Below the pieces are notes generated by a model. The model did not search any database. It was not told the origin of the DNA and saw only the letters and a program-made list of their open reading frames with translations. A program made the translations under genes and the position numbers. A stretch of DNA of 64,000 nt from an uncultured Alphaproteobacteria bacterium (lineage in GTDB: Bacteria; Pseudomonadota; Alphaproteobacteria; Micropepsales; Micropepsaceae). Location: positions 1 to 64,000 of the forward strand of contig CAILUV010000043.1 in the NCBI GenBank assembly GCA_903837555.1. The letters run 5' to 3'. Below, piece by piece: positions 1-64,000 of the stretch. Position 1 is the stretch's first letter, and each line of letters starts with the position of its first letter.

Positions 1-231
1 CATTTCCACATCAATACCGACGAGTTCTGGTTCATTCCGGAAGGCAAGATCGATTACCTGATCGAAGGCGTCGGCCTGATCACCGCCAATGCCGGCGATA
101 TCGTCTATGCGACGCCGGGCCGTTACCATCGCGCCAGCTTCGCCGCTGGCCAGATGGACACGCGGTTGGCGTTCAACCGCAGCCCGACGCTGCAGCACAA
201 CTACGCTGAAGATGCCAACGGCCGGCAATAG
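1..231 (+). CDS. Cupin-domain protein, C-terminal part (partial)
   Basis: The window opens inside a gene read in frame 1; 76 codons remain before TAG. The peptide starts HFHINTDEFWFIPEG and contains GDIVYATPGRYHRA, the two metal-binding-type motifs of a small cupin barrel (H-x-H followed by a conserved Glu, then P-G-x-x-H). It is probably a cytoplasmic metal-dependent cupin of unknown substrate. The 5' end is outside the window, so length and partners are unknown. Its last 20 bases overlap the start of the next gene, which suggests translational coupling. Confidence 0.75.
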   Translation, partial: HFHINTDEFWFIPEGKIDYLIEGVGLITANAGDIVYATPGRYHRASFAAGQMDTRLAFNRSPTLQHNYAEDANGRQ

Positions 232-1770
232 CCGGTTCCTGCAAACGTTCCTGGCGGCGTCAACCGCCGCCGGGAACGGCCGCACGCGCATATTGCTTTG
301 CTCGGGCGCCATCGGGGTGATTGCCGCGATGACGCCAGCCACAGCTGCGCCATGGCAGCGTGGCTTCGTCGTCGCCACCTACGAGTATGCCTTTCGCTAT
401 GGCGGCCGCGCCGGTTTCGAGCGTGCCGGTGAAGTCGAGCCTGGATCGGACTGTCCGCATGGCTCGAGTGTCCACTTTGCCAATGACAAGAATACCGAAG
501 CTGCGCTTAAGCAGCCCTTCCGCAGCAAATACGAGATCGAAGCAATTTCCCGTCCGCCAGGCCTGCAACAGGTGCGGGCGCCGGTTTCGACACGCTTCAG
601 CATCTGGAACCGCGCAATCACCTATCGCGGCTGGAAGCGCGGCATCGAAACCTATGTGAACCCATGGGCAGCGGAAGACCCTGGTCAGCCCGAAGTAACC
701 GGCAGGATCGCGACCGGCTTCAATCTTGATAACAACGCTGCGACTGGCGGCTTCGTCGCCGAGGATGGCGAACAGGGTATCGACAATGCCCTTTACCGGG
801 CCTGGGGCTGCGATGCGCCTTGGCGCGGCAACGGCAATGCCACGTTGCATCTGCGCGCCAACGACAAGATGCAAGGCGGCCTGTACACGATGGTGATCCG
901 CGTATCAGGCAAAAGGATACGATGAATGACGACAATGTGGTCGTCGAGATAGGTTATTCGCCTGACAAGATCACCAAGAATGCGCGGGGCGACGTGGCAT
1001 CCGACTTTTCCTACCGGATCGTCAAAAGCGAACAATATTCCAGGCTGAAGGGAAAAATTCGCAATGGCGTTCTGGAAACCCAGCAGGTTGAGCAGTTGCA
1101 TGCCCCACGCCTTGCCTGGTTCTATGATCATGCTGGTGACGCCGAATTCCGCAAAGGAAAAATCCGGCTGGAAATCGCGCCGGACGGGAATGCCAAGGGC
1201 CTGATTGGCGGTTACCGCGACTGGCGCAAGATCTATACGGAAAACACTTTCGCACAGGATGGCGGACAGCAGGGCATTCGCGAGCATGAAGACGGCGTGG
1301 CGCTGTATTATGCCTTAAAACGCAATGCGGACGGGATGGCCGATCCCCGGACCGGTGAGAGGATGGGCATTTCCTCCGCCTATCGCATTACCGCCATGCC
1401 GGCATATGTGGTGGATTCTGCCCAGCCTCTTGGCGTGACCGTGATCCAGGCAGAGGAAACACGCCGCAAGGCATTCCTTGCGGTCCGCGAAGCCACGATC
1501 AAATCCACCAGAACGCGCATCGTTCAGGGCGTGCCGCCGGGCACCTCGCAAGGCGCGTTCCCCGCGATGGAACGCCGTATCGTGGATCTGCCCAGCAAGG
1601 AATTTTTCCTGAAGGTTCTGGACCGTCCTCACTATGACGCGGATGTCACGGAGATTGACGGCGAGCTGGTCGACAAAAACGGCAATGAAGTCGGCAAGCC
1701 GCCCGAAAAGCCGGGCGAGCAAGTTCAGAACAGGGGCGCGTCCGCGCAGGTCGCAGTCGCGGGCGACTGA
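212..1770 (+). pseudogene. Exported protein of unknown family, frameshifted; paralogue of the protein at 40308-41834
   Basis: Two consecutive frames (212-925 and 922-1770) together match the intact 508-residue paralogue at 40308-41834 along its length. Shared blocks include FRYGGRAGF, GCDAPWRGNGNATLHL, MNDDNV.VEIGYSPDKI and FAQDGGQQGIREHED. The first part has a signal peptide ending ATAA before PWQRG. At about 910-914 the paralogue reads SGNKDP, whereas here four A residues leave the frame one base short, so the first frame ends at TGA 923-925. The second frame has an ATG at 922 that overlaps this stop as ATGA. It could be a decayed gene, a sequencing indel, or two coupled half-proteins. I do not recognise the family. 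The 3' end abuts the convergent MBL gene with no spacer. Confidence 0.7.
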
Positions 1771-2583
1771 TCAGCTTGCCGTCACCGTCATCCCGTCATA
1801 GCCGGGCTCGACACCGGGCGGCAGTTCGCGCAGCAACGTGTCGTAATCCATGTCGACATGCATGTTGGTCAGGATGGCACGCCTGGGCTTGACCCGCGCG
1901 ATCCATTCCAGCGTGCGGCCCAGATGGGCATGGCTGGGATGAGGCGTGTGACGCAGAGCGTCGACGATCCAGCACTCCACGCCTTCCAGCGCCGCGAAAG
2001 CCGCATCATCCAGCGCGTCCACGTCGGGCGAATAGGCGATATTGCCGAAGCGGAAACCCAGGCTGCGGATGCGGCCATGCCCCAGCCCGAAGGACAGAAC
2101 CGGCAAAGCGCCGCCGGGGCCATCGATCTGGAACGGCACAAAAGGTTCGGGCAGCACATGCGGCGTCAGGATCGGTGGGTAATCGCGGTTGGGCGGGGTC
2201 TTGAAGATGTAGCTGAACTTGCGCTCCAGGCTGTCCAGCGCGAACCGGTCCGACCATAGATCGATCTTCCGGCCTTTCGCGGCCAGAACCAGCACGCGCA
2301 AATCGTCCATGCCGTGCGTCTGGTCGGCATGGTCATGAGTGATCAGCACGCCGTCCAGCCGGCCCACTTTCGTCGCCAGCAGCTGTTCGCGCAGGTCTGG
2401 CGAGGTATCGACCAGCGCTCGCGTGTCGCCATTCGCGCCCTTGCGGCTGACCAAGACCGAACAGCGGGTGCGGCGGTTGCGCGGCTGGGCCGGATCGCAC
2501 ACGCCCCATTGCGGACCGCCCTCGCCCAGCCGCGGTACGCCGCCTGAGGAGCCGCAACCCAGGATGCGCACTTCAATCGTCAT
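1771..2583 (-). CDS. MBL-fold metallo-hydrolase (PhnP-like)
   Basis: A 270-residue cytoplasmic metallo-beta-lactamase-fold hydrolase. The zinc-binding signature is clear in THDHADQTHG near residue 80, and a later histidine lies in TNMHVDMD near the C-terminus. The N-terminus, ILGCGSSGGVPRLG, is typical of the PhnP/RNase Z-like branch that acts on cyclic phosphate or phosphodiester bonds; the substrate here is unknown. The ATG at 2583 overlaps the tatD stop as ATGA, and this coupling decides the start over longer in-frame extensions. It is the last gene of the rlpA-dac-tmk-holB-tatD-MBL run, the usual place for it in alphaproteobacteria. Confidence 0.88.
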   Translation of the reverse strand: MTIEVRILGCGSSGGVPRLGEGGPQWGVCDPAQPRNRRTRCSVLVSRKGANGDTRALVDTSPDLREQLLATKVGRLDGVLITHDHADQTHGMDDLRVLVLAAKGRKIDLWSDRFALDSLERKFSYIFKTPPNRDYPPILTPHVLPEPFVPFQIDGPGGALPVLSFGLGHGRIRSLGFRFGNIAYSPDVDALDDAAFAALEGVECWIVDALRHTPHPSHAHLGRTLEWIARVKPRRAILTNMHVDMDYDTLLRELPPGVEPGYDGMTVTAS

Positions 2584-3362
2584 GCGGGGCGCTGAACTTT
2601 TGAAAACAGCCGGAAGAAATTCTCTGTCGTTGCGTCGGCAAGCTCCTGCCCGCTGACGCCTTTCAGATCGGCCAGCATGGCGGCGGTGTGGGCAACGAAG
2701 GCCGGTTCGTTGGTCTTGCCCCGGTGCGGCACCGGCGCCAGATAGGGCGCATCGGTTTCCACCAGTAGCCGGTCCAGCGGCACGCTTTTGATCACGTCGC
2801 GCAGGGGCTGCGAGTTCTTGAAGGTGGCGATGCCCGACACCGAGATATAAAGCCCCAGTTCCAGCGCCGCATCCGCCAGCTTCTGGGTTCCGGTGAAGCA
2901 ATGAATCAAGCCTTTGAAGGCACCCTTGGCCATTTCCTCGCGCAGGATATGAATCGTGTCGTCATCGGCATCGCGGGTGTGAACGATCACCGGCAGGCCG
3001 GTCTGCCGGGCGGCGGCGATATGGCTGCGGAAGTTGGCTTGCTGCGGCTGGCGCGGAGAATGTTCGTAGTAATAGTCCAGGCCCGTTTCCCCGATGGCGA
3101 CCACCTTGGGATGCGCGGCCTCGGCGATCAGCGCCGCTTCGTCGTCCAGCAGTTCCTTTTCGGACTCGTGCGGATGCACACCCACGCTGCACCAGACATT
3201 GTCATGTGCTTCGGCAACGGCCTTGACGCCGGAAAAGCGCTTCAGCTCGGTGCCGATGCTGACACAGACGCCGACACCGGCGGCGCGGGCGCGGGCCAGC
3301 ACTTCGTCGACCTTGCCGGCATAGTCGGGAAAATCGAGATGGCAGTGCGAGTCGACCAGCAT
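2580..3362 (-). CDS. TatD family metal-dependent hydrolase
   Basis: A 260-residue TIM-barrel hydrolase. The N-terminal DSHCHLDF gives the first metal ligands, EKELLDDEAALI-GETGLDYYY supplies the conserved Glu, PVIVHTRDAD and GLIHCFTG supply histidines, and VETDAPYLAP gives the final Asp. Family members are 3'-5' DNases or RNases linked to DNA repair and quality control. The ATG directly abuts the holB stop with no spacer, and the stop overlaps the next gene by four bases. In most alphaproteobacteria metG sits between holB and tatD; it is absent here. Confidence 0.93.
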   Translation of the reverse strand: MLVDSHCHLDFPDYAGKVDEVLARARAAGVGVCVSIGTELKRFSGVKAVAEAHDNVWCSVGVHPHESEKELLDDEAALIAEAAHPKVVAIGETGLDYYYEHSPRQPQQANFRSHIAAARQTGLPVIVHTRDADDDTIHILREEMAKGAFKGLIHCFTGTQKLADAALELGLYISVSGIATFKNSQPLRDVIKSVPLDRLLVETDAPYLAPVPHRGKTNEPAFVAHTAAMLADLKGVSGQELADATTENFFRLFSKVQRPA

Positions 3363-4412
3363 CTAAAGCGCCCCGCCCCGCGCCACGCGCGATATATCCC
3401 GCGCCATGGTCAGCACCGTCTGTCGCGGCTCCAGATTCAGCGCGGCGGCCCGGCTGAAGCCCTGTTCGATCCGTCCCAGCAGCGAAACCCACCGCTCCAG
3501 CTCGGCGCCGCCGCCATGCGCCCTGGCGCGGATGCGATCGGTCAGCGCCTCACCCAGGAAATTGCCGAACAGCTCCAGCCCGTCACGGGTGCGGAACAGC
3601 TTTTCGCCCAGCGTCAGCAGCGCCAGCAGATCGGGATCGCGCGCATTGTCGATCAACCGGTCGGCTTCTTTGGCCAGCGCCGCACCATCGCCGGTGGCCA
3701 AGGTCAGCGCCGCGCCCAAACTGCCGCCCGACAACCGGGCCAGCGAAGCGCGTTCATCGCTGTCGGCATCAGGCAGATGTTTGCGCAAGCCCAGTTGCAG
3801 TGTCTCGTCATCCAGCGGGCGCAGTTCCAGCCGCTGGCAGCGCGAGCGAATGGTAGGCAGCAACCGGCCCGGCAGGTTGGACAGCAGCAGCAGCATGGCG
3901 TTGGGCGGCGGCTCTTCCAGCATCTTCAGCAGCGCGTTGGCGGCGTTGTCGTTCATGTCGTCGGCGGTATCGACGATGGCGACGCGCCAGCCGCCCGCGC
4001 CGCTGGTCATGCCGAAGAAATCCGCCAGCCGCCGTATCTCGTCCACCGACAGCACGGTCATCAGCTTGCCGGTCTTGGGATTGATGGCGCGCTTGAGCAC
4101 CAACAGGCCCGGATGCGATTGCGCCAGCACCTGCCGGGTCGCGGTGTGATCGTCAGGCACCGACAAGTCTTCGGGGCCCGCATCGGTGGCGCCATAGGCC
4201 AGCAGGTAGCGCGCGATCCGGTAGGCCAGCGTCGCCTTGCCGATGCCCGGCGGTCCGGTGATCAGCCAGGCGCTGGGCGGGCGCCCTGCCCGCAGGGCCC
4301 GCGCCGCGCGCCCCAGCGCCACATCCTGCCCCAGCAGCGTGGCGGTCTCGCGGGGATGGGCAAACCCCTCGATACGGTCGCTGTCATTGGGTTCTGCGGA
4401 ACGCTTGGCCAT
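3363..4412 (-). CDS. holB: DNA polymerase III subunit delta prime
   Basis: A 349-residue AAA+ clamp-loader subunit. GPPGIGKAT near residue 53 is the P-loop, VDTADDMNDNAANALLKMLEEPP is the Walker B/sensor region of delta prime proteins, and SNLPGRLLPTIRSRCQR carries the SRC motif that contacts neighbouring subunits. The C-terminal helical collar domain is long, as is usual in alphaproteobacteria. The protein helps load the beta clamp onto DNA. The gene follows tmk by seven bases, the classical tmk-holB pairing. Confidence 0.93.
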   Translation of the reverse strand: MAKRSAEPNDSDRIEGFAHPRETATLLGQDVALGRAARALRAGRPPSAWLITGPPGIGKATLAYRIARYLLAYGATDAGPEDLSVPDDHTATRQVLAQSHPGLLVLKRAINPKTGKLMTVLSVDEIRRLADFFGMTSGAGGWRVAIVDTADDMNDNAANALLKMLEEPPPNAMLLLLSNLPGRLLPTIRSRCQRLELRPLDDETLQLGLRKHLPDADSDERASLARLSGGSLGAALTLATGDGAALAKEADRLIDNARDPDLLALLTLGEKLFRTRDGLELFGNFLGEALTDRIRARAHGGGAELERWVSLLGRIEQGFSRAAALNLEPRQTVLTMARDISRVARGGAL

Positions 4413-4419
4413 GGCCGCT

Positions 4420-5046
4420 TTATAAAGTGAAACGCCGGGCGACGGCGGCGAAAATCGTCTCGGCCACCTGATCCTCGGTTCCCGACGCGTCGATCACCCG
4501 GCAGCGTTCGGGATGGCGTTTGGCGATGTCCAGAAACGCCTGGCGCAGCTTTTCATGGAAGTCCGCCCCGAACTTTTCAAAACGTGTTTCCGCGCCGCTG
4601 CGGGCCAGCGCCCGTTCCAGCCCGATCTTCACATCCAGATCGAGGACCAGCGTCAGGTCGGGCGCGAAATCGTCCAGAACCGCGCTGTCGATCCGGCGGA
4701 TGGTTTCGCGGTCCACGCCGCGCCCCACGCCCTGATAAGCGAAGGTGGAGTCGTTGAAGCGGTCCGATATCACCCATTTGCCCGCAGCCAACGCCGGGCC
4801 GATGGTGCGGGCGACATGGTCGGTGCGCGCGGCATAGGCCAGCAGGGTTTCGGTGATGGCGTTCCAGCGGCCCGGCTCGCCTTCCACCATCAGCTTGCGG
4901 ATTTCCTCGGCGCCGGGCGAACCGCCAGGCTCGCGCGTGCACAGCACCGCGATGCCTTTTTCCTCGAGCGCAGCGGCCAGCCGGCGTATCTGGGTGGACT
5001 TGCCGGTGCCCTCGCCGCCTTCCAGGGTGATGAAGCGTCCGGTCAC
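4420..5046 (-). CDS. tmk: Thymidylate kinase
   Basis: A 208-residue dTMP kinase, close to the usual length. FITLEGGEGTGKSTQ is the P-loop, REPGGSPGAEEIR is the DRX/lid-adjacent motif, and SDRFNDSTFAYQGVGRG binds the nucleotide base. It phosphorylates dTMP to dTDP. No ATG fits; the best start is a GTG at 5046 that overlaps the stop of the upstream carboxypeptidase gene as GTGA. Much longer in-frame extensions lie inside the dac gene and are not real. It is followed by holB after seven bases. Confidence 0.93.
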   Translation of the reverse strand: MTGRFITLEGGEGTGKSTQIRRLAAALEEKGIAVLCTREPGGSPGAEEIRKLMVEGEPGRWNAITETLLAYAARTDHVARTIGPALAAGKWVISDRFNDSTFAYQGVGRGVDRETIRRIDSAVLDDFAPDLTLVLDLDVKIGLERALARSGAETRFEKFGADFHEKLRQAFLDIAKRHPERCRVIDASGTEDQVAETIFAAVARRFTL

Positions 5047-6194
5047 TTCCAGATCTTGCGCTTGACGCTGTTCCACATGCTGCCGATCACGCCAACCTTG
5101 GCCACCGCTTCGGCGGCATAGACCGGCACGTCTAGCGGCGGGAAATCCGGCGCCGTCACGCGCAGGGTGCCGACCCGCTGGCCGACCGATATAGGCGCCG
5201 TCAGGCCGGGATTGGGCCGCAGCTGGGTCTTCATGCCCTTGCTGGATTCCACCTGCATGGTGACGTTCAGCGCCTTGGCATGCGTGACCGACACGGTTTC
5301 CTGCGCACCTTCCAGAACCGGCAGGGTGCCGACGATCTGGTTGGTCTTGAGCACCGGATAGGAGCGGAATTCGCGGAAGGCCATCTCCATGACCCGCGTC
5401 GCCTCCTCGGCGCGGCGGATGTTGGGGAAATAATCGTTCTTGTATTGCGGAAAACGCAGCCCGTTCAGCACCAGGATCAGGCGCTGGTCGCCGCGTTTGG
5501 CCGATACCACGATACCGTAACCGGCGGCATCCGTATGGCCGGTCTTCAACCCGTCGGCGCCCTGCAGCATGCCCAGCACCAGATCGCGGTTGGGCTGGCG
5601 GATCTTGTTCCAGGTGAATTCGCGTTCGCTGAAATAGGGATAGTATTGCGCATATTCGGTGATCAGGTGGCGCGACAGCTTGGCCAGGTCCAGCGCGCTC
5701 ATCATCTGGCCGGGAGGCTCCGGCAGGCCATCGGGATTGACGAAGTACGATTGGTCGAGCCCGAGCTGCTTGGCGCGGGCGTTCATCATGTCGGCAAAGC
5801 CTTCGACGGTGCCGCCCAAGGCTTCGGCCACCACCACGCAGGCATCGTTGCCCGACTGGATGACGATGCCCCGGATCAGGTTTTCCACCGACACGCGGGT
5901 GCCCACATCCAGGAACATGCGCGAACCGCCGGTGCGCCAGGCGCGTTCCGACACCGGGAAGGTATCGGTCAGCTTGACGCGGCCATCCTTCAGGCGCCCG
6001 AACAGCAGATCGAGTGTCATCAGCTTGGACATGGAGGCCGGCGGGTTGGCTATCCGGCCTTCCTTTTCCCACAGCACCTGCCCTGTCGCGGCGTCCATCA
6101 GCAGCGCATGCTTGGCGGTGGTCTGTATCTGCGCCTGCGCCGGCAGGGCGGCGCACAGAAATACGCAGAGCAACAGACTGAAACGGCGAAGCAT
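5043..6194 (-). CDS. dacA: D-alanyl-D-alanine carboxypeptidase (class A low-molecular-weight PBP)
   Basis: A 383-residue exported penicillin-binding protein. A signal peptide ends ALPAQA/Q. The three active-site motifs are SMSK (SxxK) near residue 54, SGN near 114 and KTG near 218. A C-terminal PBP5-like beta domain and an amphipathic tail (NSVKRKIWK) for membrane attachment follow. It trims pentapeptide stems of peptidoglycan in the periplasm. It is co-transcribed after rlpA with a 17-bp gap, coupling septal-ring and wall-trimming functions. The exact dac paralogue (dacA, dacC or dacF) cannot be assigned by eye. Confidence 0.9.
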   Translation of the reverse strand: MLRRFSLLLCVFLCAALPAQAQIQTTAKHALLMDAATGQVLWEKEGRIANPPASMSKLMTLDLLFGRLKDGRVKLTDTFPVSERAWRTGGSRMFLDVGTRVSVENLIRGIVIQSGNDACVVVAEALGGTVEGFADMMNARAKQLGLDQSYFVNPDGLPEPPGQMMSALDLAKLSRHLITEYAQYYPYFSEREFTWNKIRQPNRDLVLGMLQGADGLKTGHTDAAGYGIVVSAKRGDQRLILVLNGLRFPQYKNDYFPNIRRAEEATRVMEMAFREFRSYPVLKTNQIVGTLPVLEGAQETVSVTHAKALNVTMQVESSKGMKTQLRPNPGLTAPISVGQRVGTLRVTAPDFPPLDVPVYAAEAVAKVGVIGSMWNSVKRKIWK

Positions 6195-6211
6195 GAAATC
6201 TCCCGATACGA

Positions 6212-7138
6212 TTACTGGTCTACAACAATATGGGCATCATTGGCGCCCGCTCCGGTCACGCGCGACAGGGCCGCATCAGCGTCTTTGACCGACGCGAATG
6301 GAGCGCTGCGCACCCTATAGAGCGTCTGGCCGCCGCGCTGAAGCGGCGAAATCTGCATGCCGCCGCCCAGCTTGTTCAGCAGCGCCTGGGCATTCTCGCG
6401 CCGGGTGAAAGCTCCAACCTGCACATACAGCCGGGTGGCCGGCGGCACCGAAACCTGGGTCACCTTTCCATCCGGCTTGGCGTCGTTGAACATCTCGGCC
6501 GGGATCGGGGCGGGTTTGGGCATGCCGGCGACCTGCGCCGGCGGCGCCACGGTGGCGCCAGGCAAAATTCCCAGCGCGGCGCTGTCGACCTTGCCGCTGG
6601 GCGCGGCGGAAGGCCCGCCAGCAAGGGCCTCAGGTCCGGCCGGTGCGCCGTTTAGTTCGGAGCGGCCCATATAGGTGACCCGCACCCTGGCCGTTCCGCT
6701 CTGGATGATGTCCAGAAGTTCGGCGGCGCGCCTGGACAGGTCGATGATGCGCCCGCGCGAGAACGGCCCACGGTCATTCACCCGCACGATCAGCGACTTG
6801 CCATTGTCCAGGTTGGTGACGCGGACATTGACCGGCATGGGCAGGGTCTTGTGGGCGGCGGTCAGCATGTCGCCGGTGTAGATTTCGCCGTTGGCGGTTT
6901 TCTTGCCGTAGAAGGTCGGCCCGTACCATGAGGCGATACCGGTTTCGTCATAATCCGGCTGCTCGCGCGGATAATACCAGATGTTGTCGATCTGATAGGG
7001 CTGGCCGACCTTGTAGACCCCGGCACTGGCCGGAACCTGGACCGTGGGGGGCGGAGGCGGCGGCGGGGGCGTCTGGGTGGCGCAGGCGGCCAACAGGGCC
7101 ACCGCCGAAACGCCGGAAAATCTCGCAAGCAACCGCAT
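6212..7138 (-). CDS. rlpA: Septal ring lytic transglycosylase RlpA (lipoprotein)
   Basis: A 308-residue lipoprotein. The signal sequence ends in the lipobox LLAAC, followed by a run of eight prolines. The double-psi beta-barrel domain starts at GIASWYGPTFYGKKTANGE and includes VRVNDRGPFSRGRIIDLS with the catalytic-type Asp. A SPOR domain ends the protein (RLYVQVGAFTRRENAQALL), which binds denuded glycans at the division site. The start chosen at 7138 puts the lipobox at the right distance; an upstream in-frame ATG at 7198 would give an improbable extension. It heads the operon rlpA-dac-tmk-holB-tatD-MBL. Confidence 0.92.
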   Translation of the reverse strand: MRLLARFSGVSAVALLAACATQTPPPPPPPPTVQVPASAGVYKVGQPYQIDNIWYYPREQPDYDETGIASWYGPTFYGKKTANGEIYTGDMLTAAHKTLPMPVNVRVTNLDNGKSLIVRVNDRGPFSRGRIIDLSRRAAELLDIIQSGTARVRVTYMGRSELNGAPAGPEALAGGPSAAPSGKVDSAALGILPGATVAPPAQVAGMPKPAPIPAEMFNDAKPDGKVTQVSVPPATRLYVQVGAFTRRENAQALLNKLGGGMQISPLQRGGQTLYRVRSAPFASVKDADAALSRVTGAGANDAHIVVDQ

Positions 7139-7241
7139 GGCCGGAATCACGCCCGTAAACACACGGGCGAGGCTACTGGACCGGGGCCCCCGGCTCAACG
7201 AGGTTGCCCAAAGTCCTTGTCAAAGCTAGAGAAACCGCCAC

Positions 7242-7331
7242 GGATGGGTGGCCGAGTGGTTTAAGGCAGCGGTCTTGAAAACCGCCGGGCCTGCAAGGGT
7301 CCCGTGAGTTCGAATCTCACCCCATCCGCCA
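7242..7331 (+). tRNA. tRNA-Ser (anticodon UGA)
   Basis: The acceptor arms GGATGGG (7242-7248) and CCCATCC (7321-7327) pair fully, followed by discriminator G and an encoded CCA. The D-arm GGCCGAGTGGTTTAAGGC, the anticodon loop CTTGAAA with TGA, a long variable arm and the T-arm GAGTTCGAATCTC are all present. The long variable arm and length of 90 nt identify a class II serine tRNA that reads UCA. Confidence 0.97.
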
Positions 7332-8120
7332 TTAATACCGGCAACATATTGTAAATAATGAATATATTTTTTGTCGAGTAGCTATTACCCACGATTTAAC
7401 CCACACTGATTTTTTGATAGGATTTGGGCCTAATTTCTCGCAGATCGTGCAGCCCGGTTCCCTTTGGTGTTCTGATTTGCGGCTTAGACCCGAGCGAGAT
7501 TCGCGATCACCATCCCCTGAATCGAAATACGCTCTGGCGATGTTGCGCGTCCCAGGTTGAGCCGTAGGGCCTCAAGCGCCTCCTGCATGGCCCGGTCCGC
7601 CCGCAAGCAGCGCCTATCCGCTAACCCAACGCCAGCCGCATCATAATCCGGCCGAAGTGAATGTCGGCTTTACCCCAAAAGCGGCCATTCGTTTGGATGA
7701 GCCCAATGTCCGCTTTGCGCCAATAGCGGACATTCGATAGCGCCTTTGGCGCCAGTTGCGAAAGAGCTTCCGCAGTGTCGGCGCGGGCGAGCAAGCAGGA
7801 ATAGCAGTGAGCCGGCGTCGTCGCCCACCTCCGCCACCGCCTGGGCCTGAGCCTGGAAACTGTTGGCAAGGATTACTTCGACGCGCGCCTTTTATAGCTC
7901 CGTAAAGTCTAGCTACCGTCTAGATTATTTGGTGGAACTTTGAGCTTTCCGGGTTGCGTAACGAATCCGCCACCTGCACATCATAAATCTGACAAGACTG
8001 CGCACTAAGACTCCCTCTATTCGCTGCCATTAGAAGCAGATCACCGCACGCCATCCATTTTCGCGTTGACCACACCGGTCACGCACGCGCTTGCGCGCGC
8101 GCTTACACATGGGGACACTT
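7332..8120. other. Long intergenic region between tRNA-Ser and a TonB-receptor gene
   Basis: I see no convincing gene in these 789 bases. The first 100 are AT-rich. The middle holds two copies of a short hairpin repeat (listed separately). A minus-strand reading of 7621-7869 gives a peptide ending in YWRKADIGLI-type text, which is a translation of the repeat rather than a protein. The last 100 bases precede the receptor gene and end with a GGGGA ribosome-binding site at 8111-8115. Confidence 0.6.
7660..7735. repeat. Tandem pair of intergenic hairpin repeats (copies 1 and 2)
   Basis: Copy 2 (7705-7734) is a perfect inverted repeat, AATGTCCGCT and AGCGGACATT around a 10-base loop. Copy 1 (7660-7689) is a degenerate version, starting AATGTCGGCT. 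Their starts are 45 bases apart. Another pair with almost the same spacing occurs at 38108-38183, and a single degenerate copy lies near 12217-12248. They behave like a REP-type dispersed element confined to intergenic DNA. Confidence 0.75.
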
Positions 8121-10781
8121 ATGACCAAACTGACCGCTCTTTTGATGACGGGTGTCAGCCCGTTCCTCATACTGCTGGGCGCACCCGCCGCCCTGGCCCA
8201 GTCCTCCGCCACCCAGGCGGTGGAAGATACCGTCACCGTCAGCGCCCAGGCCAATGGTTCGGGCGGAATCATGGCGCCGGTCACCGTGCCCAAGCAGCGC
8301 TCCGTCATCACACAGGAATTCATCGACCGTCAGCCCGCCGGCCAGTCGATCTTCGAAACCCTGAACAAGGTGCCGGGCTTCAACTTCACCAACAACGATC
8401 CCTATGGCAATTCCGGCGGCAACATCCGCATCCATGGCTATGATGGAAACCACATTTCCTTCACCTGGGACGGCATGCCGCTGAATGACACCGGCAATTA
8501 CGCCATCTACACTAACCAGGTCGCCGATTCCGAAATCATCGGCCGGGCCACCGTCAACCAGGGCACCACCGACGTGGACAGCCCCACCGCGGCGGCCACC
8601 GGCGGCGTGGTCGCCATCACCACCGCGCGTCCCAAGGACGAATGGGGCGTGCTGGCGGATATCAGCGCCGGTTCCCACAATTACCGGCGCGCCTTCCTCC
8701 GGCTGGACAGCGGGGCCTTCGGTCCCTGGAACACGGTGGCTTTTGCCACTTTCTCCCTCACCGATTACGACAAGTTCAAGGGCCCGGGGCATCTGCAGAA
8801 AAAGCAGTTCAACGCTTCGATCTATCAGGATCTGGGTGATCTGGGCTGGGTGCAGCTGGCCATGCACTTCAATTCCAACCGCAACAACTTCTACAACAAT
8901 CCCACTTTCTATCCGGCCGTTTCCACCCTGACACCGACGGCGACACCGGGCGTCTTCAACGGCGTCACCAACTTCCCGCGCGTTACCGGCGGGCCCGCCG
9001 CGCCCGCGGTGGCGATCTCTCCCAGTGGGCGCTATACCGGCACCGGCCTGACCAGCAATCCCCTGGGCTTCGGCCTGGAGTTCGACCAGGCGCCAACCTG
9101 CACCCGCGTCACGCCGGTCGCCGGCACCGCCCAAAGCGACGCCAGCTGCTCCAGCTTTTACGGCGTGCGTATCAATCCTTCCGACACCGGCAATATCCGC
9201 ATCTCCTCGCTGCTGCGCCTGTCCGATACGCTGTCGCTGACGGTGGATCCCTCCATTCAATATGTGCTGGCCAATGGCGGCGGCTATACCGCCCTTAGCG
9301 AACAGGATGGAAAGCTGCGCGGCAATGTGCCGGGTGTGATCGGCCTGGACCTGAATGGTGATGGCGACATACTGGACACGGTGGGCGTCTACAGTCCCAA
9401 TACCACCAACACCATCCGCTACGGCCTCAACACCTCGCTGGTGTGGCAGGTGGATGCGAACCATACCCTGCAGCTGGCCTATACCGGCGACTTCGGCTTG
9501 CACCGCCAGACCGCCCAGTTCGGCTTCCTGGATGCCAACGGCTTTCCCTTCGATCCCTTTGGCGGCTACCGCGACCCGGCGAACCGGGTGCGATCGGCCG
9601 ACGGGACCCCGGTGCGAGGCCGCGACCGCCGCAGCCGCGCCATCCTGCACCAGATGGCCTTCGCCTATGAGGGCAGCTTCTTTGAAGACATCGCCCATGT
9701 CAGTGCCGGCGTGCGCATGCCCTTCATGCAGCGCGACCTCAACCAGCTCTGCTACCTGCAGGTAACCGGCACCTCCGGCGTGGGTTTTCCGACCTGCACC
9801 ACCGCCGCGCCGACCTCGGCGTTGGCGGCAAATGGCACCGTCACTCTACCCGGCAGCGCCACGAACCTCTACGTGCCGACGGCGCAGAAGACAGTCCATT
9901 TCAGCCGCGTGCTGCCCAATGTCGGCATCTCGCTGTCGCCCTGGGGGCCGGAGCATCAAGTCTATACGGCCGTCGCCGCCGGCCTGGCCGCGCCGCGCAC
10001 CGACAATCTCTACAATGGCGGCAATAACGGCTTGTGTGTCACCGCCGGTGTTTCCACCCCCAATGCGCCGGGCTGCGTCTATACCAGCTTCTCCACCGTC
10101 AAGCCGGAAACCTCGACAAATTACAGTATCGGCTATCGCTACAATTCCGACGATTTCACCTTCTCGATCTCGGCCTACAACAACCAGTTCAAGAACCGCA
10201 TCGTCACCAGCTTCGACCAAGACCAGGGCATCAGCATCGACCGCAACATCGGCTCGGTGAATGTCAACGGCGTGGATGTCGAAGCCAATGTCTCGCCGAT
10301 GGAGAATCTGAGCATCTATAGCTCCCTCTCCTATATCCACACCCGCGTCAGCGCCGGACCGCAGGCCATAATCCGGGTCGGAGCCGGCGGCGCGCCAGTC
10401 AATCTGGCGGGCAAACGGGTGGCCGAAACGCCGGCCTGGACCTTCTCGCAGCGCTATGAATATGACTGGGAGGGTTTCACCTTCGGCTTTGGCGGCAAGT
10501 TCGTATCCAGCCGCTATGCCACCGACGCCAACGACCTCAAGGTGCCCAAATATTTCCTCGCCGATGCCGATATCGGCTACGACCTGGCGGGGTTGGGTTG
10601 GGCAGGCTCCTACGTCAAGCTGAACGGCTTCAATCTGTTCCGCGAACGCTATTTCGGCTCGATCTCTTCACGGCCCTGCTTCAATCCCAGCCTGCCCACG
10701 TCCAGCGCCTGTGGCAGCTATCCCAGTGTCACAGTCGGCGCACCGCAGACCTTCCAGTTCACCCTGCGCACCGAACTGTAG
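8121..10781 (+). CDS. TonB-dependent outer-membrane receptor
   Basis: An 886-residue receptor. A signal peptide ends APAALAQ, then the plug domain (SVITQEFIDRQPAGQSIFETLNKVPG, IRIHGYDGNHISFTWDGMPLND, VNQGTTDVDSPTAAATGG) and a long 22-strand-type barrel end in the aromatic/Leu C-terminus FQFTLRTEL. The substrate is unknown. The plug sequence resembles the large sphingomonad and Caulobacter TBDR families rather than classical siderophore receptors. The ATG at 8121 is chosen for its GGGGA site and for the signal peptide. A strong terminator follows, then an S1/P1 nuclease gene on the same strand. Confidence 0.93.
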   Translation: MTKLTALLMTGVSPFLILLGAPAALAQSSATQAVEDTVTVSAQANGSGGIMAPVTVPKQRSVITQEFIDRQPAGQSIFETLNKVPGFNFTNNDPYGNSGGNIRIHGYDGNHISFTWDGMPLNDTGNYAIYTNQVADSEIIGRATVNQGTTDVDSPTAAATGGVVAITTARPKDEWGVLADISAGSHNYRRAFLRLDSGAFGPWNTVAFATFSLTDYDKFKGPGHLQKKQFNASIYQDLGDLGWVQLAMHFNSNRNNFYNNPTFYPAVSTLTPTATPGVFNGVTNFPRVTGGPAAPAVAISPSGRYTGTGLTSNPLGFGLEFDQAPTCTRVTPVAGTAQSDASCSSFYGVRINPSDTGNIRISSLLRLSDTLSLTVDPSIQYVLANGGGYTALSEQDGKLRGNVPGVIGLDLNGDGDILDTVGVYSPNTTNTIRYGLNTSLVWQVDANHTLQLAYTGDFGLHRQTAQFGFLDANGFPFDPFGGYRDPANRVRSADGTPVRGRDRRSRAILHQMAFAYEGSFFEDIAHVSAGVRMPFMQRDLNQLCYLQVTGTSGVGFPTCTTAAPTSALAANGTVTLPGSATNLYVPTAQKTVHFSRVLPNVGISLSPWGPEHQVYTAVAAGLAAPRTDNLYNGGNNGLCVTAGVSTPNAPGCVYTSFSTVKPETSTNYSIGYRYNSDDFTFSISAYNNQFKNRIVTSFDQDQGISIDRNIGSVNVNGVDVEANVSPMENLSIYSSLSYIHTRVSAGPQAIIRVGAGGAPVNLAGKRVAETPAWTFSQRYEYDWEGFTFGFGGKFVSSRYATDANDLKVPKYFLADADIGYDLAGLGWAGSYVKLNGFNLFRERYFGSISSRPCFNPSLPTSSACGSYPSVTVGAPQTFQFTLRTEL

Positions 10782-10797
10782 CCGTGTTAAACCGCCG

Positions 10798-10826
10798 GGG
10801 GCTGGCCGAAAGGCCGGCCCCTTTTT
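10798..10826 (+). terminator. Rho-independent terminator after the TonB receptor gene
   Basis: GGGGCTGGCC (10798-10807) pairs with GGCCGGCCCC (10812-10821) through ten pairs with one G-U, closed by a GAAA tetraloop and followed by five T residues. It lies 16 bases after the receptor stop and 15 bases before the nuclease start, so the nuclease may depend on read-through or on its own promoter. Confidence 0.88.
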
Positions 10827-10840
10827 CATCGGGGAATCGC

Positions 10841-11848
10841 ATGCGCAGGCTTCTGGTTGTTCTGCTGATGCTGACGTCATCGCATGGCACGGCGCAGGCC
10901 TGGGGCGGCAAGGGCCACCGCATCATTGGTGAACTAGCGGCCCGGAATTTCCCCGCTTCGATTCCGGCATTCCTGAAAACGCCGCAGGCGCAGTTTCAGA
11001 TCGGCCAGCTGGCGGGCGAACCGGACATTTCGCGCGGCGCCGGTCAACCGCATGACTGGGACCTGGATCCCGGGCACTTTGTGGACCTGGACGATCAGGG
11101 AAAGATCATGGGGGGACCGGCGCTTCCCGCCTTGCCCGCGTCGCGGCGTGACTATGACACCGCCCTGCGCACCGTTGGCTCCAACCAGTATGCCGCCGGA
11201 TACCTGCCCTACAATCTGATGGGCGGCTGGCAGCAGCTGGTGAAGGATTTCGCCATTCTGCGCATGACAATCGCGGCGCAAAAGCACGCCACCAAATTCT
11301 CCATGACGCGGGCGGAGCGCGAGCGTTTCACCCGCGAACGCGCTTTACGCGAAATGCTCACCCTGCGCGACCTGGGCTGGTGGGCGCATTTCGTCGGCGA
11401 TGCCAGTCAGCCGCTCCACACCAGCATCCATTATGACGGCTGGGGCGAAGGGCCGAACCCGCGCCGCTACATCACTGCCAAGGGGCTGCACGCGAAGTTC
11501 GAAACCGATTTCGTGGACACTCACATTAGCGAGCCGGACGTGGCGGCGCGGCTTCGCCCTTACCGCGCCTGCAACTGCACCGTCCAGCGACGCGTGCAGG
11601 ATTATCTCACCGCGAGCTGGGCTGAGTTGGAACCCACCTATCAGCTGGACAAGGATGGCGCGTTTGACAGGGCGACGCCTGCGTCCATTGCCTTCACCGC
11701 GGCACGTATCGCAGAAGCCGCCAGCCAGTTGCGCGACTTAGTCGCCGACGCCTGGGTAGAATCCGGCGAGGTGACACTGGGTTACAAGACTCCCATAACT
11801 GTTAAGGATCTCGAATCTGGCCGCGCCGATCCCAGGGCGCTAAACTGA
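10841..11848 (+). CDS. S1/P1-type zinc nuclease, exported
   Basis: A 335-residue extracytoplasmic nuclease. The signal peptide is cut after AQA to expose Trp21, the N-terminal zinc ligand of the family (WGGKGHR). Further ligands are visible in PHDWD and PGHFVD, and in the hallmark HFVGDASQPLH followed by HYDGWGEG. S1/P1 enzymes degrade single-stranded DNA and RNA to 5' nucleotides and have 3'-nucleotidase activity, so they can release nucleosides and phosphate. RBS GGGGA stands at 10831. The receptor gene just upstream suggests a degrade-and-import pair. A truncated relative lies at 34800-34919. Confidence 0.93.
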   Translation: MRRLLVVLLMLTSSHGTAQAWGGKGHRIIGELAARNFPASIPAFLKTPQAQFQIGQLAGEPDISRGAGQPHDWDLDPGHFVDLDDQGKIMGGPALPALPASRRDYDTALRTVGSNQYAAGYLPYNLMGGWQQLVKDFAILRMTIAAQKHATKFSMTRAERERFTRERALREMLTLRDLGWWAHFVGDASQPLHTSIHYDGWGEGPNPRRYITAKGLHAKFETDFVDTHISEPDVAARLRPYRACNCTVQRRVQDYLTASWAELEPTYQLDKDGAFDRATPASIAFTAARIAEAASQLRDLVADAWVESGEVTLGYKTPITVKDLESGRADPRALN

Positions 11849-11910
11849 CGGGAGATGGCGGGGTTCGGTATGCAAGTGCGACATCAAGTCAGCCCGCATC
11901 AGCGCCGTCA

Positions 11911-12099
11911 TTAAGTCACTAGCGCCTTCTCGGTAATGAGGGCGAGATGCTTGCCGAGTTCATCCCGAATGATCGCTGTGTCGGCCTTGCGACGCCGAAT
12001 GCCTTGCAAAGCAAAATCACGCGTGGGCGGTATGTCGTTGAGCCACGGGGTTTCGTCGACCTCTCGGTCGTTCGATAGGTACTGGATAGTGAAAGCCAT
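11911..12099 (-). CDS. Small hypothetical protein
   Basis: A 62-residue acidic-basic mixed peptide (MAFTIQYLSNDREVDETPW...). It looks like a genuine small cytoplasmic protein: it has an ATG with a GGTGGGA Shine-Dalgarno-like stretch a few bases upstream, and an amphipathic layout (beta-strand start, ETPW, then helices). No domain is recognised. It lies downstream of and convergent with the nuclease gene. Small proteins of this TIxYLxD...PW type occur scattered in sphingomonads, to my knowledge without known function. Confidence 0.5.
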   Translation of the reverse strand: MAFTIQYLSNDREVDETPWLNDIPPTRDFALQGIRRRKADTAIIRDELGKHLALITEKALVT

Positions 12100-12216
12100 A
12101 TCCCACCCTAGACCGGCCCGGTCCTGGGCAGCAAGGCGGTGCCGCCCAAGCTAGTGGGCATCACGTGACACACGGGGGACTACCGCGGGGTCAGGCGCAT
12201 CAAACCCCTGAGCTGC

Positions 12217-12248
12217 CAATTTCCGCTTCGCGCCAATAGCGGACAATC
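12217..12248. repeat. Degenerate single copy of the intergenic hairpin repeat
   Basis: CAATTTCCGCTTCGCG...AGCGGACAATCG resembles the AATGTCCGCT/AGCGGACATT element at 7705-7734, with the right arm better conserved than the left. No partner copy 45 bases away is visible. It lies in the 12100-12396 gap, which otherwise holds nothing I can name. Confidence 0.5.
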
Positions 12249-12396
12249 GCAAGTACCAGTCCGTACGTACCATCATCACATGGTTGTAATTTCGATTCAG
12301 CTGAAAGCCGTCCCGCTCCCTTCCTAGAGGATGAGCAACGACCGACTGCTCCGACGAGCGCGAACAGGGACACGAAGCATGATCGTGGGCTACCAT

Positions 12397-12654
12397 TCAG
12401 CGCACGAAACTATACACCACAAATAATACCCCGCTCATTCCAAGCAATACTATAAGCAGTCCGAGCTTGTTTAATACGGGCTTACTCCCATCAATCCGTC
12501 GAATATCTGTTTTCTGGTATATGGCTGTGTGTGAGCAAGAAGGGCAACTGACGCGATATGCAGCTGGCACGCTCTCGCAAGCATAGCTGAATGACAGAAC
12601 CGCCTTACCGCAGGCAACGCAATAAAAACCTCGATGCCAGAAATCTACGCACAT
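12397..12654 (-). CDS. Small zinc-ribbon membrane protein, hypothetical
   Basis: An 85-residue protein. CVACGK near residue 12 and CPSCSH near residue 38 form a two-knuckle zinc-ribbon. The C-terminus is one membrane helix (LGLLIVLLGMSGVLFVVYSF) followed by Val-Arg. ATG 12654 is preferred to the GTG at 12660 because GGAGG stands six bases upstream of it. The function is unknown; single-helix zinc-ribbon proteins often act as membrane-tethered adaptors. The local base composition is lower in GC than in the neighbouring receptor gene, which suggests accessory DNA. Confidence 0.6.
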   Translation of the reverse strand: MCVDFWHRGFYCVACGKAVLSFSYACESVPAAYRVSCPSCSHTAIYQKTDIRRIDGSKPVLNKLGLLIVLLGMSGVLFVVYSFVR

Positions 12655-13155
12655 GCGCACCCTCCGCGCAGCAACCGTACAAAGGATTTCTTCGTCAACA
12701 AAGATTGGTTCAGACTCGTTGCCAAAATCCTGTGGGCGTATCCAATATGAGCGACACTACGTAAGCGATGGTCTAGGAGCCGGAGGGCTGACGATGGATC
12801 GACGGCCGTCCACATCACGGGACGGATCGAGGCTAGGTGACCATCGTCAATCATCGTGCCTTAAAACTGGCGGCCCCGAGATAAGCGCGCAGCGGAATTG
12901 AGTTGTTCCATCCCTACTCCTTGACTGAAAACGAAGCAGGTTTTCGCGGATCTACTGCAACTGGGACCTTACAGCCTTCAATCATTCAGGAGAGACAAGC
13001 CAGACCGGACTCCTAGTATTAGCGGGGTTGTTGTGTGTAGCCGCATAATAGCCCCAAGCGATCACGGCCATTGTAATGGTTATCAAAAAAAACCGCTTTT
13101 GGACTAAACGGCCGATCGATCATAAAGCCTTCCAGCGTTTCCGAACCCTGATAAG
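12655..13155. other. Intergenic region without a supported gene
   Basis: About 500 bases between the zinc-ribbon gene and pstS. Only short, badly composed open frames occur. There is an A-rich stretch near 13083-13092 but no clear terminator, RNA gene or repeat. The base composition is lower in GC than the housekeeping genes. Confidence 0.5.
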
Positions 13156-14187
13156 TTACATCCCCGAGCCCTGAATATTTTTCCAACCCGCTTCGACTGC
13201 TGCAACGGCGTTCTCAGGCATAGGGACATAATCCAGGCCAATCGCGAGCTGGCCCCCCTTTTCCATGCCCCATTTAAAGAACTTGAGCGCCTCAGCTGTC
13301 GCTTTCTTGTCTGGGGGATTTTTATAGACCAAGACGAAGACCGTAGCAGTGATAGGCCATGACTCGGCGCCCGGCTGATTCAAGAAGAGGATATGGAAAT
13401 CGTTCTTCGCTGCGTTGGCCCAATCCGCATTCGCGGACGCAGAGCGCATAGATTGAATTGTAGGCTCGACGGGCCGGCCAGCCCTATTGATCAACTTCAC
13501 ATGGCTAAGACGATTCTGCTTCGCGAACGCGTACTCCACGTAGCCGATTGATCCAACGAATTGCGACACATTTCCCGCTACGCCTTCATTTCCCTTGGCG
13601 CCAACGCCGGCGGGCCACTCAATCGCAGTATCCGCGCCCATGTCCGTTTTCCATTGTGGGCTAACAAGACTCAGGTAGGTGGCGAAATTGAAAGTCGTTC
13701 CCGAGCCGTCCGAGCGATGCACCACTGTTATGGCACGGTCGGGTAACGACAGAGTGGGGTTAAGCTTTTTAAGAGCAGGATCGTTCCAGCGGGCAATCTT
13801 GCCCATGAAGATGTTTGCCAGCGTCGTTCCGTCCAGCACCATCTGGCCCGGCTGGATGCCCGGGACATTGATCACGGGCACGATGGAGCCAATGACAATC
13901 GGGAATTGGGTCAAACCTGCCGCATTTAGCTCTTTGGTTGTCAACGGTTTGTCGGTGGCGCCGAAAGTAACTGTCTTCGCTTTTATCTGAGCAATGCCGC
14001 CGCCAGAGCCAATCGACTGATAATTGATTTGATTGCCAGTAGCGTCTTTGTACGCACCCGCCCACTTAGAAATGAGCGGAAACACAAAGGTCGAGCCAGC
14101 ACCGGTGAGGTTGGCTGCCGCCGCCGAGTTCGCGATCAACGCGATACCGGCAATCATTCCAATTGCAGCGCGGCTATACATCTTCAT
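13156..14187 (-). CDS. pstS: Phosphate ABC transporter substrate-binding protein PstS
   Basis: A 343-residue periplasmic phosphate-binding protein. A signal peptide ends SAAAA, then LTGAGSTFVFPLISKWAGAYK, IGSGGGIAQIKAKTVTFGATDKPL and VHRSDGSGTTFNFATYLS, which carry the phosphate-contacting loops (GSTF, SGGG, RSDGSGT). It captures orthophosphate for PstCAB. No pstC, pstA, pstB or phoU occurs in the window, so this is an orphan copy. ATG 14187 has GGGAAG nine bases upstream; an in-frame ATG at 14196 is possible. A three-half-site Pho box stands upstream at 14253-14281, pointing to PhoB control. Confidence 0.94.
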   Translation of the reverse strand: MKMYSRAAIGMIAGIALIANSAAAANLTGAGSTFVFPLISKWAGAYKDATGNQINYQSIGSGGGIAQIKAKTVTFGATDKPLTTKELNAAGLTQFPIVIGSIVPVINVPGIQPGQMVLDGTTLANIFMGKIARWNDPALKKLNPTLSLPDRAITVVHRSDGSGTTFNFATYLSLVSPQWKTDMGADTAIEWPAGVGAKGNEGVAGNVSQFVGSIGYVEYAFAKQNRLSHVKLINRAGRPVEPTIQSMRSASANADWANAAKNDFHILFLNQPGAESWPITATVFVLVYKNPPDKKATAEALKFFKWGMEKGGQLAIGLDYVPMPENAVAAVEAGWKNIQGSGM

Positions 14188-14252
14188 GTTTTTCATCTTC
14201 CCATAGCGTATATATGACTAGCGGCGGCATGGCAGAGGAACGCGCCAGCTTT

Positions 14253-14281
14253 GTGAACTATATATGACAGTGGTGTGACTA
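14253..14281 (-). promoter_or_regulatory. Pho box upstream of pstS
   Basis: Read on the minus strand, three 7-base half-sites follow at exact 11-base steps: TAGTCAC (14275-14281), CTGTCAT (14264-14270) and AGTTCAC (14253-14259). The middle one matches the PhoB consensus CTGTCAT exactly. The 4-base spacers are ACCA and ATAT. The box lies 66 bases before the pstS start. No good -10 hexamer stands at the canonical 10-base distance; another TAGTCAT lies at 14214-14220. The divergent gspO gene begins about 180 bases away. Confidence 0.85.
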
Positions 14282-14463
14282 CTACTAACCCACTATATTA
14301 AAAGGGGTTTTCTATTGGTCTGTCGTGGTGGGCCTCCAACAAGTTTTGCACAGTGACTCCGCAATTAACAGAATCCGGATCTCATACCCCGCCTTGTGAA
14401 AATAGTTGCACTCCGGTCGGTCGGATCACAGGTATACCCGCTGGACGGATCGTTGGCTGAACC

Positions 14464-15135
14464 ATGCCCGACGTGATTTTCATAGTGCTATCCGTACTGA
14501 TAAGCATTCCCGTGGGGATGATCATATCCAGCGCATCACTGAAAATGCCGAAGCCGGACATTGTTCGGCCCGAGAGCTCGCGGCGAAAGCTGGTTTTGGT
14601 TGTGGCCTGTATGGCTTTGGCGCTATGGGCAGGATCGGCATGGCCTGGTCCAAACGCCTTCCTGGGCAGCCTGCTGGGATGGCAGCTGCTGATTCTGGCC
14701 TTGCTGGATTTCGAGCATTTCTGGCTGCCGCGAACTTTGACCATCACCTTGCTTGTAAGCGGTCTGATAGCGATAGCCGCCCAATCCATGCAGAGCTTTT
14801 ACGAGCATGCGCTGGGCGCTGCGATAGGCTTCGCTCTGCTGGCGGCGCTTGCGTTTGCGTATCGCAAATTGCGCGGACAAGACGGTCTTGGCGGGGGAGA
14901 TGCATGGCTTCTGGCGGGGGGGGGCGCATGGACCGGCTGGCAGGGCCTCCCAACCATTCTTGTGCTTGGTGCGGGCGCCGGGCTCGTCTTCGTCGCCCTG
15001 ATGTCGGTGCGTGGCAAGCCGGTCGGACGCGCGCAACCCATCCCCTTTGGGGTGGGTTTGGCGATCGGAATTTGGCTCACCTGGCTCTACGGGCCACTCG
15101 ATGGCACGCAGATTTTGCGCCAAGCGACGGGTTAA
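14464..15135 (+). CDS. gspO: Type II secretion prepilin peptidase GspO, lacking the methyltransferase domain
   Basis: A 223-residue polytopic membrane aspartic protease. The catalytic aspartates are seen as LALLDFEHFWLP (Asp82) and LGGGDAWLLAGGG (Asp146, the GxGD motif). It removes leader peptides from the pseudopilins GspG-K. Classical GspO/PilD proteins carry an N-terminal cytoplasmic methyltransferase domain with a CxxC pair; none is present. An in-frame TGA at 14458-14460 excludes an upstream extension. It faces the gsp operon and its stop overlaps the gspN stop by four bases. Confidence 0.87.
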   Translation: MPDVIFIVLSVLISIPVGMIISSASLKMPKPDIVRPESSRRKLVLVVACMALALWAGSAWPGPNAFLGSLLGWQLLILALLDFEHFWLPRTLTITLLVSGLIAIAAQSMQSFYEHALGAAIGFALLAALAFAYRKLRGQDGLGGGDAWLLAGGGAWTGWQGLPTILVLGAGAGLVFVALMSVRGKPVGRAQPIPFGVGLAIGIWLTWLYGPLDGTQILRQATG

Positions 15136-15863
15136 AGGGCGAGATTTCCCCGATCGAAACGCGCATAGCCATCTGCCTCCGGCGCAAAGCCGGCCGCGGC
15201 GGCCATGGCATCGCCAGCTTCTCCCAAACCCAGGATGCGATTTTCCATTCGATAGGCGCCGTCAGCGCCAATGCGGATGGTGCTGCGGATCGCGATGCTG
15301 CCGGACCGGCCCACCAATCTGGCAATCACGTCGTTACCGGCACAGCCGAGCGCTCCGCGCAATTCCAGGTCGGACGAAAGCGGGATACTGCCCCGCGCCA
15401 GCCGCACATGCTTGACCACAACCGATCCCTGCGCTGCGCGGCAGGTACCGTCACGGAATGCAACGTCGATGTCGGATAGCAGCATTTCACCTTCCAACGG
15501 CAGCGAGGGGGAAAGCGCCTGGACGGGAACCCGCAAGCTATCGGCGCGGATCTCTCGTCTGTCTCGGCCCAGCAGGGCTGTGCCGGCACCTTGCAGTTTG
15601 CCCGCCGCAGAGAAGCGAAAGCGCATTTGACCTGACAGAAGGGCGGGAATATCCAGCGCCACTTTTGCATCGCCCAGCGAAAGGTGGCCGAGATAACCAG
15701 CCTGCAAGACGCCGCCCCAGATCGTCCCCTCAACATCTGCGGCGGAAAGCCAGCGGTCCGCCTGCGTCCAGGATAGCGCCAGCCGCAAGGGCGCGGTCGC
15801 CGCCAGAACCGCAACCAGGAACATTGCCAATACGGGCCATTTCCACTGCATATCAGCGCCCAT
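15132..15863 (-). CDS. gspN: Type II secretion system protein GspN
   Basis: About 243 residues: one N-terminal membrane helix (WPVLAMFLVAVLAATAPLRLAL) and a periplasmic beta-rich domain with the GspN-type pattern VEGTIWGGVLQAGYLGHLSLGDAKVALD and later QGSVVVKHVRLA. GspN is an accessory inner-membrane component of unclear role. The start is ambiguous: ATG 15863 overlaps gspM by 11 bases, while ATG 15851 lies one base after the gspM stop. It is the last gene of the gspC-N operon and converges on gspO. Confidence 0.85.
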   Translation of the reverse strand: MGADMQWKWPVLAMFLVAVLAATAPLRLALSWTQADRWLSAADVEGTIWGGVLQAGYLGHLSLGDAKVALDIPALLSGQMRFRFSAAGKLQGAGTALLGRDRREIRADSLRVPVQALSPSLPLEGEMLLSDIDVAFRDGTCRAAQGSVVVKHVRLARGSIPLSSDLELRGALGCAGNDVIARLVGRSGSIAIRSTIRIGADGAYRMENRILGLGEAGDAMAAAAGFAPEADGYARFDRGNLAL

Positions 15864-16323
15864 CGCTAAAGGTCGCGTCAAGGTTGAGCGTGCCCTCACC
15901 CTGTTTCACCACAATCAGGTGGCGGAGCGAAATGCCATACTCGGTTTGCAGTTGGGCAATCCAGGGAAATAGCAGCGTCGATGGGACCGCGTTGGCGGCA
16001 ACACGAACCCCGCCTTGCGGATCGGGTTCGATGCGTCCCGGCGTGATACCGGCGGCGCCCAAGCTATCGCGCACAATCTCCGCCAAGGGCTTCTTGGCGG
16101 CTTCAACCTTGCGCGCCGGTCCCAATGTGCGTATCTGCGCCACCAGCGACAGAACCGTCTGCTTCTCTTTTAAAGCTATTGCATGCCGGTATGCCGACAC
16201 CCGATGGAGATACACAGCCGGTCGCCAAACCCCGTACCAGCAAATGGCGGCCACGATCAGGACTGCGCCCAGCCCCACCATGATGCGCTCGCGCTGCGAC
16301 AGGCTGTTCCACCAGTTGATCAC
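15853..16323 (-). CDS. gspM: Type II secretion system protein GspM
   Basis: A 156-residue bitopic inner-membrane protein. It has a short cytoplasmic N-terminus (WWNSLSQRERIMVGLG), one transmembrane helix (AVLIVAAICWYGVW) and a periplasmic ferredoxin-like domain. GspM partners GspL in the assembly platform. The start overlaps the gspL stop by four bases. The family is poorly conserved, so the call rests on topology, length and position between gspL and gspN. Confidence 0.87.
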   Translation of the reverse strand: MINWWNSLSQRERIMVGLGAVLIVAAICWYGVWRPAVYLHRVSAYRHAIALKEKQTVLSLVAQIRTLGPARKVEAAKKPLAEIVRDSLGAAGITPGRIEPDPQGGVRVAANAVPSTLLFPWIAQLQTEYGISLRHLIVVKQGEGTLNLDATFSDGR

Positions 16324-17429
16324 GGCCTGCCTCCCAGCCTTACGTCGCTGACCATTACTCCGGAATCCTCTCGCGAGGACACTTTGCGCATTTCGATGCC
16401 ATTTCCGGCCAGCGCGACACCGAGCTTGTCGATATCCTCCGCCACAGGGTGGCGGAGCGAGACTTGCAACATACCATCGGACATCACCGTCAAACTCTCG
16501 AGTTGAATGCCGCCTGCTGCCTCCAGCGTTGAAAATAACAGTGCGATCCGGCCTGCCGGACCACCGGACGTCAGGTCCAGTTGCCGAAACCGGTCCTGCA
16601 ATGCCTGCACCGGGTTCTGAACAGCCGCGCCGGCCGGCAGCACGGAGGCCGCCGCGACCGCGCTTTCCGCCTTCAACCGCTGCGCGGATATATGGAGGTG
16701 GACCGCCTGACCGATTTGTATCAAGACCGGGCTTATCAATAGCAATCCGGCCATTACAGCCAGGCGCACCCGATTGCCGGTCAAGAATCCCCCGCGTCGG
16801 CGCACGCCGAATTCCCCCTGCAGCAAGTTGACAGGGGGGGCAAGAGCCCCTTGCGTTATCATGCGCTCGAGGGCGGGCTGACTGGTTGACGTTGCCGTGA
16901 CGTCCTTCAGAAGCATGGGCAGGAGGTCGCTGTCACAACAGAATGCCAGGCGCGGACCGCGTACAATCGCAACCCCATCTGGCATCTGTGCCGCCAAGGT
17001 TTGTGCATCGGCGGGTTCTGGCAGGGTTAGATGATCGGGAATGAGGAGGTCGGGCTCCAGGCCATGCTGCCGCGCGCCATCGAGCCAGGCTTGCATCTGT
17101 TCTCGCGAAACAGAAACGACAAGCCGGAACCCGTCTTGCTCCAAAGGCCCCAAGGCCAGATGAAGCGCTTGCGTCCCCAGAGCCAGCTCGTCTTCCATCT
17201 GCATGCGCGCCGCGGCAAGCGCCTGCTTTTCGCTGCGCGTCGGCAGATGCAACCAGCGGGCTGTCACCTCAATGCCCGGCACAACCATCACCGTCCACAG
17301 GTCCGAACTCTCGGCATCGCCCGGATGCAGCTTGCGCCAACCGGGCATCGTTCCTGGCTCCCCGATGGTCGTGCAAACCAGCGCCTTTTGGGGGTCCGAT
17401 GGATAGATCACAATGCGCGCAGTTTTCAT
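16320..17429 (-). CDS. gspL: Type II secretion system protein GspL
   Basis: A 369-residue protein with a large cytoplasmic actin-like domain (MKTARIVIYPSDP... VARWLHLP-type strands), one transmembrane helix near residue 240 (LAVMAGLLLISPVLIQIG) and a periplasmic ferredoxin-like domain. GspL recruits the GspE ATPase to the inner membrane. ATG 17429 overlaps the gspK stop as ATGA, which favours it over the ATG at 17444. Confidence 0.88.
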   Translation of the reverse strand: MKTARIVIYPSDPQKALVCTTIGEPGTMPGWRKLHPGDAESSDLWTVMVVPGIEVTARWLHLPTRSEKQALAAARMQMEDELALGTQALHLALGPLEQDGFRLVVSVSREQMQAWLDGARQHGLEPDLLIPDHLTLPEPADAQTLAAQMPDGVAIVRGPRLAFCCDSDLLPMLLKDVTATSTSQPALERMITQGALAPPVNLLQGEFGVRRRGGFLTGNRVRLAVMAGLLLISPVLIQIGQAVHLHISAQRLKAESAVAAASVLPAGAAVQNPVQALQDRFRQLDLTSGGPAGRIALLFSTLEAAGGIQLESLTVMSDGMLQVSLRHPVAEDIDKLGVALAGNGIEMRKVSSREDSGVMVSDVRLGGRP

Positions 17430-18403
17430 TCTTCGGCCCCCCAACGCCTGGACACGAGCCTTACGTCTCCCTGACCGGCGCTTTCAAACAGGGTGCTGGA
17501 AAGCGCTTCGGCATCGCCATGGCGTACGTCCGTCTCGAGCCGGAAAAAGCGGGTACGCAAGGAAACCTGTTCGCCGGGACCGCCACTTTCGCTAAGCGGA
17601 GCCAGAATGGGCTCTGCCCGGAACGCCGTTTCGCTTGGCCAGCCTCCGGCGGGACGCTGTGCGATCAAGCGGGCGGCATCAGCTGGGGACAGCCGGCCAT
17701 CCGTAAGGGCTGTCAGAAGAACGGCACTTGTCACCGGCAAGGTGTTGACGTTGATCATCGTCATGTCCGTGTTGGGCAGCGCGCAAACATGGGGACGCAG
17801 GCGGCGATAGACGCTGTCGGTGAACCCGTGGATAGCGCGAAGCTCGCTGGCCTCGGCAAGTAGCGTGGCCCCGGTGAGATAGCCGACGGGGGACTCTCTA
17901 TATGCTTCATCTTCCGCCCCGCCCGCCTCACGCAAGGAATCACTGTCGGCCCAGTCCACCAGCGCGGCCGTGAGCGTGGCGGCGTCCTGGGAGGCAAACT
18001 CCAGGGCCATGAGCAACGCCATGAACTGCGCCGCGCCCCGATCCCGGCGGCGCAGCATCTCGCCGGCCCCTTCCACCACGCTGTTGAGATTGAAGCAGGC
18101 GCCGCCATCGGCCAGGCGCATGCCGACCTGTCCGTCCTCGACCGGGAACTGGACAAAGCGCCCTGGCCAGTTTCCCGCAAGGCTGGTGTGGCCGCCCCCA
18201 TTGGAAAGACGGGCGATCCGGCTTCGCGCCAGCGCTTCCGCGCCAAGCGCATACCATTGCGCCTGACCATTCTCGGCCGCATTCATACTGCGGCGAATTC
18301 CAAAACGGATGTCGTCAAGCAGCGCCACCGCCAGCACCGACATTACCGCCACCAGAAGCAGCACCGTGATCAAGGCCGCACCTTTTTCGTCCCAGCGCCT
18401 CAC
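17426..18403 (-). CDS. gspK: Type II secretion minor pseudopilin GspK
   Basis: About 325 residues from a GTG at 18403 that overlaps the gspJ stop as GTGA. The N-terminus RRWDEKGAALITVLLLVAVMSVLA is a prepilin-type segment in which GspK lacks the usual Glu at +5, as is normal for this subunit. The large globular insertion with NLNSVVEG, ALVDWADSD and INVNTLP is diagnostic of GspK, which caps the pseudopilus tip with GspI and GspJ. Longer in-frame starts would run deep into gspJ. Confidence 0.9.
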   Translation of the reverse strand: MRRWDEKGAALITVLLLVAVMSVLAVALLDDIRFGIRRSMNAAENGQAQWYALGAEALARSRIARLSNGGGHTSLAGNWPGRFVQFPVEDGQVGMRLADGGACFNLNSVVEGAGEMLRRRDRGAAQFMALLMALEFASQDAATLTAALVDWADSDSLREAGGAEDEAYRESPVGYLTGATLLAEASELRAIHGFTDSVYRRLRPHVCALPNTDMTMINVNTLPVTSAVLLTALTDGRLSPADAARLIAQRPAGGWPSETAFRAEPILAPLSESGGPGEQVSLRTRFFRLETDVRHGDAEALSSTLFESAGQGDVRLVSRRWGAEE

Positions 18404-18987
18404 GAAGCAGACCCCGTCACGAGAAGCAGCTGCGTTACAGTTCCGTAGTCGGTCAGGTTCAAGTCCAGCCGCACCGCCTGGGGAAGGTCTACATGCGCGC
18501 CCAGCGGGAGCGTATCGATCCATTGCCCATGCCACAGAAATTTCAGCGAGGCGCTGCGGATGCCCGTGAGCAACGGCTGGGAGGGATAGAATGAGCCGCT
18601 ATCCAATCCGACGCGGGTGCGGCGCTCCAGCGTATTCTTTGCCAGACGATATTCGACATACTGCAATGAGCTGCGCGGTTGATTGTCGGGATTGTCCACG
18701 CCACGGCGAACCAATGCCAACAATGGACCGCCATTCGCCTGTTCGTTGCCGAAAAAAGCGCGATTATCGGGCCGCCCGTCGAGGCCGCGGGTCCGGCGTG
18801 TGCTGGCCTGGGCCAGGTCCGCCTTCAGCAGCGCCCGTGCGCCCTGAAATTCCGCCAGGCGGCTGGTATGGGCCCGGACCCTTTCCTGATTGTCCATGCT
18901 GAAGCGCATCACGGCGACGCCGGCGGCGGAAACCAGGCCGAAGATGAACAGTGCCAGCATCATTTCAACGAGGGTAAATCCCTTCAT
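18400..18987 (-). CDS. gspJ: Type II secretion minor pseudopilin GspJ
   Basis: A 195-residue prepilin. The leader cleavage site is MKG/FTLVEMMLALFIFG, with Glu at +5. The C-terminal domain has VEYRLAKNTLERRTRVGLDS and ends SLKFLWHGQWIDTLP, as in GspJ. It forms the pseudopilus tip complex with GspI and GspK. It is coupled by four-base overlaps to gspI upstream and gspK downstream. Confidence 0.92.
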   Translation of the reverse strand: MKGFTLVEMMLALFIFGLVSAAGVAVMRFSMDNQERVRAHTSRLAEFQGARALLKADLAQASTRRTRGLDGRPDNRAFFGNEQANGGPLLALVRRGVDNPDNQPRSSLQYVEYRLAKNTLERRTRVGLDSGSFYPSQPLLTGIRSASLKFLWHGQWIDTLPLGAHVDLPQAVRLDLNLTDYGTVTQLLLVTGSAS

Positions 18988-19349
18988 CGCATCACCCGGA
19001 AGACCACGACTTCACTGGCGGTCCTGTTGCTCTGTGGCGGCGAGACCGTAACCGTGACGCGCAGGATATCGCTGTCGGCAGCCCGCGTGACTCGCCGTGT
19101 CCAGCGCCACGCCTCGCCGCCGGCCATTTCAACGCCGCTTTCTGCGCCAACGGAAGGTGGCATGGCGCTGGCTATGGCTTCGATGGCGCGATTGTCAGCC
19201 ACGATGCTGGCGAACAGCCGCGTGCGCAACGCTGCAGCCGTGCGTGTGTTCTCGCCGGCCAGATTGAGCAACGCCACGGCGCCCAGGCTGAGAATAGCCA
19301 TGGCCACGAGCATTTCCAGAACGGTGAACCCACGTTCAGACAAGGTCAT
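18984..19349 (-). CDS. gspI: Type II secretion minor pseudopilin GspI
   Basis: A 121-residue prepilin with leader MTLSERG/FTVLEMLVAMAILSLGAVALL and Glu at +5. The A-N-R-A-I motif after the N-terminal helix (ADNRAIEA) and the C-terminal strands of the small GspI fold are visible. It starts the tip complex. The gene overlaps gspH by 14 bases and gspJ by four. Confidence 0.92.
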   Translation of the reverse strand: MTLSERGFTVLEMLVAMAILSLGAVALLNLAGENTRTAAALRTRLFASIVADNRAIEAIASAMPPSVGAESGVEMAGGEAWRWTRRVTRAADSDILRVTVTVSPPQSNRTASEVVVFRVMR

Positions 19350-19803
19350 GCATCTGCACCCGGCCCTGGCGGTTGATGATAAGGTCTATCGAACGTCCGC
19401 TGGCGGTCATGCGAATGGTGGCGGGATCGGTGCTGCCGCTGGAATCGAAACGGACGGCCCTGCGCCCGGCACCACCGGTTAGCGCGACGGAAAGCCCTTC
19501 CCCCCAGGGCCGAGGCTTGAACGGCCCGGCGACCAGCGGAACCCAACGGCCACGGTGCTGAACCCGAAAACTGCTGTCATTTGCCGCCAGGATGATCTCG
19601 ACAGGGCGATTGGTCAGCACCGCTTCCTGCTGCGCGTGCTGAATCCGCGCGGCCAGATGCTCGGCTTCATCCGCAAGTCTTGCGCCGCCCGATGGCAGGT
19701 TGAGCAGCACCATGCTGCTGGCGAGGCCCACCAACAGCAAGACCACCATCATCTCGATGAGCGTGAAACCCTGCTCCCTAGCTCCAGTTGCCGATATCGG
19801 CAT
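19336..19803 (-). CDS. gspH: Type II secretion minor pseudopilin GspH
   Basis: A 155-residue prepilin with leader MPISATGAREQG/FTLIEMMVVLLLVGLASSMVLL, followed by LADEAEHLAARIQHAQQEAVLTNRPVEI, the typical GspH linker. It joins the tip complex to the GspG shaft. It overlaps gspG by 26 bases, the largest overlap in the operon. Confidence 0.92.
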   Translation of the reverse strand: MPISATGAREQGFTLIEMMVVLLLVGLASSMVLLNLPSGGARLADEAEHLAARIQHAQQEAVLTNRPVEIILAANDSSFRVQHRGRWVPLVAGPFKPRPWGEGLSVALTGGAGRRAVRFDSSGSTDPATIRMTASGRSIDLIINRQGRVQMHDLV

Positions 19804-20215
19804 TGTCGCCCTCCCCGCCCTTCACCCCATCCGCGCCGAACGAATATACATCGAACCGGCTATGCTGACCGGGAAAGGCATATTGATAGGGATTGCCCCA
19901 CGGATCCTGGGGCAGACGGCGCACATAGCCACCATCGCGATAGCGATCCGCGCGCGCCATGCCGGCAGGCGCCTGCACCAGCGCCGTCAATCCTTCCTCG
20001 GTCGTCGGAAAGCGCAGCGTTTCCAGGCGAAACGTCTCCACGGCCTGTTCCAGCACGGCAATGTCCGCACGCGCTTTTTCGCGCATGGCGCGGTCCTGGC
20101 TGGGAAGAACATTGATCATTACGACCGTCGCCAAGAGGCCGATGATGACGATCACCACCATGACTTCTACCAGGGTAAAGCCGGCGTCGCGGCGAAAACG
20201 GTCAGGAACGGGCAT
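19778..20215 (-). CDS. gspG: Type II secretion major pseudopilin GspG
   Basis: A 145-residue major pseudopilin with leader DAG/FTLVEVMVVIVIIGLLATVV. It also has RFPTTEEGLTALV, the DPWGNPYQY motif and the Ca-binding tail FDVYSFGADGVKGGEGDNADIGNW. All are hallmarks of GspG, which polymerises into the piston-like pseudopilus. It follows gspF by 12 bases, the only real gap in the operon, consistent with a strong own ribosome-binding site. Confidence 0.95.
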   Translation of the reverse strand: MPVPDRFRRDAGFTLVEVMVVIVIIGLLATVVMINVLPSQDRAMREKARADIAVLEQAVETFRLETLRFPTTEEGLTALVQAPAGMARADRYRDGGYVRRLPQDPWGNPYQYAFPGQHSRFDVYSFGADGVKGGEGDNADIGNWS

Positions 20216-20227
20216 GGGTATCTCTCT

Positions 20228-21442
20228 TCAGCTGTAGGCCAGTGTGTTGATTTGCAGGATCGGAAGCAGGATCGCCAATACGATCAGCGTGACGACAGCG
20301 CCCATCACCACGATGATGATCGGCTCAAGCAGGCTAAGCGCCAGCGCGACAAAGGTCTGAAACTCCCGCTCCAGATATTCGGCGGCACGGCCCAGCATAT
20401 CGTCCATGCGTCCGCTGCTCTCGCCGCTGGCGGTCATGTAGATAAGGATGGGCGGAAAGATATCCGCTCGGCGCATGGCGCCGGACAGGCTGCCACCCTC
20501 GCGGATGGTCGTCGCCATCACGAGCGTTGCCTGGCGCAAGGCACGATTGGACACCGTCGGTACCGTGAGCAGCAGACCTTCCAGCACGGGGACGCCGCTG
20601 GCAATCATGGTCGACAGCGTGCGTGCCAGACGGGCAGCGTTGACGTTGCGGATCAGCTTGCCGGCGACCGGCAGGCGCAGAAGCGCCGCATCGAAGCGCA
20701 GTCGCATGTCCGGCCGGCGCAGCGCCTGCGCCAGTCCGATGATGCCGGCGGCGAAAAGCAGCAGGAAAAGCCATCCCCAGTCGCGCGCCACATCCGAGAC
20801 AAAGATTATCACGCGTGTCAGGAGCGGAAGCCGCTGCCCCATACTGTCGAACTGGTCCACCACTTTCGGGACCACGAAGACCACCAGCGCGGCGATAACC
20901 GTCAAAGCCGTGAGCGTGAGGGCTGCGGGATAGACCAGGGCGATCTTGAGGCGGCTGCGCGCCTGCTCGTCGCGTTCCAGCAGGTCCGCCAGCCTTTCCA
21001 GGATGGTGGGCAATGCGCCAGAACTCTCTCCCGCCGCGACCATGGCACGATAAAGCGGGGGAAACGCGGCGTCCTGCCGCGCCATGGCGCCGGACAGGCG
21101 GAAGCCTTCCAGCACACTTTCATGAGTCGCGGTCAGGACCCTTCGCAGATGCGGATTGTCGGTCTGCAAGGCGATGGTTCGCAGCGCCTCTTCCAGGGGC
21201 GCGGTGGCAACCAGGGTCGCAAGCTGGCGCGTTATCAAAGACAGATGTCGGACACTGAGCTTGCGGGGCTTCAAGCGGTTCCTGATGCGACCGCTCATGC
21301 CTTCGACAGCAGGAACGATGCTAACAGGAACCAGCCGCCGACCCTGCAGCTCTTCGCGCACCAGGCGCTCGGTCGCAGCCGATATTACGCCCTGGCAAGT
21401 CCTGCCCCCGCTATCGAGCGCGGTATACTCAAAGGTCGACAT
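20228..21442 (-). CDS. gspF: Type II secretion inner-membrane platform protein GspF
   Basis: A 404-residue polytopic protein with two repeated GspF domains: the first around RQLATLVATAPLEEALRTIA, the second around LARTLSTMIASGVPVLEGL. Transmembrane helices lie near residues 170 and 225 and at the C-terminus (LEPIIIVVMGAVVTLIVLAILLP). It is the rotary or anchoring core of the assembly platform. The ATG overlaps the end of gspE by 14 bases. Confidence 0.94.
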   Translation of the reverse strand: MSTFEYTALDSGGRTCQGVISAATERLVREELQGRRLVPVSIVPAVEGMSGRIRNRLKPRKLSVRHLSLITRQLATLVATAPLEEALRTIALQTDNPHLRRVLTATHESVLEGFRLSGAMARQDAAFPPLYRAMVAAGESSGALPTILERLADLLERDEQARSRLKIALVYPAALTLTALTVIAALVVFVVPKVVDQFDSMGQRLPLLTRVIIFVSDVARDWGWLFLLLFAAGIIGLAQALRRPDMRLRFDAALLRLPVAGKLIRNVNAARLARTLSTMIASGVPVLEGLLLTVPTVSNRALRQATLVMATTIREGGSLSGAMRRADIFPPILIYMTASGESSGRMDDMLGRAAEYLEREFQTFVALALSLLEPIIIVVMGAVVTLIVLAILLPILQINTLAYS

Positions 21443-22907
21443 GCGCCATTTCCTGACGGGTCACCCGGATAGATTCCTCTACCGTCGTCAGGCCTTCAGC
21501 AACGTACCGGCGCACCTCATCGGCCAAGGTCCCGCCCTTTTCAAAGGCAACGGCCGAAATCGCGTCCTCGTCTGCCATGTCACTAATCAGGCGACGGATG
21601 CGATCATCGATACGGATTGCCTCATAGACACCGATCCGCCCGGCAAAGCCGGTATTGCCGCATTCCGCACACCCTGCGTTGCGATAGAGCGTGTGTCCGG
21701 GCGGAACATTGATCAGCCTCGCGGTGGCCAGGTCCGCAGGGGTGGGGTGGCGACAGGCGGGGCATAGCCGGCGCACCAGACGCTGCGCGATGACCACACG
21801 TATGGTCGCCGCCAGCAGGAACGGCTCGACCCCCATGTCTCGCAGGCGCGTGATGGCGCCGGCCGCATTGTTGGTATGCACGGTGGAAAGAACCAGGTGA
21901 CCGGTGAGGCTTGCCTGCACGGCAATCTGGGCCGTTTCCCCGTCGCGGATTTCACCCACCATCACAATATCGGGATCCTGCCGCAGTATGGCCCGCAAGC
22001 CCGCGGCGAAGGTCATCCCGACCTTGGTGTTGACCTGGGTCTGGCCCAACCCCTTGATGGCATATTCGACCGGGTCCTCGATGGTGAGGATATTGCGCGT
22101 CGCATCGTTGAGCATGGCGAGGCCGGAATACAGACTCGTGGTCTTACCGGAGCCGGTGGGCCCCGTCACCAGAACGATTCCGTTGGGCTCACGCAAGGCG
22201 CCGCGAAAGGTTTCCAGGGCGTGGGTTGAAAAGCCAAGCTCTTCCAGCCCCAGCGCCGCCTGATCCTGATGCAGAATGCGCATAACAAGACGTTCACCGG
22301 CACGCGCCGGCAGGGTCGAAACGCGCACGTCCAAAGAGCGTCCGCCCAGCGTCAGGGAAATCCGCCCGTCCTGCGGAATTCGCTTCTCCGCGATATCCAG
22401 ACGCGCCATCACCTTGACGCGCGAAACGAGGAGCGGCGCCAAACGGTGGGAGAGCGACAAGACTTCCTTGAGAACGCCATCGACCCGCAAGCGAACCACC
22501 AGGGCCGTCTCGAAGGGCTCGACATGAATATCGGATGCGCCCTGGCGCACCGCTTCGGCGATAATTCCGTTGATCAGGCGGATGACAGGCGCGTCGTCCA
22601 CGACATCAAGAAGGTCCGCCGTCGCGGGAAGATTCTCCGCCAGACTGTCCAGTCCGACGCTTTCGTCCAGGCTGTCATCCGCAGCGGACAGACCGGCACT
22701 GCCATAGGTTTGCGAAAGCCGCTGTTCAAATTCCGGCCGGCTCAGAGGCAAGACCTGCAAGGGGCGACGCAGGGCGCGACGCGTCTCAATCAGCGCCAAC
22801 GGATCCGCGCCATCGCGAAGACCGACCTGCGCCACATCACTCAGTTCCAGCAATATGACACCATGCTTCTTGGCGAAGGCGTAGGCGAGTGGCGCCGGCG
22901 CACTCAT
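21429..22907 (-). CDS. gspE: Type II secretion ATPase GspE
   Basis: A 492-residue cytoplasmic ATPase. The N2 domain ends near ASDIHVEP. Walker A is GPTGSGKT (residues 249-256), and the Asp box, Walker B (ILRQDPDIVMVGEIRD) and His box follow. The C-terminal zinc site has four cysteines, CPAC (382, 385) and CAEC (413, 416). It powers pseudopilus assembly. Four-base overlap with gspD, 14 with gspF. Confidence 0.95.
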   Translation of the reverse strand: MSAPAPLAYAFAKKHGVILLELSDVAQVGLRDGADPLALIETRRALRRPLQVLPLSRPEFEQRLSQTYGSAGLSAADDSLDESVGLDSLAENLPATADLLDVVDDAPVIRLINGIIAEAVRQGASDIHVEPFETALVVRLRVDGVLKEVLSLSHRLAPLLVSRVKVMARLDIAEKRIPQDGRISLTLGGRSLDVRVSTLPARAGERLVMRILHQDQAALGLEELGFSTHALETFRGALREPNGIVLVTGPTGSGKTTSLYSGLAMLNDATRNILTIEDPVEYAIKGLGQTQVNTKVGMTFAAGLRAILRQDPDIVMVGEIRDGETAQIAVQASLTGHLVLSTVHTNNAAGAITRLRDMGVEPFLLAATIRVVIAQRLVRRLCPACRHPTPADLATARLINVPPGHTLYRNAGCAECGNTGFAGRIGVYEAIRIDDRIRRLISDMADEDAISAVAFEKGGTLADEVRRYVAEGLTTVEESIRVTRQEMAHVDL

Positions 22908-24994
22908 TGCAGCTTCGCCGGAGCGGAAGCCGGTGCGGCCGTTGCCGGAGCAGGCAGCGGCGGCACCGCAGGAACACGCGGTGGCTCCGCCCGCAGATAC
23001 TTGCGGACCATCTCCTCGAGCTGACTCTGCCGGTCCGGAGTTCCAACGGTCTGCTGACCGACGATGTACTCGTACTTTGGCGCCGTGGCGCGGCGGGCAT
23101 CGGCTGCACTTCTGACGATGGTGGGCCGGATAAAGATCATCAGGTTGGTGCGATCGCGTTGCCGGCTGGTACTGCGGAAAAGCGCGCCAAGCACCGGAAC
23201 CTCGCCCAGAAGCGGTGTTTTCTCGACGGAAAGGCGTTCATTCTGATCCAGCAGCCCGCCCAAAACGATGATCTCGCCGTCATCGACATTCACGGTGGTC
23301 TCGACCTGCCGACGATTGAGCACCAGCTCCGCCGAAGCCGCGCTGACCGGCCCCGCCACACTGGACACTTCCTGGCGCAGGAACAATGTGACCGTGCCTC
23401 CGGCATTGATCTGCGGCTTCACGTCGAGTTGTATGCCCACGTCCTGCCGCTGGATGGTGCGGAAGGGATTGACGTTTGCCGTGCCGAGCACTTCGCCGGT
23501 GGTTATCGGGACATTCTGGCCCACCAAGATGGTCGCTTCCTGATTGTCGAGCGTCATGATCGACGGCGTCGACAGCAGGTTTGAATTCGTATCGCTTTTG
23601 ACGGCATTGATGACGAAGGTGAAGAGCGTATCGCCATTGATCTGGCCAATACCCCCGGTGATGAGGCCGTTAGCGCCGAGAAGTGAGGCGGCGGCGGCGT
23701 CCCGCAGACCCTGGAGCGTTGATCCTTCCGGAAGATAGTCCGGTCCAACCCCCGCACCCAGAATGGCTGGCAGATTGGGCCGCGCATTGGAATAGTTCGT
23801 AGCGGTGAAGGGGGCGCCAGACGCGTTTCGGCCCGACAGGGCGAACTGCACACCCAGCCGCTTGGCTGTCGTGTCTGAGACTTCCACGACAATGGCTTCA
23901 ACAAGAACCTGCTCGCGCCGCACATCCAGCTTGCGGATGACCTCCGCCAGCATGTGCTGCGTGTCTGGCGATGCCGCGATCACTATGGCATTGGCGCCGG
24001 GGTAGCGCGTGATGCTAGCCCGCTGTTCACCACTGGAGACAGGAGCGGGCGCGGGCTCCGCCGGAGCCGGCTCACTGCCCGGGCTGATCCCAACCTTTGT
24101 GGAAGAAACTCTTGTCGTGACAGGTGCAGGCGTGGACGGGGCACTTTGACCCACCAGCTGCCGCAGCACAGGCACCAGTTGCGCTGCGTCTGCGTGCTGA
24201 AGCTGAACCACCCTGACATCGCCCGCGCCTTCGGCCCGGCGGTCGAGGTCTGCGATGATCGGCAGCAGCGGACGCACCGCTTCGGCTTCTCCACGCAGGA
24301 TAATGCTGTTGCTGCTTTCCACCACGATGATGGAGACAAGTCCATTGCGCGCCTGAATATCGGCGCCGGGACCTTTCAGAAGAGAGTTGAGGACCTCGGC
24401 GATCTCGCGCGCGGAACTGGCCCGCAAGGTCACTGTCTCCGTAACCCCGCCAGCCCGATCGATCTCCGTCAAAAGATTGCGAATTCTACGCAGATTGTCG
24501 CTGTAATCGGCAATGACAAGAAGATTGCCCCGGCTGCTGGGAAGCACGACACCTTGCCGGCCGATCAGGGGTTTGAGCGCCTCTGCCGCCGACCGGGCAT
24601 CCAGGGTATGAAGCCGGAAAACCTGCGTGGAGAATCCGTCGCCGACATTTCCCCCTAGGCTGCCGGCGGACTGGGCGGCGCCCTCCTCCGGTGCAACCCG
24701 GTAAGCCCCGGAGGCAGTGGGTATGGCCACCAGCCCATTGGCGCGCAAAGCTGACAGCAGGACATCCAGCAATTCTGTCCGCTGCAAGGGCTGCTGGCTT
24801 GTGACGGTTACTTTCCCCTGTACCTTGGGATCGATGATGAAGGTCGTACCGGTGGCACGCGCCACATCCTGAATGAAGACGCGGATATCGGCGTCCTGAA
24901 GATTCAGTACTTGCCCCTGCTGCGCCGGCGCATTCTGCGCCATCACGGGCATCGCCTGAAACAGGACCAGAACGAAAGCAATTACACGCTTCAC
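22904..24994 (-). CDS. gspD: Type II secretion outer-membrane secretin GspD
   Basis: A 696-residue secretin. The signal peptide ends MPVMAQ, then N0 (LNLQDADIRVFIQDVARATG), three N1-N3 KH-like domains, a Pro/Ala/Ser-rich linker near residues 295-330, and the secretin barrel with VPITTGE and EKTPLLGEVPVLGALFRS. It forms the 15-mer outer-membrane channel. No pilotin gene (gspS) is visible, so its assembly route is unknown. The gene overlaps gspC by four bases. Confidence 0.95.
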   Translation of the reverse strand: MKRVIAFVLVLFQAMPVMAQNAPAQQGQVLNLQDADIRVFIQDVARATGTTFIIDPKVQGKVTVTSQQPLQRTELLDVLLSALRANGLVAIPTASGAYRVAPEEGAAQSAGSLGGNVGDGFSTQVFRLHTLDARSAAEALKPLIGRQGVVLPSSRGNLLVIADYSDNLRRIRNLLTEIDRAGGVTETVTLRASSAREIAEVLNSLLKGPGADIQARNGLVSIIVVESSNSIILRGEAEAVRPLLPIIADLDRRAEGAGDVRVVQLQHADAAQLVPVLRQLVGQSAPSTPAPVTTRVSSTKVGISPGSEPAPAEPAPAPVSSGEQRASITRYPGANAIVIAASPDTQHMLAEVIRKLDVRREQVLVEAIVVEVSDTTAKRLGVQFALSGRNASGAPFTATNYSNARPNLPAILGAGVGPDYLPEGSTLQGLRDAAAASLLGANGLITGGIGQINGDTLFTFVINAVKSDTNSNLLSTPSIMTLDNQEATILVGQNVPITTGEVLGTANVNPFRTIQRQDVGIQLDVKPQINAGGTVTLFLRQEVSSVAGPVSAASAELVLNRRQVETTVNVDDGEIIVLGGLLDQNERLSVEKTPLLGEVPVLGALFRSTSRQRDRTNLMIFIRPTIVRSAADARRATAPKYEYIVGQQTVGTPDRQSQLEEMVRKYLRAEPPRVPAVPPLPAPATAAPASAPAKLQ

Positions 24995-25815
24995 TGTGCT
25001 ACCCGGAGATTCTTGGTTATGATCTGTCCGCCACGTTCGACGGTAAGTTCGACCTGATCCGAACCGCTGAACTCGGACTCGATTTCCTCGAAGCGGTTAC
25101 GGCTCAGGGCGGATCCATTGATGGTGCGGATCACATCTCCCGCCTGCAGTCCGGCTTGCTGCAGAGCCAGACCGGAATCTCGCGGCGTCACGGTGTAGCC
25201 AAGCACTTGTCCGTCTTGCAGGCGCGGCTGGAAGGCCGTTTGTGACAGAAATGCCTTGGGGGTTATCGTGCCGCCGCCAACAGCCGTGGTGGGGGCTGCG
25301 GGCGCGATTGGTGCACTGGGCGCACCGGAGGAGGACGGGGGCTGAAACGCGATGCGAATGTGCACGCCGGCACGCGACACAATGGCATGATCAGCGCCCA
25401 CGGCGGTCAGCACCGTGCCGGGCGCGATCACCTGTCCAACCGTATACGCCTCTTGCCGGCCGTCGGGCCCAGCCAGTATCGCCGAGCCACGCCCAGCGGG
25501 GCCCGTGCGTATGCCAAACAGTGTATAAATACCGGTCGCAGCGAATGCGCTCGCATCTCCAGTGCTGTTTAGGCCGCGAAAAAAGGGATCAACCCGGGAA
25601 AGCACCGCAAAGTCCGCCTTGGCCTGCGGCTGGGAAGGTGGCGGCATGCCCATCGCGCCCGCCGGCGTGATTAGCGCCCAAATCAGGCGGACGCCTTGTA
25701 TGGCAAGCGCCCCGATCAAGGCGAATTCAGCCATTGTCGCCCAAGGCAGCGGCCAGCGAAATATGTCCAAACGGAAAGCCAACGCTTCGTCCTTACGGGT
25801 ATAATGCGAAGACAC
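24991..25815 (-). CDS. gspC: Type II secretion system protein GspC
   Basis: About 274 residues. A single N-terminal transmembrane helix (FALIGALAIQGVRLIWALIT) precedes the HR domain (VLSRVDPFFRG...YTLFGIRTG) and a C-terminal PDZ domain (GLQAGDVIRTINGSALSR). It links the inner-membrane platform to the secretin. The start is uncertain: GTG 25815 has GAGG ten bases upstream and sits just after the Pho box, while ATG 25734 would begin right at the membrane helix. It is the first gene of the gspC-N operon. Confidence 0.88.
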   Translation of the reverse strand: MSSHYTRKDEALAFRLDIFRWPLPWATMAEFALIGALAIQGVRLIWALITPAGAMGMPPPSQPQAKADFAVLSRVDPFFRGLNSTGDASAFAATGIYTLFGIRTGPAGRGSAILAGPDGRQEAYTVGQVIAPGTVLTAVGADHAIVSRAGVHIRIAFQPPSSSGAPSAPIAPAAPTTAVGGGTITPKAFLSQTAFQPRLQDGQVLGYTVTPRDSGLALQQAGLQAGDVIRTINGSALSRNRFEEIESEFSGSDQVELTVERGGQIITKNLRVAQ

Positions 25816-25840
25816 TTTCCCCTGACCTCGGCAACATTTT

Positions 25841-25869
25841 GTGACGATATCGTTACAGTTGTGTGACAG
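25841..25869 (-). promoter_or_regulatory. Pho box and promoter of the gspC-N operon
   Basis: On the minus strand three half-sites follow at exact 11-base steps: CTGTCAC (25863-25869), CTGTAAC (25852-25858) and TCGTCAC (25841-25847), with spacers ACAA and GATA. The first two form a near-consensus PhoB box. Ten bases after the second half-site stands CAAAAT (25836-25841), a plausible -10 at the canonical distance. The box is 26 bases from the GTG proposed for gspC. This is direct evidence for phosphate control of the whole secretion operon. Confidence 0.87.
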
Positions 25870-25877
25870 ACGAACGC

Positions 25878-25909
25878 AAAAGGGCGGCGATGCCGGATCG
25901 CCGCCCTTT
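25878..25909 (-). terminator. Rho-independent terminator after the TonB receptor gene
   Basis: A perfect 13-base stem, AAAGGGCGGCGAT (25879-25891) with ATCGCCGCCCTTT (25897-25909), encloses a five-base loop. On the minus strand it continues as a T-run of four. It lies 21 bases beyond the receptor stop and directly before the gsp Pho box, so the lipoprotein/receptor unit and the secretion operon are separate transcripts. Confidence 0.9.
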
Positions 25910-25930
25910 GCTGAAGTTCCGAACGAACGC

Positions 25931-28525
25931 TTAGAGAGTCTTGGACAAGGAGAGGGAGAAAGTGGTCCCGGTCGTGTACCGGTTGTTAAAGACGATGTTC
26001 GAACCCTGCTGCTGGAACTCCTTGAAATCCTCGTCCAGCAGATTGCGCGCACCAAAGCCGAGGTTGAACTCCTCATCCCAGACCCGGAAGCCCTTGCGGT
26101 AGTTAAAGTCCAGCGTGATGCCGGGGCTCTGAACCAGGTCCGGCTGGCCAGGCCTGCCTCTTGCGGTAATGCGATCGCTGACCCAGGTCAGAAGGAAGGT
26201 CGCCTGGGAGTTTGCAACATCATCCTCGAACCCAAACTGGATGTTGACCAGATGCTCGGACTGCCCCTGCAGCTTGCTGCCGTTCTTGACATACTCGAGG
26301 GCAGGACGGGACGTCCCGGAGGCGCTTAGCGGAAAAACCACATCCCCGGCCCCAACCTGAACTTCCGATTTCGAGTAGGTATAGTTCGCCTGCACCAGCC
26401 AATTCTTGTTGACCAGGTGCTCGTGCGTCCAGCCGAAATCGAAGTATTTTTTGGCTTCAAACTCGGCACCCATAATATTGGCCTTGGGTGCATTGATGTA
26501 GGTCTGCTGGATCGTGGCGCCAGCCTCGTTCACGACTGACTCCACCGGCTTGTCGATATCCTTGTAGAAGACACCAGCGGTGAAGAACTCGCCACCCGGA
26601 AGGTAACGCTCGACGCGGGCGTCCAGGTTCAAGAGCTTGCTGTCCACCAGAAAAGGATTGCCGACAAAGAGGCGATCGCTGTCAGGATCGAGATACTGCT
26701 GCGGAGCCAGTTCACGGAACTGCGGACGGGCGATAGTCTGGGAGGCGCCAACGCGGAACTGCCAGTCATCCGCGAAGTTCCAAGTCACCGTTCCCGTCGG
26801 CAGGACATAGGTATTGCGCAACGGCGCAGGGATCAAGGGCGGCGGGCCGCGAAACAGGTCCAGCGTGGTGACCGACTGGGTCGCTGTCTCGACGCGCACG
26901 CCGACCGCAGTGCGGACAAAGGGCAGTATCTCCGCATCGACCTGGAAATAGCCGCCCTGCACCTTGAGACGACCGCGATAGGCCGCCGCGCCTTCAGCGC
27001 CCGTGGTTTCGCGCACCACCAACCGGCTGGGGTCCATGTTGAAATCGGACAGCAGATAGTCCACCCGCTGAGCCTGCACGTCGAGGGGCAGTGAGCTGTT
27101 CAGAGCCAGGAAGCGAAACTCGCGTGACTCCGCGCCGCGCTTATTCTCGGAATAGGCAAGACCGGCACTGAAAACCGCTTCGCGGGCGCTGGACAGCGGC
27201 AGCGTATAAGCGACGTCAAGACCGGCGCTGGCGATGTTGTCGCTGACATGGCTGAAGCGGGTATAATTCTGCTCCTGCGAGGCATTGTGTCGATATGCGC
27301 CATTCACAAGGCGATAACGAATGCCCTTTTCATAGGGCGCGTTACGCGTCGTATCGGCATAGGCCGCGCGCCAGTCGATGTCGAACTGCTGCCAGACATG
27401 CGAGCCGGTGAGCTGGGTATTGAGCAATTCGCGTTCGAAATATTCGCTATAGTCATCGCGAACATCGGCGCCTGCGAGATCGTCATAGCCCACCCGGGAA
27501 CGCGCTTCCTTCGACACGCTGCGAACAAAGAAATTCGTCCATTGCACCTTGTTTTCGTCCCACTCCAGCGCAACGGAACCCAACCCGTTCAGCACGACAT
27601 CGTTCTGGGTGGACTGAAAATTATAGTCCGTGCTCACTCTCAGGTTGTTGGCGACCAGCAGGCCTTCCTGCTGGATACCCATGCGACTGCGCCAGTCACT
27701 GTCGAAGCTGCCCACCAGCACGACGCCGAGCTTGGCCCCGCCGTTCAGATCAAAGCTGCGGCCGCCGCTGAACTGCAAGCCGAAGTCAGGCGATGTTTGC
27801 TGACGCTCCAGGAGGTTCAGCGGCGCATTCACGAAGCTGCGGCCTATCGCCTGCAACTGGGTCGGCGTGAAATTGGAGTCGGTCACCCGCTTGCCCGCAT
27901 CCCATGCTGCCCGCAATTCCGTAGGTACATCTCGGGTGCCGTCATCGAAACCAAGCCTGTCGGTGCCCGACCCGAAATAGGTGAGGCCATTCTGTAAGGT
28001 GGAACGAGTGTTGCCGCCCAAGCTCATGCCAAGGGTCAGGAACGCCTCTTCGGGCACGCCCACTGTGGTCAAGTTGATAACGCCACCGCCAAACTCTCCC
28101 GGCATGCTGGCGGAAAAGGTTTTCTGCACCACCGTATTGGCCAGAATATTGGCAGGAAACAGGTCCAGCGGCACGACGCGCTGCAAGGGCTCAGGACTTG
28201 GCAGGGGGGAGCCATTCAGAAGGGCCGAGGAATAGCGCTCGCCCAGGCCACGGACATAGACGAAACGGCTGCCTATCAGGCTGACGCCGGAAAGCCGCGT
28301 CAGCGCGGCGGCCGCAGTGCTGTCACCGGCCCGTTCCAGGTCTACCCGGGTTAGAATATTTGCTACTTCAGACGTCTCCCGCATGACATCAGGAATATGG
28401 ACACCGCGGACAACGACCTCTTCGACAGCCATAGCCGGGGTGCCCTGCGCCAGGGCCAGGTGGGGTGCGACAAGCCCGGTGCTGGCTAGGAGCAGCGCTG
28501 GCAGGGCCTTGCGAAACTTCTTCAT
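25931..28525 (-). CDS. TonB-dependent receptor of the T2SS/lipoprotein locus
   Basis: An 864-residue outer-membrane receptor. The signal peptide ends LALAQ; the plug has VRGVHIPDVMRETSEVANILTR, SRFVYVRGLGERYSSALLNG and MPGEFGGGVINLTT; the barrel ends in TGTTFSLSLSKTL. Its position, directly after a surface lipoprotein gene and before a T2SS operon, matches the Caulobacter elpS neighbourhood, where genes respond to phosphate starvation. The substrate is unknown. It is probably transcribed with the lipoprotein gene across a 62-base gap holding a stable hairpin, and ends at a strong terminator. Confidence 0.92.
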   Translation of the reverse strand: MKKFRKALPALLLASTGLVAPHLALAQGTPAMAVEEVVVRGVHIPDVMRETSEVANILTRVDLERAGDSTAAAALTRLSGVSLIGSRFVYVRGLGERYSSALLNGSPLPSPEPLQRVVPLDLFPANILANTVVQKTFSASMPGEFGGGVINLTTVGVPEEAFLTLGMSLGGNTRSTLQNGLTYFGSGTDRLGFDDGTRDVPTELRAAWDAGKRVTDSNFTPTQLQAIGRSFVNAPLNLLERQQTSPDFGLQFSGGRSFDLNGGAKLGVVLVGSFDSDWRSRMGIQQEGLLVANNLRVSTDYNFQSTQNDVVLNGLGSVALEWDENKVQWTNFFVRSVSKEARSRVGYDDLAGADVRDDYSEYFERELLNTQLTGSHVWQQFDIDWRAAYADTTRNAPYEKGIRYRLVNGAYRHNASQEQNYTRFSHVSDNIASAGLDVAYTLPLSSAREAVFSAGLAYSENKRGAESREFRFLALNSSLPLDVQAQRVDYLLSDFNMDPSRLVVRETTGAEGAAAYRGRLKVQGGYFQVDAEILPFVRTAVGVRVETATQSVTTLDLFRGPPPLIPAPLRNTYVLPTGTVTWNFADDWQFRVGASQTIARPQFRELAPQQYLDPDSDRLFVGNPFLVDSKLLNLDARVERYLPGGEFFTAGVFYKDIDKPVESVVNEAGATIQQTYINAPKANIMGAEFEAKKYFDFGWTHEHLVNKNWLVQANYTYSKSEVQVGAGDVVFPLSASGTSRPALEYVKNGSKLQGQSEHLVNIQFGFEDDVANSQATFLLTWVSDRITARGRPGQPDLVQSPGITLDFNYRKGFRVWDEEFNLGFGARNLLDEDFKEFQQQGSNIVFNNRYTTGTTFSLSLSKTL

Positions 28526-28558
28526 GGTTCGGAAACCTTATCGAATGACAATAATGGC

Positions 28559-28580
28559 GGGGCTGGCACACGCCAGCCCC
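28559..28580 (-). other. Stable hairpin between the lipoprotein and receptor genes
   Basis: GGGGCTGGC (28559-28567) and GCCAGCCCC (28572-28580) form a perfect nine-base stem with a four-base loop. No T-run follows on either strand, so it is more likely an mRNA-stability or processing hairpin, or an attenuator, than a full terminator. It starts eight bases downstream of the lipoprotein stop. Confidence 0.6.
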
Positions 28581-28587
28581 GTACTAA

Positions 28588-30045
28588 TCAGCAGCTGGTT
28601 CCGCCGGGCAGGCCGCAGGTCCAGCCCGCATACCAGTTGTCCGCGTTATCCCGCACCGCGCCGATATAGGTCGTGCGGGTGAAGGCGGCACTGACCGTGG
28701 TGGCGTCAAATGCCGGGACCGCCGCTTCGTTGGCGCCGTTGATGAAGGATCCCGTCAGGGTCGAGACATGCGCGGAGCTGTTGTTGGTGCCCGCATTGAA
28801 GAACACCGCGGCCGCTTCCGCATTCACATCGGTATCGTTGCGGAACGGCGTGCCGCAAGCCAGCCGAACCGAATTGAAGGTTGCAGAAGTGGATGTTGCA
28901 TCAATATCCAAGCAAGACACCGCCGTTCCGGCCGCAACCACGATGCCGTTCGACAGGTTGTACCCGGTGCTGGAGTTTAACGTGAGCGGATCGCCCGCGC
29001 CGGCAACCGCGCGGCTGATAAAGGTGAAATTGCTGAGCTTGGGGGCCGAACGCGGCGCCGTGCCGGCGCTCGACGCCTCAACGATGCGGTCGCCGCCGCC
29101 AGCGCGCTGGATGGCAATCACAAACTGCATCGTGCCATTGAAGCCGACATCCGTATCCAGGTTGTCGTCATCGATGCCGGTAAGGACCAGATGCTTGGCA
29201 TTGACGGTGCCGCCGAACCATTCGATGCCGTCATCCGAACTGTTGTGGACCTGGACAAAGTCCACCACTGTCCCGGTGCCGACACCGGCCAGGGTGATGC
29301 CGTTCAGCTCGTTGTTGGGCAGAATCTGGAAGCCCGAATGCATAACGCGGACATAGCGCAGGATGCCGCTATTGTCCGCGGCGCTGTCGCCGCCATAGAA
29401 GGCGCTGGTGCCTTCGACCTGGGCTTCGCAGGTCGCCGAGCCGGGCGTGGCGCCGGGCGCACTGCAGTTGCTGGTGGGCGCGCGGCCGAGGATTACCAGG
29501 CCGCCCCACTGACCTATGGAATCAATCCCGGTGGTGCCGTCAATGCTCTGACGGCTGGTGAAGATGATGGGGAGTGTCGCAGTGCCATCCGCCAGGATCC
29601 GCGAGCCACGATTTACCACGATATAGTCCAGGCCAGCCGAGCCGAACAGGCGGACGCCGGGCTCGATGCTCAACACTCCCGACAGACGACCAGCGACCGG
29701 GGTGGTGGAGTTACCTCCGAGATCGTCACCGACATCGACGCGGCCGCTGATGGCATAAACGGTGCCGGCGCGCCGTGGCACCACCAGGGTACCAGTGATC
29801 TTTGCCGGCAGCTGGCAGGCGCGAAGCGTGTTACTGGCCACAATGCCAATGTTTGTGAAGCCCGCGGGGCAATCTGCAGCGGCAGTACCAGTAGCAGTCC
29901 CCGTGGCGGCGCTACCTGTGCCTGTATAGGGCTCTGCGGAGGTCTCGCCTGGCGAAACAGGGGCTTTCTCAGGAAAGCATGCGCCCAGCGCCACCACACT
30001 GACAGCGACAAAGCACAGGCTTTTTAGGTTCTTCAGGCCGATCAT
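28588..30045 (-). CDS. Surface lipoprotein, ElpS-like by context; predicted beta-helix
   Basis: A 485-residue lipoprotein. The lipobox ALGAC precedes a Ser/Thr/Gly/Ala-rich linker (ETSAEPYTGTGSAATG). The rest is low in charge and rich in Gly, Asn, Thr and Val with repeated strand-turn patterns (GVRLFGSAGLDYIVVNRGS, GQWGGLVILGRAP, SSDDGIEWFGGTVNAKHLVL), which suggests a right-handed parallel beta-helix. ATG 30045 has GGGAG upstream. In Caulobacter crescentus the phosphate-induced lipoprotein ElpS is encoded beside its T2SS and released by it; the layout here is alike, though sequence homology was not tested. A Pho-box-like array and a -10 stand about 90-130 bases upstream. Confidence 0.75.
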   Translation of the reverse strand: MIGLKNLKSLCFVAVSVVALGACFPEKAPVSPGETSAEPYTGTGSAATGTATGTAAADCPAGFTNIGIVASNTLRACQLPAKITGTLVVPRRAGTVYAISGRVDVGDDLGGNSTTPVAGRLSGVLSIEPGVRLFGSAGLDYIVVNRGSRILADGTATLPIIFTSRQSIDGTTGIDSIGQWGGLVILGRAPTSNCSAPGATPGSATCEAQVEGTSAFYGGDSAADNSGILRYVRVMHSGFQILPNNELNGITLAGVGTGTVVDFVQVHNSSDDGIEWFGGTVNAKHLVLTGIDDDNLDTDVGFNGTMQFVIAIQRAGGGDRIVEASSAGTAPRSAPKLSNFTFISRAVAGAGDPLTLNSSTGYNLSNGIVVAAGTAVSCLDIDATSTSATFNSVRLACGTPFRNDTDVNAEAAAVFFNAGTNNSSAHVSTLTGSFINGANEAAVPAFDATTVSAAFTRTTYIGAVRDNADNWYAGWTCGLPGGTSC

Positions 30046-30132
30046 AAAAAAACTCCCACCGTGGCTGTATGATTGCGCGCACGCGAGAATTGATATGACC
30101 CCACCGGCCCTCGCCCCGCCTGCTCTTTGCGC

Positions 30133-30177
30133 TTCATAAGGGGGTACCATGACAGAACTGCAAACGTCGTATGACAA
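30133..30177 (-). promoter_or_regulatory. Probable Pho box and -10 of the lipoprotein/receptor unit
   Basis: On the minus strand TTGTCAT (30171-30177), a weak middle site CGTTTGC (30160-30166) and CTGTCAT (30149-30155) lie at 11-base steps. Ten bases after the last half-site stands TATGAA (30133-30138), the spacing expected between a PhoB box and its -10. The outer half-sites match consensus at six and seven of seven bases. The start codon is about 90 bases further on. Confidence 0.72.
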
Positions 30178-30246
30178 ATTTGTGTAGGCCCAGCGCTGTG
30201 CGCGTTTTCATTCATCTTCGTCAGGTCAGGTAGCGCACGACACATC

Positions 30247-30264
30247 ATGACAGCTGCGTGAAAT
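30247..30264 (-). promoter_or_regulatory. Second Pho-box-like site in the lipoprotein/regulator intergenic region
   Basis: On the minus strand ATTTCAC (30258-30264), spacer GCAG and CTGTCAT (30247-30253) form a two-half-site box. No -10 stands at the canonical distance in either direction. It could assist the lipoprotein promoter from a distance or touch the divergent regulator gene that begins at 30317. Confidence 0.55.
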
Positions 30265-30316
30265 TTCTATGAATGCCGTGGAGGAGACTGGCGTCTGGAG
30301 CGGACAAACGTACTAG

Positions 30317-31345
30317 ATGGTGAAACTGCACTCGCCTCCACAGGTCTTGTCCCTTGTGCACCATCCGTCAACTGGCGCAGCAATGAAGTTTAGAGCAGAA
30401 GCAACGACGTCTGAGCGCCAGTTGATCCTGGCGCTTGAGAAAAGCGGTAGAACCGTCTCTCTTAGGCAGCTGAGTGATTGGCGGAAGGAGGGTTTGCTAC
30501 CACCGCTGCTAAATCGCGGCCTTGGTCCTTCGAAGGGCAAAACCTACTACTGGCGCGAAGAGAATATTGTCACCCAAGCTCAATGCGTCCATGATCTTGT
30601 GGCGCGTCATGGTAGGCATTCTGTCGCCGCGCTCGTCTTATGGCTAGCTGGGTATTCCGTCCCAATGCCGAAAGTCCGGCGGGCGTGGCTACAGCGGTCA
30701 ACAAGGCCCAAGAGCTGGCAACTGCGCGGCCCATCCGCAAATGGAAGTACGGGCTCGGAAACATGGCCTCAAGCACCCATTCGAAACCGCGCCGAGGAAG
30801 TGCTCTTGCGAACCGTCATGACCCTGAGCGGTTCGTTCACCGCTGGACAACGCGCCGAGACGGAAGAGCTCTACAGGATGCTGCATGAGGCAAGCGAGGC
30901 TCTGGGTTATTCGACCGAGAGCGCCAACGAGGGACATTATCGCCTACTCAACACTCTAAACGTTGTCTTGTCGGCGATCGAGAGCAGTTCGCTTCTGAAT
31001 GTCGCAAGCGAAGAAGAGATGGCGTCGGCTCGGAGCCTGGCTGCGGCAAGTATCCGCCTTGTCCAGGCGCTGACCGCCGAGGATGCAGAGCAATCGGGCC
31101 CGAATGGCCTCACGCGCCTGATGGAAGTGCTTGGCGCACCCTTCTTTCTTTGCATCCTGCTGCTGGAAAGGACCGGATATCACGATCATCTCCGCCGGTC
31201 GCTGACCGCCGTTGAGACGCTGGAGGCGACGATCTCGGCATCCCCATCTTCCGACCGCGACCCGTTGCTCAAATCGTTCAGAACACTCCTCGAAAAAATC
31301 TGGAGGGCCGATCCGGAGACAGGCCATGGGAAAGAAGTGGGATAA
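30317..31345 (+). CDS. Putative MerR-like DNA-binding protein
   Basis: A 342-residue cytoplasmic protein. Residues 45-80 (VSLRQLSDWRKEGLLPP...GKTYYWREENI) resemble a MerR-type winged helix-turn-helix, followed by a helix (LVARHGRHSVAALVLWLAGYSVP). The C-terminal half is alpha-helical with no recognised ligand domain. It is divergent from the lipoprotein gene across a 271-base region with Pho-box-like sites and could regulate it. The start is unclear (ATG 30317 or ATG 30383). Its 3' end overlaps the next gene by 20 bases. Base use is less GC-rich than in the gsp genes. Confidence 0.6.
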   Translation: MVKLHSPPQVLSLVHHPSTGAAMKFRAEATTSERQLILALEKSGRTVSLRQLSDWRKEGLLPPLLNRGLGPSKGKTYYWREENIVTQAQCVHDLVARHGRHSVAALVLWLAGYSVPMPKVRRAWLQRSTRPKSWQLRGPSANGSTGSETWPQAPIRNRAEEVLLRTVMTLSGSFTAGQRAETEELYRMLHEASEALGYSTESANEGHYRLLNTLNVVLSAIESSSLLNVASEEEMASARSLAAASIRLVQALTAEDAEQSGPNGLTRLMEVLGAPFFLCILLLERTGYHDHLRRSLTAVETLEATISASPSSDRDPLLKSFRTLLEKIWRADPETGHGKEVG

Positions 31346-31568
31346 GCTGGTTGCGCGCGTCCAGGCGCTGGAGGACGCGATTACCACGATCGTGCCGGGC
31401 AAGGCGCCGCGCAAGGAAAAGAAGCGCAAGAAATCCCCGAAGGCCATGAGTTCGGTCGCGGGAAAAAAGTCGGCCAAAAAGCTGACAGCGCCCAGCCCAG
31501 GCCCAATCAAGAAGGCAGGGCGCAAGACGAAAGCAAAGTCACCCGCCCCTCTTGTGGCCTTGCCCTAG
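31326..31568 (+). CDS. Small lysine-rich protein, histone H1-like tail
   Basis: 80 residues from ATG 31326, with GGAG upstream. The first 22 residues (MGKKWDKLVARVQALEDAIT) can form a helix or short coiled coil, and the rest is Lys/Pro/Ala/Ser repeats (PRKEKKRKKSPKA, KKSAKKLTAPSPG). Such tails bind nucleic acid non-specifically. It is coupled to the MerR-like gene by a 20-base overlap, so the two may act together on DNA. Function unknown. Confidence 0.65.
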   Translation: MGKKWDKLVARVQALEDAITTIVPGKAPRKEKKRKKSPKAMSSVAGKKSAKKLTAPSPGPIKKAGRKTKAKSPAPLVALP

Positions 31569-32779
31569 GCCGACAAGGCGGTGCGCCGGCAATTGGTACG
31601 CTGCGGCGGAAGCATCACTCTCACCGCAGTACCCTTGTGGAGTTCACTGTGGATTTCCAGGGTACCGTCATGGCATTCGACGAGGGACTTCACGAGAGCA
31701 AGCCCCAGGCCGGTACCCTCGATGTTGCGGGCGAAAGGCGACGCGACCTGGCGGAACGGTTCCAGCGCCACGGGAATCTGCTCTGGTGACATGCCGATGC
31801 CGGTGTCGCGAACCGTCAGAACAAAATGTCCATCGGCTTGCTAACTGGCCATGACGTGAACATGCCCGCCCGGCGGTGTGAATTTGACGGCATTGGAAAT
31901 GAGATTGAGCAACACCTGCTTGAACCGCAGGCGGTCCACGCACAGGCTAGGTAAGCCCAGCGCAAGATCGTTGTGCAGCCGCAATTTTCCTTCATGGGCC
32001 TTACCACGCATGAGTTTGAGACATTCGGCCACGATATCGGCCGGAGCTACCTCCTCGCACTGCAAATCGAACTTTCCCGCTGTGGCCTTGGAAAGATCCA
32101 GGATATCGTTGATCAATGCCAGCAGATGGCGCCCCGCGCCGTGCACATCGTTGGCATACTCCCGGTAGCGGGGATTGCCCAGCGGCCCCAGCATTTCGGT
32201 GCCAAGCACTTCGGAAAAGCCGATAATCGCGTTCAACGGCGTGCGCAGTTCGTGGCTCATCAGGGCGAGAAAGTCGCTCTTGGCGGAATTTGCGCTCTTC
32301 TCCGCCGTCAGGGCCCGTGACAAGGCCTGCTCGCGTGCCTGCAACAGGCGCACTTTGTAGCGCAGCAGTGCCTCGCCGGTCCCAATTCCCAGATAGCGGC
32401 CCCGCCGCGTGACCACGAAGCATTCAAACAGCGCATCCGGGTTTTCCATCAGCACGGTGGCTTCTAGATCGGCGACCAGCACTTCCTGGTCCACGATCAG
32501 GGGGGCATGATTGGCGAGCTTGAGAATCGATTTGCGGCGGAACAGTTCGGGCACATACTCGCGCGCATAGCGAGCCAAGAAAATGAACCGGTTGACCAAG
32601 CCCAATATTGCGCCGGTCTGGCTGTCAACAATCGCCGCCGCACTGACAGCGGGGTGGCAGATAAACCAGTCGAAAGCTTCCCCGCAGGTGGTCCGCTCGT
32701 TAAGAAACTCCGTGCGTGCCGCCAGCATGCCCGCGGTTAACTGGTCGCAGCTGGTTTCAACGTCTTGCGGACCCGACAC
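31565..32779 (-). pseudogene. Hybrid-free sensor histidine kinase interrupted by an in-frame amber codon
   Basis: The N-terminal 312 codons carry a cytoplasmic sensor region, a short coiled coil, the H-box SHELRTPLNAIIGFSE (His176) and the N-box LLNLISNAVKFTPPGG. They end at TAG 31841-31843. The same frame continues without a break through DTGIGMSP (G1), FRQVASPFARNIEGTGLGLALVK (F and G2 boxes) to 31565. A single CAG-to-TAG change would explain this. As written, the protein would lack ATP-binding boxes and be inactive unless the codon is suppressed. No response regulator gene is adjacent. No transmembrane segment is evident. Confidence 0.82.
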
Positions 32780-32938
32780 GCGCGCACCCCATCGTGGTTT
32801 GCGCGCAGGCTAACCTGCGATAGTATCTGCCCGGTTAATTGGCAGGCCTGCTTCTGCGAAGCTATTGTGACAGCAAGCTGCACATGCTGAGAGTGTTCAG
32901 TGACACGGTCGCCGAACCATTCTCTTCCAAAGGCGCCG

Positions 32939-33325
32939 CTACCGATTTTCCAAAAGGGACAAGCCACGTTCGGCGAGCTGCTTCACCGGCACGCCTTCAC
33001 GCGAGGCGAGAGCAGCGACGCGATTTTCATCGCCCTTCAGAACTCTTTCATAGATTGCGGCTGCTTCGGCCTTCCGCCCGGTCTGGGCATAGACCCAGGC
33101 CAGATTCAACTGGCGGAAAACGTTGCTAGGATTCTGCTGAAGACCAGCCAGCAATTGCCGTTCGGCGGTGGCCCAATCCTTGTTGCGGATCGCCTGATAG
33201 CCGAGATTGCCTTCCCCCACTGCAGCTTCAGCTTGTGGGAGCAGTGTCTGGGCGCTGCCCACTTGCGGGAGCAGCATCAACGCTGCCGCTGCCGTTGAAA
33301 GGGCCACAACTTTGATACCAGCCAT
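32939..33325 (-). CDS. Exported TPR-repeat protein
   Basis: 128 residues from ATG 33325, with AGGAG seven bases upstream. A signal peptide ends QVGSAQ; then TPR-like repeats follow (NLGYQAIRNKDWATAERQLLAGLQQNP, FRQLNLAWVYAQTGRKAEAAAIYERVL) and a C-terminal helix. It is probably a periplasmic scaffold of unknown partner. It is divergent from the small exported protein at 33501. Longer upstream frames are not supported. Confidence 0.75.
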   Translation of the reverse strand: MAGIKVVALSTAAAALMLLPQVGSAQTLLPQAEAAVGEGNLGYQAIRNKDWATAERQLLAGLQQNPSNVFRQLNLAWVYAQTGRKAEAAAIYERVLKGDENRVAALASREGVPVKQLAERGLSLLENR

Positions 33326-33500
33326 ATCCAATCTCCTCTTGGGCTTGAAAGAACGCACCGAAACCAAGGCGAATATAGCAGTGCGAGCAAAAAATAACAG
33401 CGTCGTCATATCAGTGTAACAAACCGCCGATAAAATATCGCTGCTGTAGAATTTCGCGCTGTCACAATTGCCCGTTAGCTCCCGAATAAGGACTGTCACA

Positions 33501-33968
33501 ATGCGTCGTTTTGGCCTGATTGTTGCGTTTTCCCTGGCCGCAGTTACGCCTGCCGCTGCCGAAGTCATCGCCGCGTGCGGCCATCTTGCGTCGCAGCAAG
33601 CCGAACGTACACCTGACGCAGCGGGCTTGCGGGCCACCCAGTTGCTGCTCTCAGAACTGCCGCAGCCGGCCCCGAAGACGCCGATCGCTCTCTGGCGCGA
33701 TTCGACCGGGTTTGACGTCCTGTTGAACTGGGGCGAGCTGAACCAGCGCAGCCTTCGCGCCGAAGGCGCAGAGATTATTGGGAATGAGGTCGGCGCGGGC
33801 TCCGTGCACCTTATTATCGCGCGCAGCGAAACACCGAGCCTGGAGCATTTCTTTTTCAGCTTCCCGGATTTGCGTCCCGGCGAATTGGTGTGGAGCGCCG
33901 CCAAAGACGCGAATGACGAGAATTCTGCCGTCCTGACGCTTGAAGCCGTGTGTGTGAAGGCGAAGTAG
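33501..33968 (+). CDS. Exported hypothetical protein
   Basis: 155 residues with a clear signal peptide (FGLIVAFSLAAVTPAAA/EV). The mature part is a small mixed alpha/beta domain with two cysteines (ACGHL near the start, AVCVKAK at the end) that could form a disulfide. No domain is recognised. ATG 33501 is chosen for its AAGGA site and signal peptide. It lies back to back with the TPR gene, so the two may share a promoter region. Confidence 0.7.
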   Translation: MRRFGLIVAFSLAAVTPAAAEVIAACGHLASQQAERTPDAAGLRATQLLLSELPQPAPKTPIALWRDSTGFDVLLNWGELNQRSLRAEGAEIIGNEVGAGSVHLIIARSETPSLEHFFFSFPDLRPGELVWSAAKDANDENSAVLTLEAVCVKAK

Positions 33969-34325
33969 CTTGTCTCCGGCCCGAGCGCCAGTTGAGCCGC
34001 ATGAATTGCGAATGTGATTGCCAGCGTTCCTTTCGAGATAGAACACCCTCGAGGCGCTCACCCCACATAACTCGGCAAGGCCACGTACATGCCTGGGTTG
34101 ACTGGGGCCAGGTAGAGGTCAGCATGCGAGAATTTGGAAATGTGAGGAAGCCGTAGTCCTTACCGAGCGTGCTCTCAATTGCTAAAGAGCCCTCTTGGAT
34201 CACCACAAATAATCTAACAAGTGGGAGCCCACGCCGGCTGAACTGAGATCTCCTCGTCCCGGTTGCAGGCTATACGACGTTACCACTGCCACCCCGGGGG
34301 CTCCCGTGATTTGGACCTGCACGAA
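33969..34325. other. Intergenic region without a supported gene
   Basis: About 357 bases between the exported hypothetical protein and the CYTH gene. No open frame with credible composition, no terminator with a T-run and no repeat stands out. Confidence 0.5.
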
Positions 34326-34787
34326 ATGCCCATAGAGATCGAGCGCAAGTTCCTGGTGACGGGAAATGGCTGGCGCAACGGCTCGCCGGGTTCGCGTTAC
34401 TGCCAAGGCTATCTCTCGCGTGGCAATACGACTGTGCGCGTGCGGCGTGGTGACGATTGGGCCTGCCTTACCATCAAGGGGAAGGGAGATGGCGTCGTGA
34501 GACCGGAGTTCGAATATCGGATACCGGTCAAGGATGCGGACGAGCTACTCGCTACCCTGTGCAGAAAGCCCTTGGTTGAGAAGGACCGCTATTCCGTGAA
34601 ATATGACGGGCGGACCTGGGAAGTGGATGTCTTTCACGGAAGCAATGCAGGGCTTGTACTGGCGGAAATCGAACTCAATCACCCGGATGAGACCTTCACC
34701 CTGCCGCCTTGGGTGGGTCGCGAGGTCACCAAGGATCGCCGCTACGCCAATTCATCCTTGAGCTTTTCTGGTGAGCTTGGCCGGTAG
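34326..34787 (+). CDS. CYTH-domain inorganic triphosphatase-like protein
   Basis: 153 residues forming one CYTH/TTM tunnel domain. The N-terminal EIERK motif (ExExK) is intact. Paired basic and acidic strand motifs follow: VRVRRGDD, LTIKGKG, FEYRIP, EKDRYSVKYDGRTWEVDVF and LAEIELNH. Bacterial members hydrolyse inorganic tri- or polyphosphate, or related nucleoside triphosphates. Its place within 5 kb of a Pho-type module is suggestive but not proof of a link. ATG 34326 fixes the motif at the N-terminus, as in the family. Confidence 0.88.
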   Translation: MPIEIERKFLVTGNGWRNGSPGSRYCQGYLSRGNTTVRVRRGDDWACLTIKGKGDGVVRPEFEYRIPVKDADELLATLCRKPLVEKDRYSVKYDGRTWEVDVFHGSNAGLVLAEIELNHPDETFTLPPWVGREVTKDRRYANSSLSFSGELGR

Positions 34788-34799
34788 CCGCCTGCCCGA

Positions 34800-34919
34800 T
34801 CACTTTAACAGCCTGGGGTCCAATTTGCCGCTTTCTAGGTCCGCCAGGGGCATGGGATTTTTGTAGCCCAATGTCGCTTTTCCCGATTCCGTCCAGGCGT
34901 CGGCTACCATGTCGCGGGC
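34800..34919 (-). pseudogene. Remnant of an S1/P1 nuclease gene (C-terminal tail only)
   Basis: The last 39 codons of a minus-strand frame (RDMVADAWTESGKATLGYKN then PLADLESGKLDPRLLK) align closely with the C-terminus of the nuclease at 10841-11848 (RDLVADAWVESGEVTLGYKT, KDLESGRADPRALN). Upstream of this tail, the frame carries no nuclease sequence and no zinc ligands. It is the end of a lost second copy. The remaining bases up to 35134 hold nothing I can name. Confidence 0.8.
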
Positions 34920-35164
34920 CGCGCGAGCGTTACTTGCACGCCCGCCTTGATGCCAATGAGGACGGTGTGCTGACGGTGAACACCTTGAACTTTCGTTGGC
35001 GATGATGAGGCGGCCTGCGCGGATCTCCCCCAACGACTCCGCACATGAAGCGAACATCACGCCGGCGTTCTAGCCGATATAAAAATTTCCGCGAGTCAGA
35101 AAGTCGACACAAAACTCTTGCCTAACGCCGATACTTGCTGGTACCGCAACGCCTGCGAGTTCCC

Positions 35165-35350
35165 GTGACTAACTACCAAATCCGCATAATGCGCAAAGGT
35201 GACAACAATGAGTTCCTCTTCAGCACCAGGCTGATGGGCGACCATGCCGCCGTACGCCGCGCGCAATTACTAGTTGGAGAGGGCGACGTGGTGGAGGTAT
35301 GGCGTGGCATGACGTGCATTTATTCTACCCAACGCGAAAATGTGCATTAG
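35165..35350 (+). CDS. Small hypothetical protein
   Basis: About 61 residues from a GTG at 35165 (TNYQIRIMRKGDNNEFLFST...), with an alternative ATG at 35135. It is a compact alpha/beta peptide ending VVEVWRGMTCIYSTQRENVH. Small proteins of this build occur across alphaproteobacteria, without function that I know of. Coding is likely but not certain. Confidence 0.45.
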   Translation: MTNYQIRIMRKGDNNEFLFSTRLMGDHAAVRRAQLLVGEGDVVEVWRGMTCIYSTQRENVH

Positions 35351-35478
35351 CGCGCAAGTTTACGAGCGGGGCGGAAAATCCCGTGAGGTATGTTGGGATT
35401 TAGCACGCCTTCTCCACAAGTTTTTTTAACCGCGACTTCGCACGAAACGCCACAATTCACTGCGCTAGAAAGCATAAA

Positions 35479-35985
35479 ATGTATTCGCTTTCCTTTGCAA
35501 CAATCGACGCGCTGATTCTCACGCTGCCGCCGAACTGCCGCCCTGCCTATCAAGAACAGAGAAGGCTCTTTCAAAATCAGGTCGAGGCAGTTTTGGAGAC
35601 CTACTTTCTTAAGCTCCCTCCGACCCGCACCGCGAGTGAGTTTGGCCTATTGTCTGAAAAAGTGAACCGGCGCCGCTCAACCGGCGGGCGACCGAGGCAC
35701 GTAAGCATGGACACTCTGGTTCTTGCCCTTGCTGACACTTTTGCGAATGCGACTGCGAACCAGATCGAAACGCTCCCGGTATCGGAATCGTCTCGTTTTG
35801 TAAACTTTATGAGCTTGTGCTTGGACGCCCATTACGAGGAGGGGCACTTGCCGGGCGCTCTGGCGAGACGGTGGCGCGATTTACGAAAAGCGATACGCGC
35901 CTCCCCGCCGCAACCGAATTATCGCGGGGACACCAGCCAAGCAGCCTCAGCTGCAATGGCAGCGCCACATGGAATGACCGCATGA
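35479..35985 (+). CDS. Hypothetical protein
   Basis: 168 residues, soluble, mostly helical, with a basic patch (EKVNRRRSTGGRPRHVS) in the middle and a disordered Ser/Ala/Gln tail. No domain recognised. It lies among short unknown genes near an integrase remnant, so an origin on a mobile element is possible. Base use is less GC-rich than in the core genes. Confidence 0.5.
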   Translation: MYSLSFATIDALILTLPPNCRPAYQEQRRLFQNQVEAVLETYFLKLPPTRTASEFGLLSEKVNRRRSTGGRPRHVSMDTLVLALADTFANATANQIETLPVSESSRFVNFMSLCLDAHYEEGHLPGALARRWRDLRKAIRASPPQPNYRGDTSQAASAAMAAPHGMTA

Positions 35986-36117
35986 GACCCAACCTGCATC
36001 AGTTAGGCTAATCCGTACTTCTGCTGGCAACTGACCTGCCCGGCTCATTGATATGATGGAAGAACCTGCGAAGCCGCCAGGTCCTTATAATAAGCGGTCT
36101 ATTACGGCAGCCTGACG

Positions 36118-36339
36118 TTATTTCTGACGGGCTGTATAACCGTGAGCCACCATGCCGCGCTCCTGATATTCTTTGGCGTTCAAGATCCCCACCAAACCGC
36201 CGCCATAATATCCGCCCTGCCGCATATCCCGCTCGCACTCATTAGACAAAGCCCAGGACTTGAACGTGCTGCGAAAGCCGTGGACCACGACTGCACGGTT
36301 CTCACTATCCCGCCAGCGGGTGCTGGCCCCGCGAGTCAT
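36118..36339 (-). pseudogene. Tyrosine recombinase (phage-type integrase) C-terminal remnant
   Basis: A 73-codon frame contains VVVHGFRSTFKSWA, the box II H-x-x-R-[ST] motif of P4-type integrases, followed by NECERDM, where functional enzymes have the RE-VAE-LAH segment. The LAH..G and catalytic Tyr regions are not recognisable and the N-terminal domains are missing. It is therefore a decayed piece of an integrase and marks an old integration event in this accessory stretch. Confidence 0.65.
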
Positions 36340-36394
36340 CCAGCCGGGCCTTAGCCTGGCTGCCGGATTGCGCTAAGCGCCAATGCGCCCGACG

Positions 36395-37936
36395 TTAAGG
36401 CGTCTGTTCGAGCAGTTTGCGGATCCCATCCATGATTACCTTCTCTGCCGCCAAGGTGGTCTGGCTGCGAGTGGGCGTTATCTCATAGCCGCCTTCGCCA
36501 TAGGCGTCCCGGTTGCCGATATATCCTAACCCCTCGGCATAGGCGGCCATGGCGACGAAATCGTTCGAGCGGATCGCCTGCGCGCCGAGCTGGTACTGGA
36601 TGAAGCTCTCACCCGGGATGTGCACCGAATAGGCGTCTTTCAATCGCAGCACGACAAGCGTGGTGCCCTCTTCGAGCGCTTGCGCCCGGACGTATTTGTC
36701 GATCGCTGCGATGCGCTCGTTGTTCGGGCGCTTCGTGTCGGCGGCGACCGCGCGCGCTTCGTCCTTGAACGCGCCGTACTTGGCGGGAAGCGAGATGTCG
36801 GTGGTGCGCCACTCCACGTCCGCCGGCGTCAGCGGGGTGCGCGCGGTCGCGGTCCAGGCGCGCCGCATGGCGTCCTCCATACGTCCGGCAAGTTCCTGGC
36901 GTGAGCGCTCAGATCCGTCATTATACTTACCGACCGTAATATTGCCGCCCGCACCGGTGAAATAGACCTGAAATGCCCCGGTCTCCTTCTGGCGCCGCTC
37001 GCGCGCCAGTCCTACAAACTCCGGCGTGGGGATACCTTTGCCGAAATTCACTTGGGGATGCGAGGCATAATAGTTAAGCGCGGCCAGCGGGCGATTGCCG
37101 TTCCAGAAGCTAATCACACGTACGTACGGATCGATCAGCCCTTCAGGAGCCTCCTGCGCTTCCTTGGGGTGGAAGATGCTCAGGACATGCCCGTCCGCAT
37201 CGGCCTCCCCCTTGATTTCCGCGGCGGTGGCAGCCGGATACTCGTTGGTATAGGTCGATTGGCGGTGCATCGCTACGCGCCCATTGGCGCCCATGATGCG
37301 CCGGTTCGCGCCGATCCGTTCCGCCATCGCCCGGCCCAGGCCGACATGGGTGACCGGCTGGGCCTGGCTCAGCGACCTGGTCAGCGCCGCGGCCGACTTT
37401 TCCATCACCGAGCGCACCCATGTGCGCTTGTCCGGCACGCCAGCCGGGGTCGATTCCGGCAGGCCAAGCCTGGCCCGTTCGTCGAAGACGGCAAGATCGC
37501 CGCGCGGCGCGTCATGCTGATGCAGATGGTGCACCGTGACCCGGTCCGGGGTGGTGCCCGCCGCCTGTGCCAGCAGCGCGTGCCATTCGTCGCGCGCTTT
37601 TCCATCTATTGTGACCCAGTCGACCGCCACCATGACGATCGGTTTGCCCGCGCCGGTGATCACCACGCCTTTGGCGAGCAGCGGCTCACCGATGCTTTTG
37701 ACCACCGAAAAGCCCATATCGTAGCCGACCGGCGGCGTCGCATCGGTTTGAAAGGTGGCGATCCGCAAGCCTCCCGCTTTGTTGGCCGCGGGCTGGGCAA
37801 GGGCGGGCTGGACGAGGGCGACTAAGAGCAGCCAAAGCCCGATCATCAGCATGTATCTGCGGCGGGCTTTAACAAAGGCGATGGAGCCGGTGTCGGCATT
37901 CATCTGCGTGAGTTGGTTCTTCAACAGAAAATCCAT
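36395..37936 (-). CDS. Neutral/alkaline ceramidase-like exported hydrolase
   Basis: 513 residues with an N-terminal membrane/signal segment (MLMIGLWLLLVALVQPALAQ). The body begins RIATFQTDATPPVGYDMGF and has VTVHHLHQHDAPRGD, a histidine/aspartate cluster typical of the zinc-binding N-terminal domain of neutral ceramidase-like proteins, plus LNYYASHPQ and FTGAGGNITVGKYNDG. It probably cleaves an amide or ester in the periplasm; the substrate is unknown. It lacks the C-terminal Ig-like domain of true ceramidases. A GGGGGG stretch precedes ATG 37936; a shorter start at the signal peptide is possible. Confidence 0.75.
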   Translation of the reverse strand: MDFLLKNQLTQMNADTGSIAFVKARRRYMLMIGLWLLLVALVQPALAQPAANKAGGLRIATFQTDATPPVGYDMGFSVVKSIGEPLLAKGVVITGAGKPIVMVAVDWVTIDGKARDEWHALLAQAAGTTPDRVTVHHLHQHDAPRGDLAVFDERARLGLPESTPAGVPDKRTWVRSVMEKSAAALTRSLSQAQPVTHVGLGRAMAERIGANRRIMGANGRVAMHRQSTYTNEYPAATAAEIKGEADADGHVLSIFHPKEAQEAPEGLIDPYVRVISFWNGNRPLAALNYYASHPQVNFGKGIPTPEFVGLARERRQKETGAFQVYFTGAGGNITVGKYNDGSERSRQELAGRMEDAMRRAWTATARTPLTPADVEWRTTDISLPAKYGAFKDEARAVAADTKRPNNERIAAIDKYVRAQALEEGTTLVVLRLKDAYSVHIPGESFIQYQLGAQAIRSNDFVAMAAYAEGLGYIGNRDAYGEGGYEITPTRSQTTLAAEKVIMDGIRKLLEQTP

Positions 37937-38310
37937 AGTCCCCCCCTATACGCCACCGTCAGAGCGGCGGGCTCGCCCGCTGACATCCCGCACAGCAATA
38001 CTGCCTGCGGTATGCGTTTTTTTATACCGAAAATGATCCATTGGCGGAATAAAACCGCCGCATGGCGGTGAAAACCGCCCACCACCTCCCAATCCATCGG
38101 GAGCAGCAATGTCCGCTTTGGGTCAAAAGCGGTCATTCGTCCCCGGTTAGTTTAACGTCTGATTCTGGCGAAAAGCGGATATTGTGGATAGCAGCGCGGG
38201 GAGCGCCCTGCCCTGTCAGATTGAAAAGCCAGTCCGGCTACGGGCCTAGTACTGGATGCAGGCGGACGGTACTTCCGCCATAGTACCTACGGGATGAAAG
38301 CCTGTGTGAA
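37937..38310. other. Intergenic region with hairpin repeats
   Basis: 374 bases between the ceramidase-like gene and a small lipoprotein gene. It contains the second tandem pair of hairpin repeats (38108-38183). A minus-strand reading across the repeat gives MTAFDPKRTLLLP, a peptide often annotated as a fragment protein in sphingomonads; I treat it as repeat translation. Confidence 0.6.
38108..38183. repeat. Tandem pair of intergenic hairpin repeats (copies 4 and 5)
   Basis: Copy 4 (38108-38137) reads AATGTCCGCT...AAAGCGGTCATT, with one mismatch in the stem. Copy 5 (38154-38183) is a weaker version, AACGTCTGAT...AAAGCGGATATT. Their starts are 46 bases apart, almost the same as the 45-base spacing of the pair at 7660-7735. 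Confidence 0.72.
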
Positions 38311-38583
38311 ATGACCTATCCAAGGCTGCTTGCGGGCCTGATCTGCGTGCCGCTGCTGACCGCATGCAAACCGCCCCACCCGGCGAAGGAGCATGTGGCT
38401 GCCTGTCATAGCCAGATTCTGAGCGGGGAAGCCCCCCATAAGGTCGGCGACATCATCGAAGTGGCGGAGCATCGCCAGATGCTGATCTGTATGGCGTCCA
38501 AAGGCTTTGGCTTTCAGTCCACCAACACCGAATGCATCGTCAGCATGGCGCAGGCGGACAATCCCACCTGCTATGTGAAATAG
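38311..38583 (+). CDS. Small lipoprotein, hypothetical
   Basis: 90 residues. The lipobox LLTAC gives a Cys19 anchor. The mature part has four further cysteines (AACHSQ, LICMAS, TECIVS, PTCYVK), probably two disulfides in the periplasm. No domain recognised. It is convergent with the MFS gene 15 bases downstream. Confidence 0.7.
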   Translation: MTYPRLLAGLICVPLLTACKPPHPAKEHVAACHSQILSGEAPHKVGDIIEVAEHRQMLICMASKGFGFQSTNTECIVSMAQADNPTCYVK

Positions 38584-38598
38584 GCCCTCGCGTCTGCT

Positions 38599-39873
38599 CT
38601 ATGCGTTGGAGCCGGTGATTTCCACCCGCTGCCGGGGATCGACCATCAGCCAGGCAATCGCCGCCATGGCATAGACCCCGGCCAGCACCAGCAGCGGCAA
38701 GTTCCAGTTGTTGGTGGCGTCCACCAGATAGGCCAGCACCAGCGGGCTGAGAATGCCGCCCACCTGCCCCACCGTGTTCATGGTCCCGGCGGTGACGCCG
38801 GCATGGCGTCCGCCGACATCGACCGCCGTCGCCCAGGCCGGCGCCAGGGTCAGCATCGAACAGGCGCCGCCGATGGCAATGAACAGGCCCGCGGCAAAGC
38901 CGCTGCCGACCTGCGTCGCCAGGAAGATGCCGAGCGCGGCCAGGATATAGCCACCCACGCCAAAGGCGCGCCGCGCAGCTCGCAGGCCGATCCTACGAGC
39001 CAGCCGGTCCGAGCCCTCGCCGCCGGTCAGGTCGGCGACAAAGCTCAGCATCAGCGGCAGGCCGGAAAAGATCGCGAGTTCCGCGCCCGTCATGCCGCGA
39101 GCCTGTCCCAGATAGGTCGGCAGCCAGGTGATGAAAAAGTAAAAGCCATAACTGTTGGCGAAGGCCTGCACGCACAGCGGCGCGACGGTCGGCGTTCTGA
39201 ATACCGCCGTCCAGCTTCCGGACGGCTTGTCCTGGTTGGCGGCGAGCCCGCGCGTCGCCTCGATATGGTCGCGTTCCTCCGCCGACACCGACTTGTGGTC
39301 ACGCGGCTCGTCGCGGAACCAGGCATACCAGCAGACTGCCCACACCATGCCGACCAGTCCGAAGACGATGAATATCATGCGCCATTGCAGCCAGCCCGCC
39401 ATGGCGGCCACCACCAGCGGCGTCAACCCGCCCGCCAGATGCGCGCCGGCGAAAAATATGCCCTGGATGCGGCCGCGCTCGGTCAGCGGAATCCAGCGCG
39501 AATAGACCCGCGCCACCGAAGGCCAGGCGCCCGCCTCGCCGATGCCGAACAGAAATCGGATGATCACCATGGAGACGAAATTCCATACCAGCGCCGTCGC
39601 CATGGTGAAGGCCGACCAGATCAGCACCATCCAGGCCAGCACCTTGCGCGCCCCGTCACGGTCGCACCACCAGGCGGCGGGCACGCCGAACGCGGCATAG
39701 GCGACCGCGAAGGCGCTGAAGATGTACCCCATCTGGACGCGTGACAGGTCCAGCTCGGTGCTGATCTGGGGCGCCAGAACAGCGATGCAGACCCGATCGA
39801 GATAGGTCACCGCCGCCAGCGCCATGGTGAAGAGCACCACGCGATTGCGGATGCTGAATGCCGTGTGGCCCAT
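38599..39873 (-). CDS. MFS transporter, anion:cation symporter (ACS) type
   Basis: A 424-residue permease with 12 predicted helices. TM1 ends TYLDRVCIAVLAPQI, which is typical of the ACS family (glucarate, galactonate and tartrate transporters), and the loop 2-3 motif is CDRDGARKV. FGIGEAGAWPSVARVYSRW is another family hallmark. It probably imports an organic anion, such as a sugar acid, with protons. Nearby sugar-oxidising and PLP enzymes fit that substrate class but do not prove it. Confidence 0.88.
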   Translation of the reverse strand: MGHTAFSIRNRVVLFTMALAAVTYLDRVCIAVLAPQISTELDLSRVQMGYIFSAFAVAYAAFGVPAAWWCDRDGARKVLAWMVLIWSAFTMATALVWNFVSMVIIRFLFGIGEAGAWPSVARVYSRWIPLTERGRIQGIFFAGAHLAGGLTPLVVAAMAGWLQWRMIFIVFGLVGMVWAVCWYAWFRDEPRDHKSVSAEERDHIEATRGLAANQDKPSGSWTAVFRTPTVAPLCVQAFANSYGFYFFITWLPTYLGQARGMTGAELAIFSGLPLMLSFVADLTGGEGSDRLARRIGLRAARRAFGVGGYILAALGIFLATQVGSGFAAGLFIAIGGACSMLTLAPAWATAVDVGGRHAGVTAGTMNTVGQVGGILSPLVLAYLVDATNNWNLPLLVLAGVYAMAAIAWLMVDPRQRVEITGSNA

Positions 39874-39948
39874 TGCCCCCTCCTGAGGTCGCGGTCGATG
39901 CCGCGCCTTGTTTGTTTTTAGTTCAAGGCCAGTTTTTGTCGCCGAGGG

Positions 39949-40281
39949 TCACTCGAGGATTTCCATGGATCGGCTGGCCCCGCCATCGTCACAGGACGCA
40001 AAGGGAACCGCGCAAATCCAGTGCAGGTTATGCTTGGACATCTTGTGAACGTGAGCAATTACGGATTGGTCGAATGTCCAGGTACCACAATCCGAGCCCG
40101 GACCGGCGCCCCCGTCCGGATACTGCCGTATCTGCCCCGCCGGGCAGCCGCCGGCGTTATAGACAATGCCGTCGCCGGATTTGGGCGCCGGTGACGGCTT
40201 GCCAGCCCCGGCATCCGCTGCCGCGCTCATCGGGACCGCCGCCATCCAGGCGGCAGCGAGTAACAAAGCCGTTCTGCCCAT
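39949..40281 (-). CDS. Exported hypothetical protein
   Basis: 110 residues with a signal peptide (LLLAAAWMAAVPMSAAA/DA). The mature part is small, with cysteines in GGCPAG, SDCGTW, WICAV and SCDDGG suggesting two disulfides. No domain recognised. It lies 26 bases beyond the stop-side of the large unknown exported protein on the same strand and may be translated from the same transcript. Confidence 0.65.
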   Translation of the reverse strand: MGRTALLLAAAWMAAVPMSAAADAGAGKPSPAPKSGDGIVYNAGGCPAGQIRQYPDGGAGPGSDCGTWTFDQSVIAHVHKMSKHNLHWICAVPFASCDDGGASRSMEILE

Positions 40282-40307
40282 GGGTTTGCCGCGCTGAATG
40301 AGGTGAT

Positions 40308-41834
40308 CTAAGGCGTCTTGGTGGCGCTGCCGGTCTCGCGCGCCTCCTGCTGCGGCTTTGGCGGCGGCGCCGGTTTGGCGGCCGGCTTCCGGGCCAGTTC
40401 ATCCTTCACCGTTTGCTGCAGCTCGGGCATCCAGGACGGGATGCCGTTCTCGTCCTCCTCCGCATAGCGCTGGCGATAAAGCGCCTTGAGGAAGAAATCC
40501 TTGCTGGGCAGGTCGATCACGAGCCATTCCATGATCCCCACGGCCGCCTCGGATGTGCCGGGCGGCACCAGTTGGGGCACGCGGGTTTCGGTGCCCTTGA
40601 TCATCGCCAGCCGGGTCTCCTCAAAGGCCCTCTTGCGATCCTCTTCCGCGATCAGCTTTGGCACGTCCATGCCCTTCTCGGCATCGACCACATAGGCCGA
40701 GGACATTTTCAGCCGGTAGGCGCTGGAGATGCCGTCGAACTTGTTGGTCTTGGCATTGAACATGCCGTCCGCATTGCGCCGAAGCGCGTAGTAGAGCGCG
40801 ACATGGTCTTCATGCTCGCGGATGCCCTGCTGCCCGCCATCCTGGGCGAAGGTGTTCTCGGCATAGAGATCACGCCAGTTGCGATAGCCGCCCATCAGGC
40901 CGGTGGCCGACTGACCGTCGGCGGCGATGTTGAGGCGCAGGCGCCCCTGGCTGAAATTCGCGTCACCGATCTGGTCATAGAACCAGGCCATACGCGGCAC
41001 ATGCAGGCGGTCCACCTGCTCGGTTTCCAACACGCCATTGCGCAGGGTGCCCTTGAGCTTGGTGTACATCTGCGACTGCAGGATGCGATAGGAATAATCG
41101 GTCGCTACGTTGGCGCGGGCATCGCGCACGATCTTGTCCGGCGAATAGCCGATCTCGACCGTGACATTGTCGTCGTTCATCGGGTCCTTGTTGCCCGAGA
41201 CGCGGATGACCACGGTGTAAAGCCCGTCATGCATCTTGTCGTTGGCGCGCAGGTGCAGGGTGGCGTTGCCGTTGCCGCGCCAGGGCGCGTCGCAACCCCA
41301 GGCGCGGTACAGCGCATGGTCGACCCCCTGCTCGCCATCGGTGCTGACGAAATCGGTATCCTTGACCTTGCCGTCCAGGTTGAAACCATCACCGATCCGG
41401 CCCGTCACTTCCGGCTGCCCGGGATCTTCGGCGGCGAACGGATTGACGTAAGTCTCGATCTCTTTCTTGTAGCCGCGATGGGACAAAGCGCGGTCCCAGA
41501 TATAGAAGCGGGTCAGGTTGGGACCGCGCACCTCATCAAGTCCCGGCGGCGCGGCGATGTAATCGACCTCCTGCTGGCTGCGCCATTTCTGCTGGGCGAC
41601 CGCGTTCTTGGTGCGGACATCATCGGCGAAATGAGTGCTGCTGCCATGACGGCAATCCGCGCCCGGCTCGATCTCGCCTTCGCGGGTGAACCCGGCCCGA
41701 CCGCCATAGCGGAAGGAATATTCGTAGCTGCTGACGACAAAGCCCTTGGTCCAGGGCGCGGCGCTGGCCGGCGTTGCTGCGCCAAGGGCGGCCAGTGTGA
41801 TGGCGGAAATCAGAAGCCGCTGTTTCAGGACCAT
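40308..41834 (-). CDS. Exported protein of unknown family, intact paralogue of the frameshifted gene at 212-1770
   Basis: 508 residues with a signal peptide ending ATPASA/APW. ATG 41834 has GGGAGGA five bases upstream. The protein has three parts: an N-terminal region with YEYSFRYGGRAGF and HGSSTHF; a centre with GCDAPWRGNGNATLHLRANDKM, which looks like a beta-sandwich; and a helical C-terminal part with FAQDGGQQGIREHEDHVALYYALRRNADGM. It ends in a Pro/Ala/Lys tail. No known domain is recognised. The last part has a PSKDFFLKALYRQRYAEED segment. The substrate is unknown. The neighbourhood of MFS transporter, PLP enzyme and sugar dehydrogenase hints at extracytoplasmic catabolism. Confidence 0.85.
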   Translation of the reverse strand: MVLKQRLLISAITLAALGAATPASAAPWTKGFVVSSYEYSFRYGGRAGFTREGEIEPGADCRHGSSTHFADDVRTKNAVAQQKWRSQQEVDYIAAPPGLDEVRGPNLTRFYIWDRALSHRGYKKEIETYVNPFAAEDPGQPEVTGRIGDGFNLDGKVKDTDFVSTDGEQGVDHALYRAWGCDAPWRGNGNATLHLRANDKMHDGLYTVVIRVSGNKDPMNDDNVTVEIGYSPDKIVRDARANVATDYSYRILQSQMYTKLKGTLRNGVLETEQVDRLHVPRMAWFYDQIGDANFSQGRLRLNIAADGQSATGLMGGYRNWRDLYAENTFAQDGGQQGIREHEDHVALYYALRRNADGMFNAKTNKFDGISSAYRLKMSSAYVVDAEKGMDVPKLIAEEDRKRAFEETRLAMIKGTETRVPQLVPPGTSEAAVGIMEWLVIDLPSKDFFLKALYRQRYAEEDENGIPSWMPELQQTVKDELARKPAAKPAPPPKPQQEARETGSATKTP

Positions 41835-41926
41835 GAATATCCTCCCGCTGGCGAACATAGGTCCGAGTCTGTGCCCGATGAATGGTCATGCTAATGCGGT
41901 GTGCAGTGCAGCAGCAAGCCGCAAAA

Positions 41927-43171
41927 TCAGCCCAAAACCGCCTTGAGCCGCTGGGCGACCATCAGGTCCTCCCCCGGCTGCAGCATCCAGACGCCGACCA
42001 CGACGGCATTTTGCGTATCCGGCAGGCCGGTCCAGGCATCCTTACGGCCCGTCGCAGGGTGGAGCTCGATGGACGGGGAGCCTTCGCGCAGAAGCCGGGC
42101 GACCTCGAGTGGCGCCTTGCCGACCTTGGCCGGATCGTAGCGCAGCACCAGGTGCGGCACGGCATTGGCCACCGGGGGCACGAATATCTCGTACGACAGG
42201 GTGGGGACGCCGCCGAGATGGGCGGCGATGCGCATCGCCCGATGGCGAAATTCCGCCTGCAGGGCCTCGTCGCTCTGGGACAAAATCCAGTCCACCGCCG
42301 CGACCATGCCGACCACCTGTTCCTTGGCGACTTTCAGGCCGCGGCCGATGGTGTCGCTGTTGGGGCTGTTGCTCCAGCTCGCCGCTTCGATCAGGTCCTT
42401 GCGGCCCAGCAGCAGCCCTGCATTCTGCGGCCCCCTGAGGCCCTTGCCGCCCGAAAATGCGACGAGGTCGAATCCCACCTGGGTGTAATTCCACAGATTG
42501 GAAATCGGCGGCACATCGGCCGCCGCGTCGATGAAGCAGGGCACGCCCTTGCCGCGCGCCACGGCGATCCATTGCTGGTGGCTGATGGTTCCCGATTCCG
42601 CGGCATTGTAGAAAAAGCACATCACGGTGCGGTCGGTGAAGGCAGCTTCATATTGCGCCAGCGTTTCCACTTCGACAAAGCGAGTGCCGCAATTCCTCAC
42701 CGCCTGGTCGTATCCGAAGCGATGGCCTTTCTGGACGATGACCTCGTGCTTCAGGCCGGAGACCTCCAGCGGCAGCAGCTTTGTTGCCGCGCGATTGCCC
42801 CGTGTCATGCAGGCGGCCGTGCCCAGCGTGAGAGCAGCGGAAGCGCCCGATGTCACCACCGCGGCCTCGCATTTGAGACGCCCGGCGATGTATTCCCCTG
42901 CCCGCCTTTGCAGCTCTGCCAGGCGCACGGGATGTTTTGCAGCCTCTGCTACCGCCGCCTGGACCGAAGGCGGCATGATCGAGGCGGTCAGCGCGGTGTA
43001 GGTGCCGGCGGCATTGATGATCTTGGCGACGCCAAGCTTGTCGTAATAATCCTCGCCGGTCGCAGCACGCTGGGCTGCTGCCGTACCCGGGGCCGCTGAC
43101 GTGAGGCCGGCAGCGGCCAGCGCGTTGCGGGTCCAGAAAAAAAATCCGCGGCGTGATCCTAGGATTGGCAT
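41927..43171 (-). CDS. SelA/DgaE-like PLP-dependent enzyme with a twin-arginine-type leader
   Basis: 414 residues of fold-type I PLP enzyme. The Schiff-base lysine is Lys243 in SGGKGLRGPQNAG, where SelA and D-glucosaminate-6-phosphate ammonia-lyase have a similar motif; FIDAAADVPPI supplies the cofactor-binding Asp. The N-terminus SRRGFFFWTRNALAAAGLTSAAPG has an RR-x-F-F pattern and ends AAAQ, which looks like a Tat signal peptide. An exported PLP enzyme of this fold is unusual. The substrate is unknown: a beta-elimination or racemase-like reaction on an amino acid is likely. It is not selenocysteine synthase, since no selC or selB is near. Confidence 0.8.
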   Translation of the reverse strand: MPILGSRRGFFFWTRNALAAAGLTSAAPGTAAAQRAATGEDYYDKLGVAKIINAAGTYTALTASIMPPSVQAAVAEAAKHPVRLAELQRRAGEYIAGRLKCEAAVVTSGASAALTLGTAACMTRGNRAATKLLPLEVSGLKHEVIVQKGHRFGYDQAVRNCGTRFVEVETLAQYEAAFTDRTVMCFFYNAAESGTISHQQWIAVARGKGVPCFIDAAADVPPISNLWNYTQVGFDLVAFSGGKGLRGPQNAGLLLGRKDLIEAASWSNSPNSDTIGRGLKVAKEQVVGMVAAVDWILSQSDEALQAEFRHRAMRIAAHLGGVPTLSYEIFVPPVANAVPHLVLRYDPAKVGKAPLEVARLLREGSPSIELHPATGRKDAWTGLPDTQNAVVVGVWMLQPGEDLMVAQRLKAVLG

Positions 43172-43182
43172 GCCCACCCGAC

Positions 43183-43215
43183 AAAAAAATAAAGGCGGGC
43201 ACTGGGCCCGCCTTT
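43183..43215 (-). terminator. Rho-independent terminator after the sugar dehydrogenase gene
   Basis: AAAGGCGGGC (43191-43200) pairs with GCCCGCCTTT (43206-43215) over ten bases. On the minus strand the stem is followed by TATTTTTTTG. It separates the sugar dehydrogenase gene from the PLP-enzyme gene, which starts 12 bases beyond it and so needs its own promoter or read-through. Confidence 0.9.
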
Positions 43216-43224
43216 ATCCGTTTC

Positions 43225-44481
43225 TTATGGCGCCTTGGGCGTTACGCGGAACATGCCGCCGGTGGTGCTGTCTTCCAGCAGCCAGATCGCGCCATCGGGC
43301 GCGACCGCGACGTCGCGGATGCGCTTGCCCATATCCCAGCGTTCGGCGGCCTTGGCGCCGCCCTTGCCGTCAAAGGTGACGCGGGTGATCGAACGGCTCA
43401 CCATGCCGCCGATCAGCGCCGAACCGTTCCACTGCGGGAACATCGCGCCCTTGTAGAAGGCGATGTTGCCCACCGCGATCACGGGATTCCAGTAGATCAC
43501 CGGCTTGGTGATTCCGGCCGGATTGGTGTCGTGGCTGGGAATGGGCTTGCCGTTATAGTTGGTCGCATAGGCGACATTCGGCCAGCCGTAATTCTTGCCC
43601 GGCTCGATCAGGTTGAGTTCGTCGCCGCCGCGCGGGCCGTGCTCGACTTCCCACAAACGGCCGTCCGGGCCGAAGGCCATCGCGTAGGGCGTGCGATGAC
43701 CGCTGGTCCAGGTCTCGGACGGGGTGAGGTTCGGGCCGGGGAAGTTGTACGTGTAGGCGATGGGCGCGGTCTTGGCCGCTTCGGTGTCGGCGGGCGGATT
43801 GATGATGCCGACGCTGGCGGCGCCGGTCTTGCCGGCATTGGGATTGCCCGGCGCGGGTTTGCCGTCGAGCGTCAGGCGCAGGATCTTGCCCAGCGGCTGG
43901 TTGGGGTCCTGGGCGGGGGTGAAGCGCTGGCGTTCGCCCACCGACAGGAACAGGAACTTGTTGTCGGGCGAGAAGGCGACAGCAGCACCGAACTGGCCGC
44001 CACGGCCACGGGCGCCATCGCGCCATATGACCTGAAGGCCTTCCAGGCTCGCCACGGACTGATTGTTCGCGTTGGTGCTGAACGCCAGCTTGGCCTTGGC
44101 CAGCGCCAGGCTGGAGCCCGCGATGCCGCCGATCGTACCGGGCTCGGAATAGGTGAGATAGACGGTCTGGTCACTGGCATAGTTCGGCGAGACGTAGATG
44201 CCGAGCATGCCGTTCTGGTTGCTGTACTGGGCGGCTGGGACATTGAGCACCGCCGTCTTGAGGCCCTTTTCGGTCACCAGCCAGATGGGTCCGACCTTTT
44301 CGGTCACCAGCATGCGGCCGTCCGGCAGGAAGGCCATGCGCCACGGCAGGTTGAAGGTGGTCACCTGATTCAGGGTGAAGGGCAGCGAGCTTTCCGGCTT
44401 CTGCTCGCCCATGTTCACCTGGGCGGCTGCCGGAATGGCCGCCAAAGTCACAAATAATGCCGATTTTACGAAGGTCTTCAT
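43225..44481 (-). CDS. PQQ-dependent aldose sugar dehydrogenase-type beta-propeller
   Basis: 418 residues with a signal peptide (SALFVTLAAIPAAAQ). The six-bladed propeller of soluble glucose/sorbosone dehydrogenases is visible: LPWRMAFLPDGRMLVTEK, NQNGMLGIYVSPNYA (the active-site region), SVGERQRF, PPADTEAAKTAPIAYTY, GHRTPYAMAFGPDG and EHGPRGGDELNLIEPGKNYGWP (PQQ and Ca binding). It oxidises sugars in the periplasm. ATG 44481 has GGATGGGG just upstream. The transcript ends at a strong terminator. Confidence 0.92.
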   Translation of the reverse strand: MKTFVKSALFVTLAAIPAAAQVNMGEQKPESSLPFTLNQVTTFNLPWRMAFLPDGRMLVTEKVGPIWLVTEKGLKTAVLNVPAAQYSNQNGMLGIYVSPNYASDQTVYLTYSEPGTIGGIAGSSLALAKAKLAFSTNANNQSVASLEGLQVIWRDGARGRGGQFGAAVAFSPDNKFLFLSVGERQRFTPAQDPNQPLGKILRLTLDGKPAPGNPNAGKTGAASVGIINPPADTEAAKTAPIAYTYNFPGPNLTPSETWTSGHRTPYAMAFGPDGRLWEVEHGPRGGDELNLIEPGKNYGWPNVAYATNYNGKPIPSHDTNPAGITKPVIYWNPVIAVGNIAFYKGAMFPQWNGSALIGGMVSRSITRVTFDGKGGAKAAERWDMGKRIRDVAVAPDGAIWLLEDSTTGGMFRVTPKAP

Positions 44482-44627
44482 GGGCCCCATCCTCATATTT
44501 TCGTTCATCCTAAGCCACAGGCACGGCACCGGGCTAGCCCTGCCCCGCCCCACCCTTTCGGGTGGCTATCGGGGCCGGGAATCGCCCGGCCGTGCCTGAC
44601 TGACGCTTATAATAATATGCGGTGAAA

Positions 44628-45057
44628 CTAGGCGAGAGAAAGGCCGGCGGCGGCGGCCATCAGCAGCGCCGCCAGACTTGCGAAAAAGGCGGTGATCTCC
44701 AAGTCCCGCGTCTCCACCACCAGCTGGCGCGACAGCACATTGTAGACCTGCTTGAGGTCTTCGGCGCTCTTGGCGTGGAAGTAGCGCCCTGGTCATGTCG
44801 GCAATCTTCTTGAGCGCGTCCTCGTCAGGCTGGGCGCGCATCGAGAAGCCGCTAAAGCCCACGATCCGGCCCCGCGCGGTGCCGAAACCGACGGTATAGA
44901 CCCGCACCCCATACTCGCTGGCGATGCGTGCCGCTTCCAATGGCGCATAGCCTGCATTGGTCTGCCCGTCGGTGAGCAGGATCACCACCGCGTTCTTGTA
45001 GGAGCCGGGCTCGACCGGGATATGCTTTTTCGGCGGTGAGCTTTCGGGGACACTTCA
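44628..45057 (-). pseudogene. Remnant of a von Willebrand factor A / MxRA-type membrane protein
   Basis: The minus-strand text reads VEPGSYKNAVVILLTDGQTNAGYAP...VGFGTARGRIVGFSGFSMRAQPDEDALKKIADMT. After a frame change near 44790 it continues GRYFHAKSAEDLKQVYNVLSRQLVVETRD plus a C-terminal membrane helix to TAG 44628-44630. This is the second half of a BatA-like VWA domain (LTDG motif). The 5' half with the MIDAS DxSxS is absent: a TGA precedes the first codons, and the cytochrome P450 region begins there. It is thus both truncated and frameshifted. Confidence 0.82.
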
Positions 45058-45114
45058 AGCGGCACGAAATGACGATTGCGTCCGATTCCTGCTAAGACGC
45101 ATTGGAGGATGGCC

Positions 45115-46467
45115 ATGCCGCACGATTTCATTCCTGTAGGGGCTCCGGTTCACCGGCGGATTCTCAACCGCCTTGAAACCGCCATGGTAGCCCGGCGCAA
45201 TGTCTTGGAGATTATCCCCGCTCTGTCCTATCGCCAGCCCATCGTTTCGGGCGAGATGGTGATGCGCTGGCACATGCTGGCCGATCCGGCCGGCATGAAG
45301 CGGGTGATGCTGGACAACCTGCCCAACTATCCCAAATCCGAAATCATGAAGCGGATGCTGCGTCCCGCCATCGGCGAAAGCCTGTTCAATGCCGATGGTC
45401 CGAACTGGAAGTGGCAACGTCAGGCGGTCGCGCCGGTTTTCACCCATCGCAACGTGCTGGCGCTGGCCCCGGCCATGACCGCGACGGCGCAGCGCACCTG
45501 TGCCCGGCTGGCGCGGGGCGGCCGGCAGGAACTTGTCGCCGAAATGCTGACCGCGACCTTCGACGTCATCTGCGACGTCGCCCTATCGGGCCGCGAGCAT
45601 TTCGACAGCGACACGTTTGGCGAGGCGATCACGGAGTATTTTCGTACAGCGGGCCGCGCCTCGCTGCTGGATTTCCTCGCTGTGCCAGAATGGTTTCCCC
45701 GGCCCGGACGGCTACTGGCATCGCGCTCCGTGCAGGTGATGCATTCCATGGTGGGCGCCGCCATCAAGGCCCGCCGCCGCGACGCCAATCCACCCGCCGA
45801 CGACCTGCTGGCGCGGATGCTCGCCGCGCAGGACCCGGAAACCGGGCACCGCCTCAGCGCCGAAGACCTGATCTTCAACATGCAGTTCTTCATCGTGGCA
45901 GGGCACGAAACCACCGCCCTGGCGCTGGCCTGGGCGCTGTACCTGCTGGCCAATGTGCCGGAAGAACAGGAGCGCGCCCGTGCGCAGGCGCGGGACCGCC
46001 TCCAGGGCCGCGCCGCCACGCCAGAAGACCTGCCGCATTTGCCGCTGGCGCGGCAGATCCTGGAAGAGTCCATGCGGCTATATCCGCCGGTGGGTCTTCT
46101 CGCCCGTACCGTGCTGGAGAATGATGAGCTGTGTGGCCGCGAGATGCGCCCCAATGACATCGTGTTCCTGCCGATCTGGGCGCTGCATCGCCACGAGTTG
46201 TGGTGGGACCAGCCCGAGCATTTTCGTCCTAACCGCTTTGCCGCAGAAAGCAGCGCCAGGCTGAACAAGTATCAGTTTCTGCCCTTTGGCGCGGGGCCGC
46301 GTGTGTGCGTGGGCGCCGACTTCGCCATGATGCAGGCGCAGATTATCCTGGCGACGGTGCTGCAGAATTTTGAATTCACCCCGGCCACGCCCGCGCCCAA
46401 GCCCATCATGATGATGACGGTTCGGCCTGAACCAGGCGTGTTCCTGAATGTCCGGCGCTTAGGCTGA
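45115..46467 (+). CDS. Cytochrome P450
   Basis: A 450-residue soluble P450. The I-helix AGHETT (262-267), the K-helix EESMR (ExxR), the PERF-like EHFRPNRF and the heme loop FLPFGAGPRVCVG with Cys398 are all intact. Closest in style to CYP family enzymes that hydroxylate fatty acids, alkanes or terpenoids; the substrate is unknown. No ferredoxin or reductase gene is adjacent, so redox partners are encoded elsewhere. RBS GGAGG precedes ATG 45115 by seven bases. Its end overlaps the convergent gene by nine bases. Confidence 0.94.
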   Translation: MPHDFIPVGAPVHRRILNRLETAMVARRNVLEIIPALSYRQPIVSGEMVMRWHMLADPAGMKRVMLDNLPNYPKSEIMKRMLRPAIGESLFNADGPNWKWQRQAVAPVFTHRNVLALAPAMTATAQRTCARLARGGRQELVAEMLTATFDVICDVALSGREHFDSDTFGEAITEYFRTAGRASLLDFLAVPEWFPRPGRLLASRSVQVMHSMVGAAIKARRRDANPPADDLLARMLAAQDPETGHRLSAEDLIFNMQFFIVAGHETTALALAWALYLLANVPEEQERARAQARDRLQGRAATPEDLPHLPLARQILEESMRLYPPVGLLARTVLENDELCGREMRPNDIVFLPIWALHRHELWWDQPEHFRPNRFAAESSARLNKYQFLPFGAGPRVCVGADFAMMQAQIILATVLQNFEFTPATPAPKPIMMMTVRPEPGVFLNVRRLG

Positions 46468-47727
46468 CAGCGCGTAGTAGGCGGTCTCCGCGAACAGGAA
46501 TTCCGACATGTTCAGCCTGTTATAGTCATAGTGCGTGACCACGCGGGTGACGGCGTCACGCGCCTGCGGATGCCCCGCCAGCGCAATAAGCGTCGCTCCG
46601 GCCAGCGGATTGCGCATGTAAACGCGTTCATGCGCCTTGCGCTCGCCTGCCTTGGCCTTGTCCGCCATTTCCGACAGCTTGTGCGCATCGGCCTGGGTCT
46701 TTTGCGGGAACCAGGCTGCGCCGTACACCGCTCGCCAGTTGGCATGGCCGAACACCTTGGTGTCACTGTTGTCGAACTGCTTGTAGGCATCGATCGCGGC
46801 CAGTGCCCCGGCGGCATTCACGTCCAGGCCCTTGCGGTAGTAGGCGACGAGCTTGGGATCGGTTTCCATCACCGCCAGACAGGCGAGCGACGCCTGGCAG
46901 CCGATGTAAATCCACAACTGCGTGCTGTCGATATTGGCGATGGCGCTGCGGTCGAAGGGATAGCCTTCGGCGCACAGCTCCATGCGGGTCTTTTCGCTGT
47001 GTTCGGGTTTCTGCACCAACGCGGTGCGATAGCGGTCCAGCCAGATCGGATCGCCGGTGACCTGATGCATCACCCGCAGCATGTAGAGATGGCGCACCGC
47101 GTCGCGGAACAGATGGCCCTTGAAGTCGCCGCGGAATTCGCCCTTGAACTGGCCGGTGCAGGGCGGCCGCCATTCATAGCCCTGCAGTGCGTTGCCGACC
47201 TCGGTCATCTTGGCAACGATTTGTTTTTTTTCGGCAGCGTTGGGGATGCCGCTCTTCAGATAGGTGCTGAGGCCATAGAACCAGGGATGGGTCTGGTCGT
47301 CCGAGGTCAGCGGATAATGACACTGCCCATCCGTGCCCACGCCGCGCGCGATGAAGCCCGGCACGTCGGACACCGAAGCGCATTTCAGCAAACCCTGCGA
47401 CAGGCGGCGGGCATTGGCGCGGTCCTCTTCGCGGCCCGTGCGGCGGGCGCGTTCACAGGCGGCGGGAAGATAGAGGCCGGTGAACATCGGGCCGTTTTCG
47501 ATCGGACTCCACCAGCCGATGGCGTTGGGCCGTCCCAGCCGCGTGTCTTCGGGCGTTGGAAGTTCGCCGACATAATCCAGCATCACGCCATAGGGATCGA
47601 TACGTTCGCGCCAGAGGCGAGCGTGTGCCTGTTCCACCGCGCCTTCAAGCGTAAGCGCGGGTTGGGCGATAGCAGCGGGCGCGGCCAAGATGGCGGCAGA
47701 GGTCAGCAGGAATCCCCGGCGGTTCAT
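46459..47727 (-). CDS. Tat-type exported protein of unknown function
   Basis: 422 residues. The leader MNRRGFLLTSAAILAAPAAIAQ has the RR-x-FLL pattern of a twin-arginine signal. The rest is helical with alternating Trp/Tyr-rich loops (LWRERIDPYGVMLDYVGELP, IGWWSPIENGPMFTGLYLPAACERARRTG, RDAVRHLYMLRVMHQVTGDPIWLDRY), resembling an alpha/alpha toroid as in glycoside hydrolases or lyases. No catalytic motif is recognised. It is separated by one base from the ankyrin gene and lies at the 3' end of a DUF1592-DUF1552-ankyrin-unknown operon. Confidence 0.78.
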   Translation of the reverse strand: MNRRGFLLTSAAILAAPAAIAQPALTLEGAVEQAHARLWRERIDPYGVMLDYVGELPTPEDTRLGRPNAIGWWSPIENGPMFTGLYLPAACERARRTGREEDRANARRLSQGLLKCASVSDVPGFIARGVGTDGQCHYPLTSDDQTHPWFYGLSTYLKSGIPNAAEKKQIVAKMTEVGNALQGYEWRPPCTGQFKGEFRGDFKGHLFRDAVRHLYMLRVMHQVTGDPIWLDRYRTALVQKPEHSEKTRMELCAEGYPFDRSAIANIDSTQLWIYIGCQASLACLAVMETDPKLVAYYRKGLDVNAAGALAAIDAYKQFDNSDTKVFGHANWRAVYGAAWFPQKTQADAHKLSEMADKAKAGERKAHERVYMRNPLAGATLIALAGHPQARDAVTRVVTHYDYNRLNMSEFLFAETAYYALSA

Positions 47728-47728
47728 A

Positions 47729-49048
47729 TCAGTGCGCCAGGCTGACAATGCCCTTGTCGCGGAGCAACTGGATGAAGAAGACGCGGATATTCTCTGCCCC
47801 GCCGCGGTTGAGATCGTCGCCCGGCGTTGACTTGCGCTCGTCCAGGGGATCGAGCTGCGCACCCTTGTCCGACAGGAATGTGATCACGGCTTCGGGCTCA
47901 GGCGCGGTGCGATTGGAAACCGCGACATGCATCACGCTGCGACCGCCGCGCGCCACGGCCTTGAGGTTGGGATCGAGCTCATAGGCATACTGCATGGCCG
48001 ACAGCTTGCCGCTGCCAGCCGCCGCCATGGCCAATGTCAGGCCATCGGGTCCGACGTAATTCTTCCTGGCGCCGGCATCGACCAGCACCTTCATCGCTTC
48101 GGGCGAACCGGCGCGGGCCGCGAACTGCAGCGGCGATGTCGGCGCGGGGAACGGCTTGGGCCGGTCCGGGATCACCACCGGCGGCGGCGGCAGGGCGACG
48201 GCATTGGCATCGCCGCCCTTGGACAGGACCAGCTTGACGAAATCGGCGTCGCCGGACGCGGCGGCGATATGGATCACCTGCCGCCCTTGCACGTCGCGAT
48301 GCTTGAGATCCGCGCCTTGCGAGACCGCCCGCATGGCGAAGGGAATGTTGCCCACGATCACAGCCGCCTCGACCACCGTCGCGCCGCCGGGAATCTGGGC
48401 GTTGACGTTGGCACCCGCTTCCAGCAGCCGCACCGGGGCCTGCGCATCCTTGCTGCGCAGCGCGAAGAACAGCGGCGTCCAGCCATCCTTCTCCACCACA
48501 TTCACCTGCGCGCCGCGCTTGATCAGGTAGGAGATATTATCGGCCTTGCCGTACCGCGCCGCCCACATCAGCGGTGTCTGCCCGCGCGGATCGGCGCCGT
48601 TCACCGCCGCGCCCTTGGCGATCAGCGCTTCCAGAACTTCGGGGGTGGATGCGCCGGCGCAAAGCTGCAACGGCGTCACGCCTTCGGGACGGGCAAGCTT
48701 CACATCGGCCCCTGCCCCCACAAGGCTCGATACGATTCCCGGATGACCAAGCTCGCAGGCCAGCGCCAGCGGCGAGATACCGGCGGCTTCCAGCGTGTTG
48801 GGCTTTGCGCCCGCCGCCAGCAGCAGCTTCACCGCTTCGTCATTCTGACGGTCGACCGCCCAGTCCAGAATGGTAGACTGGTCGGCCATGCGCGCATTGG
48901 CATCGGCCCCGCTCGCCAGCAGGCTTTTGACGGTGGCGTTGTCGTTGCCGCGCACCGCCTGCGCCAGGCGGTCTTCCGTCTCGCCTGCAAAGCTGGCGGC
49001 CGTTCCGGCCGCCAGAAGCAGAACGCTGATACCAAACGCCGCCTTCAT
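47729..49048 (-). CDS. Exported ankyrin-repeat protein
   Basis: 439 residues with a signal peptide (ISVLLLAAGTAASFAG). At least nine ankyrin repeats follow, for example DNATVKSLLASGADANARMA, GVTPLQLCAGASTPEVLEAL and GQTPLMWAARYGKADNISYL. A proline-rich break (PPPPVVIPDRPKPFPAP) falls in the middle and a C-terminal helix carries FFIQLLRDKG. It is probably a periplasmic scaffold or binding partner for the neighbouring DUF1552/DUF1592 proteins, with which it forms an operon. Confidence 0.9.
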   Translation of the reverse strand: MKAAFGISVLLLAAGTAASFAGETEDRLAQAVRGNDNATVKSLLASGADANARMADQSTILDWAVDRQNDEAVKLLLAAGAKPNTLEAAGISPLALACELGHPGIVSSLVGAGADVKLARPEGVTPLQLCAGASTPEVLEALIAKGAAVNGADPRGQTPLMWAARYGKADNISYLIKRGAQVNVVEKDGWTPLFFALRSKDAQAPVRLLEAGANVNAQIPGGATVVEAAVIVGNIPFAMRAVSQGADLKHRDVQGRQVIHIAAASGDADFVKLVLSKGGDANAVALPPPPVVIPDRPKPFPAPTSPLQFAARAGSPEAMKVLVDAGARKNYVGPDGLTLAMAAAGSGKLSAMQYAYELDPNLKAVARGGRSVMHVAVSNRTAPEPEAVITFLSDKGAQLDPLDERKSTPGDDLNRGGAENIRVFFIQLLRDKGIVSLAH

Positions 49049-49073
49049 GCCATTGCTTTCGATAGAAGTGCCT

Positions 49074-50405
49074 TTAGATCAGCCCGCTGAGACGGCCGGT
49101 GCTGTCACCCAGCTTTTCGACCTTCACGTTCAGCTCGTCCATCATCGACAGCATCAGGTTGGTCATCGGCACATCCTTGGCGTTGAAGTGACGATTGCCC
49201 TTGATGCCGCCGCCGCCGACGATCAACGGCAGGTTGCGATGGTTGTGCTCATTGGGATCGGCAAGGCCCGCGCCCGCCAGGAAGATGGTGCTGTCCAGCA
49301 GGCTGCCTTCGCCTTCCTTGGTTTCGCTCATCCGCTTCAGGTAATAGGCCACCTGTTCCATGTGCAGCGTGTTGATCTTGGACAGCTTGGCCAGCTTTTC
49401 CGGATCGTTGCCATGGTGACTGATCGGATGGTGCGCGTCCGCCACGTTGATTTCCGGATAGCTGTTGTTGCTGCCTTCGCGGCCGATCATGAAGGTTCCG
49501 ACGCGGGTCAGGTCCGCCTGCATCGCCAGGATCTGCAGGTCGATCATCATGCGGGCATATTCCTGGAAATTTTCCGGGATGCCGGCGGGACGGGCATAGG
49601 TTGGCATGGCGACCGCGCCGCGCTGCTCCAGCTTCTGGATGCCGCGTTCCAGGTCGCGGATCGACGTCATGTATTCGTCGACCTTCTTCTTGTCGTCGGA
49701 GCCCAGCGACACTGACAGGCGCTTGGCGTCCTGCGACACCAGGTCGAGAATACTGGCCTGGCGCTTCAGTTCCATCAGGCGCGACTTGGCGTCGGCCATG
49801 TCGTTTTCGCCGAACAGGCGCTCGAACACTTCGCGCGGATTGGTGGTGACCGGCAGCGGCGAGGCCTCACCCGACCAGGAGATCGTGTTGGTGTAGGCGC
49901 AGGAATAGCCGCTGTCGCAGCTTCCCACCAGGCTGGGCGATTCCAGGCCCAGCTCCAGCGACGGGATCTGCGTGATCTCGGCGAACTGCTTGGCGACGAT
50001 CTGGTCCATCGAAACGCCGTTGCTGATGCCGGCGCCGTCGGTCTTCTTGACATGAACGCCGGTCAGGAACGTGCCGCAGCAGCGGGCATGGTCGCCGGCG
50101 CCATCGCCCAATGCTTCGGCCTGGACATGATCGAGGCCGCTCACCACCGCGAAACGGTCGCGATACGCTTCCAGCGGCTTGAGGATGGGCGACATGGTGT
50201 AGCCCGCCCCGGTTTCCTTCGGGAAGAAGTCGTTCATCACCATGCCGTTGGGCGTGTAGATGACCTGCAGGCGCTTGCGCGACGCGGTGGCGGCTTCCAC
50301 CGCGATGGCCGACGAGCCCATGGCTTCCAGCAGCGGCAGTGCGATGGTGGCACCTGCGCCGCGCAGGACAGTACGGCGATGCATGGCTTTGCGCGTGATC
50401 ATCAT
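49074..50405 (-). CDS. DUF1552 family exported protein
   Basis: 443 residues. The leader MHRRTVLRGAGATIALPLLEAMG is a Tat-type signal. The body carries DUF1552 features: YTPNGMVMNDFFP, RFAVVSGLDH, GDHARCCGTFLTGVHVKKTDG and the C-terminal LIVGGGGIKGNRHF. The family is common in planctomycetes and acidobacteria, next to DUF1592 cytochrome proteins, and its biochemical role is unknown. The start overlaps the DUF1592 stop as ATGA, so the two are coupled. Confidence 0.92.
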   Translation of the reverse strand: MMITRKAMHRRTVLRGAGATIALPLLEAMGSSAIAVEAATASRKRLQVIYTPNGMVMNDFFPKETGAGYTMSPILKPLEAYRDRFAVVSGLDHVQAEALGDGAGDHARCCGTFLTGVHVKKTDGAGISNGVSMDQIVAKQFAEITQIPSLELGLESPSLVGSCDSGYSCAYTNTISWSGEASPLPVTTNPREVFERLFGENDMADAKSRLMELKRQASILDLVSQDAKRLSVSLGSDDKKKVDEYMTSIRDLERGIQKLEQRGAVAMPTYARPAGIPENFQEYARMMIDLQILAMQADLTRVGTFMIGREGSNNSYPEINVADAHHPISHHGNDPEKLAKLSKINTLHMEQVAYYLKRMSETKEGEGSLLDSTIFLAGAGLADPNEHNHRNLPLIVGGGGIKGNRHFNAKDVPMTNLMLSMMDELNVKVEKLGDSTGRLSGLI

Positions 50406-52855
50406 TTTGCAGGTATCCTCTTCATGACGAATGGAACACTTTGGACAATTCCCATGACTATCGTGTTCATACGATAGTCGTCCTGACGGGCGCGGTCGCG
50501 AACCTCGCGAACGGCCGGCATGTCGTAATATTCAATGCCCCGGCCCAGGCCGTAGGTCATCAGGCGCTCGGTCAGCGCTTCGACGAACTGTTCCTTGCGC
50601 GCCATCAGGATGCTTTGCAGGCCGGCCGGCCCTTCGAACTTGGTGCCATCCGGCAGCACCGCCGAAGCGTCAATCGGCTTGCCGGCAAAGCTGGTGCGCC
50701 AGGCGCCAACCGCATCGTAATTCTCAAGGCTGAAGCCCAGCGGGTCCATCTTGTTGTGGCAGGACGCACAGACCGGATTGGCGCGGTGCATTTCCATCTG
50801 CTCGCGCACGCTGAGCAGCTTGCCGTTCTTGGCGTCGTTCAGGGCTGGAATGTCCGGGGGCGGTGGCGGCGGCGGGGCGGCGAGGATGTTTTCCAGAATC
50901 CACTTGCCGCGCATCACCACCGAGGTGCGATTGTTGTACGAGGTGACGGTGAGAACACTCGCCTGCCCCAACAATCCGCCACGGCGCTTCTTGGGATCGA
51001 GGGCCACCTTGCGGAAGGTCGTGCCGTAGATGCCGGGAATGCCGTAATGCTCGGCCAGGCGCTGGTTCAGAAAGGTGTAATCGGCGTCCAGGAAATCCAA
51101 CGCGCTGCGATTTTCGCGGATGATGCTTTCGAAGAACATCTCCGTTTCGGTCAACATGGCGGTGCGCAGGCGCTGGTCGAAATCGGGATAGGCGACGCGG
51201 TCGGGCTTTTGCGCTTCCAGACGACGCAAATGCAGCCACTGGCCAGCAAAGTTTGCGGTCAGCGCCTTGGACTTGGGATCGGCCAGCATGCGGCTGACCT
51301 GACGCTGCAGAACCTCAGGCTTGCTGAGCTGACCCTTTTCAGCGGTCGCCAGCAATTCCTCATCCGGGATGCTGCTCCACAGGAACAACGACAGGCGCGA
51401 TGCCAGTTCCAGATCCGTGATGCGGCGCACCGAACCGGGACGGCTGCGCGGCGGATCGGTTTCGCGCAGGAACAGGAAGTTGGGCGACGACAGCACCACT
51501 TCCAGACCGGCTTCGATGCCATGGTCGAAGGTCGCACCCTTGCGGCCCTCATGGTACATGGTCATCAACGGCGCAATGTCGGCGCTCGTCACCGGACGGC
51601 GATAAGCCTGACGCGCCAGTGTGCCGAAAATCTTGCGGGCGCAGGCGGTTTCGGAAATCCCCTCGCCCGGCCGGCACGTGAAAATCTTGCGGCGGCTGGG
51701 CGTGTCGCCCGCGCCCTTGATCTCATACGGCCCGGCAACCGAAATCGCCTGCACATCGCGCGCCGCGATCACATCGCCGTGCGGAATGCCGGCATCCTGA
51801 AAGCCCGTGGCATGGGCGGGTACCGTAACGGTCTTCACGCGCGCGCCATCGACCTGAATATCCAGCGTCAGCGGCGCCGGCGCTTTCGCGGGCTTGGGCA
51901 TGCGCAGTTGCTGGATGGTCTTGGGCGCCAGCGTGGTTTCCAGCGTCATGTCCTTGCGGAAGGACGCGCCGATAACGTGCGAACCGGCCTTGAGCGCGAC
52001 CTTGGTCTCGATCCGGTCGGCGGGATTCTTCTGGATGTCGGCGCCAAGCCCCGGATTGAGATTCACGATCACCGTGTAATCGGCGTCATAGGGCGCGTAG
52101 AACTTGAACGCTCCGCCGCCGCGCGAGCCGAGCGGAAGATCGTCGCTGGCCCGTTCGTTGACATACGGATCCTTGGCCAGCTTGTACTCAGTCACCACGG
52201 GCGAACGTGACACCAGGCCGGTGGCGGTGCGGCTGACCCGTGCACCGACGCGGATATACTTGTCCATCAGCGTGCGCGAGACGGTCAGCACGTCAGCGAT
52301 ATTGTCGAAGCCATAGCCGGAATCGTCGAACGGCAGATCGGCGCTGACGTCGATCTGAAGGTCGAGAAGGTCGCGCACGGCGTTGGCATATTCGGCGCGA
52401 TTGAGCCGGCGCAGCGTGGCGCGGCCCGGATCGGGATTGGCGGCGCCCATCTTGTCGAGCGAGCCTTCCAGCCAGTTGGTAAAATCGGCGATCTCTTCCT
52501 TGGACGGGCGCTTCATGCCGCGCGGCGGCATCTCACCCAGGCTCACCCGGCGCAGGATCTTTTCCCAGGTGGCGGTGTGCGCCTCGATATTGTCGGCCTT
52601 GAGCGGGGCAACCGACATGCCGGCGGTCTTGGCCTTGTCATTGTGACAGCCGCCGCAGAACTGGGTGAGCATGCGCTGGCGATCAGCGGGCGTGGCCGAT
52701 GACAGGGTCGCGGGCTTGTGGACCTGTGTCGCGGCGACCGGATCGGCGGTCGCCTGACCCAGCAGCGCCACGCCGGTGACAGCGGCAAGCACAACAAGAC
52801 TGACGGCAGCAACAAGCTTCCGAGCCAGGCCGGTGCGTGTGACGGTCGGCAACAT
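50402..52855 (-). CDS. DUF1592/DUF1587/DUF1588-type c-type cytochrome protein
   Basis: 817 residues. An N-terminal membrane anchor (LVAAVSLVVLAAVTGVALLG) is followed by a heme-c motif CGGCH near residue 65, then the DUF1587 segment (LNRAEYANAVRDLLDLQID), DUF1595/1592/1588 regions (RAYRRPVTSADIAPLM, LASRLSLFLWSSIPDEELLA, RGGLLGQASVLTVTSYNNRTS) and a second CxxCH (CASCHNKMDPLGFSLENYDAVG). It is a periplasmic electron-transfer protein of unknown pathway, usually paired with DUF1552, as here. ATG 52855 with GGAG upstream places the anchor at the N-terminus. Confidence 0.92.
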   Translation of the reverse strand: MLPTVTRTGLARKLVAAVSLVVLAAVTGVALLGQATADPVAATQVHKPATLSSATPADRQRMLTQFCGGCHNDKAKTAGMSVAPLKADNIEAHTATWEKILRRVSLGEMPPRGMKRPSKEEIADFTNWLEGSLDKMGAANPDPGRATLRRLNRAEYANAVRDLLDLQIDVSADLPFDDSGYGFDNIADVLTVSRTLMDKYIRVGARVSRTATGLVSRSPVVTEYKLAKDPYVNERASDDLPLGSRGGGAFKFYAPYDADYTVIVNLNPGLGADIQKNPADRIETKVALKAGSHVIGASFRKDMTLETTLAPKTIQQLRMPKPAKAPAPLTLDIQVDGARVKTVTVPAHATGFQDAGIPHGDVIAARDVQAISVAGPYEIKGAGDTPSRRKIFTCRPGEGISETACARKIFGTLARQAYRRPVTSADIAPLMTMYHEGRKGATFDHGIEAGLEVVLSSPNFLFLRETDPPRSRPGSVRRITDLELASRLSLFLWSSIPDEELLATAEKGQLSKPEVLQRQVSRMLADPKSKALTANFAGQWLHLRRLEAQKPDRVAYPDFDQRLRTAMLTETEMFFESIIRENRSALDFLDADYTFLNQRLAEHYGIPGIYGTTFRKVALDPKKRRGGLLGQASVLTVTSYNNRTSVVMRGKWILENILAAPPPPPPPDIPALNDAKNGKLLSVREQMEMHRANPVCASCHNKMDPLGFSLENYDAVGAWRTSFAGKPIDASAVLPDGTKFEGPAGLQSILMARKEQFVEALTERLMTYGLGRGIEYYDMPAVREVRDRARQDDYRMNTIVMGIVQSVPFVMKRIPAK

Positions 52856-53011
52856 CCTTACTCCAGGCTCCCTCCAGCCGGGTTTGCCCAGCTGTCGCGC
52901 ACCGCTTTTGTGCGCAGTGTCATTATTTGCCGTGAGGGTATCAGGTTTTTTCAAAGAAAACAGAGGCCTGCGGGAATCACCGCACAGTCGCGCACGGCCA
53001 TCGCCGCACGA

Positions 53012-54193
53012 TCAGACGGCCTGGCCCGCACACCAACCAGATGCCCAGGCCCATTGAAAATTATAGCCGCCTAGCCAGCCAGTCACATCAATAACCTCAC
53101 CAATAAAATGAAGTCCGGGAACCGCCTTGGCTTGCAGGGTGCGGGAATCCAGGTCGCGTGTGTCGATACCACCCAACGTCACTTCGGCGGTGCGGTAGCC
53201 TTCGGTGCCCGCCGGGACGACCCGCCAGGCGTTCAGCTCGCCCGCCAGCGTGCGCAGCTTTTCATCCGAGAGGCCGCCCAGCGGTCCCTGCCAGCCGGGC
53301 TGGTCGGCGATGGCCTTGGCCAGCCGCTTGGGCAGCGGGCCGGACAAGACGGTGTGCGCGGCTTGCTTGCCATTCTCCTGCCGGGCGGCGCGCAGCAGCG
53401 CGGTCGCATCCGCGCCCGGCAGCAGGTCGATGGCGATCGCCTGCCCTTCGCGCCAATAGGACGAGATTTGCAGGATCGCCGGACCGCTGAGGCCTCTATG
53501 GGTAAACAGCAGCGCCTCGTCGAACGCGGTCTTGCCGCACGTCACCCGCGCCGGCAGCGCCACGCCCGCCAGCGCCGACAGCCGCGCCAGCATCTGGGGA
53601 TCGAAGGTCAACGGCACCAGTCCAGGCCTGGTCTCTACGAGGCGCAGGCCAAACTGCGTGGCCAGGCGATAGCCAAAATCGGTGGCGCCCATCTTGGGAA
53701 TGGATTTGCCGCCCGTGGCCACCACCAGCGAAGCGCACGTCACCTGTTCGCCGGACGACAGGCGCAGCGCAAAGCCATCCGCCGTCTTTTCCACCTGCGC
53801 CACGCTGACGCCCAGCCGCAGACCTGCGCCCGCGCGCGTCATCTCGGTGAGCAGCATGTCGATGATCTGAACCGCCGAGCCGTCGCAGAAAAGCTGGCCC
53901 AGAGTCTTTTCGTGCCAGGCGATGCCGTACCGGTCCACAAGCGCAGTGAAATCCGCCGGCGTGAAACGGCTGAGCGCCGAAATGCAGAAGTGCGGATTGT
54001 CCGACAGGAACTGCGCGGGCGTGGCGCCTCGGTTGGTGAAGTTGCAGCGCCCGCCGCCGGAGATGCGGATTTTCTCGCCCGGCTTGGCGGCGGACTCCAG
54101 CACCAGCACCTTGCGGCCGCGTTGAGCAGCGATGGCGGCGCACATCATGCCCGCGGCGCCCGCGCCAATAATCACCACATCCTGCCGATCCAT
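53012..54193 (-). CDS. HI0933-family NAD(P)/FAD-dependent oxidoreductase
   Basis: 393 residues. The dinucleotide fold is VVIIGAGAAGMMCAAIAAQRG, followed by GEKIRISGGGRCNFTN, the hallmark of HI0933/YhiN flavoproteins. Later GGKSIPKMGATDFGY and a C-terminal GGYNFQWAWASG with FIGEVIDVTG complete the family pattern. The physiological substrate is unknown. It is divergent from the rhamnosidase gene across 57 bases. A longer N-terminal extension lies over the opposite gene and is not supported. Confidence 0.92.
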   Translation of the reverse strand: MDRQDVVIIGAGAAGMMCAAIAAQRGRKVLVLESAAKPGEKIRISGGGRCNFTNRGATPAQFLSDNPHFCISALSRFTPADFTALVDRYGIAWHEKTLGQLFCDGSAVQIIDMLLTEMTRAGAGLRLGVSVAQVEKTADGFALRLSSGEQVTCASLVVATGGKSIPKMGATDFGYRLATQFGLRLVETRPGLVPLTFDPQMLARLSALAGVALPARVTCGKTAFDEALLFTHRGLSGPAILQISSYWREGQAIAIDLLPGADATALLRAARQENGKQAAHTVLSGPLPKRLAKAIADQPGWQGPLGGLSDEKLRTLAGELNAWRVVPAGTEGYRTAEVTLGGIDTRDLDSRTLQAKAVPGLHFIGEVIDVTGWLGGYNFQWAWASGWCAGQAV

Positions 54194-54250
54194 GGCGCTG
54201 CTTATGCCGCTGGGATAGGCTTGGCGGCAAGAACAAGAAGGGGCGCGACC

Positions 54251-56626
54251 ATGAAGCTTCTGATCCCGGCCCTGATGCTTGTCATGGCGGGTACGGCATT
54301 GGCGGCGCCCTCCGACAGCGAGGGCTGGATAAGTCACCCTGCTGTCGTCACCAGCAGCACCCAGCCCGTCGTGCTGCATTTCCGCCGTGAGCTGCGTATC
54401 GAAAAGATTCCGGCAACCCTGCCGGTGTCGGTCACTGCCGACAACCGCTTCATTCTGTTCGTCAATGGCAAGCGCGTGGCCAGCGGGCCTTCCACCGGCG
54501 CGCTGGAACGCTGGCGCACCACATCAATCGACCTGGCGCCGCACTTGCGTCCCGGCGCCAATGTGATCGCCGCCGCCGTGTGGGACTTCGTGCGCAAACA
54601 GCCCACCGCCAAGCCGGGCGAGCCGCTGCCGGCCGCCAGCGCACTGCCGCCGCAGGTCGCGCCCATCGCATGGCAAAGCGCCGGGTTGGGATTTCGCCTG
54701 ATCGGCGGTGATGTCTCCACCACCGCGCCGGGCTGGCGGGTGAAAATCGATGCCGGTCATTCCGCCGGCAATGGCCGCGCCCAGGTGCCGCGCAAGCGCT
54801 ATTACGTCGCCAGCGCGCCGGAGATCATCGATGCGGCCAAGGCCAACTGGGACTGGGCCGCATCGACGCAAAGCGCTGGCTGGGAAAATGCCGTGCCGTC
54901 GCCGCAGGCAATGGGCCGCACATTGATCGCCGATCCGCTGCCGCCGCAGCGGTATGCGCCGGTCGCGCCGGGCAGCGTGGTGCGCAGCGATCTGGCGGGC
55001 GCGCAGAGCTTCCCGGCCCGTTCCATCACCGTGCCCGCAGGCACCCGCGCCAAAATCCTGATGCGGCGCGATGCGATGATCTCCGCCTATCCCGAACTGG
55101 ACGTATCGGGCGGGCGCGGCGCGACCATCAAGCTCACCTATACCGAAGCGCTGTATGACGCCGACGCCAATCGCGGTGACCGCAACCTGATCGGGGATCG
55201 GCATGCGCTGGGTGTGTTCGACACCTTCATCGCAGATGGCGCGCGCCGCACTTTTGCGCCGCTATGGTGGCGCACCTGGCGCTATGCCGAGCTGGACATC
55301 CAGACCGGGACCGAGCCGCTGACGCTGGAAGCGCTGCGCGTGTTCGAGACCGGCTACCCCTTCCAGAAGATCGCGCGCTTTGACAGCAGCGATCCGCAGC
55401 TCAACAAGATATGGGAAATTGGCTGGCGGACTGCCGAGGTCGATGCCCATGAGACCTATATGGACAGTTCCTATTGGGAGCAGCTTCAGTATCAGGGCGA
55501 CACGCGGCTGCAGATGCTGATTTCCTATGCGGTTTCCGGCGATCCGCGCCTGGCCGAACAGGCCATCGAAAGCTTTGCGGAATCCGACGTGCATGGCGGG
55601 CTGCAACAGGGCGCCTATCCCAGCCGCAGCGACAATGTCATCGCCACCTTCGCGCTGGCCTGGGTCGGAATGCTGGCCGACTGGCAGTTGGAACAGCCCG
55701 ACACCCGCGTGATCGTCCGCAACCTGCCGCGCATGCGCAAGGTACTGGACTGGTTCGAACATACGCGCCAGCCCAATGGGTTGATCGGCAAGAACCCGCA
55801 CTGGAATTTCATCGACTGGGTGCGCAGCAAGAATGACCGCGAGTTCTTCCCCTCCTTCGGGAAGGACGGCGGCAGTTGCCTGATGACCGCGCTGTGGCTG
55901 GGTGCCCTGCAACAGGGCGCGGTGCTGGAAACCGCGCATGGCGACGGCAAGATCGCGGCACGTAATACCGCCCGTGCCCAGGCTGCGCGCGATGCGGTGC
56001 GCAAACTGTGCTGGAACCAGGAACGCGGCCTGTTCGCCGACAATGCCGACTTCACGCTCTACAGCCAGCACATGAACGCGCTGGCGGTTCTGTATGACAT
56101 TGCCGACCGCAAAGATGCGCCCGCCATTCTGGAACGCGTGACCGTGCCGGGGCGCGGCATCGACGCGCCGGAGGGCATGTTCACCACCACCTATTACTTC
56201 GCCTGGTACCTAATCCGCGCCTTTGAACATGCCGGTCTGGCCGACCGCTACCCCACGCTGCTGCAGACCTGGCGCGATCTTCTGGCGCTCAATTACACAA
56301 GCTGGCCGGAGTCGCGCGGCGAAACCCGCTCCGACACCCATGCCTGGAGCGCCCATCCCACCGCCGACCTGCTGGGCATCGTGGCGGGCATCCGCCCTGC
56401 CGCGCCCGGCTATGCGCGGCTGCGCGTCGCGCCGCTGCTGGGCACCCTGACCCGGCTTGATGCCACTGCCGCCACGCCCAAGGGGACGGTGTCCGTGCGC
56501 TATCGGGTTGATGGCGGCAGGTTGACGGCGCAAATCGAACGTCCCGCTGACCTGCCCGGCGATTTTGTCTGGAAGGGCAAGTCCTACCCGCTTACCAACA
56601 CCAGCAGCCGCTTTGTCCTGCCCTGA
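54251..56626 (+). CDS. Alpha-L-rhamnosidase (GH78), exported
   Basis: 791 residues with a signal peptide (IPALMLVMAGTALA). N-terminal beta-sandwich domains (HFRRELRIEKIPATLPVSVTADNRFILFVNG) precede the (alpha/alpha)6 catalytic domain with YMDSSYWEQLQYQGDTRLQML, which holds the acid and base glutamates and aspartates in the D-x4-E-x5-GD pattern. A C-terminal rhamnosidase-C beta domain (VAPLLGTLTRLDATAATPKGTVSVRYRVDGG) ends the protein. It releases rhamnose from plant or microbial glycans. ATG 54251 has AAGGGG upstream. It is followed by an amidase after eight bases. Confidence 0.9.
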   Translation: MKLLIPALMLVMAGTALAAPSDSEGWISHPAVVTSSTQPVVLHFRRELRIEKIPATLPVSVTADNRFILFVNGKRVASGPSTGALERWRTTSIDLAPHLRPGANVIAAAVWDFVRKQPTAKPGEPLPAASALPPQVAPIAWQSAGLGFRLIGGDVSTTAPGWRVKIDAGHSAGNGRAQVPRKRYYVASAPEIIDAAKANWDWAASTQSAGWENAVPSPQAMGRTLIADPLPPQRYAPVAPGSVVRSDLAGAQSFPARSITVPAGTRAKILMRRDAMISAYPELDVSGGRGATIKLTYTEALYDADANRGDRNLIGDRHALGVFDTFIADGARRTFAPLWWRTWRYAELDIQTGTEPLTLEALRVFETGYPFQKIARFDSSDPQLNKIWEIGWRTAEVDAHETYMDSSYWEQLQYQGDTRLQMLISYAVSGDPRLAEQAIESFAESDVHGGLQQGAYPSRSDNVIATFALAWVGMLADWQLEQPDTRVIVRNLPRMRKVLDWFEHTRQPNGLIGKNPHWNFIDWVRSKNDREFFPSFGKDGGSCLMTALWLGALQQGAVLETAHGDGKIAARNTARAQAARDAVRKLCWNQERGLFADNADFTLYSQHMNALAVLYDIADRKDAPAILERVTVPGRGIDAPEGMFTTTYYFAWYLIRAFEHAGLADRYPTLLQTWRDLLALNYTSWPESRGETRSDTHAWSAHPTADLLGIVAGIRPAAPGYARLRVAPLLGTLTRLDATAATPKGTVSVRYRVDGGRLTAQIERPADLPGDFVWKGKSYPLTNTSSRFVLP

Positions 56627-56634
56627 GGTTCTTC

Positions 56635-58029
56635 ATGACCGATCTGTCTTCGTTGAGCGTCCACGAACTGTCGGCCGGTCTGGCGGCGCGGCGTTTCTCG
56701 CCGGTCGATGTGGTGGGCGCTTGTCTGGCCCGTATCGAAAAGTACGAACCCCGCCTGCAGGCCTTTGTGAATGTCCATGCGAACGAGGCGCGCATGGCTG
56801 CGGAGGCTGCCGACAAGGCAATCAAGTCCGGCCACGGGCTTGGGCCGCTGCATGGCGTGCCGATGGCGCTGAAGGACCTGGCCGAGTTCAAGGGCCATGT
56901 CACCACCGGCGGCTGCGCGGCGTGGAAGACCCGCGTTTCCGACTACACCGCGACACTGGCGCAGAAGCTGATCGGTGCCGGCATGATCGTATTGGGCAAG
57001 ACCCACACGGTCGAGTTCGCCTATGGCGCCTGGGGCACCAACCAGCATATGGGCACGCCGTGGAATCCCTGGGACATGCAGGTGCAGCGCACGCCCGGCG
57101 GTTCGTCCGCCGGATCGGCGGTTGCGCTGGCGGCCCGCATGGTGCCGTTTGCGCTGGGTACCGATACCGGCGGCTCGGTGCGCATTCCCGCCGCCTGGTG
57201 CGGCCTGACCGGCCTCAAGACCACCATCGGCCGCATCAGCACCCACGGCATCCTGCCGCTCTCACCCACGCTGGACACGCCCGGCCCCATCACCCGCAGC
57301 GTGGAGGATTGCGCCATCCTGCTGGTGGCGATGCAGGGCCCAGATCCGCTGGACCCGCTGACCCTGACCTTGCCGCCGAGCGATCCTCTCCCCACCCTGC
57401 GGCGGGGCGTAAAGGGTCTGCGTCTTGCGTGCATGCCGGATTCCGAACGCGCGATGTTCGATGCGCAAATGCTGGCGGCCTATGACCGGTCGTTGAAGGA
57501 ACTGGGCGCGTTGGGCGCGGAAATTGTGCCCCTGCGCGAAGGCGGACCGTCCTTCCGCGAGAATGGCGACCTGGTCGCCCAGATCATCTCGTCGGAGATC
57601 TATCCAATACGCGCCGATCTGGTGGACGATCCGTCCTCGAAGCTGGACGATGCGGTGCGGGCGCGCATCCGCATGGGCGCATCCATCACAGCCCGCCAGT
57701 ATCGCGACGTGCTGGCCGTGCGCGAAAGGGCCAAGGCCGAGTTCGCCGCCCGCATCGACGGCGTGGATGCGGTACTCACACCCAGCACGATGACGGCGGC
57801 CTTGCCACTGACCGAAATCGACCAGAGCACGACGCCGGCGCTCTCGACCCGCTGGGTGAATTTCCTCGACCTTTGCGCCTTGTCATTGCCCAACGGCATG
57901 ACGCCGGGCGGCTTGCCGACCTCGTTGCAGATCGTCTGCCGGGGCGGCAATGAAGCGCTGGCGCTGCGCATCGGCTGGGCGCTGGAACAGGCGACGGACT
58001 GGCAGAAGCGCGCGCCAGAACTTCCCTAG
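56635..58029 (+). CDS. Amidase signature enzyme
   Basis: 464 residues with the intact Ser-cisSer-Lys triad: Lys80 in MALKDLAEF, Ser158 in PGGSSAGSAVALAA and Ser181 in GTDTGGSVRIP. It hydrolyses an amide; candidates include aryl or alkyl amides, and it resembles the GatA-like aspecific amidases rather than the tRNA amidotransferase, as no gatB or gatC is near. It lies eight bases after the rhamnosidase gene on the same strand and so is probably co-transcribed. It converges with the BKACE gene 10 bases away. Confidence 0.92.
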   Translation: MTDLSSLSVHELSAGLAARRFSPVDVVGACLARIEKYEPRLQAFVNVHANEARMAAEAADKAIKSGHGLGPLHGVPMALKDLAEFKGHVTTGGCAAWKTRVSDYTATLAQKLIGAGMIVLGKTHTVEFAYGAWGTNQHMGTPWNPWDMQVQRTPGGSSAGSAVALAARMVPFALGTDTGGSVRIPAAWCGLTGLKTTIGRISTHGILPLSPTLDTPGPITRSVEDCAILLVAMQGPDPLDPLTLTLPPSDPLPTLRRGVKGLRLACMPDSERAMFDAQMLAAYDRSLKELGALGAEIVPLREGGPSFRENGDLVAQIISSEIYPIRADLVDDPSSKLDDAVRARIRMGASITARQYRDVLAVRERAKAEFAARIDGVDAVLTPSTMTAALPLTEIDQSTTPALSTRWVNFLDLCALSLPNGMTPGGLPTSLQIVCRGGNEALALRIGWALEQATDWQKRAPELP

Positions 58030-58039
58030 AGGGTTCGCC

Positions 58040-58972
58040 CTAGAAGGCGACGCGGTCGGCGCCCTTCAGTTCCAGTATCTGCCGCGCCTCGTCCGGGGTG
58101 GCGATGCTGCGGCCCAGGCCTTCGATGATCTGGCGCACCATGCGGACCTGCTCGGCATTGGACGTGGCGAGCTTGCCCGGCCCCGACCAGAGCGAGTCTT
58201 CCAGACCGACGCGGACGTTGCCGCCCATGGCAGCGGCCTGCGCGGCGATGGCGAGCTGGTTGCGGCCCGCGCCCAGCACCGACCACTTGTAATCTTTGCC
58301 GAACAGCCGGTCGGCCGTGCGCTTCATGTGCAGCACGTCTTCGGGATGCGGACCGATCCCGCCCAGGATGCCGAACACGGACTGGACGAACAGCGGCGGC
58401 TTGACCAGCCCGCGCTCCAGGAAATGGGCAAGATTGTAGAGATGCGAGATGTCGTAACACTCGAACTCGAAACGGGTGCCCGCATCGCCCAGCGTCTGCA
58501 GGACGAACTCGATGTCGGCAAAGCTGTTGCGGAAGATCAGGCTGCGCGAACCTTCCAGCGCCTCGCGCTCCCAGCCATGCTTGAACTCCTTGAAGCGGTT
58601 CAGCATCGGGAACAGGCCGAAATTCATAGAGCCCATGTTCAGCGAGGCGACTTCCGGCTTGAACTGCTCTGCGGGTTTCACCCGCTCCTGCACCGTCATG
58701 TAGGGTGCGCCGCCCGTGGTCAGGTTCACCACCGCATTGGTCATCTGCTTGATGCGCGGCAGGAAGCGGGCAAAGGCTTCCGGGGTCTGGTCGGGCTGGC
58801 CGGTTTCGGGATTGCGGGCGTGCAGATGCACGATGGCCGCGCCGGCCTCCGCCGCGCCAACCGCGGCTTCAGCGATTTCATCCGGCGTCACCGGCAGATG
58901 TGGCGACATGGACGGCGTGTGGATCGCGCCCGTGACCGCGCAGGTGATGATGACTTTGTCTTTCAGGTCCAT
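58040..58972 (-). CDS. Beta-keto acid cleavage enzyme (BKACE, DUF849)
   Basis: 310 residues of TIM-barrel aldolase-like fold. VIITCAVTGAIHTPSMSPHLPVTP, AIVHLHARNPETG (zinc ligands HxH) and the C-terminal GRNQLAIAAQAAAMGGNVRVGLEDSLW define the BKACE family. These enzymes cleave a beta-keto acid with acetyl-CoA, giving acetoacetate and a new CoA ester; known substrates include 3-keto-5-aminohexanoate and dehydrocarnitine. It lies 28 bases after the dehydrogenase gene, which could supply the beta-keto substrate. Confidence 0.92.
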   Translation of the reverse strand: MDLKDKVIITCAVTGAIHTPSMSPHLPVTPDEIAEAAVGAAEAGAAIVHLHARNPETGQPDQTPEAFARFLPRIKQMTNAVVNLTTGGAPYMTVQERVKPAEQFKPEVASLNMGSMNFGLFPMLNRFKEFKHGWEREALEGSRSLIFRNSFADIEFVLQTLGDAGTRFEFECYDISHLYNLAHFLERGLVKPPLFVQSVFGILGGIGPHPEDVLHMKRTADRLFGKDYKWSVLGAGRNQLAIAAQAAAMGGNVRVGLEDSLWSGPGKLATSNAEQVRMVRQIIEGLGRSIATPDEARQILELKGADRVAF

Positions 58973-59000
58973 GGTCTGGCCTTTTGTTGTTATGGGGCGG

Positions 59001-59948
59001 CTAGCGCGGGATGTCTTTTTCGGCGCGGCGCTTGTGCGCCGCCAGCGCCATCAAGCGGCGGTCGCGCCAGGCCTGGTGGCGCTGCAGCCGGTCGGCGGGC
59101 AGCAGCTTGCGGCGCTCTGTCTCAATTACATCCAGCACCGGGCCATTCCAGTTGGCCCGCGTCTGGGTGCTGGGATGCAGCCGCTGATAAATCTGTTCGT
59201 AGCGCTGACAGTAATCGCGCACGCCGCCCGGCGCGTTGAGGTCGATGGTCTCGAACGGCCCCATGAAGGACCAGCGCAGCGCCAGACCGTCGCGGATGCC
59301 GATATCGACGTCTTCGATGCTGGCATAGCCGCCTTCGACCAGCCGGAAGGCTTCTTCCAGCAGCGCGCCCTGCATCCGGTTCATCACGAAACCGTCCAGC
59401 TCGCGCTTCATCACGATGGGCGCGTGACCAGCACCACGCAGGAACGTTGCCGCGCGTTCGACCACGCCTGGATCGGTCCAGGGCGCAGGCACCACTTCGG
59501 CGGCCGCGATCAGGTAAGGCGGATTGATGGGATGCACCACCAGACAGCGGGTGCGGCCCTTGAGATGTTCGGTGAAATGCGACGGCAGGATCGCAGAGGT
59601 CGAGCTGGCCAGAATGGTGTCGGGGCGGGCGATGGCGTCCAGCCGCGCAAAGACCTCGCGCTTTATCTCGACATTCTCAGGGGTGTTTTCCTGAACGTAA
59701 TCGGCGCCGGACAGCGCTTCTTCGAGCGTGGAGGCGCCGCGCATCCGGCCACGCACCTGCGCGGCAGACTGGTTGTTCAGCAGATCGTTGACCACCAGGT
59801 CGGGCAAGACGCCGTCGATATAGGACAGCGCCGCGGCGGGCGCGTCCGCCTGCTCGTCCCACAGCGTCACATCATGTCCGGCGCGGGCAAAGCTGATCGC
59901 CCAGGCGCGTCCCACAAAGCCCGCACCAATGATGGCTACCTTGCTCAT
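59001..59948 (-). CDS. 3-hydroxyacyl-CoA dehydrogenase-fold dehydrogenase (carnitine/gulonate dehydrogenase type)
   Basis: 315 residues: an N-terminal Rossmann domain (VAIIGAGFVGRAWAISFARAGHDVTLWD) and a C-terminal helical domain (DGFVMNRMQGALLEEAFRLVEGGYAS, DVDIGIRDGLALRWSFMGPFETIDLNAPGG). SSTSAILPSHF and HPINPPYLI carry the catalytic Ser and His. This single-dehydrogenase form is typical of L-carnitine 3-dehydrogenase and L-gulonate 3-dehydrogenase (lambda-crystallin-like). With the BKACE gene it forms a probable two-step 3-hydroxy acid oxidation and cleavage pathway. The 28-base gap suggests one operon. Confidence 0.87.
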   Translation of the reverse strand: MSKVAIIGAGFVGRAWAISFARAGHDVTLWDEQADAPAAALSYIDGVLPDLVVNDLLNNQSAAQVRGRMRGASTLEEALSGADYVQENTPENVEIKREVFARLDAIARPDTILASSTSAILPSHFTEHLKGRTRCLVVHPINPPYLIAAAEVVPAPWTDPGVVERAATFLRGAGHAPIVMKRELDGFVMNRMQGALLEEAFRLVEGGYASIEDVDIGIRDGLALRWSFMGPFETIDLNAPGGVRDYCQRYEQIYQRLHPSTQTRANWNGPVLDVIETERRKLLPADRLQRHQAWRDRRLMALAAHKRRAEKDIPR

Positions 59949-59978
59949 GGACGCACCCCCCGGATCATGGCGCCAGTA

Positions 59979-60971
59979 CTATTGTGACAGTGCGCCCTTG
60001 AACGAAATCATTTTCTGGCTGCGTTCGCACCACAGCGCCAGCCGGGCGTTGCGGATGCTGTCCCAGATGGTAAGCCGCCCGACCGATTTCAGTTCGGGAA
60101 AATCGCGCATCACCGACGGAAGGCGGTAATAGGGTATCCGGCTGTTGAGATGATGGATGTGATGGATGCCGATGTTGCCGGTGATCCAGTGCAGCAGCGC
60201 CGGCAGGTCGTAATAGGAACTGCCCAGCAGCGCCGCATCCGAATGGGCCCAGGAGTCGCTGCGCGCCCACATCACGTCCTCGAACTGATGTTGAACGTAG
60301 ACCAGCCAGACGCCGATCGACGCCGCCAGCAGCATGACCGGCACATGCACCATCAGGAACGGCCCCACGCCCACCAGCCAGATCATAATCCCTGCCGTCA
60401 GGGCGATGGCCGCATTGGTCGCCATGGTGCTGATCCAGGGGCCCCAGCCATCGCGCATCTGGTGGATGGGCAGGCGGTGCTGCAGGAAGAACATATAGGC
60501 CGGGCCGATCACGAACATGACGGGCGCGCTGCGATACAGGCGATACAGGAATCGGCTCCACAGCGGGCGGGCGCGATATTCTTCCACCGTCAATGTGTCG
60601 ATGTCGCCGATACCGCGCCGGTCCAGATTGTTGGACGTGGCGTGATGAATGGCGTGATTGCGCTTCCAGTATTCGTAAGGCGTCAGGGTCAGAACGCCCA
60701 GCACCCGACCCAGCCAGGTGTTGGCGGCGCGATGCTGGAAGAAGGCGCCGTGCCCGCAGTCATGCTGGATGATGAAGAGCCGGACCATGAACCCGGCGGT
60801 GGGAACCGCCAGCAGCAGCGTCAGCCAATAGCCGACATCCAACGACAGCCACATCAGCAGCCACAGAATCGCCATCGGCAGGAGCGTGACGCAGACCTCG
60901 AAAATGGCGCGTCCCAAATCGGGTTCGCGGTAGCGCAGCAGCGCGCGCGTCAGGTCTGGCAAGGGAATCAT
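59979..60971 (-). CDS. Fatty acid desaturase
   Basis: A 330-residue membrane di-iron enzyme. The three histidine boxes are HDCGH (70-74), HAIHH (106-110) and HHIHH, the last followed by LNSRIPYYRLP. Several transmembrane segments lie between the boxes. It introduces a double bond into a lipid-bound acyl chain with electrons from an external ferredoxin or cytochrome. ATG 60971 is chosen over a GTG at 60974. It is likely transcribed alone or ahead of the dehydrogenase gene, 30 bases away. Confidence 0.92.
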   Translation of the reverse strand: MIPLPDLTRALLRYREPDLGRAIFEVCVTLLPMAILWLLMWLSLDVGYWLTLLLAVPTAGFMVRLFIIQHDCGHGAFFQHRAANTWLGRVLGVLTLTPYEYWKRNHAIHHATSNNLDRRGIGDIDTLTVEEYRARPLWSRFLYRLYRSAPVMFVIGPAYMFFLQHRLPIHQMRDGWGPWISTMATNAAIALTAGIMIWLVGVGPFLMVHVPVMLLAASIGVWLVYVQHQFEDVMWARSDSWAHSDAALLGSSYYDLPALLHWITGNIGIHHIHHLNSRIPYYRLPSVMRDFPELKSVGRLTIWDSIRNARLALWCERSQKMISFKGALSQ

Positions 60972-61046
60972 CACTTTAAAAACAGACTGATTTTCGAGGG
61001 TTGCCTAGCAGCTAACCCCCCGGATTTCCATAGACCTGAACGTAAT

Positions 61047-61295
61047 TCAGCGTCCCTGGTGCCGAATGATGCGGGCCTTGCTCATGTGTTGCGGCTTCAC
61101 GCCGCCTTTGCCCAGGAACTGCTGATGTGCCGGAACAGGACGTGGCGGCAGCACGGGCGCCTTAGGCTTGGCAGGCTTGGGCGTGGCTTCGGAGGCCGAA
61201 GCGGCCTGTTTGGTGGGTGCCGGGGCCTTGGCGGAGACCTCGGCCTTCTTCGCTGCCGGTTTTTTGGCCGGCGCCCGGGCGGCTTTCTTGGCCAT
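61047..61295 (-). CDS. Small basic Ala/Pro/Lys-rich protein
   Basis: 82 residues from ATG 61295, with AAAGGAT upstream. The N-terminal half is a low-complexity AAKKPAAKKAEVSAKAPAPTK-like tail; the C-terminal half contains PAHQQFLGKGGVKPQHMSKARIIRHQGR. Charge and composition suggest nucleic-acid binding, as in bacterial histone H1-like proteins. Function unknown. Confidence 0.65.
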   Translation of the reverse strand: MAKKAARAPAKKPAAKKAEVSAKAPAPTKQAASASEATPKPAKPKAPVLPPRPVPAHQQFLGKGGVKPQHMSKARIIRHQGR

Positions 61296-61413
61296 GACGG
61301 ATCCTTTCAAAGGGTTCACGGAGAAGTCTAATCCTCGCATGGCAGCCCGGATAGCCCTTATGCGGCTACGGGTAATGGCCGGAAGGGGCGCGTCACGCCT
61401 TCCGGCCAAACCA

Positions 61414-62694
61414 TCACGGATTGATGCGGCTGGCGCCGACCGTGCCCTTCTTGATGAGCTCGCTCAGCTTGATCATCCCCTTATAGGTGAACTTCTGCAC
61501 CCGCTGGCCGCGATAGGTTTCGGTGGTGAAGATGTCGCCCTTGGAATTGGTGACGATGCTGTGCACGGCATAGAACTGGCCGGGCTGACGGCCGCCGCCG
61601 CCGAACCGGTACAGCTCCTTCATGGTGGCGCGGTCGTAGACATGGATGACTGTGTTGGCGCCGTCCGAGATGTACATGAACTTCTGCTGCGGATCGCGGC
61701 TGAAGGCGATCTCCCACGGCGCGCCGTCACCGCGTGTGTTGGGCTTGATCGCATGCTGGCGCAGATAGGTGCCGTCCAGCTTGAACACCTGGATGCGGTT
61801 GTTGGTGCGATCGCAGGCATAGATCAGCCCGTCATTCGACGGCTGGGCGCAATGCATGGGATTGCCGAACTGCGGCGAGTTCACGTCATAGTGCGGAATG
61901 GGGGTATCGTCCGGCGTCTTGCCATAGGCGCCCCACATCCGCTTGAACTTCAGCGTGGTGGCGTCCCACACCGAAACGCGCTTGTTGCCGTAGCCGTCGG
62001 CCAGGAAGATTTCGTTGCCCATGAATCGGATCTGGGCCACGCCGCGCACATTTTCGGTGTCCAGGCTGCCCTTGCTCGCATTCGGGCTGCCGATCTTCGC
62101 CAGATATTTTCCTTCCGGGCTGAACTTCACGATGAAGCTGTCGTGATACTTTCCGCCGCCGGGACCGGCATAGGCGGTGATCGGCTCGGCGCCTGGCGGG
62201 CGCGGCGCGAACTGCTGGGCGCTGCCGGGCGGCGGCAGGGGCTGGTAAGCGCCATTTCCGCCCAGCCACACACCGCCATCCGGCCCGATGGAAATGCCGT
62301 GGTTGGAGCTGGGCCAGGGGTAGCTCTTGCCGCGATGCTGGTCGCGGCCCCAATGGCGCAGCAGCTTGCCGGACGGATCGAACTGCAGCACGTCGGGCGC
62401 CGCCGTGCAGCAGTCGGCTTCCTTGCGGGTGGCATAGGATTCTTTTTGCTCCAGCGTCTGGGGACGATGGAAAACCCAGACATTGTCCTTGGCGTCGGTG
62501 GCGACGCCGATGGTCATGGCCAGGATCCAGTTGTTGGGCAGCGGCTTGGGCCAATAGGGATCGGCCTCGAACCAAGGCACCATCACATCACCAGCGGCCT
62601 GCGCCTTGGCCTCGCCCACCCCGTGCTGATGCAACGCCAGCGAACCGAGCCCGGCCATGACAGCCGCGCCCATAAGCAATTTTCGCGAAAACAT
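61414..62694 (-). CDS. NHL-repeat six-bladed beta-propeller protein, exported
   Basis: 426 residues with a signal peptide (LLMGAAVMAGLGSLALHQHGVGEAKAQ). The repeats VQFDPSGKLLRHWG, SNHGISIGPDGGVWLGG, IVKFSPEGKYLAKIG and VHSIVTNSKGDIFTTET are NHL blades. CTAAP and DCC motifs near residue 95 hold two cysteines. Such proteins bind or convert small molecules in the periplasm; peptidyl-alpha-hydroxyglycine lyases and their bacterial relatives share this fold. No catalytic set is recognised. ATG 62694 has GGGGAC upstream. Confidence 0.85.
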   Translation of the reverse strand: MFSRKLLMGAAVMAGLGSLALHQHGVGEAKAQAAGDVMVPWFEADPYWPKPLPNNWILAMTIGVATDAKDNVWVFHRPQTLEQKESYATRKEADCCTAAPDVLQFDPSGKLLRHWGRDQHRGKSYPWPSSNHGISIGPDGGVWLGGNGAYQPLPPPGSAQQFAPRPPGAEPITAYAGPGGGKYHDSFIVKFSPEGKYLAKIGSPNASKGSLDTENVRGVAQIRFMGNEIFLADGYGNKRVSVWDATTLKFKRMWGAYGKTPDDTPIPHYDVNSPQFGNPMHCAQPSNDGLIYACDRTNNRIQVFKLDGTYLRQHAIKPNTRGDGAPWEIAFSRDPQQKFMYISDGANTVIHVYDRATMKELYRFGGGGRQPGQFYAVHSIVTNSKGDIFTTETYRGQRVQKFTYKGMIKLSELIKKGTVGASRINP

Positions 62695-62754
62695 TTTCGT
62701 CCCCTTCCCTATGCGGGCCATGTTTTGCGGGCGGCCCTTAGCCCGTAAGCAAAC

Positions 62755-63276
62755 TCACATCGGACAGTCGCTGCCGTAGGAATTGAAGGCCATGATCGCC
62801 ATGTTCATCTGGGCGGCGACGGTTTCCTGGCTTTTCTCGCTGGCCAGGATCCGGTGATTCTGAATGATGACCTGCGACGGCGTCAGCGACCGGACGCTAT
62901 CGGTCTTGCGCTCGGCGACGAACGCGCTGACGCACTGGCGGAAACGGTCGGCGGCGGCCGCATAGCGTTTCGCGGCCGCCATACCCGCGACGATCTTTTC
63001 GCGGCTGGCGGTATAGCCATCGATCACGGCGGGCTGGCTGGGCGCTTCGCAATTATCGCCGATATAGCTCTGGCGCACCCAGGCGGGATCGGGCTTGCGG
63101 TTCACCACGGCTGCGTCGCGGCACACCGCCGTGAAAGTTTTCAGCGCGGGTTGGGCGGGCAAGGCAATGGGCAGCGGCTCAGGCGCGGCAGACGCCGGCA
63201 GCAGGCGCGGCGCAGCAGAAATTCCCAGCACGGCAATGGCCAGAACCGAAACGGCAAGGGCCAACGTCTTCCACAT
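62755..63276 (-). CDS. Exported hypothetical protein
   Basis: 173 residues with an N-terminal membrane/signal segment (LALAVSVLAIAVLGISAAPRLLPASAA). The mature part is mostly helical with four cysteines (AVCRDA, DNCEAP, RQCVSAF, SDCPM), probably two disulfides. No domain recognised. ATG 63276 has GGGGGATGGG upstream. It is divergent from the TPR gene at 63439 across 162 bases. Confidence 0.72.
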   Translation of the reverse strand: MWKTLALAVSVLAIAVLGISAAPRLLPASAAPEPLPIALPAQPALKTFTAVCRDAAVVNRKPDPAWVRQSYIGDNCEAPSQPAVIDGYTASREKIVAGMAAAKRYAAAADRFRQCVSAFVAERKTDSVRSLTPSQVIIQNHRILASEKSQETVAAQMNMAIMAFNSYGSDCPM

Positions 63277-63438
63277 CACCCATCCCCCTTGGCGACAGCA
63301 GACCACAGGCCCCGCCCCTTGCCAACCGGCCACCAGCCTTCGCGCCCGCAAGATTGCGAATGATTTCCGCCAGATAGCCGTTATCCCTGACCGGCACTGC
63401 CAGTTGCCGTATTCCTGCGGCTTGATCTAGAACGGGCC

Positions 63439-64000
63439 ATGAACCCGCAGGCTGTTCTCAACCAGGCCATCGCCTTCCACCAGACCGGCAAGCTGGCGGA
63501 TGCCGAGCGGCTGTATCTCCAGTTGATGACGGCGGCACCCCGCGAATCCGCCGCGCCGCATCTGCTGGGCGTGGTGCGGGCGCAGCAGGGGCGCAATGCC
63601 GAGGCGCTGGAGCTGATTGGCAAGGCGCTGGAGATACGCCCCGATGCGCCGGAAATGCTGTCGAACTACGGCAACGTGCTCAAGAGCCAGGGACGCTTTG
63701 CCGAAGCGCTGGCCAGCTATGAGCGTGCCCTGGCGGTCAAGCCGGACTATGTCGCGGCCATCACCAAGCGCGGCCAGGTGCTGCGCGACTTGGGCCGGCT
63801 GGATGAGGCGCTGGCCGCCACCGACAAGGCGCTGGCGCTGCATCCGGGCCACCCCGAAGCCCTGAGTACCCGGGGCGTGATCCTGTCCGACCTGGGACGA
63901 TATGATGACGCGTTGGCCAGCTATGACCGGGCGCTGGCGGTGGCGCGGGACTTTCCCGATGTGTGGAACAATCGCGCCGTTACCCTCAAGGAAATGAAGC
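63439..64000 (+). CDS. TPR-repeat protein, N-terminal part (partial)
   Basis: The first 187 codons are visible; the gene runs off the window. At least five tandem TPR motifs occur, such as NQAIAFHQTGKLADAERLYLQLM, NYGNVLKSQGRFAEALASYERAL and TRGVILSDLGRYDDALASYDRAL, with no signal peptide. The pattern is like SPINDLY/O-GlcNAc-transferase-type TPR proteins, which would carry a glycosyltransferase domain further on; this cannot be checked here. The spacing and size suggest a cytoplasmic protein-binding array. Confidence 0.85.
   Translation, partial: MNPQAVLNQAIAFHQTGKLADAERLYLQLMTAAPRESAAPHLLGVVRAQQGRNAEALELIGKALEIRPDAPEMLSNYGNVLKSQGRFAEALASYERALAVKPDYVAAITKRGQVLRDLGRLDEALAATDKALALHPGHPEALSTRGVILSDLGRYDDALASYDRALAVARDFPDVWNNRAVTLKEMK

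Follow-up and report, generated by a model that had tools for sequence, protein, structure and literature searches.

The locus at 13156-30045 of the window (the whole stretch of DNA analysed, 64 kb in length) raises the question of why an uncultured alphaproteobacterium encodes a phosphate-binding protein, a type II secretion system (T2SS), a TonB-dependent receptor and a surface lipoprotein side by side. A Pho-regulated T2SS, Hxc, is used by Pseudomonas aeruginosa under phosphate limitation. In the present locus, pstS, gspN to gspC and the genes for the receptor and the lipoprotein are all on the minus strand. The first of these (13156..14196) encodes a periplasmic phosphate-binding protein of 346 aa that scores over cut-off for two NCBIfam PstS equivalogs, NF008171 and TIGR00975. 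The prepilin peptidase gene gspO (14464..15135; 223 aa; Pfam Peptidase_A24) is inverted, on the plus strand, and overlaps the end of gspN. Pfam and NCBIfam calls place the gspN-C block at 15132-25815, comprising gspN (15132..15899; T2SSN), gspM (15853..16323), gspL (16320..17444; T2SSL), gspK (17426..18535; T2SSK), gspJ (18400..18987; T2SSJ), gspI (18984..19349; T2SSI), gspH (19336..19803; GspH), the major pseudopilin gene gspG (19778..20215; T2SSG), gspF (20228..21442; T2SSF), the ATPase gene gspE (21429..22907; T2SSE), the secretin gene gspD (22904..24994; Secretin and GspD N0; TIGR02517 at 573 bits, over cut-off) and, as first gene of the unit, gspC (24991..25815; T2SSC), which has a GTG start. 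The T2SS gene set, gspC-N plus prepilin peptidase, is complete, with C-L, N and O identified by Pfam and M by its position and by homologues at the same position in three other genomes (G074, G075 and G006). The receptor gene (25931..28525; 864 aa) encodes plug and barrel domains (Pfam PF07715 and PF00593), with no further domain listed, and is preceded by the elpS-like lipoprotein gene (28588..30045; 485 aa). Between the receptor gene and gspC is an intrinsic-terminator-like hairpin (25877..25909, minus strand; -26.4 kcal/mol, z -5.1), with TTTT after it; its arms are conserved in the related genomes G074 and G075. The hairpin and T's in this gap indicate that gspC-N is a unit separate from the receptor, giving three transcription units.

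This arrangement is well supported as an elpS-TonB receptor-T2SS locus of the Caulobacter type, which was already known and to which a few details are added here. The published Caulobacter layout consists of elpS (cc0170), cc0171, gspC-N (cc0172-cc0184) and an inverted gspO, and the elpS-T2SS arrangement also occurs in Sphingomonas alaskensis, Hyphomonas and Xanthomonas (PMC2996285). The genes of cc0170-cc0184, their order and their orientation match those found here, down to gspO and gspN converging. Over residues 56-485 the lipoprotein shares 65% identity with its homologue in C. vibrioides strain T5M6 (the reference for this identity, rather than CC_0170 itself), where a receptor gene and gsp genes follow, and the receptor is 57% identical to that of the C. 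vibrioides strain; the likeness to Caulobacter ElpS proposed in the preliminary description is thereby borne out. Its proposal of a phosphate module of T2SS, lipoprotein, receptor and PstS stands with respect to Pho control, though the layout itself had been published for Caulobacter (PMC2996285). Unlike the Caulobacter locus, the present one has a pstS gene, under a Pho box of its own, on the far side of gspO, a recognisable box at each of the three units and an S1/P1 nuclease-receptor pair next door. New observations are the enrichment of Pho boxes upstream of elpS and gspC, and not of the receptor gene, across 80 loci, the linkage of elpS to pst or pho genes in three other lineages, and a predicted beta-helix on a disordered tether, an SPGE-like motif and a nuclease neighbour.

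In Caulobacter, elpS is known to be expressed under phosphate starvation (PMC2996285), and the T2SS belongs to the PhoB regulon by transcriptomics (PMC11208175). In poor medium, gspE and gspL rise only 1.7-fold, the level of mGFP-GspL protein is similar in both media and cc0171 has been called constitutive (PMC2996285). The reading favoured here, with a probability of about 0.75, is that the Caulobacter-type locus acts as one phosphate-starvation module. Low phosphate would lead PhoR to activate PhoB, which would then bind the half-site arrays found before elpS-receptor, gspC-N and pstS. ElpS would be made as a lipoprotein and reach the surface by a T2SS-independent route, as known from Caulobacter, and a predicted lipid anchor and disordered linker would hold it there. 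The T2SS may export a protease that severs the linker and so sets the beta-helix domain free, since inhibitor experiments in Caulobacter suggest that a protease takes part in ElpS release (PMC2996285), and would probably also export enzymes that release phosphate, the S1/P1 nuclease encoded nearby being one candidate. The receptor adjoining ElpS may import a phosphate-containing product or ElpS-bound ligand, and the extra PstS would gather periplasmic phosphate for PstCAB, the established role of this protein.

The features of ElpS agree with a tethered surface protein. Its lipobox (LGAC, residues 20-23) contains a cysteine, residue 23, that is invariant in an alignment of 43 homologues, and a conserved SPGE-like motif of the (V/I)ASPGE type follows this lipid cysteine. 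Residues 8-52 form a linker predicted to be disordered (AlphaFold2 pLDDT <50). From residue 60, the model (pLDDT mostly >90) is a right-handed parallel beta-helix, nearly all strand with three short helices. Cysteines 59, 77, 206, 378, 397, 477 and 485 are invariant in the alignment and cysteine 194 nearly so, and invariant acidic residues occur in consecutive coils (E246, D271, D272, E275, D292-294, D297, D299 and E323). ElpS has no Pfam or NCBIfam match, sequence searches of the PDB returned no matches for it or the receptor, and Foldseek gave nothing at E 0.001 or better, with generic beta-helix matches only, a result that excludes no fold family. Fold comparison matched the model to many beta-helix proteins (Z ~19-23, spanning 250-316 residues), among which no single structure stands out, with resemblance to carbohydrate-active and tailspike enzymes. 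The old puzzle of what ElpS does, and of why the T2SS is needed just for its release, becomes testable through the linker, the SPGE motif, the acidic face and the partner receptor.

A possible, though doubtful, alternative is that ElpS and the receptor work together as an importer of two parts, in the manner of SusD-like lipoproteins and SusC-type receptors: a phosphate-containing polymer would be bound or cut by the surface beta-helix and passed to the receptor, the T2SS being secondary. This is compatible with the favoured module and specifies its receptor step. The gene order elpS-receptor(-T2SS) is conserved, and the pairing is near-invariable: the receptor follows elpS in nearly all loci, also where a T2SS is missing. 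The likeness to carbohydrate-active and tailspike enzymes and the acidic residues of consecutive coils are likewise consistent with polymer binding or cleavage, but fold likeness alone shows no function. The SusD fold is mainly helical, and the almost all-strand ElpS model lacks it. In addition, refolded ElpS had no phosphatase activity and no change in cellular phosphate was detected in Caulobacter (PMC2996285); the former assays also contradict a role for ElpS as an alkaline phosphatase, a candidate that was rejected. More tentative still is the idea that ElpS and its receptor occur widely as a two-part system for taking up a phosphate-containing polymer at the outer membrane, in which a beta-helix with an invariant acidic ladder would be displayed independently of the T2SS through the (V/I)ASPGE-type signal and, on demand, freed at its linker by a protease that the T2SS exports and that is subject to the same control by PhoB. 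In the receptor tree, the present clade is near receptors of Phenylobacterium and Caulobacter, with branches that are open or weak, and the tree favours neither transfer nor loss.

ElpS is unlikely to be a direct T2SS substrate that folds in the periplasm, passes through GspD and is anchored at the surface. The tight linkage of elpS to T2SS genes would fit such a route, as would co-occurrence with GspD, which is present in 12 of 15 ElpS genomes vs 50 of 374 without ElpS among 389 genomes of the class (Fisher p 3e-8, relatedness ignored); ElpS was found in only 6 of 96 genomes in an order-level survey. The conserved cysteines also fit periplasmic folding, and ElpS overexpression is toxic in Caulobacter cells without a T2SS (PMC2996285). 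However, ElpS remains on the surface of T2SS-null Caulobacter, where the T2SS is needed for release (PMC2996285), so the expectation of the preliminary description that the lipoprotein is the likely surface substrate of the system is probably incorrect: in Caulobacter the T2SS serves release, not surface placement. Moreover, ElpS persists without a GspD match in G078 (98% complete), which also keeps the receptor, and in G203, G273 and G333, a pattern that would follow if display at the surface were independent of the T2SS. ElpS is thus probably not a T2SS-translocated substrate. The SPG motif was considered as a T2SS export signal and dropped, being kept in the ElpS of these same four genomes.

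Pho control of the module was assessed with a two-half-site matrix, hand-written from the general consensus, applied to both strands of the window (~128,000 positions). The three best-scoring sites, all on the minus strand, are the distal box of elpS (30247..30275; CATTCAT-ATTTCAC-CTGTCAT; 18.2 bits), the box of pstS (14253..14281; TAGTCAC-CTGTCAT-AGTTCAC at 11-base steps; 17.8 bits), located between pstS and the divergent gspO, and the box of gspC (25841..25869; CTGTCAC-N4-CTGTAAC-N4-TCGTCAC; 17.4 bits), followed by the next independent site at 13.5 bits. Three sites exceed 16 bits vs 0.3 expected in first-order Markov sequence. A second, proximal half-site array of elpS (30149..30188, minus strand) has four steps of 11 with two strong half-sites. 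The distal elpS box is conserved in G075 and not in G074, the half-site spacing of the proximal array is present in both, all three half-sites of the gspC box are in register in both and the register of the pstS box is kept in G075; across genomes, the half-site register is retained while flanking bases change. Together with the hairpin, these boxes confirm the earlier claim that three same-strand units each carry half-sites at 11-base steps.

Because the matrix was hand-made, a matrix-free pattern (TGTCAY-N5-TGTCAY) was used in addition. With up to two mismatches it occurs 15 times in the window vs 9.1 expected, barely above chance, and only strong sites are therefore counted as evidence. With up to one mismatch, it matches 12 times across the 2.46 Mb of the genome (vs three for the backwards control), and the pstS, gspC and elpS boxes account for three of the 12; the others (C42, C57, C74 and C89) were set aside as background, being at or inside genes without evident phosphate function as far as examined. 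The genome also encodes pstCAB and, on contig C95, phoR-phoU-phoB (TIGR02154 and TIGR02135 over cut-off; PhoR scores 303 bits with TIGR02966, below the 334-bit cut-off, but adjoins phoU-phoB). With the same matrix, phoU-phoB has an upstream box of 17.8 bits, and an OprO/P-type porin-pstS pair on contig C11 is preceded by a multi-half-site array scoring 12.2 bits. The matrix thus recovers expected Pho promoters; it gave no box upstream of the pstCAB genes. Given box position, conservation and the presence of PhoR, PhoB, PhoU and pstCAB, the predicted Pho control of the pstS, gspC-N and elpS-receptor units is supported. The PhoB regulon of C. crescentus likewise includes a T2SS and a Pst transporter, as known from transcriptomics (PMC11208175), whereas here control is read from binding-site sequence.

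Similar signals occur in other species. Across 80 loci, scanned with extrapolated start positions, the upstream score exceeded the 99% random-window level at elpS in 19 of 77 loci (four with the reversed matrix) and at gspC in 13 of 59 (three), vs none of 78 at the receptor gene downstream of elpS. At several Caulobacter loci the scanned regions lacked a strong box. In addition, elpS adjoins pstSCAB-phoU in Pseudoxanthomonas suwonensis, pst-phoU in Sphingomonas metalli and a phoB-like gene in a Sphingosinicella. In Xanthomonas and its relatives, which belong to a different class of Proteobacteria from this host, there are T2SS loci, presumably of the Xcs system, with homologues of the lipoprotein (57-59%), of the receptor (49-52%) and of the gsp genes, all in the order seen here; many such loci have moderate box-like sites before gspC, and no description of their Pho control was found in the literature searched. 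The Caulobacter phosphate-starvation secretion locus is thereby indicated as a widely conserved unit, and its Pho control can be recognised from sequence in loci of the Caulobacter, sphingomonad and possibly Xanthomonas types. It is very improbable that the half-sites are incidental, or are recognised by a different OmpR-type regulator, with the genes together only as an inherited T2SS block. In favour of this view, the matrix follows a consensus written by hand, intergenic DNA that is richer in AT often contains short repeats, and a few strong sites are also obtained with the reversed matrix; against it, the boxes are the top three of the window, keep their register despite changing flanks, have a counterpart at phoUB and agree with the inclusion of the T2SS in the Caulobacter PhoB regulon (PMC11208175).

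The periphery of the module is more variable. The genome has two pstS genes, the second on C11, and a pstS at the T2SS end is present here and in one near relative but absent there in two more distant family members, so that the inclusion of PstS in the module, as first proposed, applies to the former pair. On the other side of pstS, the plus strand encodes an S1/P1-type nuclease of 335 aa (10841..11848; Pfam PF02265 over cut-off) with an N-terminal signal-like sequence and a 68% identical copy in G074, making it a candidate secreted phosphate-releasing enzyme. Adjacent is a second TonB-dependent receptor (8091..10781, plus strand; Pfam plug and barrel); the matrix scan of the window gave no box before this nuclease-receptor pair. 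An 84% identical copy of the second receptor adjoins the module in G074, and it is possibly a functional associate.

Pho-like half-sites precede all three transcription units assigned to the module in the preliminary description, and supply the three best matrix scores in the window. On the minus strand lie the lipoprotein gene elpS (28588-30045), a TonB-dependent receptor gene (25931-28525), gspN to gspC of the type II secretion system (T2SS; 15132-25815) and pstS (13156-14196), with gspO on the plus strand (14464-15135), convergent with gspN and divergent from pstS. The gap between elpS and the receptor gene is only 62 bases long, and the latter lacks a strong Pho box of its own; a hairpin (-26.4 kcal/mol) with T's behind it, placed between the receptor gene and gspC, agrees with separate transcription units. 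When both window strands were scanned with a two-half-site matrix, hand-made from the PhoB consensus, the top scores fell directly upstream of elpS (30247-30275; 18.2 bits), pstS (14253-14281; 17.8 bits) and gspC (25841-25869; 17.4 bits), each site consisting of three successive half-sites with an 11-base period; the next independent site scores 13.5 bits, and chance would give 0.3 sites above 16 bits. Because this matrix was our own, a matrix-free pattern (TGTCAY-N5-TGTCAY, at most one mismatch) was added, which has 12 matches in the 2.46-Mb genome versus three for a backwards control. The elpS, pstS and gspC sites are three of the 12; another lies on contig C95, 66 bp upstream of phoU-phoB and behind phoR. 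With two mismatches, the window count is near chance. On contig C11, the genome's second pstS copy is downstream of an OprO/P-type porin gene, in front of which is a weaker array (12.2 bits).

Gene order and arrays are partly conserved in related genomes. In G075 (receptor 90% and lipoprotein 84% identical to the window), all four elements, including pstS, occur in the same order. In G074 (these proteins 92-93% identical), no pstS was found on a contig that ends ~2 kb past gspO; G006 and G004, which are more distant, also keep the elpS-receptor-T2SS order, and pstS was not found in the stretch examined. Alignment of upstream regions places all three gspC half-site cores in register in three genomes and the pstS cores in two. 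The proximal elpS array (30149-30188) retains its 11-base spacing in all three genomes, and the distal array is retained in G075 but not in G074.

A single search across public genomes found ElpS homologues at 80 loci, the majority in Caulobacteraceae, sphingomonads and Xanthomonas relatives, with the receptor almost always downstream of elpS and gspC-G nearby in most. Pho scores above the 99% random-window level were obtained upstream of elpS at 19 of 77 loci (four with a reversed matrix) and upstream of gspC at 13 of 59 (three when reversed), counts that are non-independent since many loci are close relatives; none was found upstream of the receptor gene, gspD, gspE or gspF in these loci. 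The neighbours of elpS link it to phosphate in other lineages as well: they are an OprO/P porin gene together with pstSCAB-phoU in a Pseudoxanthomonas, a phoB-like gene in a Sphingosinicella, and pst-phoU in Sphingomonas metalli. The features on which the earlier proposal of a phosphate-starvation module was based are confirmed; the proposal itself is right in outline and had been established before, in Caulobacter and several other genera (PMC2996285, PMC11208175). Added here are sequence evidence that suggests direct, partly conserved PhoB control at all three units, the embedding of pstS in the module, and an interpretation of the ElpS structure that would set surface display apart from T2SS-dependent release; for the window organism, we infer both regulation and function.

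The window lipoprotein carries the lipobox LGAC and matched nothing in Pfam and NCBIfam searches. Across 43 aligned ElpS homologues, the invariant lipid cysteine precedes (V/I)ASPGE or a very similar motif, in which proline 32 and glycine 33 never vary; a Pro/Thr/Gly-rich linker comes next, then a domain in which seven cysteines are invariant. Among the loci fetched, lipoprotein-like matches to cysteine-plus-SPG are ElpS proteins. The AlphaFold2 model (mean pLDDT 88; residues 8-52 below 50, the remainder mostly above 90) predicts this domain to be a right-handed parallel beta-helix, in which the invariant acidic residues (E246, D271, D272, E275, D292-D294, D297, D299 and E323) would, by DSSP register, share a turn and short strand of consecutive coils. 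Homologues of ~920-969 aa from Maricaulaceae, Hyphomonas and others (L111, L112, L113, L109, L136 and L138) appear to hold two beta-helix copies in one lipoprotein.

Caulobacter cells that lack the T2SS still carry ElpS on their surface, but the system is required for its release, probably via a secreted protease (PMC2996285); the disordered linker would be a natural site for this proteolysis. Among 389 genomes of the class, GspD (E ≤ 1e-60) is present in 12 of the 15 with ElpS versus 50 of the 374 without it (Fisher p 3e-8, a statistic that ignores relatedness). G203, G273 and G333 have ElpS without GspD at this threshold, and the 98% complete G078 has elpS and the receptor with no GspD match at all, in agreement with the T2SS-independent surface retention in Caulobacter. 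The G078 homologue (L015:8158-9705, with receptor) keeps the SPG motif.

A second TonB-dependent receptor gene, followed by one for an S1/P1 nuclease whose N-terminus resembles a signal sequence (8091-11848, plus strand), sits 1.3 kb beyond pstS, with no Pho box upstream of the pair. In G074 the pair is 3.3 kb before elpS, and its placement on opposite sides of the module in the two genomes suggests a functional tie. An extracellular nuclease would fit phosphate scavenging, and the pair is a candidate source of T2SS cargo.

Divergent from elpS is a gene for a 342-aa protein (30317-31345, plus strand), the strong Pho box at 30247-30275 lying in their common intergenic region. The protein is conserved at this position in G074 and G075 (56-82%) and, more weakly, also in G078, has no match in a Pfam search, and begins with what reads like a DNA-binding region. 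A weaker half-site array (33394-33420), either within a TPR gene (32939-33904, minus strand) or close to where that gene starts, is possibly one more Pho-like promoter; similar sequence occurs in G006 (33048). In Sphingomonas metalli, elpS and the receptor (L072:9014-15004) lie near pst-phoU between an FMN reductase-like gene, probably ArsH-like, and a low-molecular-weight phosphatase/arsenate reductase-like gene, a possible phosphate/arsenate island. A MAG named Caenibius sp. (L037) has a 12.9-kb contig stretch 99.9% identical to the window, and the near relatives L038 and L114 carry the name Rhizobium sp., so that one or more of these record names must be doubted.
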